DNA from: Chamaelirium japonicum
Taxonomy: Eukaryota > Streptophyta > Magnoliopsida > Liliales > Melanthiaceae
NCBI GenBank assembly: GCA_947650365.1
Contig: OX393551.1
Span: 59,215,744 to 59,279,743, forward strand
DNA: 64,000 nt
Direction: 5' to 3'
The notes beneath the pieces were generated by a model that worked only from the letters and a program-made list of their open reading frames with translations, searched no databases and was not told the DNA's origin. Below are positions 1-64,000 of this stretch, in pieces; within the stretch, counting starts at the first letter, position 1, and each line of letters opens with the position of its first letter. The translations under genes were made by a program, and so were the position numbers.

Positions 1-330
1 CGGGCGAGCTATGAGTACCGTCCATGGGCGACCTCTTCCGCGTGCGACCTTTTTACATGCGGTCAGGGTAAGCCTCGGGCGAGCTGTGGGTACCAGCCAT
101 GGGCAACCTCTTCTACGTGTGACCTGATCTCGGTGGTCAGGGCAATCCCCGGGCGAGTTGTGAGCACCAGCCACGGGCGACCTCTTCTGCGTGCGACCTA
201 ATCTCGGTGGTTAGGGCGAGCCCTGGGTGAGTTGTGAGCACTGACCATGAGCGACCTATTCCGCATGCGATCTAATCGCAGCTATTAGGGCGAGCTATTT
301 GGGAGTGTTCTCTAAATTTCCAAGATCTAT
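1..330. repeat. 74-bp tandem array, left copy (about 4 units, cut by window edge)
   Basis: Units of about 74 bp repeat with the shared core GGGCGAGCTGTGAGTACC, then CATGGGCGACCTCTTCCGCG, then a GATCTCGGTGGTCAGGG-type segment. The same array lies at 33890-34490 in inverted orientation. It belongs to the 3' untranslated part of gypsy element G1, upstream of the antisense ORF promoter. Unit number differs between the two arms by one. Confidence 0.85.
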
Positions 331-906
331 TCAGGTCACAATACTGTTTGCCCCAAAATTGGGGCTGGCTTCAAATCTTGAGCTCATTCGGGGGGAAAAC
401 TTCCCTCGTCTTATCGTGTCTCCCTCTGCTGCTGCCATGTAGACGACGAGTCGTATGCATTCTTTGGCACCATCATTACCCCCTCCTAGATAGGCGAGCA
501 TCCAGAACGGTCGAAGCCCGTCTAGGAGTCGATCATTGGTCCCTTCTGTAGGTTAGATGGCAGCCGACTTCGGGAATCACAAAGATCCGGACCTCTATCT
601 GTATCGTCTCATTAATGGGGCGTGGGATCGAGACTCGAGGCGCTAGACATCATCATGAATTTTTAAATAGCCTCGTACGGGGCCGCGTCACGTGGCACAC
701 ACCGGTTGACTGGATATCAATCGCGTATCGGCAAGGGGGGATGTTGCTAGCGTTGCTGTCGTCGGTGCAGGTGCGGGGATGTGTACAGGGACACGCATTA
801 ATCTCTGATCGGGAGAGAGGCGATTGTCCTTACGATTGCTACGGCGTCGCCTCGCACGTTGAGCTCCGTATTAAATGTTGATGGCTTCATATGCCTTCAC
901 TGATCC

Positions 907-914
907 TATAAATA
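907..914 (+). promoter_or_regulatory. TATA box of the antisense ORF, left arm
   Basis: TATAAATA lies inside CCTATAAATAGGGG, about 155 bases upstream of the ATG at 1070. It points in the opposite direction to the gypsy pol. An A/T-poor leader with short AGCTCGCTCTTCT-like repeats (about 960-1045) follows. This is a good plant core-promoter match, but transcription is inferred. Confidence 0.6.
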
Positions 915-1069
915 GGGGTGAGGACTTTTACTCACTTTCTGTGAAAGAGCTCTCCCTTCCAGCTCGCCTTTGTAACTCGCTCCTCTAGCTCGCTCTCATA
1001 GCTCGCTCTTCTAGCTCGTTTTTCTAGCTCGCTCTTCTTATTGCATTTTCCTCCACCCCTGCTCCTAAT

Positions 1070-3543
1070 GTGGCGACCTCCCAGGACGAGCCCGTCGCTG
1101 CTATTCCTATCTCTGTGACCTGCCCGGGTGGTCAGGAAGAGGAAGCCCCTCTGAACGAGCCCACCATAGTTTGGTTCAAGGATGCTGGCGGCCAACCCAT
1201 TTCGGAGAGCCTGCATGCCGCCGCCAATATCCTTCCCCATCTCCTGCTAACCACCATGCCTCGCTTGGGGAGGCTGGGACAATTGTTTCAGTGGGTTTGC
1301 TGTGGTCCAGGCTCAGACTCCCTCTAAATCGCCTGGCGGGCGAGCTGCTGGAGCTGGCGGGTTTATGCCCATCCCAACTCATAGGCAACTCCTGGGGTAT
1401 CTCTACGGGCTCTCTCGGATCGAGGATGCCCTCAACGTGAAGATCCCGCTCTCCTACCTCCTAAAAAAATGGTTACTCAAGGCGGGCTCTACCTACAACG
1501 ACGTTGGCTGTGACGTCTTCTACCTTGTCGGACGCCCTAGCGAGGTGCTCCCCTTCTCCTCCATCGAGAACAAGGACAGGTACTAGAAGGAGTACTTGTT
1601 CGTGGTTGCCGGGGAGTGGCAAGGGTGGCACATGGGTGTCCCATGCCACCTGGGTAGGCCGCTTCTATCCGTCTTCAAGGAGATCAGCTTGTATCGAGCT
1701 GGCGCGAAGAAGTGCATCATGGACTCGAGGGAATGGTCCCTCGATACCGCTATCTTAGACTTCTTGGGAGGGCAAACTCCCAAGAAGGCCATCGCGCCTG
1801 ACTTTGCGTTCTAGCTGAGGGACGCCAAGACCGGAGGCGTCGCCACTAAGCAAAAGATGGCACGGAAGAAGAAGGTCGTTATCTCCTACCGGGCTGGTGC
1901 GGGCCAGGGGACCCAAGGCGCTGGGACCTCCGGAGGCGTCCCGCCGAAGAGGATGGGCAAGAAGCGGGCCTCGCCTATTTGATTCGACGATGCTGACACC
2001 ATGGAGATGCTCGGAGAGGCCAAGATTGCTCTGCCCCCACCTCCTCCGGTTGAAGCTGCTGCCTCAGGTGAGCCTTGTGCTCCCCCTGCTCTTTCTTCTA
2101 CTACTTCTGCCACTGCTGCTATAGCAGGCTCTGCTCCGGAGGCTTCTGTTCCACAACGATAGGTCATTATGATCAAGCCCGAAGATTCGCGCGTCGATCT
2201 CCTGCTCTCTATGGCGGAAGTGGGGTCTCTCATGGCTGAGATCTTGATGCGAGATTTCCCTGGCGACCTCTCAAAACCACTCATTGTTGCAGTGATGACT
2301 CCAGAAATGGAGAAGGGGAAAGAGAAGAGGAAGATTGCTTGGCGGCCCCCTCACCCTTCGGGGGGGAGGACGACTTGCTCGGGAAGCTTTTGCCCGGGTG
2401 CTGGCAGAGAAGAAGAAGGCCGCTATGCGCGAAGCGGGCCTAGGATCGGACGCCGATCTCAGCTCGGAGGATGAGGCTGCTCAACCAGTCTCCGTCACCG
2501 CTCCAGCTCCGATCGTGCCACCCCCGCCCTTCTAGGGGCCTGCTCTCGCGGGTGCCCCGGTCACCTCGCCTCCAAAGTCCCTGGCCCCAGTCCGCATGGG
2601 CGCCCAAGAGGTCACCGACCCTCTTGGAGACTTGGGGGGTTTAATCTACAAGGCTCCCACCCTAAGGCCCATCAGATCCAAGTCCTCAAGCTCGGGCCCT
2701 AAGGCTTCAAGATCGGACTAGTCCAGGGCGAGGAATTCGGTGGACCCCGCCTGGACGGTGGGGAAGGCGGGTCCTCGCGAGTTCCTCCGGATCTGACCAT
2801 AGCTAATCCTGCGGCCCATATTCCTCCCACGGCAGGCTCCATAGGATAAGAGGCATCGGGGACCTCGCCCTCCTTGGGCGAGGTGGCCAGGGCCCCCCAC
2901 TACCTTCGTGAGATCTTCGACCGTAACATTTTTGCCAAGTCTCCGCTCATGGTGATTTTTGACAGGCTCGCCGAGGTAACACCCTGGTTTTCCTCTTTTT
3001 TCCCTGCTCTTCTTTCTGATTGCTTACTTGACCTTCACTGGTGGAAAAGGTGAACCGGACTCTGGCCGAGAATGTTGCCGCCACTAGAGGGAGCCTCGTT
3101 GCTCTCTTCGATGACTCCCTCCTGGGCTCGGAGCGTCGGATAGATGAGCACATCCACTGACTCCGCCAAGCGGATCGGTCCGACAAGCTAAAAGCCGAGG
3201 TGGACTACGTCAGTAGGTGGCCAACCTGGCATCCGAGCTGGCTTCTGCCGATGAAGCCCACTCCCTCTCAACCGCCAAGCTGCAAGAGGCCCTGAAGGTG
3301 AAGGATACGGGGCAAGCAAAGCCCACCCAACTCCGTAGCGAGGCTATCATTATGAAGGACAAGATTGCCGCGATGAAGGAGGCACACCCCCGCGATCTGT
3401 GAGCCCAATAGAGCCACCTCCAGGCGCAACTCAATGAGCTCCTCTAGAAGGGCACGCTTGATGCGGTGGAACGATACAAGACCGAGAGGTCAAAAAAGAG
3501 ACGTCAGGGGAGCAGCAGTGGGGCGGACATGAGCAGACTCTGA
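1070..3543 (+). pseudogene. Antisense accessory ORF of gypsy element G1, left copy
   Basis: This is a decayed coding unit running opposite to pol. It begins with MATSQDEPVAA at 1070, shifts frame near 1302-1327, then keeps one frame to about 2330 apart from nonsense codons at 1584, 1812, about 1980 and 2160. Another shift occurs near 2335. A probable short intron spans about 2970-3051 (GTAACACC to GGAAAAG), followed by a coiled-coil-like, Lys/Glu/Ala-rich tail that ends at TGA 3541-3543. The middle part (KDRY-stop-KEYLFVV, where Trp would fit the stop) resembles the 'putative gypsy-type transposon' proteins of plant Tat/Retand elements, which carry an extra ORF antisense to pol. The family assignment is from memory of that architecture; the protein's role is unknown. 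Confidence 0.6.
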
Positions 3544-4129
3544 GCTCACTGTCCTTATCTCTGTAACCACCTTTTGAAATAATGAAATCTTTTTTTTTAG
3601 CTCGCTTGTCTCTATGTTGCTTTCTCTCTTTGATGTCCCTGAGTTCTCATCCATGGTTGTTTCAGGGGTGTCGAGGGTCCTACCCCGGGCAAGGCAACTA
3701 ATTCGTCGAAAAAGTTCCAATCTAAAAAAGACGATATGCAAGTGAAAAATATGATATGCACGATAAAACACAATGACCCCTGAGCTCGGAAAACCATCCG
3801 AAGAACAAATCTAATAATTCAAAACTTCCTAAGCTCAAGGATTCAATACTTTATTTTGAAAAACAAATTAAGTACTAGCTGCCCTCTGCTTGGTTAATTA
3901 CCCCTAGCAACCCTAGTTACTGGATATGCCCTCAGCTCGATTTGGCGACCTCGCAACTCTCTGCGATCTTGCCAAATCCAAACTTTGAGGGGTTACCAAA
4001 AGATTTTCAGGTCGCCGAAATGGGTGGTCACCCATTCTTGTCCCCTTAGATTACCCCAGGGTGCTTCCGATCATGGCGTATGAACGTAAAGGACCCCCGT
4101 CTTGTTTAAAGTCCCCTAGACAGCGGACT
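3544..4129. other. Spacer between antisense ORF and pol, left arm
   Basis: No supportable coding sequence is seen. Just after the antisense ORF stop there is an AATAATGAAATC stretch near 3573-3590 that could act as its poly(A) region. The rest is G1 internal non-coding sequence, repeated in the right arm at about 30045-30630. Confidence 0.5.
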
Positions 4130-6339
4130 GTACTTTGATAGAGCTGCGTGCGATCTATTACTTCATCTGCTTCTGGGAGCTCTACACACCTGAGGTTGGG
4201 CCTGCTAAAGGACTTTCTGAAGAGGCGGACCCAACGAATGAGATACCCGCCGGCACTATTCTCAATTCACCGAGTTTCTTCCTTATTGTCGGGGAGTTCA
4301 CCCTTCTAGAGATAGCGAGCAATTGGCGCAGTCCAACCGGTGGGTAGTACCTTAGCTGAGGTTTGATTTACTACGCTCTCACCAAGTTGGATTCGGAGTC
4401 GATCGTGTACTTCGATTACTATTTACCATACTTCGAGACCTCCAAGCAGGGAGGCAGTGTTAGATAAGGCATCTGCTCGCTTGTTGTCTGATCGAGGGAT
4501 TTGCTCGAACGAAGTATTCTCGAATTTTGCGATCATGCCCTTTACGAGACCCACATAGCTCGCCATTCGCGTATTTCGGGAGGCATAGTCACTGTTGACT
4601 TGGCAAATGATTAGCTGAGAATCACTAAAGACGTCAAGCTTTCTCACACCAACATCATTAGTGAGCTACAGGCCAGCCAAGAGTGCTTCGTACTCGGCCT
4701 CATTATTCGTGGCTGTGAAACCTAGCCGAATAAATTTTCGAGAATTACTTTATTGGTGATCAGTACGACCCCGATTCCCGTTCCAAAGACGTTGGATGAG
4801 CCATCGACGAAGAGCTTCCAATCTTTAGCAGTGGCTGATTCGGTCAGGAAGTGATCACCTGGCTCGCCCAGGAACCTCGTCCTCCTAGGGTGTGCCTTTG
4901 TTGGCTCGTCTTCCAAGATTGAGATTGGCTCTTCAAGCGGGAAGTCTACCAAGAAATCGGCCAAAGCCTACCCTTTGATTGCAATTTGCAGGATATACTC
5001 CAATCCGTAAGTGGTGAGCTCAGTAGACCAGCTGTAGAGCCTCCCGGCTACCGAAGGCTTTGATAGCGCGCTCTTCAAGGGGTGCTCGGTGATGACTTTG
5101 ATGGAATGCACTGAGAAGTAAGGATGGAGCTTCCACGCAGTTAAGACCAAGGCCAGGTCGACCTTCTCGATTGGTCAATATCGGAGCTCGACGAGGAGCA
5201 TAATGTGACTTATGAAGTACATGGGCCTTTATAGCTTTGCATCTTCCAACAATAGGACCCCGCTCACCGCATTCTCGATTACAGAGAGATAGATGCCGAA
5301 ATCGTCTCGAACTTTGGGTGTGGCCAAAATGGGGGGACTAACCAGGTAATCTTTGACTTTTCTGAACATAAACTCACACTTCTCATCCCAACGAATGTTG
5401 GATCCCTTTCGAAGCAATTCGAACAAGGGTCGGTAACTGTCAGAAGACTTCCAAATGAAGCGATTAATTATCACGATTCGCCCGCTCAACCTCTAGACTT
5501 CCTACCGCATCCTCGATGAGGGCATCTCGATGAGCGCTCTGATTTGTGTCTGCCTCGATTCCACGATGGGTGACCAGGTACCCCAAGAACTTTCTAGAGG
5601 TAACTCCAAATGCACACTTTGCCGGGTTCAACTTCATTTGAAATTTTCTCAAGACGTCAAATACCTCTTTGAGGTCGGCGATATGTCCCTCTCACTGGCG
5701 ACTCTTCACCAAGAGGTCATCTACATACACCTCGACATTCTTGCTGATTTGATCCTTGAACATATGAGTGACTAACCTTTGATAGGTTGCCCTGGTGTTC
5801 TTGAGTCCGAAAGGCATCACCCGGTAGTAGAACAACTTTTGGTACCCCGTTCCAGAGTAGAAAGCGGTCTTCTTTTGGTCGTCAGGATGAAGAGGTATCT
5901 AGTTATATCCAGAATACCCGTCCATGAAGGAGAGAGCCCGGAATCCGATAGCAGCATCCACTAGAGCTCCGATTCTTGGGAGGGGAAATCCGTCTTTTGG
6001 GCATGCTTTGTTGAGGTCGGAGAAGTCTATACATACCCGAACAGCTCCGCTCTTCTTTGGCACTGTCACGATACTGGAGATACACTCAGGAAAATAAGCC
6101 TCGTGGATAAATCCAGCTCACTCTAGCTTTTCAACTTCTGCCGCAACTGCAGCGGCCTTCGCAACTGGGATATGCCGAGCTTTCTGCTTGATTGGAGGGA
6201 AGTCGTGCAGGGTGTGCAAACGGTGGCAAGTGACCTCGGGATCAATCCTGGGCATATCGGCAAAGCTCCATGTGAACACGTCCCAGTAATCTTTGAGAAA
6301 AATTATCAAGGAGGAGACTTCGGCTTCGGTCAATGATGT
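4130..6339 (-). pseudogene. Gypsy G1 pol remnant (reverse transcriptase and RNase H), left copy
   Basis: Read on the minus strand this begins right at the G2 junction with TEAEVSSLIIFLKDYW, passes PRIDPEVTCHRL, and enters a Ty3/gypsy reverse transcriptase. That domain has the CIDFSDLNKACPKDGF and MDGYSGYN motifs and a YVDD active site at 5715-5726. An RNase H domain follows (KLFVDGSSNVFGTG near 4800, then NKRADALSNTASLLGG). Several stops and shifts break it, and the integrase is missing. At about 6180 this copy keeps the frame KQKARHIPVAKAAA that the right copy has lost through one extra A, so the left arm is the better preserved here. It is non-functional. Confidence 0.9.
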
Positions 6340-6952
6340 TGTGGGGGGAAATTCCCGAGCCGCCTTGATCGAGAATTCCACCCCACAGCCTTGATTGAAT
6401 TTGATGGTTTGTAGAGTTAGAGAGATGGAAGAGTAAATAAAGAGAGTAGGGAGTGATGACACAATGATAGGTGACGGAGTTCAGTCTTACGACCTACGTC
6501 TCCGGGCGAGAGGTGCCACCTGATCTTCACTATAATTTGAGTAAAATGAGGGGTGAGCGTTCTCTTGACAGGCCAAGAGAAGCTTCGTACAGTGGGGTTG
6601 CACGGAGCAACTAGAAGAGTACAAGAAGGAGAGAATTGAGCTCTAGCACTTGCTCTGGAATCCTCCTCCTCTGATTGAATGACCAACCTTCTTCCTGGAT
6701 GCCTTGGGGATCTTTTTATAGCGTAGGCATGTGCCCGATATGGCAGTGATGACATGGCGATGATGATATGGCACTGGTTCTGGGCCTCCTTGCTGGGTCC
6801 TTATTGGGCCGTTGTTCGGGCCCAATAAAGGGGAGGGCTTGATCTACGAGCCCCGTAGAGTGGGCCCATGAACCCGGGCGGGCTTACCCACTTGGGCCAT
6901 TGCGCGGGCCCATACCGCTCTGATCCGCTCCAGTACAATTTTTGCACCCACA
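6340..6952 (-). repeat. Copied 3' LTR of G2 in the left arm (613 bp)
   Basis: On the minus strand it starts TGTGGGTGCAAAAATT and ends TTTCCCCCCACA, the same boundaries as the G2 LTRs at 19991-20603 and 27222-27834. It carries the 3'-LTR type of the variants, for example GCTATAAAAAGATCC where the 5' LTR has GCTATAAAAGGACCC. At 6335-6339 it is followed by the ACATC target base group (GATGT on the plus strand), then by G1 pol. This confirms that it was copied after G2 had inserted. Confidence 0.95.
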
Positions 6953-7236
6953 GTTACCCCCTCCCAGTCGGGTCAGGACCCCCGGGGTCGGCTGGGATTC
7001 CAAGGTGCAAACGCCTTAGGATTCTGGCATGGTTGGCAAGGACCGTTAGTGTCGCGGTTCGTATTAGTAGAGTCTCCTTCTGCCGATGCCGAGACCCTTT
7101 TGGCGCGAGCCCAAAAGTCTCGGTTTTGCAAGTGGGCGTTTCCGAAAAAGCAGTGTGTTTTCCAACCGAGAGGATACCGAGATGATACCGAGAGGGTACC
7201 AAGAGGATACCGAGAGGATACCAAGAGGGTACCGAG
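6953..7236 (-). repeat. 3' internal tail of G2 in the left arm
   Basis: This matches 26938-27221 inverted. It holds the polypurine tract (GGGAGGGGGTAAC on the minus strand) next to the LTR, and the start of the run of short TCTCGGTATCC/ACC repeats. Similarity to the right arm stops abruptly at 7236, where copia/MITE sequence begins. Confidence 0.9.
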
Positions 7237-7442
7237 GTTTCAAATGAGCATTTTGCGCTCAATATCATTTATCCCAACCTTATATGCTCTCCATTTACCC
7301 TAGTTTAGGTGGTTCTTTTCTAATTCTCCAGGCCTAGTTTTCCCTCTTCTAAGGGTAAAATCGTCCTAATAAACTGTATTATGTAAGTGATAATCAAACC
7401 ACGGATACAGCCAGAATATTTCTCCCAAATAGACGTCAGCTA
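7237..7442 (-). mobile_element. Half of a fold-back MITE (truncated at the duplication junction)
   Basis: This is the inverse of 35899-36105, one arm of the MITE at 35899-36426. It ends at TTAGCTGACGTC (minus strand) inside a copia LTR, at the same host position as in the right copy. The other arm is missing because the inverted duplication is joined here. Confidence 0.75.
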
Positions 7443-8322
7443 ACCTGTGAGAGATCAATTTGCCTGAGTAATCGACTTTTCAGGGGTTGATATATAAAAA
7501 TGAGGTTTCTAAGGGGTTATTGCATGACTAATCTAGTTTTCAGTGGTTGATATACAAATATGAGGCTTCTTAGGGTTAATATCTTAAAGGCTTACCTTTT
7601 AAGGGGCTATATGTAAAGATTTCTGTTTTAAAATATAGTTAATAAGATCCACAACTCTGACTCATATCCTAGATATCTTTCTACCTCATCCCTGGATGGG
7701 CGTAGCTCGTTTGGTGGGAAATGATTTAGATTTGTATCAATTCACCTTATTCATAAGATTTTTATTTTAAAATCTACTTCACTTTTAGTCCCACTAAATA
7801 CATATAGGGGTAAGAAATCAATGTCGTTTAATTTTATAGATTTGAAACAAACAATGCAAATATCATATCAACATCGAAAAGATCGAGAAAGAATATTACA
7901 CCTCCGACCATATTGCATCAGGGATGGCGATATGATGAGGTTGCTTGATCCCACTTGGAGTATCTCCCTCGAACATGAATGAACATGCGTGTAGACTAGT
8001 CCTTGTATCAAAGCCTTGTCTCCGAAACCTCGTAGCCGATCAAAAGAGATAGGAGAGAGGGAGATATTTCTAGTTTAGTCTTTGACTGAATGATTACCTT
8101 AATAGATGGTTGATACATCTATTTATAACTAAACTAGGACACCCCCAAAACCATAATTATCGAAATCTAATATAATCATTCATAGGAATAGGTGAAGGAC
8201 TGTGATTCATCACTTAACCATAAAACATATGGGATTTATTTTTTATTAAAGTCCAATCATTTAGGGTTTACATTGGGTCATCCTTAAGCTCACACGCAGC
8301 CAATGTGTGGCCAAACCCAACA
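7443..8322 (-). repeat. Copia 3' LTR on the minus strand (left copy)
   Basis: Read on the minus strand it starts TGTTGGGTTTGGCCACACA immediately after a polypurine tract (AAATGGGAGAG, 8323-8333). It has a TATA-like TTATAAATAGATG near 8125. It aligns with the right copy at 35395-35898 with roughly 10% divergence. It also contains about 370 bp (7488-7860) absent from the right copy. The true 3' end of the LTR is uncertain because a MITE sits in it and the duplication joins there. Confidence 0.7.
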
Positions 8323-9576
8323 CTCTCCCATTTGGCACAATAATTTTAATAAGCAATAAGAAATCAAACTATAATACTCATACAAATTTTGAAAGCAAAA
8401 CTTTACCAATATTTCCTTATATGGTATCCATAAGTTCAAATGAAAGTTTTCAATCACATGAAACATGATGGCCGTACCCATATCGATAAATAGTTCATTC
8501 CATGTGTTAATTATAATATAATCATTCATGACCACACACTTTATGTGACGAATAGCTTTATGAGTAAATGAATGATTCACTCTATGTGAGAACATTACGC
8601 CTCAAAACTTTAAGTGTACATAGCTGAGACAAGACAAAACTTTATTCATTGCTGAAAATAAGGTTTTTTGTAATTAGTAAGAGTACAATGAGCTAGTAAG
8701 ATATATACGATCCACATGACTCTTATACTTAATGGGTGGTAACCCTGTTGAGGATCATGCTAGACGATACTGGATAAACAATCCGATACTAAATCATTTC
8801 GACCATGATGGGTCAACAAAGATCAATTGCACAAAATGATTCTCCAACGAATCGATGCGAAACAAGTAATCCAACATAAATAGAGAAGTAGCAAGGCAAG
8901 AAGAATCAACCATAAAGTAATCACATAAGTGAGACAAGAGATTTACATGGAAACCCTTGCGGGAGAAAACCACAGGTGAAGACAATCAGACGGTCTACTA
9001 GAACGAAAAACAAACGGAGTTACAAGCAACACTCAACTCTAACAAGATAAACTCCCTTCGTCGAGAGCACCTCCTTCTTCTCCAAACCCTCACCAAGCCT
9101 CTCTAAGCCTCCCTTAAAGTATACTAACTTTCCTCATGAATCTAAAAACCTTAGTATCCCGTATATATTAAGGGAATAGGTGTACATACGCTATATTCTG
9201 AAATTCCCATTAAAACAACATCAAAAGGAAAACCAAACTGTGCGCAAGGTTGGTCTGACTCGCATTGCCAGACAAAGTCGTGTGCATGATATGGGAAAGT
9301 CGTGCGCATAACTTCCTACGCTCATGTCTCATCGAGTGAAGGAAGGACGCGTCGAGATTCTCGGGGCCCAGGTTGTGCACACAAACTGTCGGTCGCGCGC
9401 ATGACACCTGGGCAAGACGTGTACGTCGACTTTTTTGGAGCGGGAAGGTTGTGCAAACGATCTGTCCAGATCTTGCGCATGACACCTAGAGTTAAGCCAC
9501 TTCTTCAATAATCTTCACCTTGAAAAGAAGTATAAAATAAAATCGATCGTCATTTTCACCTGCACCCTAACGGTGC
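8323..9576 (-). other. Copia 3' internal and LTR-like sequence
   Basis: Bases 8323 to about 8600 are copia 3' internal sequence; the part near 8323-8475 matches 35250-35394. From about 8620 to 9230 there is a second LTR-like stretch with the phrase ACATGGAAACCCTTGCGGG (read on the plus strand), of a type common in plant copia LTRs. A possible start is TGTTGTTTTAATGGG on the minus strand near 9220. No ORF is convincing. Whether this is one element or two nested copia ends cannot be settled by eye. Confidence 0.4.
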
Positions 9577-9584
9577 CCGAAAAT
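9577..9584. repeat. hAT target-site duplication, left (CCGAAAAT)
   Basis: The 8-bp word CCGAAAAT directly precedes the hAT terminus at 9585 and recurs exactly at 13438-13445. Eight base pairs is the diagnostic hAT TSD length. Confidence 0.95.
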
Positions 9585-9795
9585 CAGTGGTGGCTCCAGG
9601 AATTTATATCAGTGGGGTCAAAAGTTGCATTAAAAAAATATTTTTTTTATGTATCGATATCTATTATTTATTTTTAATATTTCAAAAAAGAATTAAAGAT
9701 GATGTATATTTCTCAAATCATAAATAAAATAAAAGTTGAACACATTGATACTAATATTTCTTACTCCAAAAAAAGCTTGTAAATACATAAACTTC

Positions 9796-12179
9796 TTATA
9801 GTTGCCCTCGATGAGTTTTCATATTTTGAAATCGTTGCATAATAGCCTCATTATCAACACTAGCAAACACGTCATTTTCAATATATGTGACCAAACAATC
9901 GTTCATCCATTGATCTCCCATTCGGTTACGCAATCTGTTCTTTATGTACTTCATTGCTGAAAGAGCTCTTTCTACCGTTGCAGTCGCCACTGGTAAAATT
10001 AATGCTAATTTCACAAGCAAATAGACTAATGGATATACAATATCCTTCTTTGTCTCCACTAATTTTCTAGCAAGGTCACCAATTCCGTGGAGTTCTAAAA
10101 ACTCTTTGTTATGACGCATATCAGCAATGTAATTTTCAAGTTGTTGATCGAGTGCCACGAGGTCTACCGTAAAAAAGTCAGATGGATAAAACTGAGCAAG
10201 CCTAATCAACCTCTCCTTATCAAAAGCAGAAAATGATTGAGTAGGATTTAAGCAAGCCACACAAAGAAGTAACTCTGTGTTAACCTTTGTAAAACGATTG
10301 TTAAGCTCTTGAAGTTGCATATCTATGACTGCATAGAATATCTCAACACGATAGTGGTGCAAATTTGTAATTTGTGGGGCTTTGCGTCGCGACCTTCCAG
10401 GAACTACAAACATATCATCCATGTTAGGGATAGAAATACCGTGTTTGCTGCAAAATGAAGACACTTCAATCAATAAGGATTCCCATTCAGCATCTCTCAT
10501 CTTCTGCAATCGTAGTTTAGACACTTTAACAAGTATCATAGCATTTATAATATCTTGATCTTTCCTTTGCAATGCTAATGACAACTCATTTGTGACCCCC
10601 AAGGTGTTTTTCATCAAGTGCAAGTTAAAGACAAATTCAAAAGATTGCACCGATCCTATAAGAAAATGAGCTTCTACTCTTTGCTCAGAGAGTATGCCAT
10701 CCTCTTGAACAAACTCAAGCACATCAACTACAGAAGAATACATCACAATCAAGTTCAAAATAGTTCCATAATGTGATCCCCAACGTGTATTGCCTGCCCG
10801 TTTAAGACTAGTTTCTTGATTCAAACCTTGTCCACTTAAAAGTTCACCATCAGCTAAACCTTCCCTGACTTTAGCAATATCTGCATCTCGAAGAATATCC
10901 CTTCGCTTACAAGAGCCTCCAACAACATTCACCAAATTAGCAATCAAGCAAAAAAGTGAAGCAATATCAATGTGATTTTTAGCAACAGCTACAAGACTTA
11001 ACTGGAGTTGGTGAGCAAAGCAATGAATATAAAAAGCGGACTCATTCTCTCTCATGATCAAAGTTTTGAGACCATTGAATTCACCTCGCATGTTGCTAGC
11101 TCCATCATAACCTTGCCCACGTATTCTTGATAAACTCAATCTATGCCTAGTGAATAATGAATCAATTGCCCCCTTAAGTGATAAAGCAGTGGTATTTGAT
11201 ACATGCACAATACCAAGAAAACGCTCTATAACAATTCCCCATTTGTCCACATAACGCACAACAATGGCCATCTGTTCTTTGACTGATATGTCACGAGATT
11301 CATCAACTAGAAGTGAAAATAACTCATTTCCAAGATCCTTGATAATAGCATTGGTAGTTTCACATGCAGCGGCATTCACAATATCTTTCTGAATATCATG
11401 GTGGGTTAGCTTGTTATTTTTTGGTGTATTCTCTAACACAACTGCATTGATTGATTCATTATGATCAGCCAAAAACTATAGAAGCTCAAGAAAATTTCCT
11501 TTACTACTTGATTCTTCAGATTCATCATGACCACGAAAAGCCAGTCCTTGACGCAGAAGAAATCTTATGCAATCAACTGATGCAGTTAAGCGACTTCGAT
11601 ATTCAATCTTTGCTTGTTCGGACTGCTTACAAATAACACTTTGAATATATTATTTTTGCTTCATTAGATTTTGACACTTGTTCCAAGCTAGGTTATGTGC
11701 ACTATTAGGACCTCCAACATGAACATTTAACCTTTCATGCTTATTCCAAGATGTGAACCCCTCTGCCACAAAACTATCACCTCCTGCTTACTTACCGGTA
11801 TCAGCCCTAAATAGGTAGCAACACAAACAAAATGCTGCATCCTTTTCTATGCTATACTCCAACCAACTCCCATATTGTTTGAACCAAGTAGGATTAAAGC
11901 AACGCAATATTCCACCAATCTCTCTTTGAGGGAATTTATGTTAAGAGGTTGATAAGGTCCCTTTTGTATATATGCTCTTCTTATCTCATCTTGATTGTTA
12001 GGATGATAAGATGAGATTTTCTGTCGTAGGCCTGGATCCGCTGGAAGATTGTTGAAGTCCAACAAACAAAATCGCTTAGCATAATCTTGTGTTGGATTAT
12101 CTTCACTAGTACTACAAGATTCTTGGGCCGAAGATAAGACTTGCGTTGTAGATGATTTTCTTTTAAAATATCTTTCCAT
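9796..12179 (-). pseudogene. hAT transposase, zinc-finger MYM/TTF-type, disrupted
   Basis: The unit starts at MERYFKRKSS (12179), keeps frame to about 11880, and shifts there. The next frame encodes a TTF-type zinc-finger region (AAFCLCCYLFRAD) but has stops at 11788-11790, 11650-11652 and 11476-11478. From 11472 to 9796 there is one open stretch of 558 codons. It covers the RNase H-like core (LLVDESRDISVKEQ, then RGQGYDGASNMRG and IHCFAHQLQLSLV) and the C-terminal hAT dimerisation region (LPVATATVERALSAMKYIK). This layout is known from plant 'zinc finger MYM-type protein 1-like' hAT transposases. The long intact core suggests modest age, but three stops plus a shift make it non-functional as it stands. 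Confidence 0.9.
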
Positions 12180-12839
12180 AGTAAATCTAAAGAATCATGA
12201 AATTAATCACAAAATCAGTAACCCAAAAACCTAACAAAGTATAGAAAGAACTAAGGCCCAAGGGAAACGACGATGAAAATTTAGATTTTGGAAAGCGAGA
12301 CTCATTTATTTGGAAAATAGAGAAGAATGTAAAGGGTTTGATTACCTGTTCAAGGAAAAAGGAGAAAGCTCGGTGGAAGAGAATTCCCTCAGTTTGATTA
12401 TAACTTAAAAGCTTGCAGCCCTTAATGTAGTGCCTATGGGCTATGGCTGCAATTCTTGCAAAAATGAAAAAAAAAAAGATTCAGTTGCCTAATTAATTAC
12501 AAGATTTATTCAAAACCCCAGATACATGCACTGATGCACAATGCCGAGACAATCAGGTTCATATAGAAATAGAAATAAATTGAAGTAGAATTAAAAAAAT
12601 TATGGCGCATAGAGGCATTCAAGTATTCAACAAAAGAATTGCTGAATTGGTAAGGCCCGTAAGGGTTTAGGGTTAAAAAGAATCAAAGATTCAAAGAAAT
12701 GAAAAATGATTCAGGGAATCAACTATCAAGACTCAAGAGATCATCAAATCCTAGAAGGCTACAAACCCATTATAACCCATATTTGTTACCTCAATGATGG
12801 TGGCGATCTGAGATCTCGATCACCTGATCTGTGATGGCT

Positions 12840-13240
12840 GCGTCATCGATGTCGCACGGTGCCACGGCCTGTACCGACGAGGTCACGAGGTGATGACGTG
12901 AGTCTTGAGAGAAGCTGAGAAGGAGAGAAGAACCCAGAGGGCCGGAGGGTGGAGGCCCGGAGCCGGAGGGGGGCACGCCACGTCGCGTCGTCGCTGGTGG
13001 CCTGTGGCCCGGTGCCGCCGTGCCGCAAAGCCCGCCCTGTCGGCCGTTGGCGTCGGGGTCGGCGTGTTGCAACGTCGCTCCGAGCCTCCGACTCGCTCGC
13101 TCTCACGTGGCGCCCGCCGCTCGGCCCGCCTGGACGGGAGAGGGGGGAATCGGCTGGACGAGAGAGGGGGGAATCGGGGATGGGGTTTTTTTTAGGGCTC
13201 CAGCGGCTGCTTGCTGTGCTGGAGATGGAGTCGATCAAGA
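12840..13240 (-). promoter_or_regulatory. GC-rich 5' region of the hAT element
   Basis: This block is markedly richer in G+C and CpG than its A/T-rich surroundings. It lies between the hAT right end and the transposase start, so it may be a promoter or untranslated leader. Several long overlapping ORFs in all frames here are low-complexity Arg/Pro/Gly readings. No clear TATA box was identified. Confidence 0.4.
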
Positions 13241-13437
13241 CTCATCACGTGACTCGCGTCCCGACTCATAACGCGTAACAGTGTAAGGTGGTTGAGGGCT
13301 GGGGTCAAAGGACTCAAAGGTCCATGCAGTGGGGTCAAAACATATAAATAATGGGGTCAAACACCTATACACCAAAGGAATCTTAAAATTGAGTGGGGTC
13401 AATTGACCCCACTCACCTAGCTGTGGCGCCGCCCTTG

Positions 13438-13445
13438 CCGAAAAT
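13438..13445. repeat. hAT target-site duplication, right (CCGAAAAT)
   Basis: This is the second exact copy of the 8-bp word, adjoining the hAT right end at 13437. Confidence 0.95.
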
Positions 13446-15996
13446 GCCTTCTCGGTATCCCAAAACACGTCCCAAAGACGTGCCAAAGCACCTCGAAGGT
13501 ATGAAACTCCTCAAATCATCTTGACCAAGCTTAGGCAATACCTGAATTTAGTCAATAGGACTGGCTTCATCAATATGTCGGCAAGATATATTATCATGCG
13601 TGAAAAGCTTCTTTAAAAAAACTGTCTTCTTCTTGATATGTTGCGAAACAAAGTAATAATTGATATCAATATGCTTCGTCCGTGAGTGAGAAAACTGATC
13701 GTCATTCGCCAAGTAAATAATGCTATGGCAATCCAAAAATATCTCCATGCTAGACTGTGAAATACCAAATTTGCCCATAATTCCTTGGAGCTAAATTGCC
13801 TCATTCATGTCTTTCGTAATGGCCATGTATTCTGCCTCGTCGACAATGCAACCATATTCTGTAAGCAAGTTTTGCAACTAACCGAAACACCTGTTAGTGT
13901 AAATAAATAATCTGTCATAGACCTATGCCCATCCAGGTTACCAGCATAACCTATATCAATATATCCCACGACATCTCTAACTGACACGTACTTCCGCTGA
14001 AAAAGTTATCCCAAGTCTAATGTACCTAAAGGTACCGTAATATCAACTTCAAGGCCTGCCAATACTCTTTCCCCGGATTGGTCAAGTAACGACTGACCAC
14101 CTGTTTGATATATGGACGAGTACATACCATGTCGTATATCGAACTACCGACTGTGCTCGTATACGGTACACAAGCTATGCAAACATGCTCGTCCTCGGTG
14201 ATAGGAGACTATCGATAATCAAAAGTGTGCAGAAAGAGGGATATTAACTTGCTTAGCACCACACATCCCATAATAAGAAACCACCTTCTGAGGATAGCTC
14301 AATTTAGATTTCATGACATTGATATCTGACATGCTCTTTGCATGTCATTCATATATAAAAGAAGAAACACCAAAGAACTATCATGAAGGTTCCTGAAGAA
14401 GATGCAATGATCATAATCGCTTCTGACGTACCCATGATAGCCCATGAATGTGTCGAAACTCTTGTACCACTATCTCGACAACTCCTTGAGGCCGTACAAG
14501 GACTTCATTTATCGACACACGTGATCTTCTTTCTCTTCTGTCACAAACCCCTCAGGCTACTGCATGTAAATTAATTAGCTCCTCCAACTCTCCATGCAAG
14601 AATGCTATCTTCATATCGAGCTGCTTTAGCTCGAGATCAAACAGTGCTACCATAGCCAATAGAAGACGGATAGAGATGTGATTCACCACATGTGAAAATA
14701 TCTTATTGTAGTCAATGCCTTCCTTCTATAAGTAGCCTTTAGCTCCTAGTCGCGTTTTGTACCGAATATCGCTTGGAGTATTATCTTTTTCTTCTTGTAA
14801 ACTCACTTGTTGCCTATCACTTTCTGCCCTTTGGGTCTTTGAACAAACTCCTATGTCTAATTCTTATGAAGAAACTCAATATCTTCACCCATAGCCGCTC
14901 CCTACTCAACATAATCCCTATCTTGGATTGTCTCTTTGAAAGTGGTCATCTTTTCACCATCAACAAAAGTTAGTGCATAGGTAACTAACTCCTCGTACCT
15001 ATATCTGATTGGGGTTCTAGTAGTCTGCTTTAGTTTGTCGGTTGCAACGAACTACTGCTCTTAAACCTGAACTATCTTCTCTGGAGTAGTCACTTATGTC
15101 GGAGTAGGCTGCTCTACCTTAGTAGATACTGTAGGAGTCTGTAACTCTACTTGCAACTAATCACCATGACTTTCACCCTCAAGATTGATCTCTAATCTCG
15201 GCTTATTGGAAGTCTGCAACTGAGTCTCCTCGTAAGTCACATTTCTGCTCGTAATGAAGCTTTGTGATTCTCGGCACCAAACTCCGTACCCCTTAACTCT
15301 GGAAGCATACCCCTGGAATATGTCGTTCTTCGCACACGAATCTAACTTGCTATCTTTGACATGATAGTAAGCTAGACATCCAAAACACTCACAAGATCGA
15401 GTAATCTACCAGTTTTCTTGACTAAACCTCCTCTGGAATCTTCAAAGCAATCAAAGTCGCTAGTGACCGGTTCACCAAATAGCATGCCGTGTTCACGGTC
15501 TCTGTACAAAATGATTTACCCAAGCCTTACTCAGAGTTCATGCAGCGTGTTGCTCAAGTAAAGTGCGGTTTATCGTCTATATAGCGCCATTATGTTAAGG
15601 TATCTTACTTACCATGAAATGTATGGTAATGCCTTTATTCTCACAGTAGTGCTGAAACTTTTTTGATGTATATTCTTCTCATTATCGCTGCGAAGACACT
15701 TTAACTTCTTGCCAGTTTATTTCTCCATCAAAGTCTTTCATCTTCTAAACGTCTAAAACACCTGATGTTTGGCCTTCCTTAGAAATAAAGAAATAAAGAA
15801 CCTTGATCCTTTCTTAGAATCAACTCTAGAAGGACCCTAAGCATCTGTATGGACGTAATCTAAAATCCCCTTCGTGTGATGAACTGTCATACCAAACTGG
15901 ACCTGATGTTGCTTTCTAAACACAGTGCTCACAAAAGTCAAGATGACGTTCTTCACACTTGAGAGCAAATCCCACTTGCTCAACTCAGAAAGACCT
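13446..15996 (-). pseudogene. Copia pol remnant (integrase, reverse transcriptase, RNase H)
   Basis: On the minus strand this region runs from copia integrase-like sequence near 15990 (HVSELGMTELSK-like), through FGCLAYYHVKDSKLD near 15370, to a copia RNase H. The RNase H part includes DVVGYIDIGYAGNLDGHRS (13910-13980) and TKHIDINYYFVSQHI (about 13650-13700). Stops and shifts are frequent, so no long frame remains. It is the continuation of the copia element whose 3' part lies at 7443-9576; the hAT insertion separates them and a CACTA end cuts it at 15997. Gag and protease were not recognised. Confidence 0.75.
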
Positions 15997-16430
15997 CACT
16001 ACAAAAAAGACCTTTACTGCCGATGGTAATATCATTTACCGTCGGTATAAGTGCTATTAATATCGATGGATATATATATAGCCGTCGGTAAAACATATTT
16101 AATTTTTTTTATTATTTTTTGGATATTTAATACCAATGGGTCTTTATTATCCGTCGGTATAAATACTATACAGACAGTAATAATAGTTACCGTGGAGAAA
16201 ATATTATATTACCGATGATTAATACAAATTTTATTGGTATTATATTTTTATTAATATTAATTGTCTTTATTTATTTACCGACGGCTATATGGTACCCGTC
16301 ACTATTAAACATTAATTTAAACCAACAAAGAATATTTCAACCATCGTTAAAACTATATTATACCGACGGCTATTAATATATCCGTTGGTATAAATTGCAA
16401 TCTTATATTTAGCGATTTTAACCCGGCCCC
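15997..16430 (+). mobile_element. CACTA (En/Spm-like) transposon end
   Basis: The sequence starts CACTACAAAAAAG, the standard CACTA terminus, at 15997. Repeated subterminal motifs follow in both orientations: ACCGTCGGTA near 16038 and 16150, GCCGTCGGTA near 16081, and TACCGACGGCTA near 16276 and 16360. Such subterminal arrays are typical transposase-binding sites of CACTA elements. The other end and the transposase were not found, so only a fragment is claimed. Confidence 0.75.
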
Positions 16431-16682
16431 ATGTATACGAATCGGATCGATCCTCTCCCGTGCACCTCCCGCCCCCACTCCCCTCCCGCGCGCCTCCGGC
16501 CTCGATCCGCCTCCACCACCTGCTTCTCCTCCTCCGGTGAGTCTCATTCTCTCCTCCTCCGCTGCCTCCTTTCCTCCTCCTCCTCCTCCTCCTCCTCTTT
16601 CGATTGAGACCTCCCTCTCCCTCTCCCTCTCCCTCTCCGGTGAGTTCCCGTCCTCTTCTCCTCCTCCCTCTCGCTCTCTGGT
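16431..16682. other. CT-rich leader-like stretch
   Basis: This pyrimidine-rich segment has (CCT)n near 16560-16600 and (CTCCCT)n near 16612-16640. Its position right after the CACTA subterminal repeats suggests the 5' leader of that element. Open frames through it are low-complexity Gly/Arg readings and are not genes. Confidence 0.4.
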
Positions 16683-16890
16683 AACCCACCCTTAGTTTAT
16701 TTTGTTCCAAATCGCACCCTCAAGTTTGAAATGTTAGCACAATACCCTTTTGTCAACTACTTAATTAATTTTCTCATTTGATCATTTTTATCTCATTAAA
16801 ACTGAATTGCAGGGGGCAAAATATAGTTTTTAAAATATAGGGGGGTTATGTTTTGAGCTAAACTTCATGGTGGCAAAGTGTTATTTACCC
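16683..16890. mobile_element. MITE-like repeat, third copy of the 39480-39734 family (degenerate)
   Basis: It shares AATTTTCTCATTTGATCATTTTTATCTCATTAAAACTGAATT-type sequence, in shorter identical words such as AAAACTGAATTG, with the elements at 39480-39734 and 40210-40401. It ends in TTATTTACCC, matching the family terminus. The TSD is not clear. Confidence 0.55.
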
Positions 16891-16907
16891 AATCCAAAAT
16901 AGGGGAA

Positions 16908-16925
16908 GGGGGGGGGGGGGGGGGG
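16908..16925. repeat. Poly-G tract (18 G)
   Basis: An uninterrupted run of G follows GGGGAA. It is one of several such tracts in the window. Confidence 0.9.
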
Positions 16926-17039
16926 CATGGCCCCCCTTAGTCTCTATGTAGTTCCAACTTTGCATCCACGCCATCCAGAATAGCAAGTGTCGATATGCCC
17001 GGACCCCGAACCACAGTGATACCGTGGGTCAAGGCAACT

Positions 17040-18011
17040 AATTTACTATATTAGCCTTAGGACACCAAAATTTGCTATATTAGTCTCAAGACACCATAAT
17101 TTGCTATATTAGCTAAGGTCCCTACAAGTATACATTCAACTTATCTTCAGAATGAGTATGTATTCATCTTTAGAATATACATTCACTTTTGAAATAGTAT
17201 ACATTCGTCTTCAGAAAGTGTATATATTCGTAGGGAGGGACTTGAGCTATATTTCGAATTAATTAACGTGTCCTGCAACTAAAAGTCATCTCTCAAAAAG
17301 GAGGGACGTAAGCTATATTGATATGGAGGGACTTGAACTAAAAGTCGTCTCTCAAAAAGGACTTATGTCAAACTTTCCTAATTAAATTTATTCCCTTAAT
17401 GCGTCAATATTTGAAGATTTCTTAAAAAATTCGGAGACCTTTTTTAATATGATTAGGGTTGCTAGATTTAGGGTTAGATTTAGGATTAGTTTTATTGTTA
17501 GGGTTAGGGTTAGGGTAATGGTTAGGGTTAGCTAGGGCTATGATTAGAGTTAGGATTATGGTTAGGGTTAGGTTTAGGGCTTAGGTTATGGTTTAACCCT
17601 AAACTTAACCATAACCCTACTTAAACCCTAACAATTTAACTCTAAACCTAACCTTGACCTAGTCCTAACACTAATCGTATATCCTGACAAAAATCTAAAC
17701 CTAAACTCCAATTCTTATCCTAAATAGTAATTCAGAAAGTGCGTAATCCTTGAATTACTATTTCTAATGTATGTTTCTATATTAGCGAAGGTCCCTACAA
17801 GTATTCATTTGTCTTTAGAAAGAGTAGTATATATTCGTCTTCAGAAAGTGTATACATGCATTCATTTTAGAAATAGTATTCATTTGTCTTCAGAAAGTGT
17901 ATATATTCATAGGGAGGGACTTGAGCTATATTTCAGAATTAATGTGTCTTGCAACTAAAAGTCATCTCTTAAAAAGGAGAGACTTGAGCCATATTCGTAG
18001 GGAAGGAGTTG
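17040..18011. repeat. Duplicated A/T-rich MITE-like segments around a telomere-like palindrome
   Basis: Bases of about 17100-17300 and about 17780-17960 are diverged direct copies. Both have GGTCCCTACAAGTAT, TTCGTCTTCAGAAAGTGTAT or close variants, and GGGAGGGACTTGAGCTATAT. Related words (GCTATATTAGCTAA) occur at the element-like block near 43380. The family is probably a MITE. No gene is seen here. Confidence 0.45.
17452..17690. repeat. Telomere-like TTAGGG...CCCTAA palindromic repeat
   Basis: Degenerate TTAGGGTT and TTTAGGG words run on the plus strand to about 17595, then switch to CCCTAA/AACCCTAA words. The three perfect consecutive TTAGGG units lie near 17500-17518. The orientation (G-rich strand first, then C-rich) is that of two chromosome ends meeting, but the repeats are very degenerate. 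Confidence 0.6.
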
Positions 18012-19990
18012 AGCTAATTCGATGGTTCACGAGCGAGATTCACAAGAGGGGATTCCCTTAGCACTGGACCCCGCCAAAGTTCATGCTGTTCGATAGATCA
18101 CAAGATCCCGTGGACCACCTCCTGGCCTACTGGAAGTTGTTATTCTTCCGGGACCAGGACTATGTTTTATGTCGCGCATTCCCAAGTAGCTTGACCAGTT
18201 CAGCTCTGAACTGGTTCCACAAATTGCCCTCCCATTCCATTCCGAGCTTCACCACTCTGTCTGGGCTATTCCTGGAGCAGTACCGTTGTAATCGGCGCCC
18301 AAGAGGATCGAATCGTTGTTCACCCTGACTATATATGGGAGCTCAGGAGACCCTTCGATGCTTCTCAACACATTTTCGCAGTGCCTACCTCACCCTGGAG
18401 GACTTAGCTGGGCAAGATCACACGGCTATGAGTGCTTTAGGAGCGCGCTTCCCGAAGGAATCAAACTCCATGACGCGCTCGTTATCTCTGACCCCCCTAC
18501 GATGGTCAAGCTCTTCACTCTAGTCCAGCAGCACATCAAGCTTAAAAGATGTAGTGCTCGACAAAAAGAGAAGTTGGTCGAGCAGCGACCTCCTACCGCT
18601 TTACGACCTCTCGTCGTTAAAGCCGTAGAGTGGCGCGAGGTGCTCCCTATGGTGCCTGCTGCCAACCCTCCATCAACTCCAGTTGTTCCACTCATGGAGG
18701 CACCAATCGCAGTGATCGAAAGACCGATGAGCTAGCGCCTGCCTCCCAGTCCAGAAGAGATTGACTTCACCGTGATGACCCTCTTTCTTGGACAGATACT
18801 GCACTAGGTTCGGAGCGAGCCATTTGTCCAGTACCTTCCTCCCCTTCAGTAGGGTGAGCCCGGCTCCACTGATAACACCCAGCGATGCGCATTCCATAGA
18901 GGTATCGGGCACCACACCAATCGTTACCGAGCTCTGAGAAATCATTTGGAGGACCTCGTCGCTCTAGGCCATTTGGACCAATTCATCTCACAGCTGAGGC
19001 GAGTCGAGGTCGTCCCCACATGAGTTCCAAGAGAAAAAGACCGACCGGGACTAGCGGAGCCCATGCTGCCGCTACCTCCCTGGGCGGGCCAATGATTTGC
19101 CACACCATTGCTAGATACCTGGGCTAGCCGAGATCTAGTAACGAAGTCCGACGGCAAGTAAAGGAGGTGGAGCGAATGCAAAAGGTGCACTCTATCTCAC
19201 TCCTACCAACTTTGCTTCAAACCCCTAGACTGGGAGCCCATGACTTCATATGGTTTTCAAAGGATGATATGGCCGAGGTCGCTACTCCACACAACGACCC
19301 TCTGGTCATACGCCTCATGATCGAGGTGCGACACATTTTGGTCGATTTCGGGAGTGCCGTTGACATCCTCTTCTTGTCGGTTTTCTAATGAATGGGGCTG
19401 TGACAAGTCAATTTGTCTCCCGCGATGGATTCTCTTAGCGGCTTCACGGTGTAAATTGCAAAAGTAGTCGGGGAAATTATCCTAACTGTAATGGTGGGAC
19501 CCGAAGCCCGACAAACATGTTTCGCGGTGGTGGATGGACAATCCGTTTTCAATGCCATCCTTGGGTGACCTTTATTGCCGCAAATGAATGCGGTTACTTC
19601 ACCCAACCATCAGGCCCTCAAGTTCCCCGCTCTAACGGAAGTTATAGTCATACAAGGTGACCAAGTCACCGCCACCAGATGCGAGCAGCATGTCCACCAC
19701 CTCACCACCATTGGTGCATCAGAGGCCAAAAGACCGGCACCCTCTTAGAAGTTAACTACTTCTCTACCCCTACTTCCTGACAATCCAAAGGTAGCGACTT
19801 TCCAACCTGGTGAGACACCCACTTCACCCCCGCGGTTAAACAGCGCTGATGGAAGCGGCGTTTGTCGAGAGCATGGTGTAGGCAGTCATTCTGCGGAGGC
19901 TGCAAAGATGAGATCTCCAATTGCCGAGCCCCTTCAAGATGTAGATATCGGAGATGATGGGATTCCGAGGGTTATCCAACTTGGGACATC
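18012..19990 (+). pseudogene. Gypsy G1 gag and protease remnant, 5'-truncated
   Basis: Retrotransposon gag is recognisable at 18083-18735: DPVDHLLAYWKLLFFRDQD, then ALNWFHKLPSHSI, then FSQCLPHPGG. Frames shift near 18310. At 19250-19388 a retropepsin-like segment reads PLVIRLMIEVRHILVDFG, with DFG where Asp-Ser/Thr-Gly is expected. The tail EPLQDVDIGDDGIPRVIQLG runs directly up to the G2 insertion. The next residues are found after G2 at 27840 (SLTEAEVSS), which shows the two halves belong to one element. The 5' LTR and start of gag are missing; sequence similarity begins abruptly near 18012. Confidence 0.85.
19986..19990. repeat. G2 target-site duplication, left (ACATC)
   Basis: The 5-bp word ACATC sits just before the 5' LTR and recurs at 27835-27839 just after the 3' LTR. 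Confidence 0.95.
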
Positions 19991-20603
19991 TGTGGGTGCA
20001 AAAATTGTACCGGACCGGATCAGAGCGGCATGGGCCCGCGCAATGGCCCAAGTGGGTAAGCCCGCCCGGGTTCATGGGCCCACTCTACGGGGCTCGCAGA
20101 TTAAGCCCTCCCCCTTATTGGGCCCGAACAACGGCCCAATAAGGGCCTAACAAGGAGGCCCAGAACCAGTGTCACGTCATCATCGCCATGTCATCACTGC
20201 CATATCGGGCACGTGCCTATGCTATAAAAGGACCCCCAAAACATCCAGGAAGAAGGTTGGTCATTCAATCAGAGGGGGAGGATTCCAGAACAAGTGCTAG
20301 AGCTCAATTCTCTCATTCTTGTACTCTTCTAGTTGCTCCGTGCAACCCCACTGTATGAAGCTTCTCTTGGCCTGTCAAGAGAACGCTCACCCCTCATTTT
20401 ACTCAAATTATAGGGAAGATCAGGTAGCACCTCTCGCCCGGAGACGTAGGTCGTAAGACTGAACTCCGTCACCAATCATTGTGTCATCACTCCGTACTCT
20501 CTTTATTTACTCTCCCATCTCTCTAACTCTACAAACCATCAAATTGAATCAAGGTTGTGGGGTGGAATTCTCGATCAAGGCGGCTCGGAAATTTCCCCCC
20601 ACA
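19991..20603 (+). repeat. G2 5' LTR (613 bp)
   Basis: It runs from TGTGGGTGCAAAAATTG to ATTTCCCCCCACA, giving short inverted ends TGTGGG/CCCACA. A TATA box (TATAAAAG, 20223-20230) suits an LTR promoter. The length is identical to that of the 3' LTR. Confidence 0.95.
20223..20230 (+). promoter_or_regulatory. TATA box in G2 5' LTR
   Basis: TATAAAAG sits in the GC-rich LTR context GCTATAAAAGGACC. The equivalent box in the 3' LTR is at 27454. Confidence 0.65.
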
Positions 20604-20605
20604 AT

Positions 20606-20625
20606 CTTTGGCGCAGTCTGTGGGA
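20606..20625 (+). other. Primer-binding-like site of G2
   Basis: TTTGGCGCAGTCTGTGGGAT begins three bases after the LTR end. It resembles the TTTGGCGCCGTCTGTGGG leader of Athila/Tat-type plant gypsy elements. The tRNA used was not determined. Confidence 0.7.
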
Positions 20626-20743
20626 TATCGATAGAGGTCTTACCCACACCTCTACCGACTCCTATTTAGCTTGTGGTGACGAGCCACAAGTCCTCCTCCA
20701 AATCAACCTCAACGCCATCATCACGCCGATATCAACTTGCTCA

Positions 20744-22401
20744 ATGATGAAGGCCAGCACCAACCCACCAAAGGCGGGTGCTGACCGGACAATCGACGTG
20801 CTAATCGAAGAAGAACAAGAAGTCTCGGTTGCAACCAACCGAAGAAATATTCATAAGTGACTGGGGCCACAAGGAAGTCATCCGGGAAGCCGCAGCAATC
20901 GGCAGGACCCACCATTCCCGAGGCAACGATCTGGCAAAAGGAGCACGCCACCCATGGAGACAACGGTTTAGCTACATACCAAAGTTTGGCTGCTGATTTC
21001 CAGCTGCTGAACCTCCTCAAGAGGAACACAACCCTCGAGCAAGAGAGGGATTCCCTAAAGAAGGCGGCTGAAAGAGCGGGGGTTGTGGCCCACAACTCTC
21101 TAGCTACTGATGAAGACCAACCAAGGACTCGCCCGGCCATGAGTCATCATCTTGAAGAACCACATGTGCCGAAAATCGAGAGGCGTCAGGTATCCACACA
21201 AGCACCAAGGCAAACGGTGTGGGATCGCCTCAACGTCGATGGTGCGCCAAGCTATCGCCGAGAAGGATCGCCTCAGTCAATAGGGTCCACTGGATGTTCT
21301 ATCCCTTCACACATGAAAGTAATAGATTCCCGCGAGCTGCTCAACCGACTAAGGCATACTGCTGACGTGGGATGCCTCCATCAAGACCGCAGGCAGCTAA
21401 TCACCTCGGTGGGGCCACTACATCCCATGGTTCTTGCAACACCATTTCCTATGGGTTGGCAAACACTGAGCCTGCCAAAATTCAACTACATCCAGGGAGA
21501 CCATGCTCTCCATATCCTAGCCTACAAGCAGGCCCTAATGCCCTACGAGTATAAGAACCATGTTCTCTACCGTATGTTTGCGGGAAGTCTCGAGGGACCT
21601 GCCCTCGACTGGTACTACACACTGCCTACCGGTACGGTGGCCATATTCAAAGAGTTGGATGAACTCTTCATGTACCATTATCGGCTAAACTTAAAGTCGA
21701 AAAAGAGACTGGATACACTCTACCAGCTGAAGATGGGCTCTGACGAGTCTCTAAGGAGCTTTACGATGAAGTTTCGTAATGAGCACTCTGAGCTCACCGG
21801 TCGCTCCTATAATAAGGAGGTCATCATACTGGCATTCCAGAATGCTATCCGGCCAGAGCTCCACGTCTAAACCGACTTCATCCGGCATCCTCCCAGTAAC
21901 TTGGAAGCGATATTCAAGCGCGTACAGCGGGAGATAGAGGTGGAAGACAATCAGCGGGCCAGAAGACTATACGAGCCCCGCGAATCTCGTGACTCCTGAC
22001 ATAAGAAAGATGATGAGGCTCCGAATGAAGCACCCTACAAGAAGTCTGCCCATGCAGCGTCCGACCAAAAGGCCCAGGCCAAAAGGTACAATAAAGATCC
22101 GAAAGCCCCTCTAGCAGAAAAGAGGCGAACTCCAAGGGAGCAAAGGGTATTCATTGAGCTGAACACCTCCATTGAAGACATCTTCACCTACTTGCAGAAT
22201 AAGCCCTTTTGCAAATGGCCATAGCCTCTCCCTCCAAATTCTGACCAGGCGGGAGATACGACAGCCTACTGTGAGTTCCATTGCAGCCATGGCCACCCAA
22301 CCTCTATATGTCGGAAGCTAAAGCATCACATCGAAGACCTGATCCAAGAAGGGCGGCTCGATGGCTACCTCGCTAACAAGGAACCAGGTCGAGAGAAGTA
22401 A
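20744..22401 (+). pseudogene. G2 gag (Tat-type), three nonsense codons and a 5' shift
   Basis: A likely start is MMKASTNPPKAGADRT at 20744, with a frameshift at about 20855. From 20857 one frame runs to TAA 22399-22401, broken by TAA 21868-21870, TGA 21997-21999 and TAG 22222-22224. It has a coiled-coil N-terminal stretch (LLKRNTTLEQERDSLKKAAE). The retrotransposon gag core follows (FNYIQGDHALHILAYKQAL, then GPALDWYYTLPTGTV), then a basic region. Last comes a knuckle-like YCEFHCSHGHPTSICRKL followed by HIEDLIQEGRLDGYL, the usual C-terminus of Tat gag. There is no pol downstream. Packaging of RNA is the expected role; it is now inactive. Confidence 0.85.
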
Positions 22402-22569
22402 AGGCAGCAGCAGGGGAGAAAGAAAGTCAATATAACACGTAGATGCATAATCATAACGTCCGTTGGGCAACCTCTGAAAAAGTGTAACTGCAACTTTGTT
22501 ATATCAATAAAGTGTCTTTTTTTTCTCAAAATCAAATCTCTCGAAGTTCGATTCCACCATATTAAGGCA

Positions 22570-23460
22570 TAAAAAAAAGGCTCCTGGCAACCCAGGTCAA
22601 CCACAGACCTTCGATTCCACCCATTCAAGTCGGAAGCTCGAAGGCAATTCGGCTACGCCCTCTCGAGGCTAAAGTCCGATAAAAAGGCTCCTGGCAACCC
22701 AGGTCAACCAAAGACCTTCGATTCCGCCCATTCAAGTCGGAAGCTCGAAGGCAATTCGGTTACACCCTTTCAAGGCAAAAGTCCGATAAAAAGGCTCCTG
22801 GTAATCCAGGTCAATCAAAGACCTTCGATTCCGCCCATTCAAGTCGGAAGCTCGAAGGCAATTCGGCTACGCCCTCTCGAGGCTAAAGTCCGATAAAAGG
22901 CTCCTGGCAACCCAGGTCAACCAAAGACCTTCGATTTCGCCCGTTCAAGTCAGAAGCTCGAAGGCAATTCGGCTATGCCCTTTCGAGGCGAAAGTCCGAT
23001 AAAAAAGGTTCATGGCAACCCAGGTCAACCGAAGACCTTCGATTCCACCCATTCAAGTCGGAAGCTCGAAGGCAATTCAGCTACGCCCTCTCGAGGCTAA
23101 CGTTCGATAAAAAGGCTCCTGGTAACCCAGGTCAACCAAAGACCTTTGATTCCGCCCGTTCAAGTCGAAAGCTCGAAAGCAATTCGACTATGCCCTTTCG
23201 AGGCGAAAGTCCGATAAAGAGGCCCCTGGCAACCCAGGTCAACCAAATACCTTCGATTCCGCTCATTCAAGTCGGAAGCTCGAAGGCAATTCGGCTACGC
23301 CCTCTCGAGGCTAAAGTCCAATAAAAAGGCTCCTGGCAACCCAGGTCAACCAAAGACCTTCGATTCCGCCCGTTCAAGTCGGAAGCTCGAAGGCAATTCA
23401 GCTACGCCCTTTCAAGGCGAAAGTCTGATAAAAATGCTCCTGACAATCCAGGTCAAGCTA
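22570..23460. repeat. 107-bp tandem array in G2 (about 9 units)
   Basis: The unit contains AAGGCTCCTGGCAACCCAGG, then AAAGACCTTCGATTCCGCCC, then TCAAGTCGGAAGCTCGAAGG. Unit starts are near 22575, 22682, 22788, 22893, 23000, 23109, 23217, 23325 and 23432. No protein reading survives across units. It lies in the non-coding interior that replaces pol. Confidence 0.9.
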
Positions 23461-23559
23461 AGCTATCAACTATACTCATCCGAGGCGATGAGAATAAACC
23501 TAAGGCAGGCGTCGCCGCTTTGATATGCACCAAGTTCAAGGAGACATCCTTGGCACTCA

Positions 23560-23790
23560 AAGACAAAGTCCGAGGCGACCAACACCTCGGCACTCTACAA
23601 GCCCAAGGCCCAGCCCTTGGCACTCGAAGACAAAGTCCGAGGCGACCAACGCCTTGGCACTCAATAAGCCCAAGGCCATGCCCTTGGTACTCGAAGACAT
23701 AGTCCGAGGCGACCGATACCTCAGCACTCTACAAACCCAAGGCCCTACCCTTGACATATAAAGACAAAGTCCGAGACGTCATCGCCGACG
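23560..23790. repeat. About 80-bp tandem repeats in G2 (about 3 units)
   Basis: Units share AAAGTCCGAGGCGACC and GCACTCTACAAGCCCAAGGC. They follow the 107-bp array after about 100 bases of intermediate sequence. They are non-coding. Confidence 0.8.
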
Positions 23791-24160
23791 TATTGACATT
23801 CGATCAAAAGTCCAAGCTTAGTCTTGTCACTCAGGTCCAAGCATCAGATTGTCACTGGCCATCACCTTTTCTCGATGACTAACGATTCCAAACCGGTCAG
23901 GGGGTGGTTGGTCTAACTCTGTCAATGTGTGTCTCCACACTGGTGCAGTCGATGGTGGGTAACACGGGATAAAATGGTGCTTCCTTGATCCTGGCCAAGT
24001 CAACACCGTCACGTGACCGTAGTACCTGGCGAATACTGTAACCAGGTACGGTAGTACATTGGGTGAAGACTGGCTGGCCATCATGCGGCATCGTCCTAGA
24101 TTATCTCTAAGAAGCCCTCTCAAATATAGCATTGTCCCTCGCTGACATCCCTGCACACCA
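23791..24160. other. G2 interior without recognisable gene
   Basis: No domain, long conserved frame or repeat array is evident. It separates the ~80-bp repeats from the hairpin array. Confidence 0.4.
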
Positions 24161-25130
24161 GCGTTTTACCGAAAAAGTGTCGGTTTCAAATGGGGCTGAA
24201 ATTCGAAAAACACACTATTTTCAATACCGACACTTTTTGGCCTCTTCTAGCAGCCCCAAAAATGGGGTGTCGGCATCAACAAGCAGCCCCCCCTCGGTTT
24301 CACACAAAAACCGAGTGGGGAGGGGGTGACGACACACCATCAGTAGCACACCCCTCGGTTTTGTCAAAAAACCGAGAGGGGGTGGTGTCGGCATCAACAA
24401 GCAGCCCCCCCTCGGTTGTGCACAAAAACCGAGTGGGGAGAGGGTGACGGCACACCATCAGCACACCCCTCGGTTTCGTCAAAAAACCGAGAGGGGGTGT
24501 GTGTTGGTATCACCCTCGGTTTCGAACAAAAATCGAGTGGGGAGGGGGTGACGACACACCATCAGCAGCACACCCCTCGGTTTCGTCAGAAAACCGAGAG
24601 GGGGTGGTGTCGGCATCAACAAGCAGCCCCCCCTCGGTTTCGCACAAAAATCGAGTGGGGAGGGGGTGACGGCACACCGTCAGCACACCCCTCGGTTTCG
24701 TTAGAAAACCGAGATGGGGTGTGTGTTGGCATCAACAAGCAGCCCCCCCTCGGTTTCGAACAAAAACCGAGTGGGGAGGGGGTGACAACACACCATCAGC
24801 AGCACACCCCTCGGTTTCGTCAGAAAACTTAGAGGGGGGTGTGTGTCGGCATCAACAAGCAGCCCCCCCTCGGTTTCGCACAAAAACCAAGTGGGGAAGG
24901 GGTGACGGCACCCCACAAGCGGCCCCCCATCTCGGTTTTGCAAAAAACCGAGAGGGAAGGGGGTGTTGGCATCAGCTACAGTCTACCCCTCGACTTTGAC
25001 AGAAAACCGAGAGGGGGTGGTGTTCGGCATCAACAGCAACTCACCCCTCAGTTTCGTCAAAAAACCGAGAGGGGGGTGTGTCGGCATTAACAAGCAGTCC
25101 ACCCCTCAGTTTTGCACAATACCTGAGAAG
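24161..25130. repeat. Hairpin array: repeated CTCGGTTT...AAACCGAG palindromes in G2
   Basis: Units of about 150-160 bp repeat roughly six times. Each holds CCCCTCGGTTT, a short A-rich loop and AAACCGAGAGGGG or AAACCGAGTGGGG, so single strands would fold into stem-loops. Linkers such as GGCATCAACAAGCAGCCCCC are conserved. A different stem (ACCGAAAAAGTGTCGGT facing ACCGACACTTTTTGG) opens the array at about 24167-24240. Many open frames result from the repeat period and are not genes. Confidence 0.9.
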
Positions 25131-25880
25131 GGGGGAGGTGTTCCGATTCGGCAACTAGGTGTATCTTAGTCGAGATGGGGAAAGGAGCTGTCTGAGCGTC
25201 ACAAATTGACTCGCCGCTCGAGATCAAAATAAAAAAAAAAGAGAAGGGAAACCCCGGGACTTGTATGGTGCTGCACCAACCCGTGACTATTGAAGCTCGC
25301 CCTAGAAGCTGGTACTCTCTCTTTTCAGCGTCTTATGGATACCCAATCTCAACACAAAACAGCGAGACCCAATCTCAACACAAACAACAACAAAAGGAGC
25401 TCGGGTTGCACCTCGCGGGGAAAGCCTTGCCTAAAAGGGCAGCAGCTCATAGGGAAAGCCTTGCCTAAAGGGGCTACAATCACATGGAAGACCTTGCCTA
25501 AAGAAGCTGCAATCATATGGAGGGCCTTGCCTAAAGGGGCAGCAGCTTGTATGGAAGGAATAGATGTCACAAAAGTGCAGCATGTTGTGCCAATTGCATG
25601 AGTACAGCGTGTGTTGCACCTCAACACACCAAGTGCAACGTGTGTTGCACCTCAATTCACCAAACCCCATAATTAAACCACCAGCTTGTCCAGCCATCTT
25701 AACGCACCCCCCCCCCCCCCCCCCTCTTGACTTGGTGGTAGTCTCGTGCGACCAAGCTCAGTTTGTGGAGACGACATCACGAGCTTGGTTGAATCGAGCC
25801 AAGCTCGGGATAGAAGACAACACAGCGCACGTCGAGGCTCGTATGAGATCCGTGCAGAAGACCACGTGGCAAACATCAAG
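25131..25880. repeat. G2 interior with short direct repeats and a poly-C run
   Basis: Short repeats of GGAAAGCCTTGCCTAAAGGGGC occur four times around 25420-25560, in words up to about 20 bases. A poly-C run of 18 lies at 25707-25724. No gene is seen. Confidence 0.6.
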
Positions 25881-26740
25881 GCTCGGCATCAACAACACCT
25901 TCCCTCGGTTTCTTCAAAAACCGAGAGAGAGGGTCTCGGTTCCTACAGCAAAGGCCCCCTCGATTTTGTCAAAAACCGAGAGTTCAGCATCGACAACAAC
26001 CCACCTCTTGGTTTCGCACAAAAATCGGAAGGAGGGAGAAGCACGCTCAAAGCACAAGCGAGCGATGGCTCAACAGGTGTTGAAAGATATACGGTATTGA
26101 ATCAAACCATGAGATCGCCCAAAGGTTCTACAGCTCGCGTGGAAAACGTTGCTTAATTGGGTGTTGAATCACGCCACGAGATCACCCGAATCACACCTCC
26201 GGATGGCCTGAGAGTGCTACATCTCATATGGAAGTAAAACCATGATTATTGGGGTGTTGAATCGTACTTCCATATTGACCAAAAGGTGCTGCATCTTATA
26301 TGGCAGCAAAGCCTTGTTTAATGGGGTGTTGAACCGCACCTCCCTATTGGCCTAAAGATGCTGCATCTTGTATGGAAGTAAAGGTGCTGCATCTCGTATA
26401 GAAGTAAAGGTGTTGAAAGATTTGTTTAATTGGGTATTGAGAGGTGTCAAAGGCTGTGGAGACACGCATCACAAGCTTTGTTGAATCGCACCTAGCTCGG
26501 GATAGGAGAAGACGTTGCGGTCTTAGGCTCGTATGAGATCTGTGCAGAAGACCAATCAGCGAGCGTCAAGGTTCAACATTCTACAGCAACACCCCCCTCG
26601 GTTTCGTCAAAAACCGAAAGGGGGATCTCGGTTTCTATAGCAATGCCCTCCCTGTTTCGTCAAAAATCGAGAGGGGGGTCTCGGTTTCTACAGCAATGCC
26701 CCCCCTCGGTTTTGTCAAAAATCGAGAGGTGGGGGGTGCC
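25881..26740. repeat. Second cluster of CTCGGTTT hairpins and CATCTxGTATGGAAG repeats in G2
   Basis: The CCTCGGTTT...AAACCGAG stem-loop recurs near 25900, 25960, 26010, 26600, 26660 and 26710. Between them, short repeats TGCTGCATCTTGTATGGAAG and variants occupy about 26215-26430. It is non-coding. Confidence 0.75.
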
Positions 26741-27207
26741 TCGGCATCCTCTCAGTCGGGAAAAGGGAAAAGGGTCTCGGTACCCTCTTGGTATACTCTC
26801 GGTCGGAAAATACACTAATTTTTCGAGAACGCCTCCTCGAAAAACCGAGACTTTTTGGCTCGCACCAAAAGGGTCTCGGCGTCGGCAAAAGGCAAAGGAG
26901 TCTCGGCATCCTCTCGGTCGGGAAAAGGCAAAAGGGTCTCGGTACCCTCTTGGTATCCTCTCGGTATCCTCTTGGTACCCTCTCGGTATCATCTCGGTAT
27001 CCTCTCGGTTGGAAAACACACTGCTTTTTCGGAAACGCCCACTTGCAAAACCGAGACTTTTGGGCTCGCGCCAAAAGGGTCTCGGCATCGGCAGAAGGAG
27101 ACTCTACTAATACGAACCGCGACACTGACGGTCCTTGCCAACCATGCCAGAATCCTAAGGCGTTTGCACCTTGGAATCCCAACCGACCCCGGGGGTCCTG
27201 ACCCGAC
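26741..27207. repeat. CTCGGTA(T/C)CC microrepeats at the 3' end of the G2 interior
   Basis: Runs of TCTCGGTATCCTCTTGGTACC and close variants fill about 26750-27010, with a duplicated block (AAAACCGAGACTTTT...GGGTCTCGGC) at about 26840-26880 and 27045-27090. The inverted-duplication breakpoint at 26938 falls inside this run. Confidence 0.8.
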
Positions 27208-27221
27208 TGGGAGGGGGTAAC
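27208..27221 (+). other. Polypurine tract of G2
   Basis: TGGGAGGGGGTAAC directly precedes the 3' LTR, as expected for the plus-strand priming site. Confidence 0.8.
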
Positions 27222-27834
27222 TGTGGGTGCAAAAATTATACTGGAGCGGATCAGAGCGGCATGGGCCCGCGCAATGGCCCAAGTGGGTAAGCCCGCCCGG
27301 GTTCATGGGCCCACTCTACGGGGCTCGCAGATCAAGCCCTCCCCTTTATTGGGCCCGAACAACGGCCCAATAAGGGCCCAGCAAGGAGACCCAGAACCAG
27401 TGCCACATCATCATCGCCATGTCATCACTGCCATATCGGGCACATGCCTACGCTATAAAAAGATCCCCAAGGCATCCAGGAAGAAGGTTGGTTATTCAAT
27501 CAGAGGAGGAGGATTCCAGAGCAAGTGCTAGAGCTCAATTCTCTCCTTCTTGTACTCTTCTAGTTGCTCCGTGCAACCCCACTGTACGAAGCTTCTCTTG
27601 GCCTGTCAAGAGAACGCTCACCCCTCATTTTACTCAAATTATAGTGAAGATCAGGTGGCACCTCTCACCCGGAGACGTAGGTCGTAAGACTGAACTCCGT
27701 CACCTATCATTGTGTCATCACTCCCTACTCTCTTTATTTACTCTCCCATCTCTCTAACTCTACAAACCATCAAATTCAATCAAGGCTGTGGGGTGGAATT
27801 CTCGATCAAGGCGGCTCGGGAATTTCCCCCCACA
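27222..27834 (+). repeat. G2 3' LTR (613 bp)
   Basis: It has the same ends and length as the 5' LTR, with a TATA box TATAAAAA at 27454-27461. It is followed by the TSD ACATC (27835-27839) and then by G1 pol in frame with the sequence left of G2. Confidence 0.95.
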
Positions 27835-30044
27835 ACATCATTGACCGAAGCCGAAGTCTCCTCCTTGATAATTTTTCTCAAAGATTACTGGGACGTGTTC
27901 ACATGGAGCTTTGCCGATATGCCCAGGATTGATCCCGAGGTCACTTGCCACCGTTTGCACACCCTGCACGACTTCCCTCCAATCAAGCAGAAAAGCTCGG
28001 CATATCCCAGTTGCGAAGGCCGCTGCGGTTGCGGCAGAAGTTGAAAAGCTAGAGTGAGCTGGATTTATCCACGAGGCTTATTTTCCTAAGTGTATCTCCA
28101 ATATCGTGACAGTGCCAAAGAAGAGCGGAGCTGTTCGGGTATGTATAGACTTCTCCGACCTCAACAAAGCATGCCCAAAAGACGGATTTTCCCTCCCAAG
28201 AATCGGAGCTCTAGTGGATGCTGCTATCGGATTCCGGGCTCTCTCCTTCATGGACGGGTATTCTGGATATAACTAGATACCTCTTCATCCTGATGACCAA
28301 AAGAAGACCGCTTTCTACTCTGGAACGGGGTACCAAAAGTTGTTCTACTACCGGGTGATGCCTTTCGGACTCAAGAACACCAGGGCAACCTACCAAAGGT
28401 TAGTCACTCATATGTTCAAGGATCAAATCAGGAAGAATGTCGAGGTGTATGTAGATGACCTCTTGGTGAAGAGTCGCCAGTGAGAGGGACATATCGCCAA
28501 CCTCAAAGAGGTATTTGACGTCTTGAGAAAATTTCAAATGAAGTTGAACCCGGCAAAGTGTGCATTTGGAGTTACCTCTGGAAAGTTCTTGGGGTACCTG
28601 GTCACCCATCGTGGAATCGAGGCAGACACAAATCAGAGCGCTCATCGAGATGCCCTCATCGAGGACGTGGTAGGAAGTCTAGAGGTTGAGCGGGCGAATC
28701 GTGATAATTAATCGCTTCATTTGGAAGTCTTCTGACAGTTACCGACCCTTGTTCGAATTGCTTCGAAAGGGATCCAACATTCGTTGGGATGAGAAGTGTG
28801 AGTTTATGTTCAGAAAAGTCAAAGATTACCTGGTTAGTCCCCCCATTTTGGCCACACCCAAAGTTCGAGACGATCTCGACATCTATCTCTCTGTAATCGA
28901 GAATGCGGTGAGCGGGGTCCTATTGTTGGAAGATGCAAAGCTATAAAGGCCCATGTACTTCATAAGTCACATTATGCTCCTCGTCGAGCTCCGATATTGA
29001 CCAATCGAGAAGGTCGACCTGGCCTTGGTCTTAACTGCGTGGAAGCTCCATCCTTACTTCTCGGTGCATTCCATCAAAATCATCACCGAGCACCCCTTGA
29101 AGAGCGCGCTATCAAAGCCTTCAGTAGCCGGGAGGCTCTACCACTGGTCTGCTGAGCTCACCACTTACGGATTGGAGTATATCCTGCAAATTGCAATCAA
29201 AGGGTAGGCTTTGGCCGATTTCTTGGTAGACTTCCCGCTTGAAGAGCCAATCTCAATCTTGGAAGACGAGCCAACAAAGGCACACCCTAGGAGGACGAGG
29301 TTCCTGGGCAAGCCAGGTGATCACTTCCTGACCGAATCAGCCACTGCTAAAGATTGGAAGCTCTTCGTCGATGGCTCATCCAACGTCTTTGGAACGGGAA
29401 TCGGGGTCGTACTGATCACCAATAAAGTAATTCTCGAAAATTTATTCGGCTAGGTTTCACAGCCACGAATAATGAGGCCGAGTACGAAGCACTCTTGGCT
29501 GGCCTGTAGCTCACTAATGATGTTGGTGTGAGAAAGCTTGACGTCTTTAGTGATTCTCAGCTAATCATTTGCCAAGTCAACAGTGACTATGCCTCCCGAA
29601 ATACGCGAATGGCGAGCTATGTGGGTCTCGTAAAGGGCATGATCGCAAAATTCGAGAATACTTCGTTCGAGCAAATCCCTCGATCAGACAACAAGCGAGC
29701 AGATGCCTTATCTAACACTGCCTCCCTGCTTGGAGGTCTCGAAGTATGGTAAATAGTAATCGAAGTACAAGATCGACTCCGAATCCAACTTGGTGAGAGC
29801 GTAGTAAATCAAACCTCAGCTAAGGTACTACCCACCAGTTGGACTGCGCCAATTGCTCGCTATCTCTAGAAGGGTGAACTCCCCGACAATAAGGAAGAAA
29901 CTCGGTGAATTGAGAATAGCGTCGGCGGGTATCTCATTCGTTGGGTACGCCTCTTCAGAAAGTCCTTTAGCAGGCCCAACCTCAGGTGTGTAGAGCTCCC
30001 AGAAGCAGATGAAGTAATAGATCGCACGCAGCTCTATCAAAGTA
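27835..30044 (+). pseudogene. Gypsy G1 pol remnant (reverse transcriptase, RNase H), right copy
   Basis: This continues the G1 frame after the G2 insertion (SLTEAEVSS). One extra A near 27990 shifts the frame in this copy only. The reverse transcriptase motifs CIDFSDLNKACPKD, MDGYSGYN and YVDD (28448-28459) are present, as is FGLKNTRATYQ. RNase H follows (WKLFVDGSSNVFGTG near 29355, then NKRADALSN near 29690). A short linker reading (LPTSWTAPIARYL) leads to about 30040. The integrase is absent; non-coding sequence replaces it. Stops such as SRQ-stop-EGH make it non-functional. Confidence 0.9.
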
Positions 30045-30630
30045 CAGTCCGCTGTCTAGGGGACTTTAAACAAGATGGGGGTCCTTCACGTTCATACGCC
30101 ATGATCGGAAGCACCCTGGGGTAATCTAAGGGGACAAGAATGGGTGACCACCCATTTCGGCGACCTGAAAATCTTTTGGTAACCCCTCAAAGTTCGGATT
30201 TGGCAAGATCGCAGAGAGGTGCGAGGTCGCCAAATCGAGCTGAGGGCATATCCAGTAACTAGGGTTGCTAGGGGTAATTAACCAAGCAGAGGGTAGCTAG
30301 TACTTAATTTGTTTTTCAAAATAAAGTATTGAATCCTTGAGCTTAGGAAGTTTTGAATTATTAGATTTGTTCTTCGGATGGTTTTCCGAGCTCAGGGGTC
30401 ATTGTGTTTTATCATGCATATCATATTTTTCACTTGCATATCGTCTTTTTTAGATCGGAACTTTTTCGACGAATTAGTTGCCTTGCCCGGGGTAGGACCC
30501 TCGACACCCCTGAAACAACCATGGATGAGAACTCAGGGACATCAAAGAGAGAAAGCAACATAGAGACAAGCGAGCTAAAAAAAAGATTTCATTATTTCAA
30601 AAGGTGGTTACAGAGATAAGGACAGTGAGC
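30045..30630. other. Spacer between G1 pol and the antisense ORF, right arm
   Basis: No coding sequence is supportable. It is the counterpart of 3544-4129. Integrase would be expected here in a complete element but is missing. Confidence 0.5.
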
Positions 30631-33104
30631 TCAGAGTCTGCTCATGTCCGCCCCACTGCCGCTCCCCTGGCGTCTCTTTTTTGACCTCTCGGTCTTGTAT
30701 CGTTCCACCGCATCAAGCGCGCCCTTCTAGAGGAGCTCATCGAGTTGCGCCTGGAGGTGGCTCTATTGGGCTCACAGATCGCGGGGGTGTGCCTCCTTCA
30801 TTGCGGCAATCTTGTCCTTCATAATGATAGCCTCGCTACGGAGTTGGGTGGGCTTTGCTTGCCCCGTATCCTTCTCCTTCAGGGCCTCTTGCAGCTTGGC
30901 GGTTGAGAGGGAGTGGGCTTCATCGGCAGAAGCCAGCTCGGATGCCAGGTTGGCCACCTACTGACGTAGTCCACCTCGGCTCTTAGCTTGTCGGACCGAT
31001 CCGCTTGGCGGAGTCAGTGGATGTGCTCATCTATCCGACGCTCCGAGCCCAGGAGGGAGTCATCGAAGAGATCAACGAGGCTCCCTCTAGTGGCGGCAAC
31101 ATTCTCGGCCAGAGTCCGGTTCACCTTTTCCACCAGTGAAGGTCAAGTAAGCAATCAGAAAGAAGAGCAGGGAAAAAAGAGGAAAACCAGGGTGTTACCT
31201 CGGCGAGCCTGTCAAAAATCACCATGAGCGGAGACTTGGCAAAAATGTTACGGTCGAAGATCTCACGAAGGTAGTGGGGGGCCCTGGCCACCTCGCCCAA
31301 GGAGGGCGAGGTCCCCGATGCCTCTTATCCTACGGAGCCTGCCGTGGGAGGAATATGGGCCGCAGGATTAGCTATGGTCAGATCCGGAGGAACTCGCGAG
31401 GACCCGCCTTCCCCACCGTCCAGGCGGGGTCCACCGAATTCCTCGCCCTGGACTAGTCCGATCTTGAAGCCTTAGGGCCCGAGCTTGAGGACTCGGATCT
31501 GATGGGCCCTAGGGTGGGAGCCTTGTAGATTAAACCCCCCAAGTCTCCAAGAGGGTCGGTGACCTCTTGGGCGCCCATGCGGACTGGGGCCAGGGACTTT
31601 GGAGGCGAGGTGACCGGGGCACCCGCGAGAGCAGGCCCCTAGAAGGGCGGGGGTGGCACGATCGGAGCTGGAGCGGTGACGGAGACTGGTTGAGCAGCCT
31701 CATCCTCCGAGCTGAGATCGGTGTCCGATCCTAGGCCCGCTTCGCGCATAGCGGCCTTCTTCTTCTCTGCCAGCACCCGGGCAAAAGCTTCCCGAGCAAG
31801 TCGTCCTCCCCCCCGAAGGGTGAGGGGGCCGCCAAGCAATCTTCCTCTTCTCTTTCCCCTTCTCCATTTCTGGAGTCATCACTGCAACAATGAGTGGTTT
31901 TGAGAGGTCGCCAGGGAAATCTCGCATCAAGATCTCAGTCATGAGAGACCCCACTTCCGCCATAGAGAGCAGGAGATTGACGCGCGAATCTTCGGGCTTG
32001 ATCATAATGACCTATCGTTGTGGAACAGAAGCCTCCGGAGCAGAGCCTGCTATAGCAGCAGTGGCAGAAGTAGTAGAAGGAAGAGCAGGGGGAGCACAAG
32101 GCTCACCTGAGGCAGCAGCTTCAACCGGAGGAGGTGGGGGCAGAGCAATCTTGGCCTCTCCGAGCATCTCCATGGTGTCAGCATCATCGAATCAAATAGG
32201 CGAGGCCCGCTTCTTCCCCATCCTCTTCGGCGGGACGCCTCCGGAGGTCCCAGCGCCTTGGGTCCCCTGGCCCGCACCAGCCCGGTAGGAGATAACGACC
32301 TTCTTCTTCCGTGCCATCTTTTGCTTAGTGGCGACGCCTCCGGTCTTGGCGTCCCTCAGCTAGAACGCGAAGTCAGGCGCGATGGCCTTCTTGGGAGTTT
32401 GCCCTCCCAAGAAGTCTAAGATAGCGGTATCGAGGGACCATTCCCTCGAGTCCATGATGCACTTCTTCGCGCCAGCTCGATACAAGCTGATCTCCTTGAA
32501 GACGGATAGAAGCGGCCTACCCAGGTGGCATGGGACACCCATGTGCCACCCTTGCCACTCCCCGGCAACCACGAACAAGTACTCCTTCTAGTACCTGTCC
32601 TTGTTCTCGATGGAGGAGAAGGGGAGCACCTCGCCAGGGCGTCCGACAAGGTAGAAGACGCCACAGCCAACGTCGTTGTAGGTAGAGCCCGCCTTGAGTA
32701 ACCATATTTTTAGGAGGTAGGAGAGCGGGATCTTCACGTTGAGGGCATCCTCGATCCGAGAGAGCCAGTAGAGATACCCCAGGAGTTGCCTATGAGTTGG
32801 GATGGGCATAAACCCGCCAACTCCAGCAGCTCGCCCGCCAGGCGATTTAGAGGGAGTCTGAGCCTGGACCACAGCAAACCCACTGAAACAATTGTCCCAG
32901 CCTCCCCAAGCGAGGCATGGTGGTTAGCAGGAGATGGGGAAGGATATTGGCGGCGACATGCAGGCTCTCCGAAATGGGTTGGCCGCCAGCATCCTTGAAC
33001 CAAACTATGGTGGGCTCGTTCAGAGGGGCTTCCTCTTCCTGACCACCCGGGCGGGTCACAGAGATAGGAATAGCAGCGACGGGCTCGTCCTGGGAGGTCG
33101 CCAC
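30631..33104 (-). pseudogene. Antisense accessory ORF of G1, right copy
   Basis: This is the counterpart of 1070-3543 with the same ATG (33104), the same nonsense codons (for example TAG at 32588-32590) and the same stop TGA (30631-30633). The probable intron lies at about 31123-31204. Differences from the left copy are single substitutions, such as a Gly-to-Trp reading near 32765. Shared stops show that decay came before the inverted duplication. Its function is unknown; the layout recalls the extra antisense ORF of Tat/Retand elements. Confidence 0.6.
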
Positions 33105-33259
33105 ATTAGGAGCAGGGGTGGAGGAAGATGCAATAAGAAGAGCGAGCTAGAAAAACGAGCTAGAAGAGCGAGCTATGAGAGCGAGCTAGAGGAGCGAGTT
33201 ACAAAGGCGAGCTGGAAGGGAGAGCTCTTTCACAGAAAGTGAGTAAAAGTCCTCACCCC

Positions 33260-33267
33260 TATTTATA
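33260..33267 (-). promoter_or_regulatory. TATA box of the antisense ORF, right arm
   Basis: The plus strand reads TATTTATA, that is TATAAATA on the minus strand, about 155 bases upstream of the ATG at 33104. It is conserved between the arms. Confidence 0.6.
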
Positions 33268-33889
33268 GGATCAGTGAAGGCATATGAAGCCATCAACATT
33301 TAATACGGAGCTCAACGTGCGAGGCGACGCCGTAGCAATCGTAAGGACAATCGCCTCTCTCCCGATCAGAGATTAATGCGTGTCCCTGTACACGGCCCCG
33401 CACCTGCACTGACGACAGCAACGCTAGCAACATCCCCCCTTGCCGATACGCGACTGATATCCAGTCAACCGGTGTGTGCCACGTGACGCGGCCCCGTACG
33501 AGGCTATTTAAAAATTCATGATGATGTCTAGCGCCTCGAGTCTCGATCCCACGCCCCATTAATGAGACGATACAGATAGAGGTCTGGATCTTTGTGATTC
33601 CCGAAGTCGGCTGCCATCTAACCTATAGAAGGGACCAATGATCGACTCCTAGACGGGCTTCGACCGTTCTGGATGCTCGCCTATCTAGGAGGGGGTAATG
33701 ATGGTGCCAAAGAATGCATACGACTCGTCGTCTACATGGCAGCAGCAGAGGGAGACACGATAAGACGAGGGAAGTTTTCCCCCCGAATGAGCTCAAGATT
33801 TGAAGCCAGCCCCAATTTTGGGGCAAACAGTATTGTGACCTGAATAGATCTTGGAAATTTAGAGAACACTCCCAAATAGCTCGCCCTAA

Positions 33890-34490
33890 TAGCTGCGATT
33901 AGATCGCATGCGGAATAGGTCGCTCATGGTCAGTGCTCACAACTCACCCGGGGCTCGCCCTAACCACCGAGATTAGGTCGCACGCAGAAGAGGTCGCCCG
34001 TGGCTGGCGCCACATCCCTCCCAAGGCTTACCCTGACCGCATGTGATTAAGTCGCACGCGGAAGAGGTCGCCCATGGCTGGTGCTCACAACTCACCCGGG
34101 GATTGCCCTGACCACCGAGATCAGGTCACACGTAGAAGAGGTTGCCCATGGCTGGTACCCACAGCTTGCCCGAGGCTTACCCTGACCGCATGCAATCAGG
34201 TCGCACGCGGAAGAGGTCGCCCATAGACGGTACTCATAGCTCGCCCGGGGCTCACCCTGACCGCTGAGATCAGGTCGCACGCGAAAGAAGTCGCCCGTGG
34301 TCGGTGCTCATAACTCGCCCGGGGCTCGCCCTGACCGCATGTGATTAGCTCGCACACGGAAGAGGTCGCCCATGGTCGGTACTCACAGCTCGACCGGACC
34401 TCGCCCTGACCGCCGAGATCAGGTTGCACATGGAAGAAGTCATCCGCGGCTGGTGTTCACAGCCCGCCCGAAGCTTATAGTAGCGGATCG
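33890..34490. repeat. 74-bp tandem array in G1, right copy (about 7-8 units)
   Basis: Units contain GAAGAGGTCGCCCATGG, CACAACTCGCCCGGGGC-like and CCCTGACCGCATG or CCCTGACCACCGAGATCAGG segments. It continues past the part matched in the left arm, because the window starts inside the left array. Confidence 0.85.
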
Positions 34491-35242
34491 TTGCATCGAC
34501 AGAGCAACATCTTCTACGAGGACTCATTCATGAGGTACAACGAATCAAAACCCTCGGTGCTTGCCAGCTGGAAAAAATACCCCAATCGCTGCCAGTATTC
34601 AATAGCTCGCCAGGGAGTTCACTCTGTCCGTAAGTGATCGGCTCGCATGCGGAAGAGATCGCTCCTGGCATGATTCCAAGAACACTTTGAAAGGCTCAAC
34701 ACCCACAACTCGGTCAGGATTTCACCCGATCAGGCAACATCCACAAAGGTCGCCTACAGTAAGGCGGTACCAAATCAATAGATGTCACCAACTCCGTAGA
34801 ACTACATGGACAACTGCGAGCCACAGGAGCCATCCAGAGTCGGTCTAGGACACCCTCGACTGGAGCCTTCCAGAATCTCTACCTAGCACGAATAAGACCA
34901 GCGCGCCTCCCCTCGCCACCGCCTGGCATCTTAAATAACAAAGGGCATTAAGGGCCCATATGGGCTGGCACGTGAAGGAATAGAAGATACGGGAAAGAGC
35001 GGCCTCGTATCCATCTCTGGCGATCTGCAAGAGTCTATAAAGGTACGTATGACCCCTGGCTCCAAAGTACAGGGTCAAAACTCAGAAAGCCTAACATTTT
35101 CTGATTACTTCAACACTCCCTTGTCTGAACCTTCACTGATTTGAGCATCGGAGGGTCTGCGCTCCTCACGGATCGAGCCAGCCGTTCTTATGTCTTCTTT
35201 GCCTTGCAGGTCAAGCTCACGAGCCAGTGAAAATTTCCACCA
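34491..35242 (+). repeat. Probable G1 3' LTR or 3' end
   Basis: It has a TATA box (TATAAAGG, 35036-35043), the phrase TTGAGCATCGGAGGGTCTGCG typical of Tat-type LTR ends (given here in part), and a terminus CCACCAACA at about 35242. There sequence switches to copia internal sequence (CCATCATGTTTCATGTG). The uninterrupted copia version is at about 8460-8490. The LTR start was not located, and a 5' LTR for comparison is not in the window. Confidence 0.55.
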
Positions 35243-35249
35243 ACAACCA

Positions 35250-35394
35250 TCATGTTTCATGTGATTGAAAATTTAATTTGAACTTATGGATACCACATAA
35301 GGAAATATGGGTAAAGTTTTGCTTTTGAAATTTGTATGCATAATATTGTTTAATTTCTTATTGCTTATTAAAATAATTGTGCCAAATGGGAGAG
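35250..35394 (+). other. Copia 3' internal sequence and polypurine tract (right copy)
   Basis: It matches 8323 to about 8475 inverted and ends in AAATGGGAGAG before the LTR at 35395. G1 is inserted at its left edge; the left copy lacks that insertion. Confidence 0.75.
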
Positions 35395-35898
35395 TGTTGG
35401 GTTTGGCCACACATTTGCCGCGTGTGAGCTTAAGGATGACCCAACATAAACCCTAAAGGATTGGACTTTAATAAAAAAGAAAGCCCATATGTTTTATGGT
35501 TAAGTGATGAATCACGGTCCTTCACCTAATCCTATGAATGATCATATTAGATTTCAGTAATTATGGTTTTGGAGTGTCCTAGTTCCTAGTTTAGTTATAA
35601 ATAGATGCCTCATCGATCTATTGAGGTAATCATTCAGTCAAAGACTAAACTAGAAATATCTTTCTCTCTCTCTCCTGTCCCTTTTGATTGGCTACAAGGT
35701 TTCGGCGACAAGGCTTCGATACAAGGACTGGTCTACATGCATGTTCATTCATGTTCGAGGGAGATACTCCAAGTACGGATCAAGCAAACCTCATTAGATC
35801 GCCATACCTGACGCATTATGGTTGGAGGTGTAATTTTCTTACTCTTTTCGATGTTGATATGAAAAGTCGAGTACTCATGCAAATTGATCTCTCACAGG
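35395..35898 (+). repeat. Copia 3' LTR (right copy)
   Basis: It starts TGTTGGGTTTGGCCACACA and has TTATAAATAGATG near 35595. It is the homologue of 7443-8322 with roughly 10% divergence. About 370 bp present in the left copy is missing here after GATGTTGATATG. A MITE begins at 35899. Confidence 0.7.
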
Positions 35899-36426
35899 TT
35901 AGCTGACGTCTATTTGGGAGGAATATTCTGGCTGTATCCGTGGTTTGATTATCACTTACATAAGACGGTTTATTAGGACGATTTTACCCTTAGAAGAGGG
36001 AAAACTAGGCCTGAAGAATTAGAAAAGAACCACCTAAACTAGGGTAAATGGAGAGCATATAAGGTTGGGTTAAATGATATTGAACGCAAAATGCTCATTT
36101 GAAACCTCGAGTAAATGACAGACTATGACTAGAGTATATCCTGTAACGAAGGGTAAATGGAGAGCATATAAGGTTGGGTTAATTGATATATTAAGGGTAT
36201 ATAAAATGGTCATTTGGGATCGACCTCAAGTAAATGACAGTCTATGATGAAAGTTATCCGGATAACGACAAACATTCCCCTAGTTTAGGGTTTTTTGTCT
36301 GACTCTCCAAGCCAAGCTTTCCCCCTTTCTTAGGGTAAAATCATCCCAGTAAAACCGCCTTATGTAAGTAACAATCAAACCATGAATATAGCTGGAATAT
36401 ACCCCCAAATAAACATTAGCTAATGA
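35899..36426. mobile_element. Fold-back MITE, about 530 bp
   Basis: Long inverted arms, about 35899-36047 and 36283-36426, begin TTAGCTGACGTCTATTTGGG and, inverted, TTAGCTAATGTTTATTTGGG. They share GTAAAATCATCC/GGACGATTTTACCC-type words. The middle holds two diverged direct copies of GGGTAAATGGAGAGCATATA. The TSD could not be fixed. The left copy at 7237-7442 keeps only one arm. Confidence 0.75.
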
Positions 36427-37484
36427 TGCAGCATACAAAGCTAAGGACTACATAATAGCACATGATCATCAATCACATGTTCAAATAATGCGGATCAACT
36501 GGGTCAACTTGGGCTCTGATGTCAGAATCTTGCAAAAGACCACATTCTGGATAGCTTTACAAGACCGATCTACAAAATTGATAACTTAGTAATCAGCCTC
36601 GATGCTATTTGGCCAAATAAGGTTGTTTTGAGCATTGTAGTCACACTTTAGCTATATTTGATAATTTTTTATTTTGTGCTTTTCGAGCCTATTTAGGATC
36701 CGAAATCTCTATGGATTCTGGCAATCATGGTTTTAAGCGATATTATGTTAGTTTTCGATCGAGTTCAGTGCAATTTTATATTTTTTTGGTAATTTTACAT
36801 TTTTGGTAAGTTACTATTTTTAATAATTTTGGGTTTTATGATTTTTTGTTTTTTATATATATCCTTGATTTGTAATGGCAGATGCAACTTTTGGATTTAT
36901 TAAATTTTTGAGAGGTACGTACGTACGTGTTCTCATTTCAGACTATAATTCTTAGTATTCTAAGGAACCAATAAGATCATAGATGCCCTTGTTTTTGGTA
37001 TTTTTGTTGTGCAAATCAACATGCACGGAGAAGATTGTGTCGAATCGTTCCTAATGTGTACATGAGGGATTGATCTGCACAAGTAATCTAGTTTTTTTAG
37101 GTCGATGTACGAATATCGAGTTTCCAAAGGATAATGTATAATTAGATTGATTTTCAGGGGGCTATATGAAAAAATCCCTTTAAACAACAAAGCTTCAAAT
37201 GATTCGATTAATAAACCTCTCATAAGCTGCAGTACCAAGTCCCTCCCTCATGTTGTGTCTCACTATCGAAATTCTCCTCACACACAAACATGAATTTAAA
37301 AAACAAAAAAACCCCACCAATCATCACTTATCTTTTTTTTTTTTTGAAAAAAACCCAATCGACCAATCAACAGTCATCACAAAGAACAGAGGAGGACTTA
37401 AAAAGAAGAAAAAAGAAAAAAAATTAAAGGCATGAAGAAGTAAGCAAACAATATAATGGACAAAGACTCCCAACCAAGCTTTGA
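36427..37484. other. A/T-rich intergenic sequence 3' of the peroxidase gene
   Basis: No ORF, RNA gene or element is recognised. A short (ACGT)n run lies near 36914-36930. The last ~100 bases are A-rich and should contain the 3' UTR of the peroxidase on the minus strand. Confidence 0.4.
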
Positions 37485-39098
<1,614 letters not shown>

Positions 39099-39154
39099 GG
39101 CTCGCTATAACAAGCTAGGGTTTGAGTTGCATCTCTTGGGCATCAAGGGAGGGC

Positions 39155-39162
39155 TATATATA
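39155..39162 (-). promoter_or_regulatory. TATA box of the peroxidase gene
   Basis: TATATATA lies about 57 bases upstream of the ATG at 39098, so the 5' UTR would be short. It is the best core-promoter candidate in this upstream region. Confidence 0.65.
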
Positions 39163-39479
39163 GATGAGTGACCGACCAACTTGCAGTTATGTACTGCTCC
39201 ATGCATGCAACTTGGCGTACATTGATCATGTAGGTTTCATGCTATGTGGTTATGCATGTGTTGACTTGGATCTAGGCATGCTGCATGGTTTCAAACTATT
39301 AGGCGTGAAGAATCCAAAGACATGTATGCATGGATGCAAATACCTAATCCAGTTTGACTTACTTGTGTTTTTGGATAATTAACTAGTGACATATTAATGT
39401 TAGCAAAAACCAGGCATGTGCTTGTGGCTTGGACCCAATGAAGGTGGTCTACCCTACCAATAATTGGCATCTTAGAAAA

Positions 39480-39734
39480 GGGTAAATTACACTTTACCCC
39501 TTTGAAGTTTAGCCCAAAATAGCTTAACCCCTCTGAATTTTTTTTCGTTCCAAATTGATCCATATTGTTTTCAATGGTAGTACAATAGGACCTTTTGTCA
39601 ATTACTTAATTTCTTCTTTTGATAATTTTTATCTAATAAAAACTGAATTGAAAGGGGCAAAATGTACATTTATTTACTATAGAGGGGCTAAGACATTTAG
39701 GGATAAGCATTGGGGGGTAAAGTGCAATCTACCC
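39480..39734. mobile_element. MITE with about 21-bp TIRs (GGGTAAATTACACTTTACCCC)
   Basis: The left end, 39480-39500, and the inverted right end, 39714-39734, match at 19 of 21 positions. Flanks are TTAGAAAA and TAAGAAAC, a possible imperfect TSD. Two more diverged copies lie at 40210-40401 and 16683-16890. It is about 380 bp upstream of the peroxidase ATG, so it could affect that promoter. Confidence 0.75.
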
Positions 39735-39775
39735 TAAGAAACCTTACAATAGGAGAGACAAAAAAATTAAGATGA

Positions 39776-40160
39776 GGTTTGACTAAATTTGGGAACGTGA
39801 AAAGTTCGTTCCATGAGTTTCTCTGCCAAGTCATAAAAAATGTACTAAATTTGACTATTGGCAAAAGTACTCTCAGCTGCAATAGTAAATGGCTGTGCAC
39901 ATTGTTGCAACAACCATTACCAACTTCTCTCACCTCAAAAAAAAAAAAAAAACATTGGATCAATTCAATAAATGGACGAGCTGATAGGATCAAGTAGGTT
40001 TTTAATCAATCACCGGACACACAAGATTACCAAAGGACTTTTTCGGTGGCTAAAAATGGTCGTTTATATTCTTTTTGGACTGCTTGGCCGTCGAAATTGG
40101 TGGCCGCATATGTCTGTCACAAAATGCTTAAACAGTAAGGGCCGCTGCTTAGGGGGTGTT
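39776..40160. repeat. Dispersed duplicate A (partner 56122-57070)
   Basis: Shared stretches include TTGGGAACGTGAAAAG, TGTACTAAATTTGACTATTGG, AACCATTACCAACTTCTC and ATGGACGAGNTGATAGGATC, in the same order and strand at 56122-57070. The partner is interrupted by a short LINE. No gene is visible in either copy. Confidence 0.85.
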
Positions 40161-40209
40161 TGGTATGTGGAACAATTGTTCCCCTTAATCCTCTTCCAAT
40201 ACACCCTTT

Positions 40210-40401
40210 TGTGACTGTAGTTTTTTTCGTTCCAAATTGGTCCCTATAGTTTTCAATGGTAGCACAAAATGCCCTTCTGTCAATTAATTAATTTCTTCTT
40301 TTGATAATTTTTATTTAATAAAAACTGAATTGAAAGGGGCAAAATGTACATTTATTTACTATAGGGGGGCTAAGACATTTTGGGATAAAATGCAATCTAC
40401 C
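40210..40401. mobile_element. Second copy of the 39480 MITE family
   Basis: It shares TTCTTTTGATAATTTTTAT, AAAACTGAATTGAAAGGGGC and the terminal GCAATCTACCC with 39480-39734. The left terminus is degraded and no TSD is clear. Confidence 0.6.
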
Positions 40402-40605
40402 CTAGAAAACCTTACAATAGAAGAAACAAAAAAACTAAAAATGTTTTGAATGAAATAAGTTTGAAGGATGAAGGTTAATTGTGAGATATAAAAAATAATG
40501 TTTATTATAAACCACACAATACCTATTAAAGAACTAAAAAAGTGAGATTGATTCAACCAAGTCTGAAAAATTTTGATATAATAAATAAATAAATGAAACA
40601 AGTTT

Positions 40606-40860
40606 CTAAAATAAGATGCGGTTTGACTATAGTTCTGGGTCCCATTTGATCATGGTGGATCTGAAGGGAATCACTATCCTCTGCTTACCTAATCCATCCA
40701 ATTCCGACCAATTTGATAATTTTTTATTCCCGAGGACGTATTCCAAATTGTACCACATCTTAACGCAGAAGAAATCAATGGTGAACAGATGATGTAAACA
40801 TACATATAGAGCTCCAAACTAAGGCATGTTTAACGGCTGACCTAGGGTTTTAATGAGTTG
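40606..40860. repeat. Long direct repeat at the 3' side of LINE a
   Basis: About 255 bp from CTAAAATAAGATG to ATGAGTTG, directly abutting the poly-T (LINE poly-A tail) at 40861. The matching copy, 43069-43331, begins at the LINE's truncated 5' end. The repeat therefore has the exact arrangement of a target-site duplication, though very long. The two copies differ by roughly 10%. Confidence 0.8.
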
Positions 40861-40892
40861 TTTTTTTTTTTTAGAAATCCCTCTAAGATTGA

Positions 40893-41011
40893 GGGGGGGG
40901 GGGGGGGGGGGGTTCGGCCTGGACCCCAACCTGTTTATTAGAAAGAAGAGAGGGGGGGGGGGGGGGGGGGGGGGTTCGGCCTGGACCCCAACCTGTTTAT
41001 TAGAAAGAAGA

Positions 41012-41067
<56 letters not shown>
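40893..41067. repeat. Poly-G tracts in the LINE a 3' UTR (20, 23 and 54 G)
   Basis: Uninterrupted G runs lie at 40893-40912, 40952-40974 and 41014-41067, separated by two copies of a 39-bp segment. At the homologous place LINE c has only GAGGGAGGG. Long proline/glycine ORFs here are artefacts of the runs. Confidence 0.9.
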
Positions 41068-41069
<2 letters not shown>

Positions 41070-41322
41070 TGGGGGTGTACAATTACAGCACAGGGATTGC
41101 TAATATAAAGGTTCAACAGAAAAGCCTTCGCTCCCTTCGAAGCACAAGACGCCCAAGGTGGACCAGCGACTTCGTCATGAGGATAGTCCGATCTGCCGAC
41201 AGTGAGCGGCCCTCGAAGGTTCTCTGATTCCTCTCCGGCCATAAGGACCACGAGATCCCTATGGCAAGCATATCCCAAGCGCGTCTGTTCGGACCCCTTA
41301 AACGCCTGCGACACCATCGTTT

Positions 41323-42531
41323 CTACAATTCTGCTACGATATCCAGAATTGGTCTGACACCCAAGCGGTTAGTGAAGTGGGTCCACACAGTCCTCAAGTA
41401 GTCGCACCCCATCAACAGGTGGTCAGCACCCTCCTCTTCCCTGCAGCACAGGCCGGAAGAAGGGTCAGAGACCCCCGAATGGTTCGGCCGCATAAGGTTG
41501 ACATTCGTAAAGATTATGTTCTGGAGCGTGAGAAGCATGAAGATTTTCGTCTTGGGGGGGGCACTTGGTCCGCCAGATAGCCTTCGTCGGAGGGCAAGGG
41601 ATCCCCCCAAGTTCAGAAAGGAGTAACAGCTCTGGACGGAGTAGACCCCCGAGCTGGTCCATCGCCATCCCGCCTGGTCAGGCGAATCCGAGAGGAAAAT
41701 CCCTCTTAGGAGCTCCAACAGCTGGTCGAGCTCCTGAATGAGTTCCGGAGGAACGGGCCCTGAGAACCTTGATCTCCAGTCAGTAATCCCCCCACATACC
41801 TAAGCCTGGGGAACGAACCGAAGCCTGTCTAATAGGAGCCAGGGCGTAAAGATTGAAAAACAACGTCCTCAACGGGAGTTCACCCAACCAAATGTCCTCC
41901 CAGAAATGAATCTTCAGCCCGCTCCCCACGACCAACCTGGAACCGCAGCGAAATATTCGAGAGACCTTGGAGATGCCCTTCCAGAAAGGTAAGATCGGAC
42001 CGGAGACTCGTGATCTGGAATGAAAGGGAGAGAATCTTCTGAAGTATCTTGCCGAGATCACATTCCTCCAGATGTCCCCGGCACCTATGTGCAGCCTCCA
42101 CCACCATTTCCCCAGCATTGCCTGATTGAAATCACGCAGGTTCAGGACTCCGAACCCCCCCTTGCTCCTTGGATTTGCAGACACTACCCCAAACTAGAAG
42201 GGGATATGACCCTGCATCGCCAGAGGCCCCTCTCTACAAGAAATTTTGGCGAAGCCGGTCAATCCTGCTGATAACCCAAGCCGGTAAGTGGTAGAAGGAG
42301 AGATAGTAGAAAGGGATTGTCGATAGGACGTAGTTGACAAGAGTCAGACGCCCCCCCGATCGAGAGCAGGTTCCTATTCCTCCCGGCCAGCCGCTTCTCC
42401 AACCTCTGGATGAGTTCAAGCCAACCATCTCGTGGAAGGCGCCTGTCTGAGATCGATATCCCCAAGTAGCGAAAAAGTAGGGAGCCAATTCCGCAGCCAA
42501 GGATGAACAATAGATCACGAGGGAGGTCCTG

Positions 42532-42573
<42 letters not shown>

Positions 42574-43068
42574 GTAGTATATGGCTGACTTCGCGAAGTT
42601 GACCTTCAGCCCCGATGCCAGACGGAAGCACTGCAAGAGGAGCCTGAGGACCATCGCTTGAACCCGGTCGGCCCTAAGGAACAACAGGGTGTCATCTGTG
42701 AAGTGGAGGTTGGAGACCTCCCAACTCTCTGATCTGATGCCTTCTAGGAGGCCCAACTGGACCTTCTGTCTCAACACCACGTCGAAGATATCCACCACCA
42801 GGATGAAGAGGAAAGGAGAAAGGGGTCAACCCTGCTTGCTTCCTCCACGCATCAGAAAAGAGTTGCCCACTTCCCCATTGATAATGCATGAAAGTCTGGA
42901 GGAGAAGAGGCAGTCTCCGATCCAGTCGAGCCAAGTGGAGGGGAGTCCCCTACGTCACAGGCTCTCGAGAAGGAAACCCCAGCCGAGCCTATCAAAGACC
43001 TTCTCGAAGTCGAGTTTGAGAAGCATCGCCTCACCACGCCCTTCGTGAAGGTGGTAAAGAATAAGATC
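41323..43068 (-). pseudogene. LINE a ORF2 remnant (reverse transcriptase C-terminal half and zf-RVT)
   Basis: From 43068 downwards the minus strand reads GEAMLLKLDFEKVFD, then PLSPFLFILVVDIFDVVL, then the active-site box LHFTDDTLLF (FTDD for the usual YADD/FADD) near 42690. A 37-base C run (42535-42571) interrupts it as poly-Gly. GKWWWRLHIGAGDIWRNVI follows (about 42080), and a zf-RVT region with CCREEEGADHLLMGCDYLRTVW near 41400-41450. Frames shift several times. It is inactive. Confidence 0.85.
42535..42571. repeat. Poly-C tract (37 C) inside LINE a ORF2
   Basis: This is a G run on the coding strand, lying after KSAIYYLGG. Comparable LINE c sequence has a short non-repetitive segment there. 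Confidence 0.9.
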
Positions 43069-43331
43069 CTAAAATAAGATGAGGTTTGACTGTAGTTCTG
43101 GGTCCCATTTGATCATGGAGGATCTGAAGGGAATCATTATCCTCTGCTTACCTAATCCAACAAACTCTCCTATTCTAACCAATTTGACAATTTTTTATTC
43201 CCGAGGACATATTCCAAATTGTACCACATCTTAGTGAAGAAGAAATCGATGGTGAACAGATGATGTAACCATACATATAGAGCTCCAAACTAAGGCAAGT
43301 TTAATGGATGACCAAGGTTTTTTATGAGTTG
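43069..43331. repeat. Long direct repeat at the 5' side of LINE a
   Basis: This is the partner of 40606-40860. It contains GGTCCCATTTGATCATGG, TTATTCCCGAGGACATATTC and ATAGAGCTCCAAACTAAGGC and ends in ATGAGTTG. After that point the unduplicated flank (TGGATCATGATAT) continues. Confidence 0.8.
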
Positions 43332-44189
43332 TGGATCATGATATAATAATGGGAGACTTAGGCTTAAGTCCTTTTAACAGATGCTATATTAGCTAAAGGA
43401 CATGCAATGTTTCAATATTGCACCAAGTACCTTCCGAACATTTATTGTGTGATACAGCAAGTCTCTCGTCCTTATTTATCCCCTAACGTGCTATAGAAAG
43501 AGTACCTATTAATCTCTAGAAAGAGTATCCATTCGCTGGTTGACACTATACCTATAGGGTTGCTACAGTGATTTCACGGTTGTTGCTATAGTGAAATCAC
43601 TGTAGCAAGAGTATCAATTCGATTTGGTAAGTGTATCAATTTAACGAATTGTTATAGTAAAATCAGTGTAGCTGCTATAGTGATGGATTTCACTATAGTT
43701 GCTACAGTGATCGATTTTAATGTAGCAAGAGTATCAATTAGTCGAATGAATACTCTTTTCTGAAGACAAATGGACACTCTTGTTATAGTAAAATCATTGT
43801 AGCAACCACAACATTCACAGTGTCACCTAGTTAATAGATACTCTTGTTGATTACGAATGGATACTCTTTCCTGTGACGATTGTATATCTTGCTACAGTAT
43901 TTTCACTGTAATAGCTACAGTGAAATCAATGTAGCAATCGCTACATGTGTAGTGTTAATCGACGAATCAATACTCATGTCAAAGACGAATTAATATCTTG
44001 CTAGAGGGGTAGTTTTGTAATTTAAAGGGTAAAAAAGTGTCAACATTTTCGGGTAAGGATTTGTTGTACAAATGTGTCCTTGGGGAGGACTTTAGCTAAT
44101 ATCATACAACTTGTATCCTTTAGCTTAAATAAAGACCTGTGGAGGGATTTAAGACTAATCAACCATATATTCCCTAACACATACACACA
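43332..44189. repeat. MITE-like block rich in GCTACAGTGAAATCA palindromes
   Basis: From about 43560 to 43950, TGCTACAGTGATTTCAC and its inverse (GTGAAATCACTGTAGCA) recur many times along with GAGTATCAATT. The outer parts, GACTTAGGCTTAAGTCC near 43355 and GGGATTTAAGACTAATC near 44145, may be degenerate inverted ends. No coding sequence is seen. Confidence 0.5.
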
Positions 44190-44203
44190 CCCAGAGCACT
44201 TTT
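44190..44203. repeat. LINE b target-site duplication, left
   Basis: CCCAGAGCAC followed by T's abuts the LINE tail. The same CCCAGAGCACTTTT occurs at 50440-50453. Confidence 0.85.
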
Positions 44204-44229
44204 TTTTTTGGTACTAATAATTAGACTAG

Positions 44230-47200
44230 TTAAGGTCTTACAAAAGGGGGTCCCGTGAGGTCCCTGTTACATAGGTCAATGATCTCCCGGCTAAAACTTT
44301 TAGATGAAATACATGGCATAGTTAAAACTCTAGCCCCTTTGGCCAGCAAGTCAGCCACTTGGTTGCCCTCTCGGAATATGTGGGTCACCCGAAACATGTT
44401 GAATTTCCTTACTTTGCTGATGCAATCCTGCACCAAAGGTTGGTTTGAGTCATTGGTGCACAAGGCTCGAATAATCTGATCTGCATCACCTTCAACCCAC
44501 AGCTGGCCCCTCCACCCTGAGTCTTCAACACATTTGATGCCTTCCCATAACGCCCTGGCCTCTGTCACGAGAGCCGAGTGAGTGTAGCACGGGTACTCCC
44601 TAGTGTAGAGGATACCACCACTGCTGTTCCGGACGATGAACCCTGCTCCTGCCTTCTCCAGTTTGCCGGTCCAAGCCCCATCAAAGTTGAGTTTGAGCTC
44701 TTCCCCCACAGGTGGTTCCCATTTGACTTCGACTTGATGATTTGATAACGCTGGTTCCTGAGTAATAGAATGAAAATATTTGTTAGTTTGTGTGAATTCC
44801 TTGAGACTAAGGATGACACTACGCGCCACTTGTTTGGGCTCTTCCCTTATTCCTTTGAATAGTTCGTGGTTACTTGGGTTCCAAATGGCCCACAACCCAG
44901 CTATAAGTATTCCACCCCTGAGCCGGGCCTTATTGCTAGATCCCAGTTCTTCGACCCATTCACGCCAGGAGTTTGGCTTCCACATTCCCCCTATCGGAAA
45001 CGCAAGAAGTCCCCACGTAGCAGTATCTCCTACACAACCAAAGATCGCATGAGATGCATTTTCATCCTCTGTAGCACACCGACTACAGAGGGGAAGAAGG
45101 TCAAGACCTCTCCTATGGAGAAGATCTTTGGTGGATATGCGCTTGTGGATGAGTTTCCAAGCGAAACTCTTAGCCCGGGGGGGGGGGGGGTCCATAAGAC
45201 ATCCCAAAGGAAGGGGTTTGGAATGAAGTCGGGGTTGGAGTTTGACTCAACATTGAATTCATCCTCGCCTAGATGGCTCCCATAGGTAGATGTAGACTCA
45301 TCATTCATACCGTTGTCCGAAGCCAAAATATGATAGGCTATGTTGGTCTTGTAAATAAGTTCCTCGTTTGGGCCCCAAATGATGGCACTGCTTGGTTCCT
45401 CACTTAACAACGGGATGCTAATGATCTGGGCTGCCATATCTGGGTGGAATAACTGGCTCAGAACATAAATGTTCCAACCCCCATTTTCATCCAACAGATC
45501 ATCAACCCTGTTGACACTAGCTAGCATCATATGATTCACAAAGGTAGGCCATTTGTCGAGTGGGATGGTGGATATCCAAGGCTCTAGACCCACCTGAAAA
45601 TTAGCACCCACCCAAATCGGACGTTTTATCTGGTGATGTAACGCGGAGGTCCCCTGGAGTACAGCCCTCCAAGCCCAAAAGCATCGTTTCGGAGTTTTCC
45701 TGGTCCACGGGTCACCATGAAGATGATACTTAGCCCGACAAAAACCACTCCAGTGACCTGTGGGTTGGCTGAGAAGTTCGAAACATTTCTTTCCCATCAG
45801 CGCCTGTTTAGACCATTCAAAATCCCGGATCCCCAGCCCCCCTTCAGCCAGGGGTTTGCAAACCTGACACCAATTTACTAGATGGATCCCCTTGCCCGAT
45901 TGGTTGCCTCCCCACAGGAATTTCCGTAATACCTGCTCCTATCGATTGATGGCATGTTTGGCTACCCACGTGCAAGAAAGTGCATATAGAGGCAAGGAGT
46001 TTAGGACCGATTTAATCATCGTAACTCTGCCTGGAAATAAAAGGATTCTAGCTTTCCATCATGCCAATTTCCCTAAGACCTTAGCAAGAAGTTCATTAGT
46101 TTGGTCCTTAGCTGGGATTCTCTTGCCCCAAATGGTGAACCCAAGATACCGGAAGGGTTCCTTAGTGATCCGGAACCCAAAAAAATCTGAGATAACATTT
46201 TTATCAGTGTTGCTAACATTTGTTCCGAAAAATGATGGAAGATTTGGCCTTGTTAACACTCTGACCCGAAATCTCGCAATAAGAGTTGATGGCCCGGAAG
46301 AGAGTAGCACTTTGCCTTTGGTTAGCTTGGCCAAATAAAAGACAATCATTAGCAAAAGCAAGATTATGTATTGCCGTGACTTCCGGGGTTGGTTTGAGCC
46401 CCAACACTGCCCCCTGACGGCTCAAAGAGTCAAGATGTCTGGTCAACACATCCGACCCAAGGATGAAAAGGTAGGGAGACAGGGGGGTCCCCCTGCCTCA
46501 ACCCTTTGGTCGATTTAAACCACCAAGTGGGGGTGCCGTTTAGGAGGATGGCAAAGGCTGGATCACAAATACAGCCATGAATTCATTTAATCCACCCCTC
46601 ACAAAATACAAACTTACGCATGACTAAACCAAGGAAACTCCAGCTCATGCGATCATATGCCTGAGCCATGTCAATTTTGAGAGCCATGGTGTCCTTACCC
46701 AGCTCCTCTTATTCCATGGAATGCAATGCCTCCTGGGTTAGGAGGATATTATCAGTGATGTTATGCCCCTTGATAAAGGCTCCCTGCTCCTTAGACACCA
46801 ATTTGTAGAGAAGGTTTCATTCTGTTGACCAAGATTTTGGTGACAAGTTTGTAAATCACATTACACAGGCTGATAGGCCTGAAATGCTCCGGCTTTGAGG
46901 CCTCAGTGGATTTGGGGACAAGGGTGATGAAAGTGTCCTTCCAACTATAAGGCATGGAATTGGAAAAAAAGAAACCTCGCACCTCCCTACTCACCACCTC
47001 CTCAACTGTGTCCCAATTGGCCTTGTAGAATTCACTAATGAAACCATCAAGCCCTAGGGCCTTAGAGCAGCCAAGGAAAACATAGTGTTTTTCACCTCTT
47101 GGAAGGAGACCGATCGGGTAATCCAACGATTTTCTGCATCCGAGATAAGTTATAGGACCAAATCCAAGATAGACAAACAAGTAGTGGGGAGGGGTGAAGG

Positions 47201-48486
47201 GGAATTCCATTTCGAGTAGAAGTGGTTCACAAGAATCCTTTCAAGATTGGGCCTATCCCGAAAGGTGGCACCAGTCTGATCCACCAAGGTCAGAATGCGA
47301 CTGTGATTCCTTCTGATGATGGTAGTTCTGTGGAAGAAGGCAGTGTTCCGATCACCCCCCTTCAACTATTCCACCCTAGACTTTTGTTTCCACATGCTCT
47401 CCTTCATAGCGAGGGTAGAGTGGTAATCCGCCAGGGCAGAACGAATGACCGATTTCTCTATAAGCGAGAGCCCCACCCTGAACTCAAGTCTTTGCAGGTA
47501 GAGAATAGTATCAAGAAGGCATCTAGCCCAACCATCAAGATTCCCTATGACATTTTTGTTCCAGGCTAGGAGGGCACGCCTAGTCCTAAGAAGCCGGAGG
47601 TTTAGCATGGCTGGATTGCCCCTTCCGGAAGCTCCTTGCCACGCGCTAGCAACCACTCTATAGCAGTCTGGATGCATCAGCCAGAACTGCTCAAAACGAA
47701 AAGGTCTATGACCTTGCCATAATTTAGGTTCAAGGTTGATTTCCAAGGGGCAATGATCAGAGGCAATTCTAGCTAGGTGCTCGACTTGGGCATCAGGAAA
47801 GAGGTCAAGCCAGGATCCGGTGCAGAAAGCCCAATCCAGCCTTTCCCAGATACACCTATCACCATCTTGGTTGTTGGACCAGGTGAAACTGGCCCCCCTT
47901 AAGCCCATGCCAATGAGGGAATTAGACCCAACAAAATCCCAAAATTCCAAAACCTCATTGTCGAGATTGAAACCCAGACCCCTTGCTTGTCTTCCGGGTT
48001 TAAGGTCACATTGAAGTCACCTAGGATAATTGTAGGAAGGGAGAGATTGCACACAGTAGAGATAGAACCCCATATATCCTGGCAATCCGTGGCGGTCTGC
48101 TTGGCATAAACCGCTACCATGACCCATTGTCGACCCTAGGTTTCCGTAATAATACCAAAATCCACTTGAACATTGAAAGAGAAAAAGTTTACCTCCCCAA
48201 TGGTCGGCTTCCATAGAGCTAGGATACCACCCGACCTCTGAATGGAAGGGATGCAAAAAAAACCACACTGCCCTAAGCGGTTAGCAGCCAACTGAGCCTC
48301 CACCTCCCCGACATGGGTTTCCAAAAAAATAAACATGTCCAGATTATGCATTCTAATGAGGTGCTCACAGTGATTTAGGCACGCTTTGCGCCTAATGCCC
48401 CTGCAATTCCACATCATAATATTCATAAGGAAAGGGTTTATACGAACAACCTGATCCTTATATGGTTTCAGCATCATCAAAGACAT
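44230..48486 (-). pseudogene. LINE b ORF2 (endonuclease, reverse transcriptase, zf-RVT, RNase H), disrupted
   Basis: The endonuclease starts NIMMWNCRGIRRK near 48410 and has SDHCPLEINLEP near 47745. The reverse transcriptase follows with LVPKSTEASKPEHFRPISL near 46890 and HNLAFANDCLLFGQ near 46340. There FAND replaces FADD, so one catalytic Asp is lost. The zf-RVT part follows (LLHRRGLDLLPLCSRC), then an RNase H with KLNFDGAWTGKLEKAGAGF and REGNQVADLLAKGA (44330-44700). A G run of 14 (45177-45190) lies between them. Frames shift repeatedly; the longest open piece is 325 codons (44230-45207). Confidence 0.9.
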
Positions 48487-48719
48487 TCATCTCGATGTCG
48501 CCCTTCCTAGATTCAGAATGTGGGTCGGCGGCCTCGCTCACCCAGCTCTGGACCGACTCCTTCATCTCATGTACAAGCTCTTGGTGATCAAGGTTCTTGT
48601 TACTCCCATCACTAGGAGAAGTATTCTGGTGCTGGTGTCACTCACCATCACCGCACTCCAATGTGGACACCCTTCCACCATCCAACTTCCCCAATGAGCA
48701 CATCTCTCCCCCCGATCCT

Positions 48720-50439
48720 TCATTGAGGATGGGGGAAGAGGCGATCAGCTCGGCCTCTGGAGTAGGTTGTAATTAAACTTAGGGGCCATGGTGATGCATT
48801 ATGACTGGTGGAGGAGGGCCAAGCAACTCGTTGTTGGGCTCCGGCCACCCCCCGCTGGAGTTTAAAGTAGGGTTTATGGAAGGGAGTTTTAAGGGGATCC
48901 CGGTGCCCTGGGACCCCTCTTTTAATTTTTTTGCCTTTGTTCCTCTGCATACCATTAAGGTTTCCCCAATCATCTTGCTTGAACCTTGCCATTGCAACCG
49001 CCCAGCTCCCCACCTTCCGGGAGTTCACCCCATCTGTTGCACACCCTTACATTGGTTCCACACGGTCCCTCACATGACCATCCACGTGCTTTGGTTTCTC
49101 AGGGATTGTCACTTTGTGGCAGGTCATAGGGGAGTTGTCTTTGTTACTAACTCCATAGCCTCTGTGTCTTGTAAATCCACTCCCGCCCTCGTCCCTTGCC
49201 CCATACTTTCACACGTGTCCAATTCCTCAGTCATGGTCTCTCCCACCGTCTCTTTACTGACAGTATTTTGCTTCCTCTGAACTTCTACCACGCCCCGCCT
49301 ACTCCGCCCCTCATGTCCACCGCCCCTTGGTTTTGGTTCCGCTCTCCACTCCCTCTGTCTCTCGCCCCCTGACATCGTTGGCATTTCCACCCCTCTTCCT
49401 CCTCCAGATCGGGTCCCCAACCCCCTCTTCCTTCAGTTCACTATCATCTATTCCCCATGCCCTCTCTCCTTCTCCATTTATTCTCCCCTTTCAGACATCA
49501 CCCGAACTGATGCCTCTACTAACATGGAGCTAGTCGAATCCTTACTATCCTTTTCTATAGACGTAGTGCCCACCTCACATGGCCATCCGGACTCAGGCAC
49601 CTTCTTGGGGCAAACCGAGGTCAGATGGACGATGCACCCTCAGCCGAAACAGAAGGTCGAAACCCCTTCATAGACAAACTTTTGCCATCGTACACAGCGC
49701 TCGCTCCGGATCTTGGTGCCCGGGCATAGAGGGCTTGCCAGATCAATCTCCACACACACCCGTGCATACTTCCCTTGTATGTATCCCCTTGTGCACGCAT
49801 CGACTTCAATTGGTCTCCCCGCTTTAGCTGCCACAAAAATTAGTAGATTTCGGTTCCAATACTCAATCGGGAGACATGGCATGCGGATCTAGACGGCTGC
49901 TTCACTGATATTGTCAGTTTTCGGGCAAAATTCCGGCTGCCATCGTTCCACAGCCAGAGTTTGACCGACCACCGACCATGGCCGCCGGAGTGAATACGCC
50001 GTAGGTCCCCCTCGTTGTTGAACCTGAAAATGAAAAAGCCATTCGCAAGGGGGACAATGTCAACTGAACCTGTAGTCTTCCACTTTCCAGATAGGATTTT
50101 GCCGACGAAATCCGGAGCGGCTCCTCATCCTAGGAGCTTCCCGTTGAGGGTCGATTCCCATTCCTTCCTTGCCGGCGCAAGACGCTCTTCCAGGAAGAAG
50201 ATCCCATCTCCATCATCCCGTATGACCCGATCTATTTCTTCTTGAGAGATGAAACCGTTGATTTTCTCCCTCTTCGACTCCTGGAACAACCTCGCCCATG
50301 ACGGAGCAGCCACGACCCCAACCCTCCATGCTAGTGGCCCTGGCTTGTTGGCATAAGCCCTGCCGGCTTGGATTTCGTTTTTCCCATGCTTCTCCCCTAC
50401 CACACAATCGCTCATCTCCTCCTCGCCACTCATTTCTTC
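48720..50439 (-). pseudogene. LINE b ORF1 remnant (DUF4283-like)
   Basis: On the minus strand the first segment contains RLFQESKREKINGFIS and PARKEWESTLNGKLLG. Next comes DFVGKILSGKWKTTGS and FFIFRFNNEGDLRRI, the layout of the DUF4283 domain of plant L1 ORF1 proteins. A downstream zinc-knuckle part is too degraded to assign. It is expected to bind RNA. Confidence 0.65.
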
Positions 50440-50453
50440 CCCAGAGCACTTTT
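50440..50453. repeat. LINE b target-site duplication, right (CCCAGAGCACTTTT)
   Basis: This is an exact copy of the left site. It gives a clear full-length boundary for the insertion. Confidence 0.85.
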
Positions 50454-51548
50454 GGGTCCTTACAATCTTCAATCCTTATTCATACCTAGTAATATGTCAT
50501 TTTTACCCTTCCCGTTTTATCCCTGTACAAGGCACAAATACCATCTAAGAATATTACACTTTTGCCACTAATCAATTGAGTCTTATTTATCCATTTAAAA
50601 AACCAAGGGCTATTATGGAAATAACAATCCCACTAACCCACTAAGCCATTATTCCTTCAATTGTGGCCTACTTTTTGTTTCCCACTTTACCCTTTTCTTC
50701 TTTGCCACTAATCAATTGAATCTTATTTATTCATTAAAAAAGTAAGGGCTATAATGGGAAGGGCAATCCCACTAACTTCATATTTTCATCCTACATTTTG
50801 TTTACCATTTTACCCTTCTCAATCATATATTTTAAAAAAAATCAATGGAAATGTTTGAGTAGGGTATGGGCATAGGAACTAAGTCTACCCGATTAACTTT
50901 TGGATATGGATATGGATACCCCAATACCCATACCCGAAACCCAATTAACCCTCTAACTTGTGACTCAATCCCGATCCGAAACATCGAGTACGGGTATGGG
51001 TACACATGTACTTTCTGGTATGGGTATGGGTTGTACAAGGTTTTTAAAAGGCTTGGGTAAGGTATGGGTATAGGAATTCTTCAGGTTTGTGTCTGGGTAT
51101 GGGTACCTCAATACCCATATCTAAAACCCGAAATCCGATTGTCTCTCTAACTTGTGTGGATAACTTTGACATATATATAGGGTACATATACCCCATATTT
51201 GGATCTATGTTATTAAAACAAAAGCAAAGGAAGGAAGTGTTGCATTCTTGCACTTCCCATTCTGATCCTACAAAAATTATCAATATGCCCTTATGCTCTA
51301 TTATTATTTTATGTGTCCATACCCAATACTAAGATGGTTATTTTTAATTTGGGTATGTGTAAAAGGCTCCATAGATCAGCAACTGTTGCACATGCAACAC
51401 ATGCACATGCTCAGTGCACTAGTAATCGCTCAATGGCGTTGAGTCGAGCACGGAAAGAACTTACGGGGGTGTTTTATATCAATCCAGAACGCGGCCGTTT
51501 CTAATGCCGGTTCCGGATTTTTAAAAGTAACGGCTAGTATTGTACCGG
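50454..51548. repeat. Intergenic sequence with two local duplications
   Basis: A ~130-bp unit is duplicated near 50553-50640 and 50701-50790 (GCCACTAATCAATTGA, then AAGGGCTAT). A second, GGGTATGGG-rich unit is duplicated near 50850-51040 and 51050-51190 (ACCCAATACCCATA-type words). Short ORFs through the latter are Tyr/Pro/Gly repeats and are not genes. Confidence 0.6.
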
Positions 51549-51558
51549 CGGAATGAAA
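51549..51558. repeat. LINE c target-site duplication, left (CGGAATGAAA)
   Basis: The 10-bp word adjoins the T-run of LINE c and recurs at 56113-56122. Confidence 0.85.
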
Positions 51559-51634
51559 TTTTTTTTTTTTTTTTTGAGAACCCCTCCTCAATGGAGGGAG
51601 GGTTTGGCGGACCCCAACCAGAAGCTATTAGGAG

Positions 51635-54600
51635 CTAAGAAAGCAAAGTGTTACAGAAGATGTTAGCCTCCACCCCTAGTTTATCACGCCAAGGTACAAT
51701 CCAAGCATTGAAGAGGGAGATGATAGACTGCTTCAACTTACCCTGCCCTGCTGACTTGGCATTGAAAACCCGATTGTTTCGTTCTAGCCAGATGATCCAC
51801 ACAATAGCCATGACCAGAACGTCCCACGGTTTCCGGATTGACATCGGAATATGCCTCCTCCTCCAAGTAGTCCAAAGGGCCTTGAGCGTCCTCGGGTGAG
51901 AAGAAAGACCCGATCTACTCTCAAAAAGGTCCCACAGAGGCCTGACAAAGGAGCACCCTAGTAACAAATGCGAGGCTGTCTCCTCCTCCGATCCACAGAA
52001 AGTGCACAGGGCATCCGACACACGCGGGTGATGTCTACGCAATAGAGCCGACTTGGTGAGAATTTTGTTCCGGGAGGCAAGTAGAGAAAAGATCTGCACC
52101 TTCGAGGGAGCCTTCGACTTCTAGATAGCTCTTGAAGGTCCGTGGCGTTGGTCTGTAGGGAGAAGGTGGCTGTAGAAGGAGCTGACGGAGAAGACTCCCG
52201 AAGACGAGGCACTCCAATGGACCGTATCCCGGGATATTCTGAAGGTGGCAGACCGCAGAATAGGAAGAAGATCAAGCCACTCCCGCCGACCATCCTGATC
52301 CAAAGGAGCACCAAGTTTCACCCGCCACCTGATGCTTCCCCGTCTCCGAAATGTCTGAGAGCGGACCGAAGCTCCCTTGTTCCTGGCCAGGGAGTAGAGG
52401 CATGGGAAGAGTTGCTCCAACGGTCTGTCAGAGATCCAAGGGTCTCTCCAGAATCTGATTGACCGCCCGTCACCGAGAACAAGCGAAGTTGCCCCCCTAT
52501 AGAGATCTCTGACCTTTAGAATACCCCTCCAGAAGCAAGAGATCTTGCCTGAAGATCTACCCCGGGCCTGCAATGGCGAGAATCTCTTAAAATATCTCGC
52601 TAGGATGACGTCCCTCCAGGACCCTCTAGAATTCTGCTGAAGTCGCCACCACCATTTCCCTAGCATTGAGATATTGAATCTGCGCAAATCCAGAACCCCC
52701 AAACCGCCCATCTTTTTTGGAAGACAAACCTGATCCCATCTCATCAGATTGTAACCACCCGCATTCTCCCCCACACCGTGCCAGAGGAAGGAACGCCGAA
52801 TCTTATCTATCCTCTCCACCACCCAGGACGGCAGGTAGTAAAAGGACAGGTAGTACGAGGGGATCGAAGATAGGACAGAGTTTACCAGCACGAGCCTACC
52901 TCCTGAAGAAAGAAACCGGCCCTTCCATCCCTCCAGTCTCCGCTCGACCTTAAGGATAAGCTGCTCCCAATCCTCCCGCCGAAGCGCTTTGTCACTAATA
53001 GGGAGCCCAAGATACTTCATTGGTAATCTTGCCTCTTTGCAATTCAAAAGCTTGGCCAAACCGTCCCCTGCGTCTCCCGGCCCGATGTAGTACAGACAGG
53101 TCTTCTGGAAATTAATTCTAAGGCCCGAGGTCAGCTCCAAACCGTAGAGGAGGATCTTGAGTGAGACTAACTGGAACGGGCATGCCGCTGCGAATAGGAG
53201 AGAATCATCTGCGTAGTGCAAGTTCGATGTTGTCCAGCCACTCCCTCCAACCCCCCGGACCAAGCCCTCAGCATTCGCCTTCCGGACAGCTGCGTCGAAG
53301 GCATCAACCACCAGGATAAAGAGGTATGGGGACAGTGGGCAACCTTGTTTCAGACCCTTATAAACCTTGAAGTCCTTGCCCTGTTCCCCGTTAATGAGGC
53401 AAGAAAGCTTCGAGGACACCAGGATCTCTCTAATCCAGCCAATCCAACCCTCTGAAAATCCTTTCGCCTTCAAAAGATCGAGCAAGAAGTCTCACCTTAT
53501 CTGGTCGAAAGCTCTCTCGAAATCGATCTTCAGCAGCACTCCTTCCCCTCCCGACTCACGCAGGTGGAAGATCGTCTCATGAGCCGCCGCCACGCTATCA
53601 AGTATGAGCCTCCCCTTGATGAAAGCGGTCTGGGAAGGAGAGACCAAAAGAGAGATGTTTTCCGCGAGCCGATTTGCCAAGACCTTCGTGATGATCTTGT
53701 AGAGGCAATTTGACAAGGAGATCGGCCTGTAGTCCCTGATTGTCTCTGCAGCAGATTTTTTAGGCAAGAGAATGATCCATGAGTGGTTGAGGCAGTGAAG
53801 ACGCACCTTGCCTAAGAAAAAATCATGGAGTAGCCGGCAAAGATCCTCCTTCAAGATGGCCCAGAATTTCTGAAAAAACTCCATGGGAAACCCATCAGGA
53901 CCCGATGCCCCATCACTCTTCGACTGGAACACTGCCTTGCGAAACTCCTCCACTGTAAACTCAGCCTCCAATCCCGATCCGCCTGGAATCCTCGGGAAAT
54001 CCGCACCGGCCCAGTCAAAAGAGAGCCCCGTCGAAAGCTCTCCCTCCTGGAAGGAGGTCTTGAAGAAGGAAGTGGCTGCATCAAGAATGTCCGACGTGGA
54101 CGTCAGCTCCCTGTCTTCGTGCCACAAGGATGCCAAAAAGTTCTTCCGTCTCCGAGCATTGGCTACTCTATGGAAGTAGGAAGTGTTCGCATCGCCTAAC
54201 TTCACCCACTGCTCCTTCGAACGCTGCCGCCACATCCCTTCCTCCTTCCGCAAGAGCAGCACTAGCTCCTTCAATCTCGAGATCTCCGGGGGAGTGAGGG
54301 TGGCAAGTTCGCCTCTGACCTCAAGCACCCGAATCTCAGCCAAAGCCGACACCTTTTGGCGAATAACATTTCCGAAGTGGGCTATGCTCCACGCTTGGAG
54401 CTTCTTCTTGATGAATCTGAGCTTCATAGCCATGTTCAGAGCCGAGTTATCTACAGACCCAGCCTCGGCCCACCACCTTGCAATCAATTCCTCGAATCCC
54501 TCCTCCATGGTCCACATCGACTCAAACCGAAAAGGAGGCCGGTGAAGTGAGATCGAATCCGTAGAGAGGAGGATCGGTGCATGATCGGAAACGCAGGAAG

Positions 54601-55255
54601 CCAGACCTGCCTGAATGGAGCCAGGAAAACGCAAGTCCCAGTCCAAAGAGATCAAGAACCGATCCAGTCTAGCCAATATCAGGTCTTCTCTCTTGTTGCT
54701 CCACGTGAAGGTACGCCCGGACAAAGGTAAATCAATCAACTCCTGGTGACGGATGAACTGGGAGAAAGCTCTCATCGCCGAAGCATCCCCATCACTGCGT
54801 AGTCGCTCCTCTGACCCTCGAGTGACGTTGAAATCACCCGCGATTACCCAAGGCCCTGGAAAGTTCGTCCTGAGCAAAGATAGCTCTGTCCAGAAGTCGT
54901 CACCTCTACTGTGGTCAGTCGGCCCGTAGACGGATGAAAGCATCCACTCCACCCCACCGAGTCTATTCTGGAGGACCAGGGTGAGGGAGAAAACTCCAAC
55001 GTTGGAACTCTTCAACAAAAATAGGTCGTCGCTGTACCCTATTAGAATTCCACCCGACGCCCCTGTAGCATCTTTAGCCTCCCACCTCGCAATCTTCCTC
55101 GTACTGAGAGAGCGGAAAAAATGATTCGTCGGGTTCTCACGCTTGGACTCCTGAATGCAGATAACATCGACATCGTGTATAGAGGCAAACGAACTAGCCG
55201 CCCTTCTCTTCTCTGACTTCCCTAAACCCCTAACATTCCACGACAAAATCTTCAT
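51635..55255 (-). pseudogene. LINE c ORF2, 1206 codons with two Trp-to-stop changes
   Basis: One frame runs from MKILSWNVRGLGKSEKR at 55255 to the stop at 51635. It is interrupted only by TGA at 53494-53492 (in AFDQIR-stop-DFLLD) and TAG at 52123-52121 (in GPSRAI-stop-KSK), both at places where Trp is expected. Domains in order: apurinic-type endonuclease (CIQESKRE, then SDHAPILLSTDS), linker, reverse transcriptase (SGPDGFPMEFFQKFW, LKIDFERAFDQ, NLHYADDSLLF with intact YADD), GKWWWRLQQNSRGSWRDVI, and a zf-RVT (CTFCGSEEETASHLLLGC). The enzyme would nick the target and copy RNA there. The stops truncate it today. Confidence 0.95.
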
Positions 55256-55309
55256 AGAAACACAAAGATATCAACTTCCTAGACTCCCCGAAGCCATCCA
55301 ACCACCCGG

Positions 55310-56112
55310 TCAAGACGAGGCCATCCTCGCTCTCGTCTCCTCCAGTGCCCTGATAGAGTCAAGAAAGAAACGAACACTATCCATCTCTGGAGGGGTAATA
55401 AAACCACACTTCTTTGCAATATCCAAAACAACATCATCATCCAAAAGAGAGAGGGGGAGGGACGCTGAAGGATCCGCCTGATCCAACTCCAAAAGACGCG
55501 TCTTCGCCCGAACGAGAGCCTGCGCCAGCATAGGATCATCCGAGGAGCGCTGCAAAAACTGCCGAAAACTCCTCCTCGCCGAGTGCATCTGGGAAGGTCC
55601 TGCCATGTCAGCCGATGCAGCCGGTCTCTCCTGGTCAGCGCTCCGAACAGCCAAGTCCCGCGACGTCCCACCCCCCTGCTCTAACTCAGCGTTCCTGTCG
55701 ACATCAAGGTTAGAAGCAAGAGAAATCCCCACCATGGGACTAGCCCTCTCAAAAGGCACATGTTCAACGTGGGGGTCCAAGGGGGGTCCCCCCTCAACAG
55801 AAACCCCAGGGAAGCCTTCGTGCACATCCACGAAGGGGTTAAAGTGGGAGGCCTCACACCCCACGTGTGGAAAATCAACAGGATCACGAGGGGCGTCACC
55901 ATTCTCCCCAAGATTCAAAACAAAACCTGAATCCCACGAGAATTGTTGGAGAGAAGGTGTACCTGGTTCCTGACTACCGCCCGTCTCGCTGGTCGCCTGG
56001 CTCGGCCCCGGATCCTGGGCAGGAGCAGGGAATCGAGGAGGTCTGACACACGGCTGCCGGAACCGGGTTGGTTGAGGCGAGGCGATCGGTGGACCAAAGC
56101 CCGGTGGGATCA
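55310..56112 (-). pseudogene. LINE c ORF1, 5'-truncated C-terminal part
   Basis: An open frame runs from the truncated element end (IPPGFGPPIASPQPTRF) to a stop at 55310, 54 bases before ORF2. It is Pro/Ser-rich and ends RKSFRQFLQR-like, then LDDDVVLDIAKKCGF, which may help bind RNA. The DUF4283 and zinc-knuckle parts expected upstream are lost by 5' truncation. Confidence 0.7.
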
Positions 56113-56122
56113 CGGAATGAAA
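56113..56122. repeat. LINE c target-site duplication, right (CGGAATGAAA)
   Basis: This is the second exact copy of the 10-bp word. Duplicate C follows directly. Confidence 0.85.
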
Positions 56123-57070
56123 AATTGGGAACGTGAAAAGCTCGTTCCATGAGTTTCTCCATCAACCGCTCGCCGAGCCATAAAAAATGTACTAAATTTG
56201 ACTATTGGCAAAAATACCCTTTGCTGGATGGGAATCAAGGAAAACATCTGTTTCGCATGCCAAACACCCCCTGCAATTGTTTTTTTTTTTTAAGTAAGAA
56301 AAGGATGCCGTTAAGGATTAAAATAAGTACAAGAGTGAATGGCTAAGACGACTCCCTTAGTCAAACAAATACAAAATGTTACAACCAGCTCCATCTATAT
56401 CTCCAATTAATCAAATAGATCGGCTCTTTCTTTGAAATTCGTTAACGTCAATTCCATCTTGCTAAAAATATCTAATTGACCTGTGCATATAGACTTCACG
56501 ACTAACTCCTCGGATCTATCCATGGCTTCAAAAATTCTTTTGTTCCTCTCTCCACAAGTGGTACGCAGAGCAGGCGAGGGACGCCCTCACAACCTTGTTT
56601 TTGATGTGACCCAAACGTTCCATACTTGATAGTCTACATATTGTTACCAGGAAATCTTCAAGGTGGACCCTGGGATTTTACCCCTCTCGCATATCTATTT
56701 CCAAACCTTCAAGCTGAAGTTGTATTGGAAGAACAAATGTTCAACTGATTCCTCTTTCTTTCTGCATAATTCGCACCGGTTAGCAAGGTGATGACCTTGC
56801 AATAATAAATGGTTGTGCACATTGTTGTAGCAACCATTACCAACTTCTCTCACCTCAAAAAACAAAAACACATTGGATCAGTTCAATAAATGGACGAGTT
56901 GATAGGATCAAGTAGGTTTTTGATCAATCACCGGATACACTAGATCACCAAAGGACTTTTCTGGTGGCTAAGAATGGCCGTTTATATTCTTTTTGGATTG
57001 CTTGGCCGTCGAAATTGCTGGCCGTATATGTCTATGTCACAAAAGGCTTAAACGGCAAGGGCCGCCGCTT
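56122..57070. repeat. Dispersed duplicate C (partner 39776-40160)
   Basis: It carries the same ordered segments as 39776-40160 with moderate divergence. LINE e (56281-56800) interrupts it, and about 60 bp near 56220-56280 has no counterpart in A. It places a copy of sequence from the peroxidase upstream region 17 kb away. Confidence 0.85.
56281..56800 (-). mobile_element. LINE e: very short 5'-truncated L1 fragment
   Basis: It has a T-run at 56279-56291 and 3' UTR, and ends in a zf-RVT fragment (minus strand ANRCELCRKKEESVEHLF near 56740-56790). Flanking TGCAAT words (CCTGCAATTG left, CTTGCAATAA right) suit a short TSD, and the uninterrupted site is seen in duplicate A (GCTGCAATAG). Confidence 0.8.
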
Positions 57071-57080
57071 ATATTATAGT

Positions 57081-57089
57081 TTTAACGGG
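57081..57089. repeat. Mutator-like MITE TSD, left (TTTAACGGG)
   Basis: This 9-bp word recurs exactly at 57271-57279, the TSD length of Mutator-like elements. Confidence 0.9.
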
Positions 57090-57270
57090 GAGAAGTGCTA
57101 TTCAGCCTGAAGGTTTTCCCGATTTCGTTGGCCCGATTGACATGACAGCATGCAACTGGTTGCTGAAACCCACTAGCAACACTTAAGTCTTTTACACCAC
57201 TAGTTGCATGCTGCCACGCCAATCGGGCTGAGCGGAATCGTGAAAACCTTCTGGCTGAATAGCATTGCTC
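57090..57270. mobile_element. Mutator-like fold-back MITE, 181 bp
   Basis: The ends are GAGAAGTGCTATTCAGCC and, inverted, GAGCAATGCTATTCAGCC. Inverted arms of about 75 bp continue through AAGGTTTTCNCGATT and CAGCATGCAACT. The exact 9-bp TSD makes the call firm. Confidence 0.92.
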
Positions 57271-57279
57271 TTTAACGGG

Positions 57280-57975
57280 GTCTGTAGGCCGTCACATTTT
57301 CTCCCCTTTTTTGCGAGGACTGGGCCGGCCGCTAGTTAGACTCGTTTAAATTTTTTAAAAATTTTTGACACACCAGCAACACCTGACTCGACCGTGCAGC
57401 AAGCAAAGCTCGACCACTAGCTAGCATCCCCCGCACGCGCGCGATAGTAATATATACCGAAATTAATCCGGTTTCGATCCGACATCTCGCCCGTGAAAAA
57501 CTAAGGCATTAATTGGAAGTTGGTCGACCAATTGCTTTTGTTACTATCATCTTCATCAATATCTTTAACAGGTCCAGTGTCCACATAAATCTCATTGTGT
57601 TCTTGTATGCTCTTTAGTTTCTACATGGTATCATACTGTTAATATATGTCGTCTTCTCCGACTAAGCATTCTCTGCAAATAGATCTACACCTCCAAAGGC
57701 ATGCGATCGTGTGCCTTTGTCCAAGTGTAGAATCGTGACTCTGAGGTGCTGATCATCGCAATCTATTTATGATCTTCCTTCTCCAACAGTGATGTCATTT
57801 GGCCTTCATTTACCCACTGTGTTTTCCTCCTCTTAAGGTAAGCCTTTTGGAGCACTCCGGATGATGTCTCATTGTATCAGAACTGGGTTCGCTCTGTTTT
57901 CTCCGGTCGTGCCTTGCCACATGTGTCTCGTGTGAAGGGATCGATAAGAAGTAATAATTTTAGAAATTAACTAAA
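57280..57975. other. Intergenic sequence, nothing recognised
   Basis: No element ends, RNA gene or credible ORF. A short CGCGCGCG-like stretch lies near 57434-57444. Confidence 0.4.
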
Positions 57976-60230
57976 ACACCTTTTTCTTTTTTTAACCCTC
58001 GAGGCAAGGGGGGTTTGGCATGGACCCCAACCGGTTTATTAACTAGGCTCCCAAGGAAAATATTAGAGACGGTTACACACTACATAGAGGCTACTCGAGA
58101 AGTCGGTGGGTACACCCACGCTCCACTTAACCACAGAACATCGAAGACACCCAACTACCTCATCGACCGAATGACGTTAATTTCTTGGAGAAAACTCTAC
58201 GCGCTCTCTCCACACGTGCTAAACCACTGCAAACATCAGAACATCTCACTCATCTCGCTGTCTTCGACGAACATAGCTCCGGCACCAAGAGGTACACAAA
58301 ACCTGTAGAGATGGGGATGGTCGCCTTTGCACTCCTGCCGCTACACAGACAGGCCTCCACACCTCCCTCGCTAACGGACAATGAAGCAACAGATGTGTGA
58401 TGGTCTCTCTTGAGCCCAAGTCACAACAAGGACAAGACAGATCTACAATACTGAGGTGCCTGCGTTATTGAAGATTGACCCTCGTCAGGATGCGGTCCTT
58501 AAGTGCTATCCACATGAAAATGTGAATCTTCAACAGAACACTCGCCTTCCACAAATTAAATAGCTCGCCACTGGGTAAACGAGCCATCCATTGTTTATAA
58601 ATCTGTAGAATGATCGAACTAAAAAGTTACCCCCTCGGTCCCAACTCCAACGACCAGAATCCCTCACACTCGAAACCCAGAAGTGCTCCAAAATCTCATA
58701 CAATTCTAGCAACATCGACGGATGGAGTTGCGAGATCACCCTTCGAAAGGACACCCACCAAGATGTAGACCTGTCTCTAGTGTCATACTAGGATTGGACT
58801 GAAACATCAAGAGCCCATGCCAAGTCAAACAGGTCTGAGAATAGAACGTTGCGTGGTGATTCCCCAGGACAACGATCTATCCAAAAGCTAATATCATTGC
58901 CATCTCCTAAGGAATAGTGACACACACAACGATAAACGTTAAAGATCTTCGATACCCCATGCCAAAATGAAGAAACACGTCCAGAAATCCTCCCTTAGGA
59001 CTATAGCAAAGAGGTGCGACGAAAGTAATGCTCCCACACAATAGCACTCCAAAACTCTCCACAGTCAGACTGAAGTCGTCACCACCACATCCCTATCATC
59101 TCCCTATTGAAATCACGCAGATCCAAAACACCAAGTCCCTCTTGTTCCCTGGATTTGCATACTACCTTCCAGCTTACCAGATTGTATGAGCCAGACGAGC
59201 GCCTCTCCAAAGGAAGTTTTTCCGAATACGATCAATTCACTTAACCACCCAAGCCAGGAGAAGATAGAAAGCAAGGAATAAGCCTCCTCCCAATCGATAA
59301 TGGCCTGCCCTTCTATCCCGCAAGCTGCTAATCCACCCTCTCAATCAGACCACGTCATTGTGCCTTTCCGAGAGATCTGTCTCCCAAACAAAGGCCCAGA
59401 TATCGTGTTGGAAGCTTCTCAAACTTACAATTTAGCAACCTATCAAAGAATGGACCCACCAACTCCCGCTTCCCCACCAAGAATAGTAAACTCGTGGCAA
59501 AATAAATCTTGAGGCTTGATACAAGCTCAAAAGCATACAAAATGGCCTTAAGAGCAATTACTTGAGTCTCATCTGCCTCGCATAATAGCAACGTATCATT
59601 AGCAAAATGCAGGTTTGTAAGTCTCCACGATCCCTGTCCGATCCCTTGGATGTAGCCAACTCCTGTCTCATGTTGAAGCACTCCGTCAAAGGCATCCATC
59701 ACCAAAATGAAGAGGTACAGTAAGATAGGGCAACCTTTTCAGGCCCTAACGCATCTTAAAGAACTGCCCCATCTCATCGTTGATCCGATAAGTAAGGCGC
59801 GAAGAAGACAGACAAACCTCGATCCGCACGATCCAATCATGTGAAAACCCCTTCGCCCCCATAACATTCAAGAGGAAATCCCAACAGACACGGTCGGAAG
59901 CTTTTTCAAAATCCAACTTCAGCAGAATGCCAGGTCGACCCGCTTCCTAGAGATGATAAATAGCCTCCGGTACCGAGGCCACTCCATCGATAATATTTTA
60001 CTCCCCAATAAATACAGCTGGAAGGACGGAATAATCTCCTCCAACACAGCTGCTAACCTACAAGCCAACGTCTTTGAAATGATCCGATACATGCAATTCG
60101 TGAGGCTAATATGCCTAAAATCCGAAAGAGAGGCTGGAGTGGCCTTCTTAGGCACCAAGGTAATCCACGAAAAGTTGACCGCGCAGCCTCGATCTGTCGT
60201 CTGCAAACTCCAGAACAAGGCCTATTAAAT
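57976..60230 (-). pseudogene. LINE d: decayed, 5'-truncated L1 (ORF2 fragments)
   Basis: The 3' end has T-rich sequence (57979-57995) and the tail motif GGCATGGACCCCAACCGG shared with LINEs a and c. On the minus strand ORF2 pieces are recognisable: SWITLVPKKATPASLSDFR near 60170, MDAFDGVLQHETGVGY near 59690, NLHFANDTLLLCEAD (FAND in place of FADD) near 59600, and LPTRYLGLCLGD near 59400. RRVISQLHPSMLLELYEI lies near 58730. Many shifts show greater age than LINE c. The 5' end near 60230 and the TSD are not certain. Confidence 0.85.
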
Positions 60231-60483
60231 AAGTCTTGTGAAACAGTTCTCATAAAATAAGTCTTTTCATAAAACAAGGTTTTAGAGAGATTTTTTTAAA
60301 GTTGATTTTCAATTGAACTTATCTAGATGGACTTTTTGAAACCAAAATTATTAAAAAAATTTGGTACAAGATATTGGAACGTATAAGAGAAGTCTGCACA
60401 CAAAAAAGAGGTGGCGCCAAAGTACACACTCACGAAAAAGAACCACCAAAGGACTAACGCAAAAGGGAGAACACCCCACCATT
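60231..60483. other. Unassigned A/T-rich sequence
   Basis: No supportable gene or element terminus. The sequence on the right side of the MITE at 60492-60930 (GCAAAAGAGC...) is the continuation of this host stretch. Confidence 0.4.
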
Positions 60484-60491
60484 GCTACACT
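60484..60491. repeat. hAT-type MITE 1 TSD, left (GCTACACT)
   Basis: The 8-bp word recurs exactly at 60931-60938. Confidence 0.92.
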
Positions 60492-60930
60492 TAGTGCTGG
60501 CAATTTCGGACCCGACACGAACTTAGCGGGTCTAGGTCAGGGCTAAACGGGTTCGGATTGTAAACGGGTCGATACGATAGATCCGTTTAATAAATGGGTC
60601 GGGTCTGGGTTTAGGGTCTGGACACGATAGACCCGTTTAAGTTTCAACGGGTCGGGTCTACCCGCAATCCGATACTGTATTATATAGTACTAGCGGGTCT
60701 ATTGAGTCAGGTCGGGTCGAGTCGGATTGGGTCGGATCGGGTCAACTAAATAGATCCGTGTGGTAAACGGGTCTACCCGTTTATTAGCGGGTCGGGTACG
60801 GGTTTAGGATTTAGACACGATTAGTTAAAAGCGGGTCGGGTCTGGGTCTATAGGTTTTGGACACGACCCGAGACTAGACACGACACGAACCCGACACGAC
60901 CCGACCCGACCCGACCCATTGCCACCCCTA
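60492..60930. mobile_element. hAT-type MITE 1, GGGTCGGGTC-rich, 439 bp
   Basis: The ends are TAGTGCTGGCAAT and, inverted, TAGGGGTGGCAAT. The interior is dense in GGGTCGGGTC and CCCGACCCGAC words. The exact 8-bp TSD supports a hAT-mobilised non-coding element. It is related to the one at 61209-61652. Confidence 0.9.
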
Positions 60931-60938
60931 GCTACACT

Positions 60939-61200
60939 GCAAAAGAGCAAAAGAGAAACGAGATCCGGAGCCACTTCTTTCTTGGACTTCTTCTGTGGGG
61001 GTTGGGTGAACGAAATGCCCAACTGAATAATGGGGACACCCTTCTTCTTAATTGCCACAGCGATGCAGCTTAATTCACAAGTGCATCGTCCTCCCCCCTT
61101 GAGGAAGTTCCTTGTCATCAGAACTAGGAAGATCGTCCCCGGTGCGGTCCTCAGAAGCCGATTCCAAGGAGCAAGTGACTTATAAAACAATCACGTGATG
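60939..61200. other. Spacer between two MITEs
   Basis: No element is delimited. With 61661-61855 it may derive from a LINE ORF1 tail on the minus strand (Pro/Ser-rich reading), but no domain supports this. Confidence 0.3.
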
Positions 61201-61208
61201 TGCCGCCG

Positions 61209-61652
61209 TCAGGGGTGGCAATCCTTGACCCGACCCGCCAACGCGCCCCAAAGTTAGCGGGTTTGGGTTTGGTCTAAACCGGTTCGGGCCATAAACGGGT
61301 TGACCCGATTGACACATTTATTTAATGGGTCAGGTTTGGGTTTGTACTTATAATCCGATTGACCCGACTTAACCCGTTTATCAAATGGGTCGTGTCAACC
61401 CAACCTTACCCGACCCGAGCCAACCCGACCCAACCGACCCGTCTTGACCCAACCCGACAGGTTTTCATGGGTTATGTTGACCCAACCTGAGCCAACCCAA
61501 CCCGACATGACCCGACCTATCTAGTAAACTGGTTTAACGGGTCGGGTTTGGGTTTAAGTTTTTGACCCGTTTATTAACCGGGTCGGGTTGGGGTTGGTGA
61601 TTTGCCCTTATACCCATGTCTCAACCCGACCCGACCCATTGCCACCCCTAGC
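61209..61652. mobile_element. hAT-type MITE 2, GGGTCGGGTT-rich, 444 bp
   Basis: The ends are TCAGGGGTGGCAAT and, inverted, GCTAGGGGTGGCAAT. The flanking 8-bp word TGCCGCCG occurs at 61201-61208 and 61653-61660. Interior words are as in MITE 1 but more TTGACCC-like. The two are divergent members of one family. Confidence 0.88.
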
Positions 61653-61855
61653 TGCCGCCGCTAGATCAATTATGGGTGGATCGAGCCACTGTGGAAGGAG
61701 ACCTGGCTCGATGACATGTAGGTGAAGAAACTACCCCATGCTCCGGGCCAATTGACTGAAGCGGTAATGGGGCTAGGTCAAAAGGCAGGCTGGTAGGAGA
61801 TGCACTCAAGGGCCCCCTCTGGGGTGGAATGGGGGCCCTGGCTGAGTAGCCAGTG

Positions 61856-61860
61856 AGGAG
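61856..61860. repeat. TRIM target-site duplication, left (AGGAG)
   Basis: The 5-bp word recurs at 62228-62232 right after the second LTR. Confidence 0.88.
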
Positions 61861-62227
61861 TGTTGGGTTTAGTTCCACATCGGCAAGGGACTGGACAATG
61901 GTATGCTTAAATACCCTCTGGTGGACCTCCCCTTACAACCCGGGTTTTGGGAGGGGCGAGAGGCCAGGGTATCTACAAATGGTATCAGAGCTAGGTTCTG
62001 CCCAGCCAGATTTAGTCGAGATTGGGCTGGTTGTACCCCGGGTGTCTCATCTCCTGGTGCCGCACAAGAGGGGGGGGGCTGGCGGGTGGTTCTGACCTAG
62101 CCTCGTGTGAGGGGGGGATTGTTGGGTTTAGTCCCACATAGGCAAGGGACTGGGCAATGGTATGCTTAAATACCCTCTGGTGGACCTCCCCTTACGACCC
62201 GGGTTTTGGGGCGAGAGGGTATCTACA
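61861..62227 (+). mobile_element. TRIM (terminal-repeat retrotransposon in miniature), 367 bp
   Basis: LTRs of 117 bp (61861-61977) and 108 bp (62120-62227) both run from TGTTGGGTTTAG to GGTATCTACA. A copia-type primer site TGGTATCAGAGC follows the first at 61980-61991, and a polypurine tract GTGAGGGGGGGAT precedes the second. The interior is only about 140 bp with no coding capacity. The exact 5-bp TSD AGGAG closes the case. It depends on enzymes from other LTR elements. Confidence 0.95.
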
Positions 62228-62232
62228 AGGAG

Positions 62233-62722
62233 GAGGACAGGGTCCCATGAAGCCAGCTAGGTGGAGACTTTCTACAACAATTAAGGAGGAATATTGTAGT
62301 GTCATGACGGGGACGACCGCACACAAACAACGCTATCCGATCTCCATGATAGAATCTAATACTTTATAGAGAGAACTCGGTACATGGACCCCGTGGAGCG
62401 AACTTTCCCTCAAGGCCGTTGTTGCCATGTTTGTTTGTGTGAATACTGGCCGTTAATTTCATACTCACAGGATTATGAAATTTAATAAAAATAGCATTAT
62501 TTGCTACCAACCCCTATTTCGATCTCTGAACCTCTTTGAGCTCATGCTCCAGTGTCTTGTCCTTTTACCGCCTAGCCGGTCCATCTAAATAGACCTTTCA
62601 TTGAACACATTTTGGTTCGTCGGCTTTACTTGTCATTTTTATCTACCTTGTGACCACAAGTAAATATATATTTAACACCTAAACTGGTTGTAATCAACTT
62701 AATTGTATATAATAATACAATC
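62233..62722. other. A/T-rich intergenic sequence
   Basis: No gene or repeat is recognised between the TRIM and the copia LTR. Confidence 0.4.
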
Positions 62723-62858
62723 TGTTAGTGATAGTGTATAGTGTTGAAATACACATACCCGTAGATTACCTGTATAGGATACCCCTTGTTTTCTCTTGTA
62801 TATATTTGGCTCTTGGCCTAATGAGAGGATTCAATCCTTCTCCCCAAAATCCCTAGCA

Positions 62859-62909
<51 letters not shown>

Positions 62910-62961
62910 CTCTCTCTCTCCTTCTTTCTCTCTCCGTTCATGCTAGTGATTCTCTGTGACA
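62723..62961 (+). repeat. Copia 5' LTR
   Basis: It starts TGTTAGTGATAG (or, alternatively, TGTTGAAATACAC at 62742) and ends GTGACA directly before the primer site at 62962. It contains TATATATTTGG near 62798 and a (CT)n run at about 62862-62912. The other LTR lies beyond the window. Confidence 0.8.
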
Positions 62962-62973
62962 TGGTATCAGAGC
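62962..62973 (+). other. Copia primer-binding site
   Basis: TGGTATCAGAGC is the initiator-Met tRNA complement used by most plant copia elements. It lies immediately next to the LTR end. Confidence 0.9.
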
Positions 62974-63029
62974 GGACGATCCGTCTCTCCTCGACGTCCG
63001 ACGATCGGACTTTCGATTATCACCCTCGA

Positions 63030-63720
63030 TATCCGGTCAGATCTGCACCAGGTCCGGCCACCACCAGATCCTCCGAGATCTGGCCCTGAGCAGCTTCGGC
63101 CAGCAGCCTCGAGCACCCCCTCCAGATATCGACCAGATCCGGCCTACGCAGCTCCGGCCAGATCCCTGCGCAGCTCCGACCAGATCCCTGCGTAGCTCCG
63201 GCCAGATCTCGACCAAATCATGGCCCTGCGCAGCTCTGACCAGATCGTGGTCCTCCGAGATCTGATCCGACCAGATCCCTGCGCAGCTCTGGCCAGATCC
63301 CTACGCAGCTCCGACCAGATCCCTGCGCAACTCCGGCCATATCTCGACCAGATCGTGGCCCTGAGCAGCTCTGACCAGCTGCCTCGAGCACCCTTTCCAA
63401 ATCCGACCAGATCCGGCCAGATCTCGTAGGATCCCTGTGCAGCTCCTCCCAGATCTGGTCCTCCGAGATTTGATCCCTGCGCTCCAAGTGAAGTCCAGCC
63501 ACTCCTCCCACCAGATCCTGCGAGATCTGGCCTTGAGCATCTCCGGCTAGCAGCCTTACAGGTCCTGTGCAGCTCCTCCTAGATCTGGTTCGAGATCTGA
63601 TCCCTGCGCTCCGAGTGAGATCCGGCCACTCCTCCCACCAGATCCTACGAGATCTAGCCTTGAACAGATCCGGCTAGCAGCCTCACAGGTCCTACGAGAT
63701 CCGACCAGATCCAGAGGCCC
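63030..63720 (+). repeat. AGATC-rich repeats in the copia leader
   Basis: Short units such as GCAGCTCCGACCAGATCCCT recur many times, with longer period duplications (GCTCCTCC(C/T)AGATCTGGT...). ORFs on both strands are by-products. This untranslated leader separates the primer site from gag. Confidence 0.8.
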
Positions 63721-63925
63721 TCTTGCACTGGCGAACTCCAGGTCTGGCCCTCCTGATCTCGCGACAATCTCGATCTCGATCTCGCAACGATCCTTCGAGG
63801 CTCTCTCGATCTCGATCTCGCAACGATCCTTCGAGGCTCTCTCGATCTCGCGCTGGTGATCTCCAGATCTGCATCTTCGTTCTCTTGGCACCAAGTAAAG
63901 CCGCAGATTCGGTCGGTGAGCCGCC

Positions 63926-64000
63926 ATGGCCGACTCCTCCTCTGTAGATGCTCCTCCACCCGTGCCACTACACTCTAAGAGCCTCCCATTCGAGTATACT
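63926..64000 (+). CDS. Copia gag-pol start (partial, cut by window end)
   Basis: ATG at 63926 in a strong context (CCGCCATGGCC) opens a frame of 25 codons to the window end, reading MADSSSVDAPPPVPLHSKSL and onwards. The position, about 965 bases after the primer site and following a leader, is that of a copia gag. No domain is reached, so whether the element is intact cannot be judged. Confidence 0.65.
   Translation, partial: MADSSSVDAPPPVPLHSKSLPFEYT

Follow-up and report, generated by a model that had tools for sequence, protein, structure and literature searches.

A recent inverted second copy of a peroxidase gene with part of a retrotransposon nest in Chamaelirium japonicum

Introduction

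How does a gene come to stand twice at one locus, in opposite orientations, and how much of that event can be read from the DNA it left behind? We addressed this question in a 64,000-nucleotide stretch of Chamaelirium japonicum (assembly GCA_947650365.1, contig OX393551.1, positions 59,215,744 to 59,279,743; hereafter the window), to which upstream DNA was added, numbered with negative positions. The locus carries a recent inverted second copy of ~12 kb that takes in a whole class III peroxidase gene and some of a nest of retrotransposons. Since the copy took with it a nested retrotransposon join that can be dated, the source, the direction, one exact end and the relative age of the gene copy can be read at this single locus.

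Results

Two inverted arms share a copied retrotransposon join

The inverted match runs from 26938 to ~39720 on the right and from 7236 to ~-5465 on the left, giving matched arms of ~12.7 kb each around a spacer of 19.7 kb (Table 1). The original prediction of a young inverted segmental duplication that had copied a nested retrotransposon join is borne out: positions 1-7236 (minus strand) match 26938-34172 with 98.3% identity over 7,238 columns, and the join of the G2 3' LTR through ACATC to G1 is shared by the right and left copies. The proposed edges at 7236/7237 and 26938 were also recovered, as was an arm divergence of about 1% (119 of 11,250 sites, or 1.06%, over the inner 11.8 kb). What did not stand was the extent, which had been drawn from the window start to 34247 with arms of 7.2 kb, and the interpretation was incomplete in missing the peroxidase gene, the direction of copying and the older relatives at the target.

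Counting substitutions along the aligned arms, a check that the original prediction had suggested, gave 82 over 7,235 aligned sites for right positions 26938-34247. The alignment contains the private 74-bp unit and the extra A that had been placed near 27990 (found at 27991), together with another extra A in the left arm opposite right position 30576. Among the 40 scored of 1,980 candidate places, a 200-bp query over the G2/G1 join matched along its full length nowhere but at the two arms. The open frames crossing this join are unequal in length, 120 aa on the left (6121-6480, minus strand) and 116 aa on the right (27694-28041, plus strand).

Table 1. Features of the locus, in window coordinates (negative positions lie before the window).
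Feature	Position	Strand	Remarks
Right (source) copy of segment D	26938..39723	+	Outer end uncertain, ~38.8 to ~39.7 kb
Left (derived, inverted) copy of D, in-window part	1..7236	-	Continues upstream to ~-5465
New junction	7233..7236		4-bp CTCG common to G2 tail minisatellite and fold-back repeat Z
Older spacer-side Z	7233..7482	-	8/247 sites differ from right-copy Z'
Older spacer-side X	7863..8471	-	47/604 sites differ from right-copy X'; without G1 interruption
G1, part left of G2	18030..19985	+	No Pfam domain found
G2 target-site duplication ACATC, left side	19986..19990	+	
Complete G2 LTR retrotransposon	19991..27834	+	5' LTR 19991-20604; 3' LTR ending 27834
G2 target-site duplication ACATC, right side	27835..27839	+	Also in left arm
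G1 right part, RT and RNase H to 3' end	27840..35245	+	Frames broken
X' inside D	35247..35862	+	Cut by G1 3' end
Z' fold-back inside D	35860..36430	+	Arms 35899-36047 and 36275-36423, 79% inverted; predicted hairpin
Class III peroxidase gene, right copy	37485..39098	-	Exons 39098-38883, 38779-38585, 38045-37485; 323 aa
Peroxidase-upstream stretch	39224..39766		Older inverted copies left of window, -7559..-8084 and part at -11890..-12264
Class III peroxidase gene, left copy	-4848 to -3230	+	322 aa

The right arm is the source

On the right, G2 is a complete LTR retrotransposon, with two LTRs ending in TGTGGG..CCCACA (TG..CA), a target-site duplication and a gag domain (PF03732, 20857-21867, E 7.5e-07). 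The left arm holds just the 3' 897 bp of G2, ending at 7236/7237. Since G2 is complete on the right, with ACATC on both flanks, the right copy is the source and the left copy is derived. The two LTRs of G2 differ at 29 positions, the predicted number, over 615 compared rather than 613, and 30 positions separate the left-arm 3' LTR from the 5' LTR. With 4.7% between the G2 LTRs and 1.06% between the arms, the duplication is younger than the G2 insertion, as had been proposed. The two copies of the 3' LTR show nine differences, all C>T or G>A, of which four are derived on the right and five on the left.

G1, into which G2 is nested, retains RVT_1 (E 1.1e-24) and RNase H domains. At six other places the G1 end piece is followed 902-933 bp later by the left G1 part, as a 5' LTR would be; in the 124 kb examined here, no second copy of the end piece was found besides that in the left arm.

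Each arm carries a complete peroxidase gene

A complete class III peroxidase gene lies on each arm, and the mature proteins are identical. The peroxidase domain (PF00141) spans residues 44-284 with E 3.6e-80, and the closest solved structure is peanut peroxidase 1sch (E 6.8e-118, residues 26-323). By sequence, the PF00141 domain and a similarity to secretory plant peroxidases over the whole length place both in class III. With this similarity and three exons joined in phase they resemble the plant family, from which nothing unusual sets them apart here except that two near-identical copies lie in inverted orientation. The two copies of the gene differ in exon 1 and intron 1. The gene gained a second, apparently intact copy.

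The inner junction adjoins an older repeat pair

At 7236/7237 the G2 remnant joins Z with the 4-bp microhomology CTCG; the join belongs at once to a minisatellite and to the loop of the fold-back. Between the two copies of D, X' differs at 4 of 616 sites and Z' at 3 of 247; X and Z beside the junction have diverged from D by 7.8% and 3.2%, an older pair at 3-8%. G1 matches elsewhere stop where X' starts (28 of 38 other long matches end in 35241-35247), so G1 cut X', and the spacer-side X is uncut. No place outside the locus with both X and Z was found among the 40 scored for each (of 1,581 and 519 candidates), and pieces of either elsewhere reach at most 84% identity among scored places, against 92-97% here. 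DNA from 8472 onward showed no homology to that left of 18034, so the older duplication is not traceable inward past X.

The presence of Z-X both at the junction and inside D prompted us to consider permuted reintegration of a circular DNA, which we reject because the junction-side X and Z would then lie ~1% from D. We likewise rejected a single large element with Z-X for its LTRs, since X and Z are found apart elsewhere, at lower identity.

The outer end lies in a stretch with older copies elsewhere on the left

The outer end of the arm match falls within the peroxidase-upstream stretch. Its first part, 39224-39498, matches this locus only among the 40 scored of 503 candidates; its copies stand at -7.8 kb and, incompletely, at -12 kb. 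Substitutions rise from 119/11,250 inside to 36/927 in 38780-39723 (Fisher p ~1e-9), and we considered whether all of this excess is old left sequence, an idea weakened by its clustering and by a four-way alignment. The excess is mostly two clusters, one in intron 1 (8 of 99 sites plus 2 indels) and one at 39501-39599. At 9 of 11 sites in this second cluster the older copies carry the letter of the left arm, so that the change lies on the right. In 39099-39298 just 1 of 192 sites differs. The excess is therefore not explained simply by old sequence kept on the left. By the four-way alignment, the older copies lie 7.1-8.1% from the arms, little more than the 5.8% that separates the arms themselves there (32/553), the last 8 of the 32 differences sitting beyond 39723, where the arms part. 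That the left formerly held an older peroxidase gene may be suggested mainly by intron 1.

Discussion

To judge from the repeats around it, the target was probably akin to the source even before the event. As the target seems to hold older inverted relatives of the source, namely the X-Z pair and the peroxidase-upstream copies, we favour ectopic repair copying between older inverted repeats and give it about an even chance. A broken DNA end would have invaded the older inverted homology of the nearby source, ~12 kb would have been copied from the right, including the peroxidase gene and part of the nest, and the copied end would have been captured through the CTCG microhomology in Z. A copy of ~12 kb needs a process like break-induced replication (BIR), because the longest repair-templated duplication given in the cited part of PMC2671141 is 619 bp. 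A broader version, which we consider doubtful, would have the older inverted repeats round the gene reused repeatedly as repair templates, so that mending a break in one arm would copy the gene and the growing nest into the other; capture and breakage would fall in the CTCGG minisatellite at the G2 tail and in the Z fold-back loop, which would link gene duplication to the tails of retrotransposons.

D could instead have entered the left site in one step, by MMBIR or fork switching and without an earlier inverted duplication, X-Z and the upstream repeats then reflecting local repeat richness. The 4-bp inner join, its position in the fold-back loop and minisatellite, and the clustering of the outer differences would all suit this; it nevertheless seems rather unlikely, given that none of the other scored places has X next to Z, that the pieces scored elsewhere reach at most 84% identity where those here show 92-97%, and that inverted copies of 39224-39498 already lie on the left.

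The left arm might also be an assembly artefact: a second allele of the right arm, or else a chimera, misplaced in inverted orientation. Divergence of ~1% is within the range of heterozygous plants, which would fit a misplaced allele, and among scored places the assembly holds only two close copies. However, the 124 kb examined contain no N, the spacer-side flanks of the arms differ in sequence, and the left arm is surrounded by older inverted relatives of this block. The deamination-type private changes on both arms (4 and 5 of 9) argue against a mere assembly echo but leave the allele reading untouched. Altogether we consider an artefact quite improbable. Inversion of the 19.7-kb spacer through staggered breaks, leaving inverted duplications at both ends, is likewise quite improbable: the geometry fits and such breaks are a known source of inverted duplications, with a two-sister-chromatid form free of long single-stranded overhangs, but the single-chromatid form would require ~12 kb of overhang against the up to 3 kb of single-stranded DNA in the cited part of PMC7584159, the outer join lies in repeats on both sides without a clean derived edge, and the X-Z pair at the join is left unexplained. 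The arm lengths also differ from those described there, and here we saw no sign of the spacer being the inverted segment, although inverted duplications on both sides of a spacer are common to both.

Comparison with known repair products places ectopic repair copying among familiar processes. A 2010 study by Wicker et al. is said to treat the patching of gaps in plant genomes. According to the portions of the literature cited here, synthesis-dependent (SDSA) repair duplications at human double-strand breaks reach 619 bp with the donor within 5 kb (PMC2671141), and filler DNA is described at breaks in rice and barley (PMC4423477, PMC3706897), the fillers in PMC4423477 measuring 1-123 bp. As in those cases, the DNA was copied and not moved, the donor lies on the same chromosome and a join shows microhomology; here, in contrast, ~12 kb was copied from a donor ~20 kb off, and long homology seems to underlie one of the ends. 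The BIR/MMBIR model, in the part of PMC2621351 drawn on here, shares 2-5 bp microhomology, endpoints near low-copy repeats and inverted products, but at this locus no series of switches was seen, and one end apparently lies in homologous sequence and the other at microhomology.

Repair copying, most likely the route taken here, is a real yet fairly ordinary means of gene duplication, and this locus another case of it. If the repeats and the copy are indeed of two ages, older inverted repeats steered the later gene duplication at this locus; if not, this is one more young segmental duplication. At the outer edge, 39499-39766 has relatives at 16.7 and 40.2 kb and elsewhere on the right, and may therefore be a dispersed repeat.

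A longer, gene-bearing inverted duplication

We examined the window together with its flanks (40 kb on the upstream side, 20 kb on the downstream side), 124 kb in all and free of N bases, and searched the 1.52-Gb genome (3253 contigs). Inverted, positions 7236-1 align to 26938-34172 at 98.3% identity over 7238 columns, which bears out the inverted arms of the original prediction, the two copies of a segment here called D. The predicted inner edges also stand, but the arms do not stop at the window start and at 34247: the match runs past both, to the outer ends given in the table. The duplication is real in the assembly, longer than first stated, gene-bearing and directional. The left arm may still be a misplaced allele, which is the chief risk to this reading.

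Features of the duplicated locus and its surroundings (negative positions are bases upstream of the window start)
Feature	Position	Strand	Remark
D, right copy (source)	26938 to ~39723	+	
D, left copy (derived)	7236 to ~-5465	inverted	
Peroxidase, right copy	exons 39098-38883, 38779-38585, 38045-37485	-	323 aa
Peroxidase, left copy	exons -4848 to -4636, -4532 to -4338, -3790 to -3230	+	322 aa
Further class III peroxidase gene	-31953 to -29859	+	left copy's strand
G2, complete	19991-27834		inside G1
ACATC target-site duplication of G2	19986-19990, 27835-27839		
Telomere-like repeat	17101 or earlier to ~18029		
Z, spacer side	7233-7482		
X, spacer side	7863-8471		
Open frame with hAT domains	9799-11475	-	559 aa
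62-bp repeat with G run	40893-41067		2.3 repeats
LINE-type open frames	41326-55270	-	several

Inside D lies an entire gene for a class III peroxidase (Pfam PF00141, E 3.6e-80; best match among solved structures: peanut peroxidase 1sch, E 6.8e-118), whose exon borders were placed manually, guided by homology and splice words. Ten codon positions differ between the copies. Seven are synonymous; the two nonsynonymous changes and a gap of one codon all fall at residues 14-19, in what looks like the signal peptide. The alignment to mature 1sch starts at residue 26, and from there onward the two proteins are identical. Among 40 scored of 503 candidates, genome matches elsewhere cover the exons at 66-71% identity, with up to 83% for fragments of the 3' flank. 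The further peroxidase gene upstream is 52-57% identical in aligned parts.

The left arm is the derived copy

G2, an LTR retrotransposon nested in the older retrotransposon G1, is complete on the right side. On the left it is reduced to its final 897 bp (the 614-bp LTR and the 283 bp preceding it), cut at the base corresponding to 26938. This makes the inner edge on the right the ancestral one and that on the left new. A 200-bp query over the G2-G1 join matched end to end only at the two arms (40 scored of 1980 candidates). Downstream of G2, G1 has RT and RNase H domains in broken frames, and no Pfam domains were found in the G1 part left of G2. At six other places a match to the G1 end piece is followed, 902-933 bp later, by a match to this left part, an arrangement that assigns it to the same element family. 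Adjoining the left part is a repeat that contains degenerate telomere-like units, first as TTAGGG and then inverted as CCCTAA, with relatives at four other scored places. Since most other scored G1 matches begin at its edge (query 727-728), this repeat appears to be an element that inserted into G1.

With the 74-bp minisatellite at 33897-34477 excluded, 11250 aligned sites of the arms show 119 differences (1.06%; 85 transitions, 34 transversions), and there are 8 indel events (right 26938-38780). Transitions prevail in the retrotransposon part (27836-33890; 53 versus 11 transversions), and the gene with its 3' flank (36431-38780) has no transition excess (11 versus 15). Over 615 positions, the G2 5' LTR shows 29 differences to the right 3' LTR and 30 to the left one. 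Between the two 3' LTRs there are nine differences, every one C>T or G>A; when the 5' LTR serves as outgroup, four are derived on the right and five on the left, so the arms have been evolving independently. As had been predicted, the arms diverge less than the G2 LTRs, which makes the duplication younger than the G2 insertion. Taking 1.3e-8 substitutions per site per year, a value for rice and not for Chamaelirium japonicum, the duplication would be roughly 0.4 and G2 roughly 1.9 million years old.

At the outer end, 36 of 927 sites differ over 38780-39723, an excess over the inside of the arms (Fisher p about 1e-9, from different aligners), where any 100-bp stretch holds at most 6 substitutions. 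This excess could mark where the recent copy gives way to an older inverted duplication. However, it lies mostly in two clusters, intron 1 (8/99 plus 2 indels) and 39501-39599; in the second, the right copy is the one that changed, since at 9 of 11 sites the left arm has the base of the older copies described below. Both the clustering and the changed right copy are evidence against that reading and, with only 1 of 192 sites differing over 39099-39298, place the outer end only within ~38.8-39.7 kb. In a four-way alignment the arms differ from each other at 32 of 553 sites, 8 of them beyond the parting point. A MAFFT alignment has dense clusters at 38795-38864 (16 differences) and 39501-39599 (11) on a 1% background. 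These may be short patches of gene conversion, or mutations clustered through repair.

Signs of older inverted repeats at the locus

Several features point to an earlier inverted duplication here. Z and X, the older relatives of the repeats Z' and X' within D, adjoin the new junction outside D, on the side of the spacer between the arms, in source order and orientation. Compared with the D copies, spacer-side Z has 8 or 9 differences in 247 sites and X 47 or 48 in 604, while the D copies differ from each other at 3/247 and 4/616; between Z and X the spacer side has ~380 bp absent from D. Among the scored matches (40 of 1581 and 40 of 519 candidates), pieces of X and Z elsewhere reach at most 84% identity, and no other place with both was found. 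Within D, X' starts at the G1 end, which is a natural one, as 28 of 38 other long G1 matches terminate inside 35241-35247. Spacer-side X is uninterrupted and matches of its relatives extend beyond 8471 to ~8745; it thus keeps the pre-G1 state. No continuation of the older duplication was found inward beyond 8471.

Upstream of the peroxidase, 39224-39498 occurs at this locus only, among 40 scored of 503 candidates: in both arms, at -7830 to -7559 (93%) and in part at -11996 to -11890 (96%). Those last two, older copies diverge from the arms by 7.1-8.1% (four-way alignment, 39180-39770). Past 39723, the left arm continues with sequence that has 21 differences in 421 sites to right 40439-40861. 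The stretch 39499-39766 may belong to a wider repeat, as similar pieces at 16.7 and 40.2 kb suggest. From ~-12830 to -5470 there is a local array in which sequence from the right, on the upstream side of the gene (39.2-40.9 and 43-44 kb), recurs as partial copies, mostly at 76-95% identity with mixed breakpoints.

The new junction and a proposed break-repair account

The left junction (TTTGAAACCTCGGTACCC), Z' (TTTGAAACCTCGAGTAAA) and the G2 tail (GGGTCTCGGTACCC) have a 4-bp CTCG in common. The G2-side edge falls within an 11-bp minisatellite. Z' is a fold-back repeat whose inverted arms, ~150 bp long, are 79% identical (predicted fold -204 kcal/mol over 581 bases, with RNA parameters and without a shuffled control), and on this side the edge falls within its loop.

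The account requiring the fewest accidents is break-repair copying with capture at CTCG, and the older inverted repeats probably steered the event. A break in or adjoining left Z would have been followed by invasion of the right relative through homology in the gene or upstream of it; ~12 kb would then have been copied, through the gene, Z', X' and G1 into G2, and the end captured at Z by way of CTCG. SDSA or BIR with end joining is expected to leave homology on one side and microhomology on the other.

Published studies describe human repair-templated duplications of up to 619 bp, with 2-9 nt of microhomology and donor and acceptor within 5 kb (PMC2671141), rice excision fillers of 1-123 bp (PMC4423477), filler pointing to SDSA in 13% of analysed barley deletions (PMC3706897) and MMBIR-type junctions of 2-5 bp near low-copy repeats (PMC2621351). 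Staggered breaks, by a one-chromatid or two-chromatid route, are a further possible source of inverted duplications (PMC7584159). The D duplication is a new instance of an already known kind; its copy of ~12 kb is far longer than these human examples and puts the event at the BIR end of that size range.

Other features nearby

The open frame in the spacer has DUF4371 and hAT dimerisation domains. The 62-bp unit with a long G run is repeated at 100%, ends in 54 G and is either a real minisatellite or a sequencing artefact. The LINE-type frames have endonuclease, RT, zf-RVT and RNase H-like domains, one RT match falling below the Pfam cut-off.
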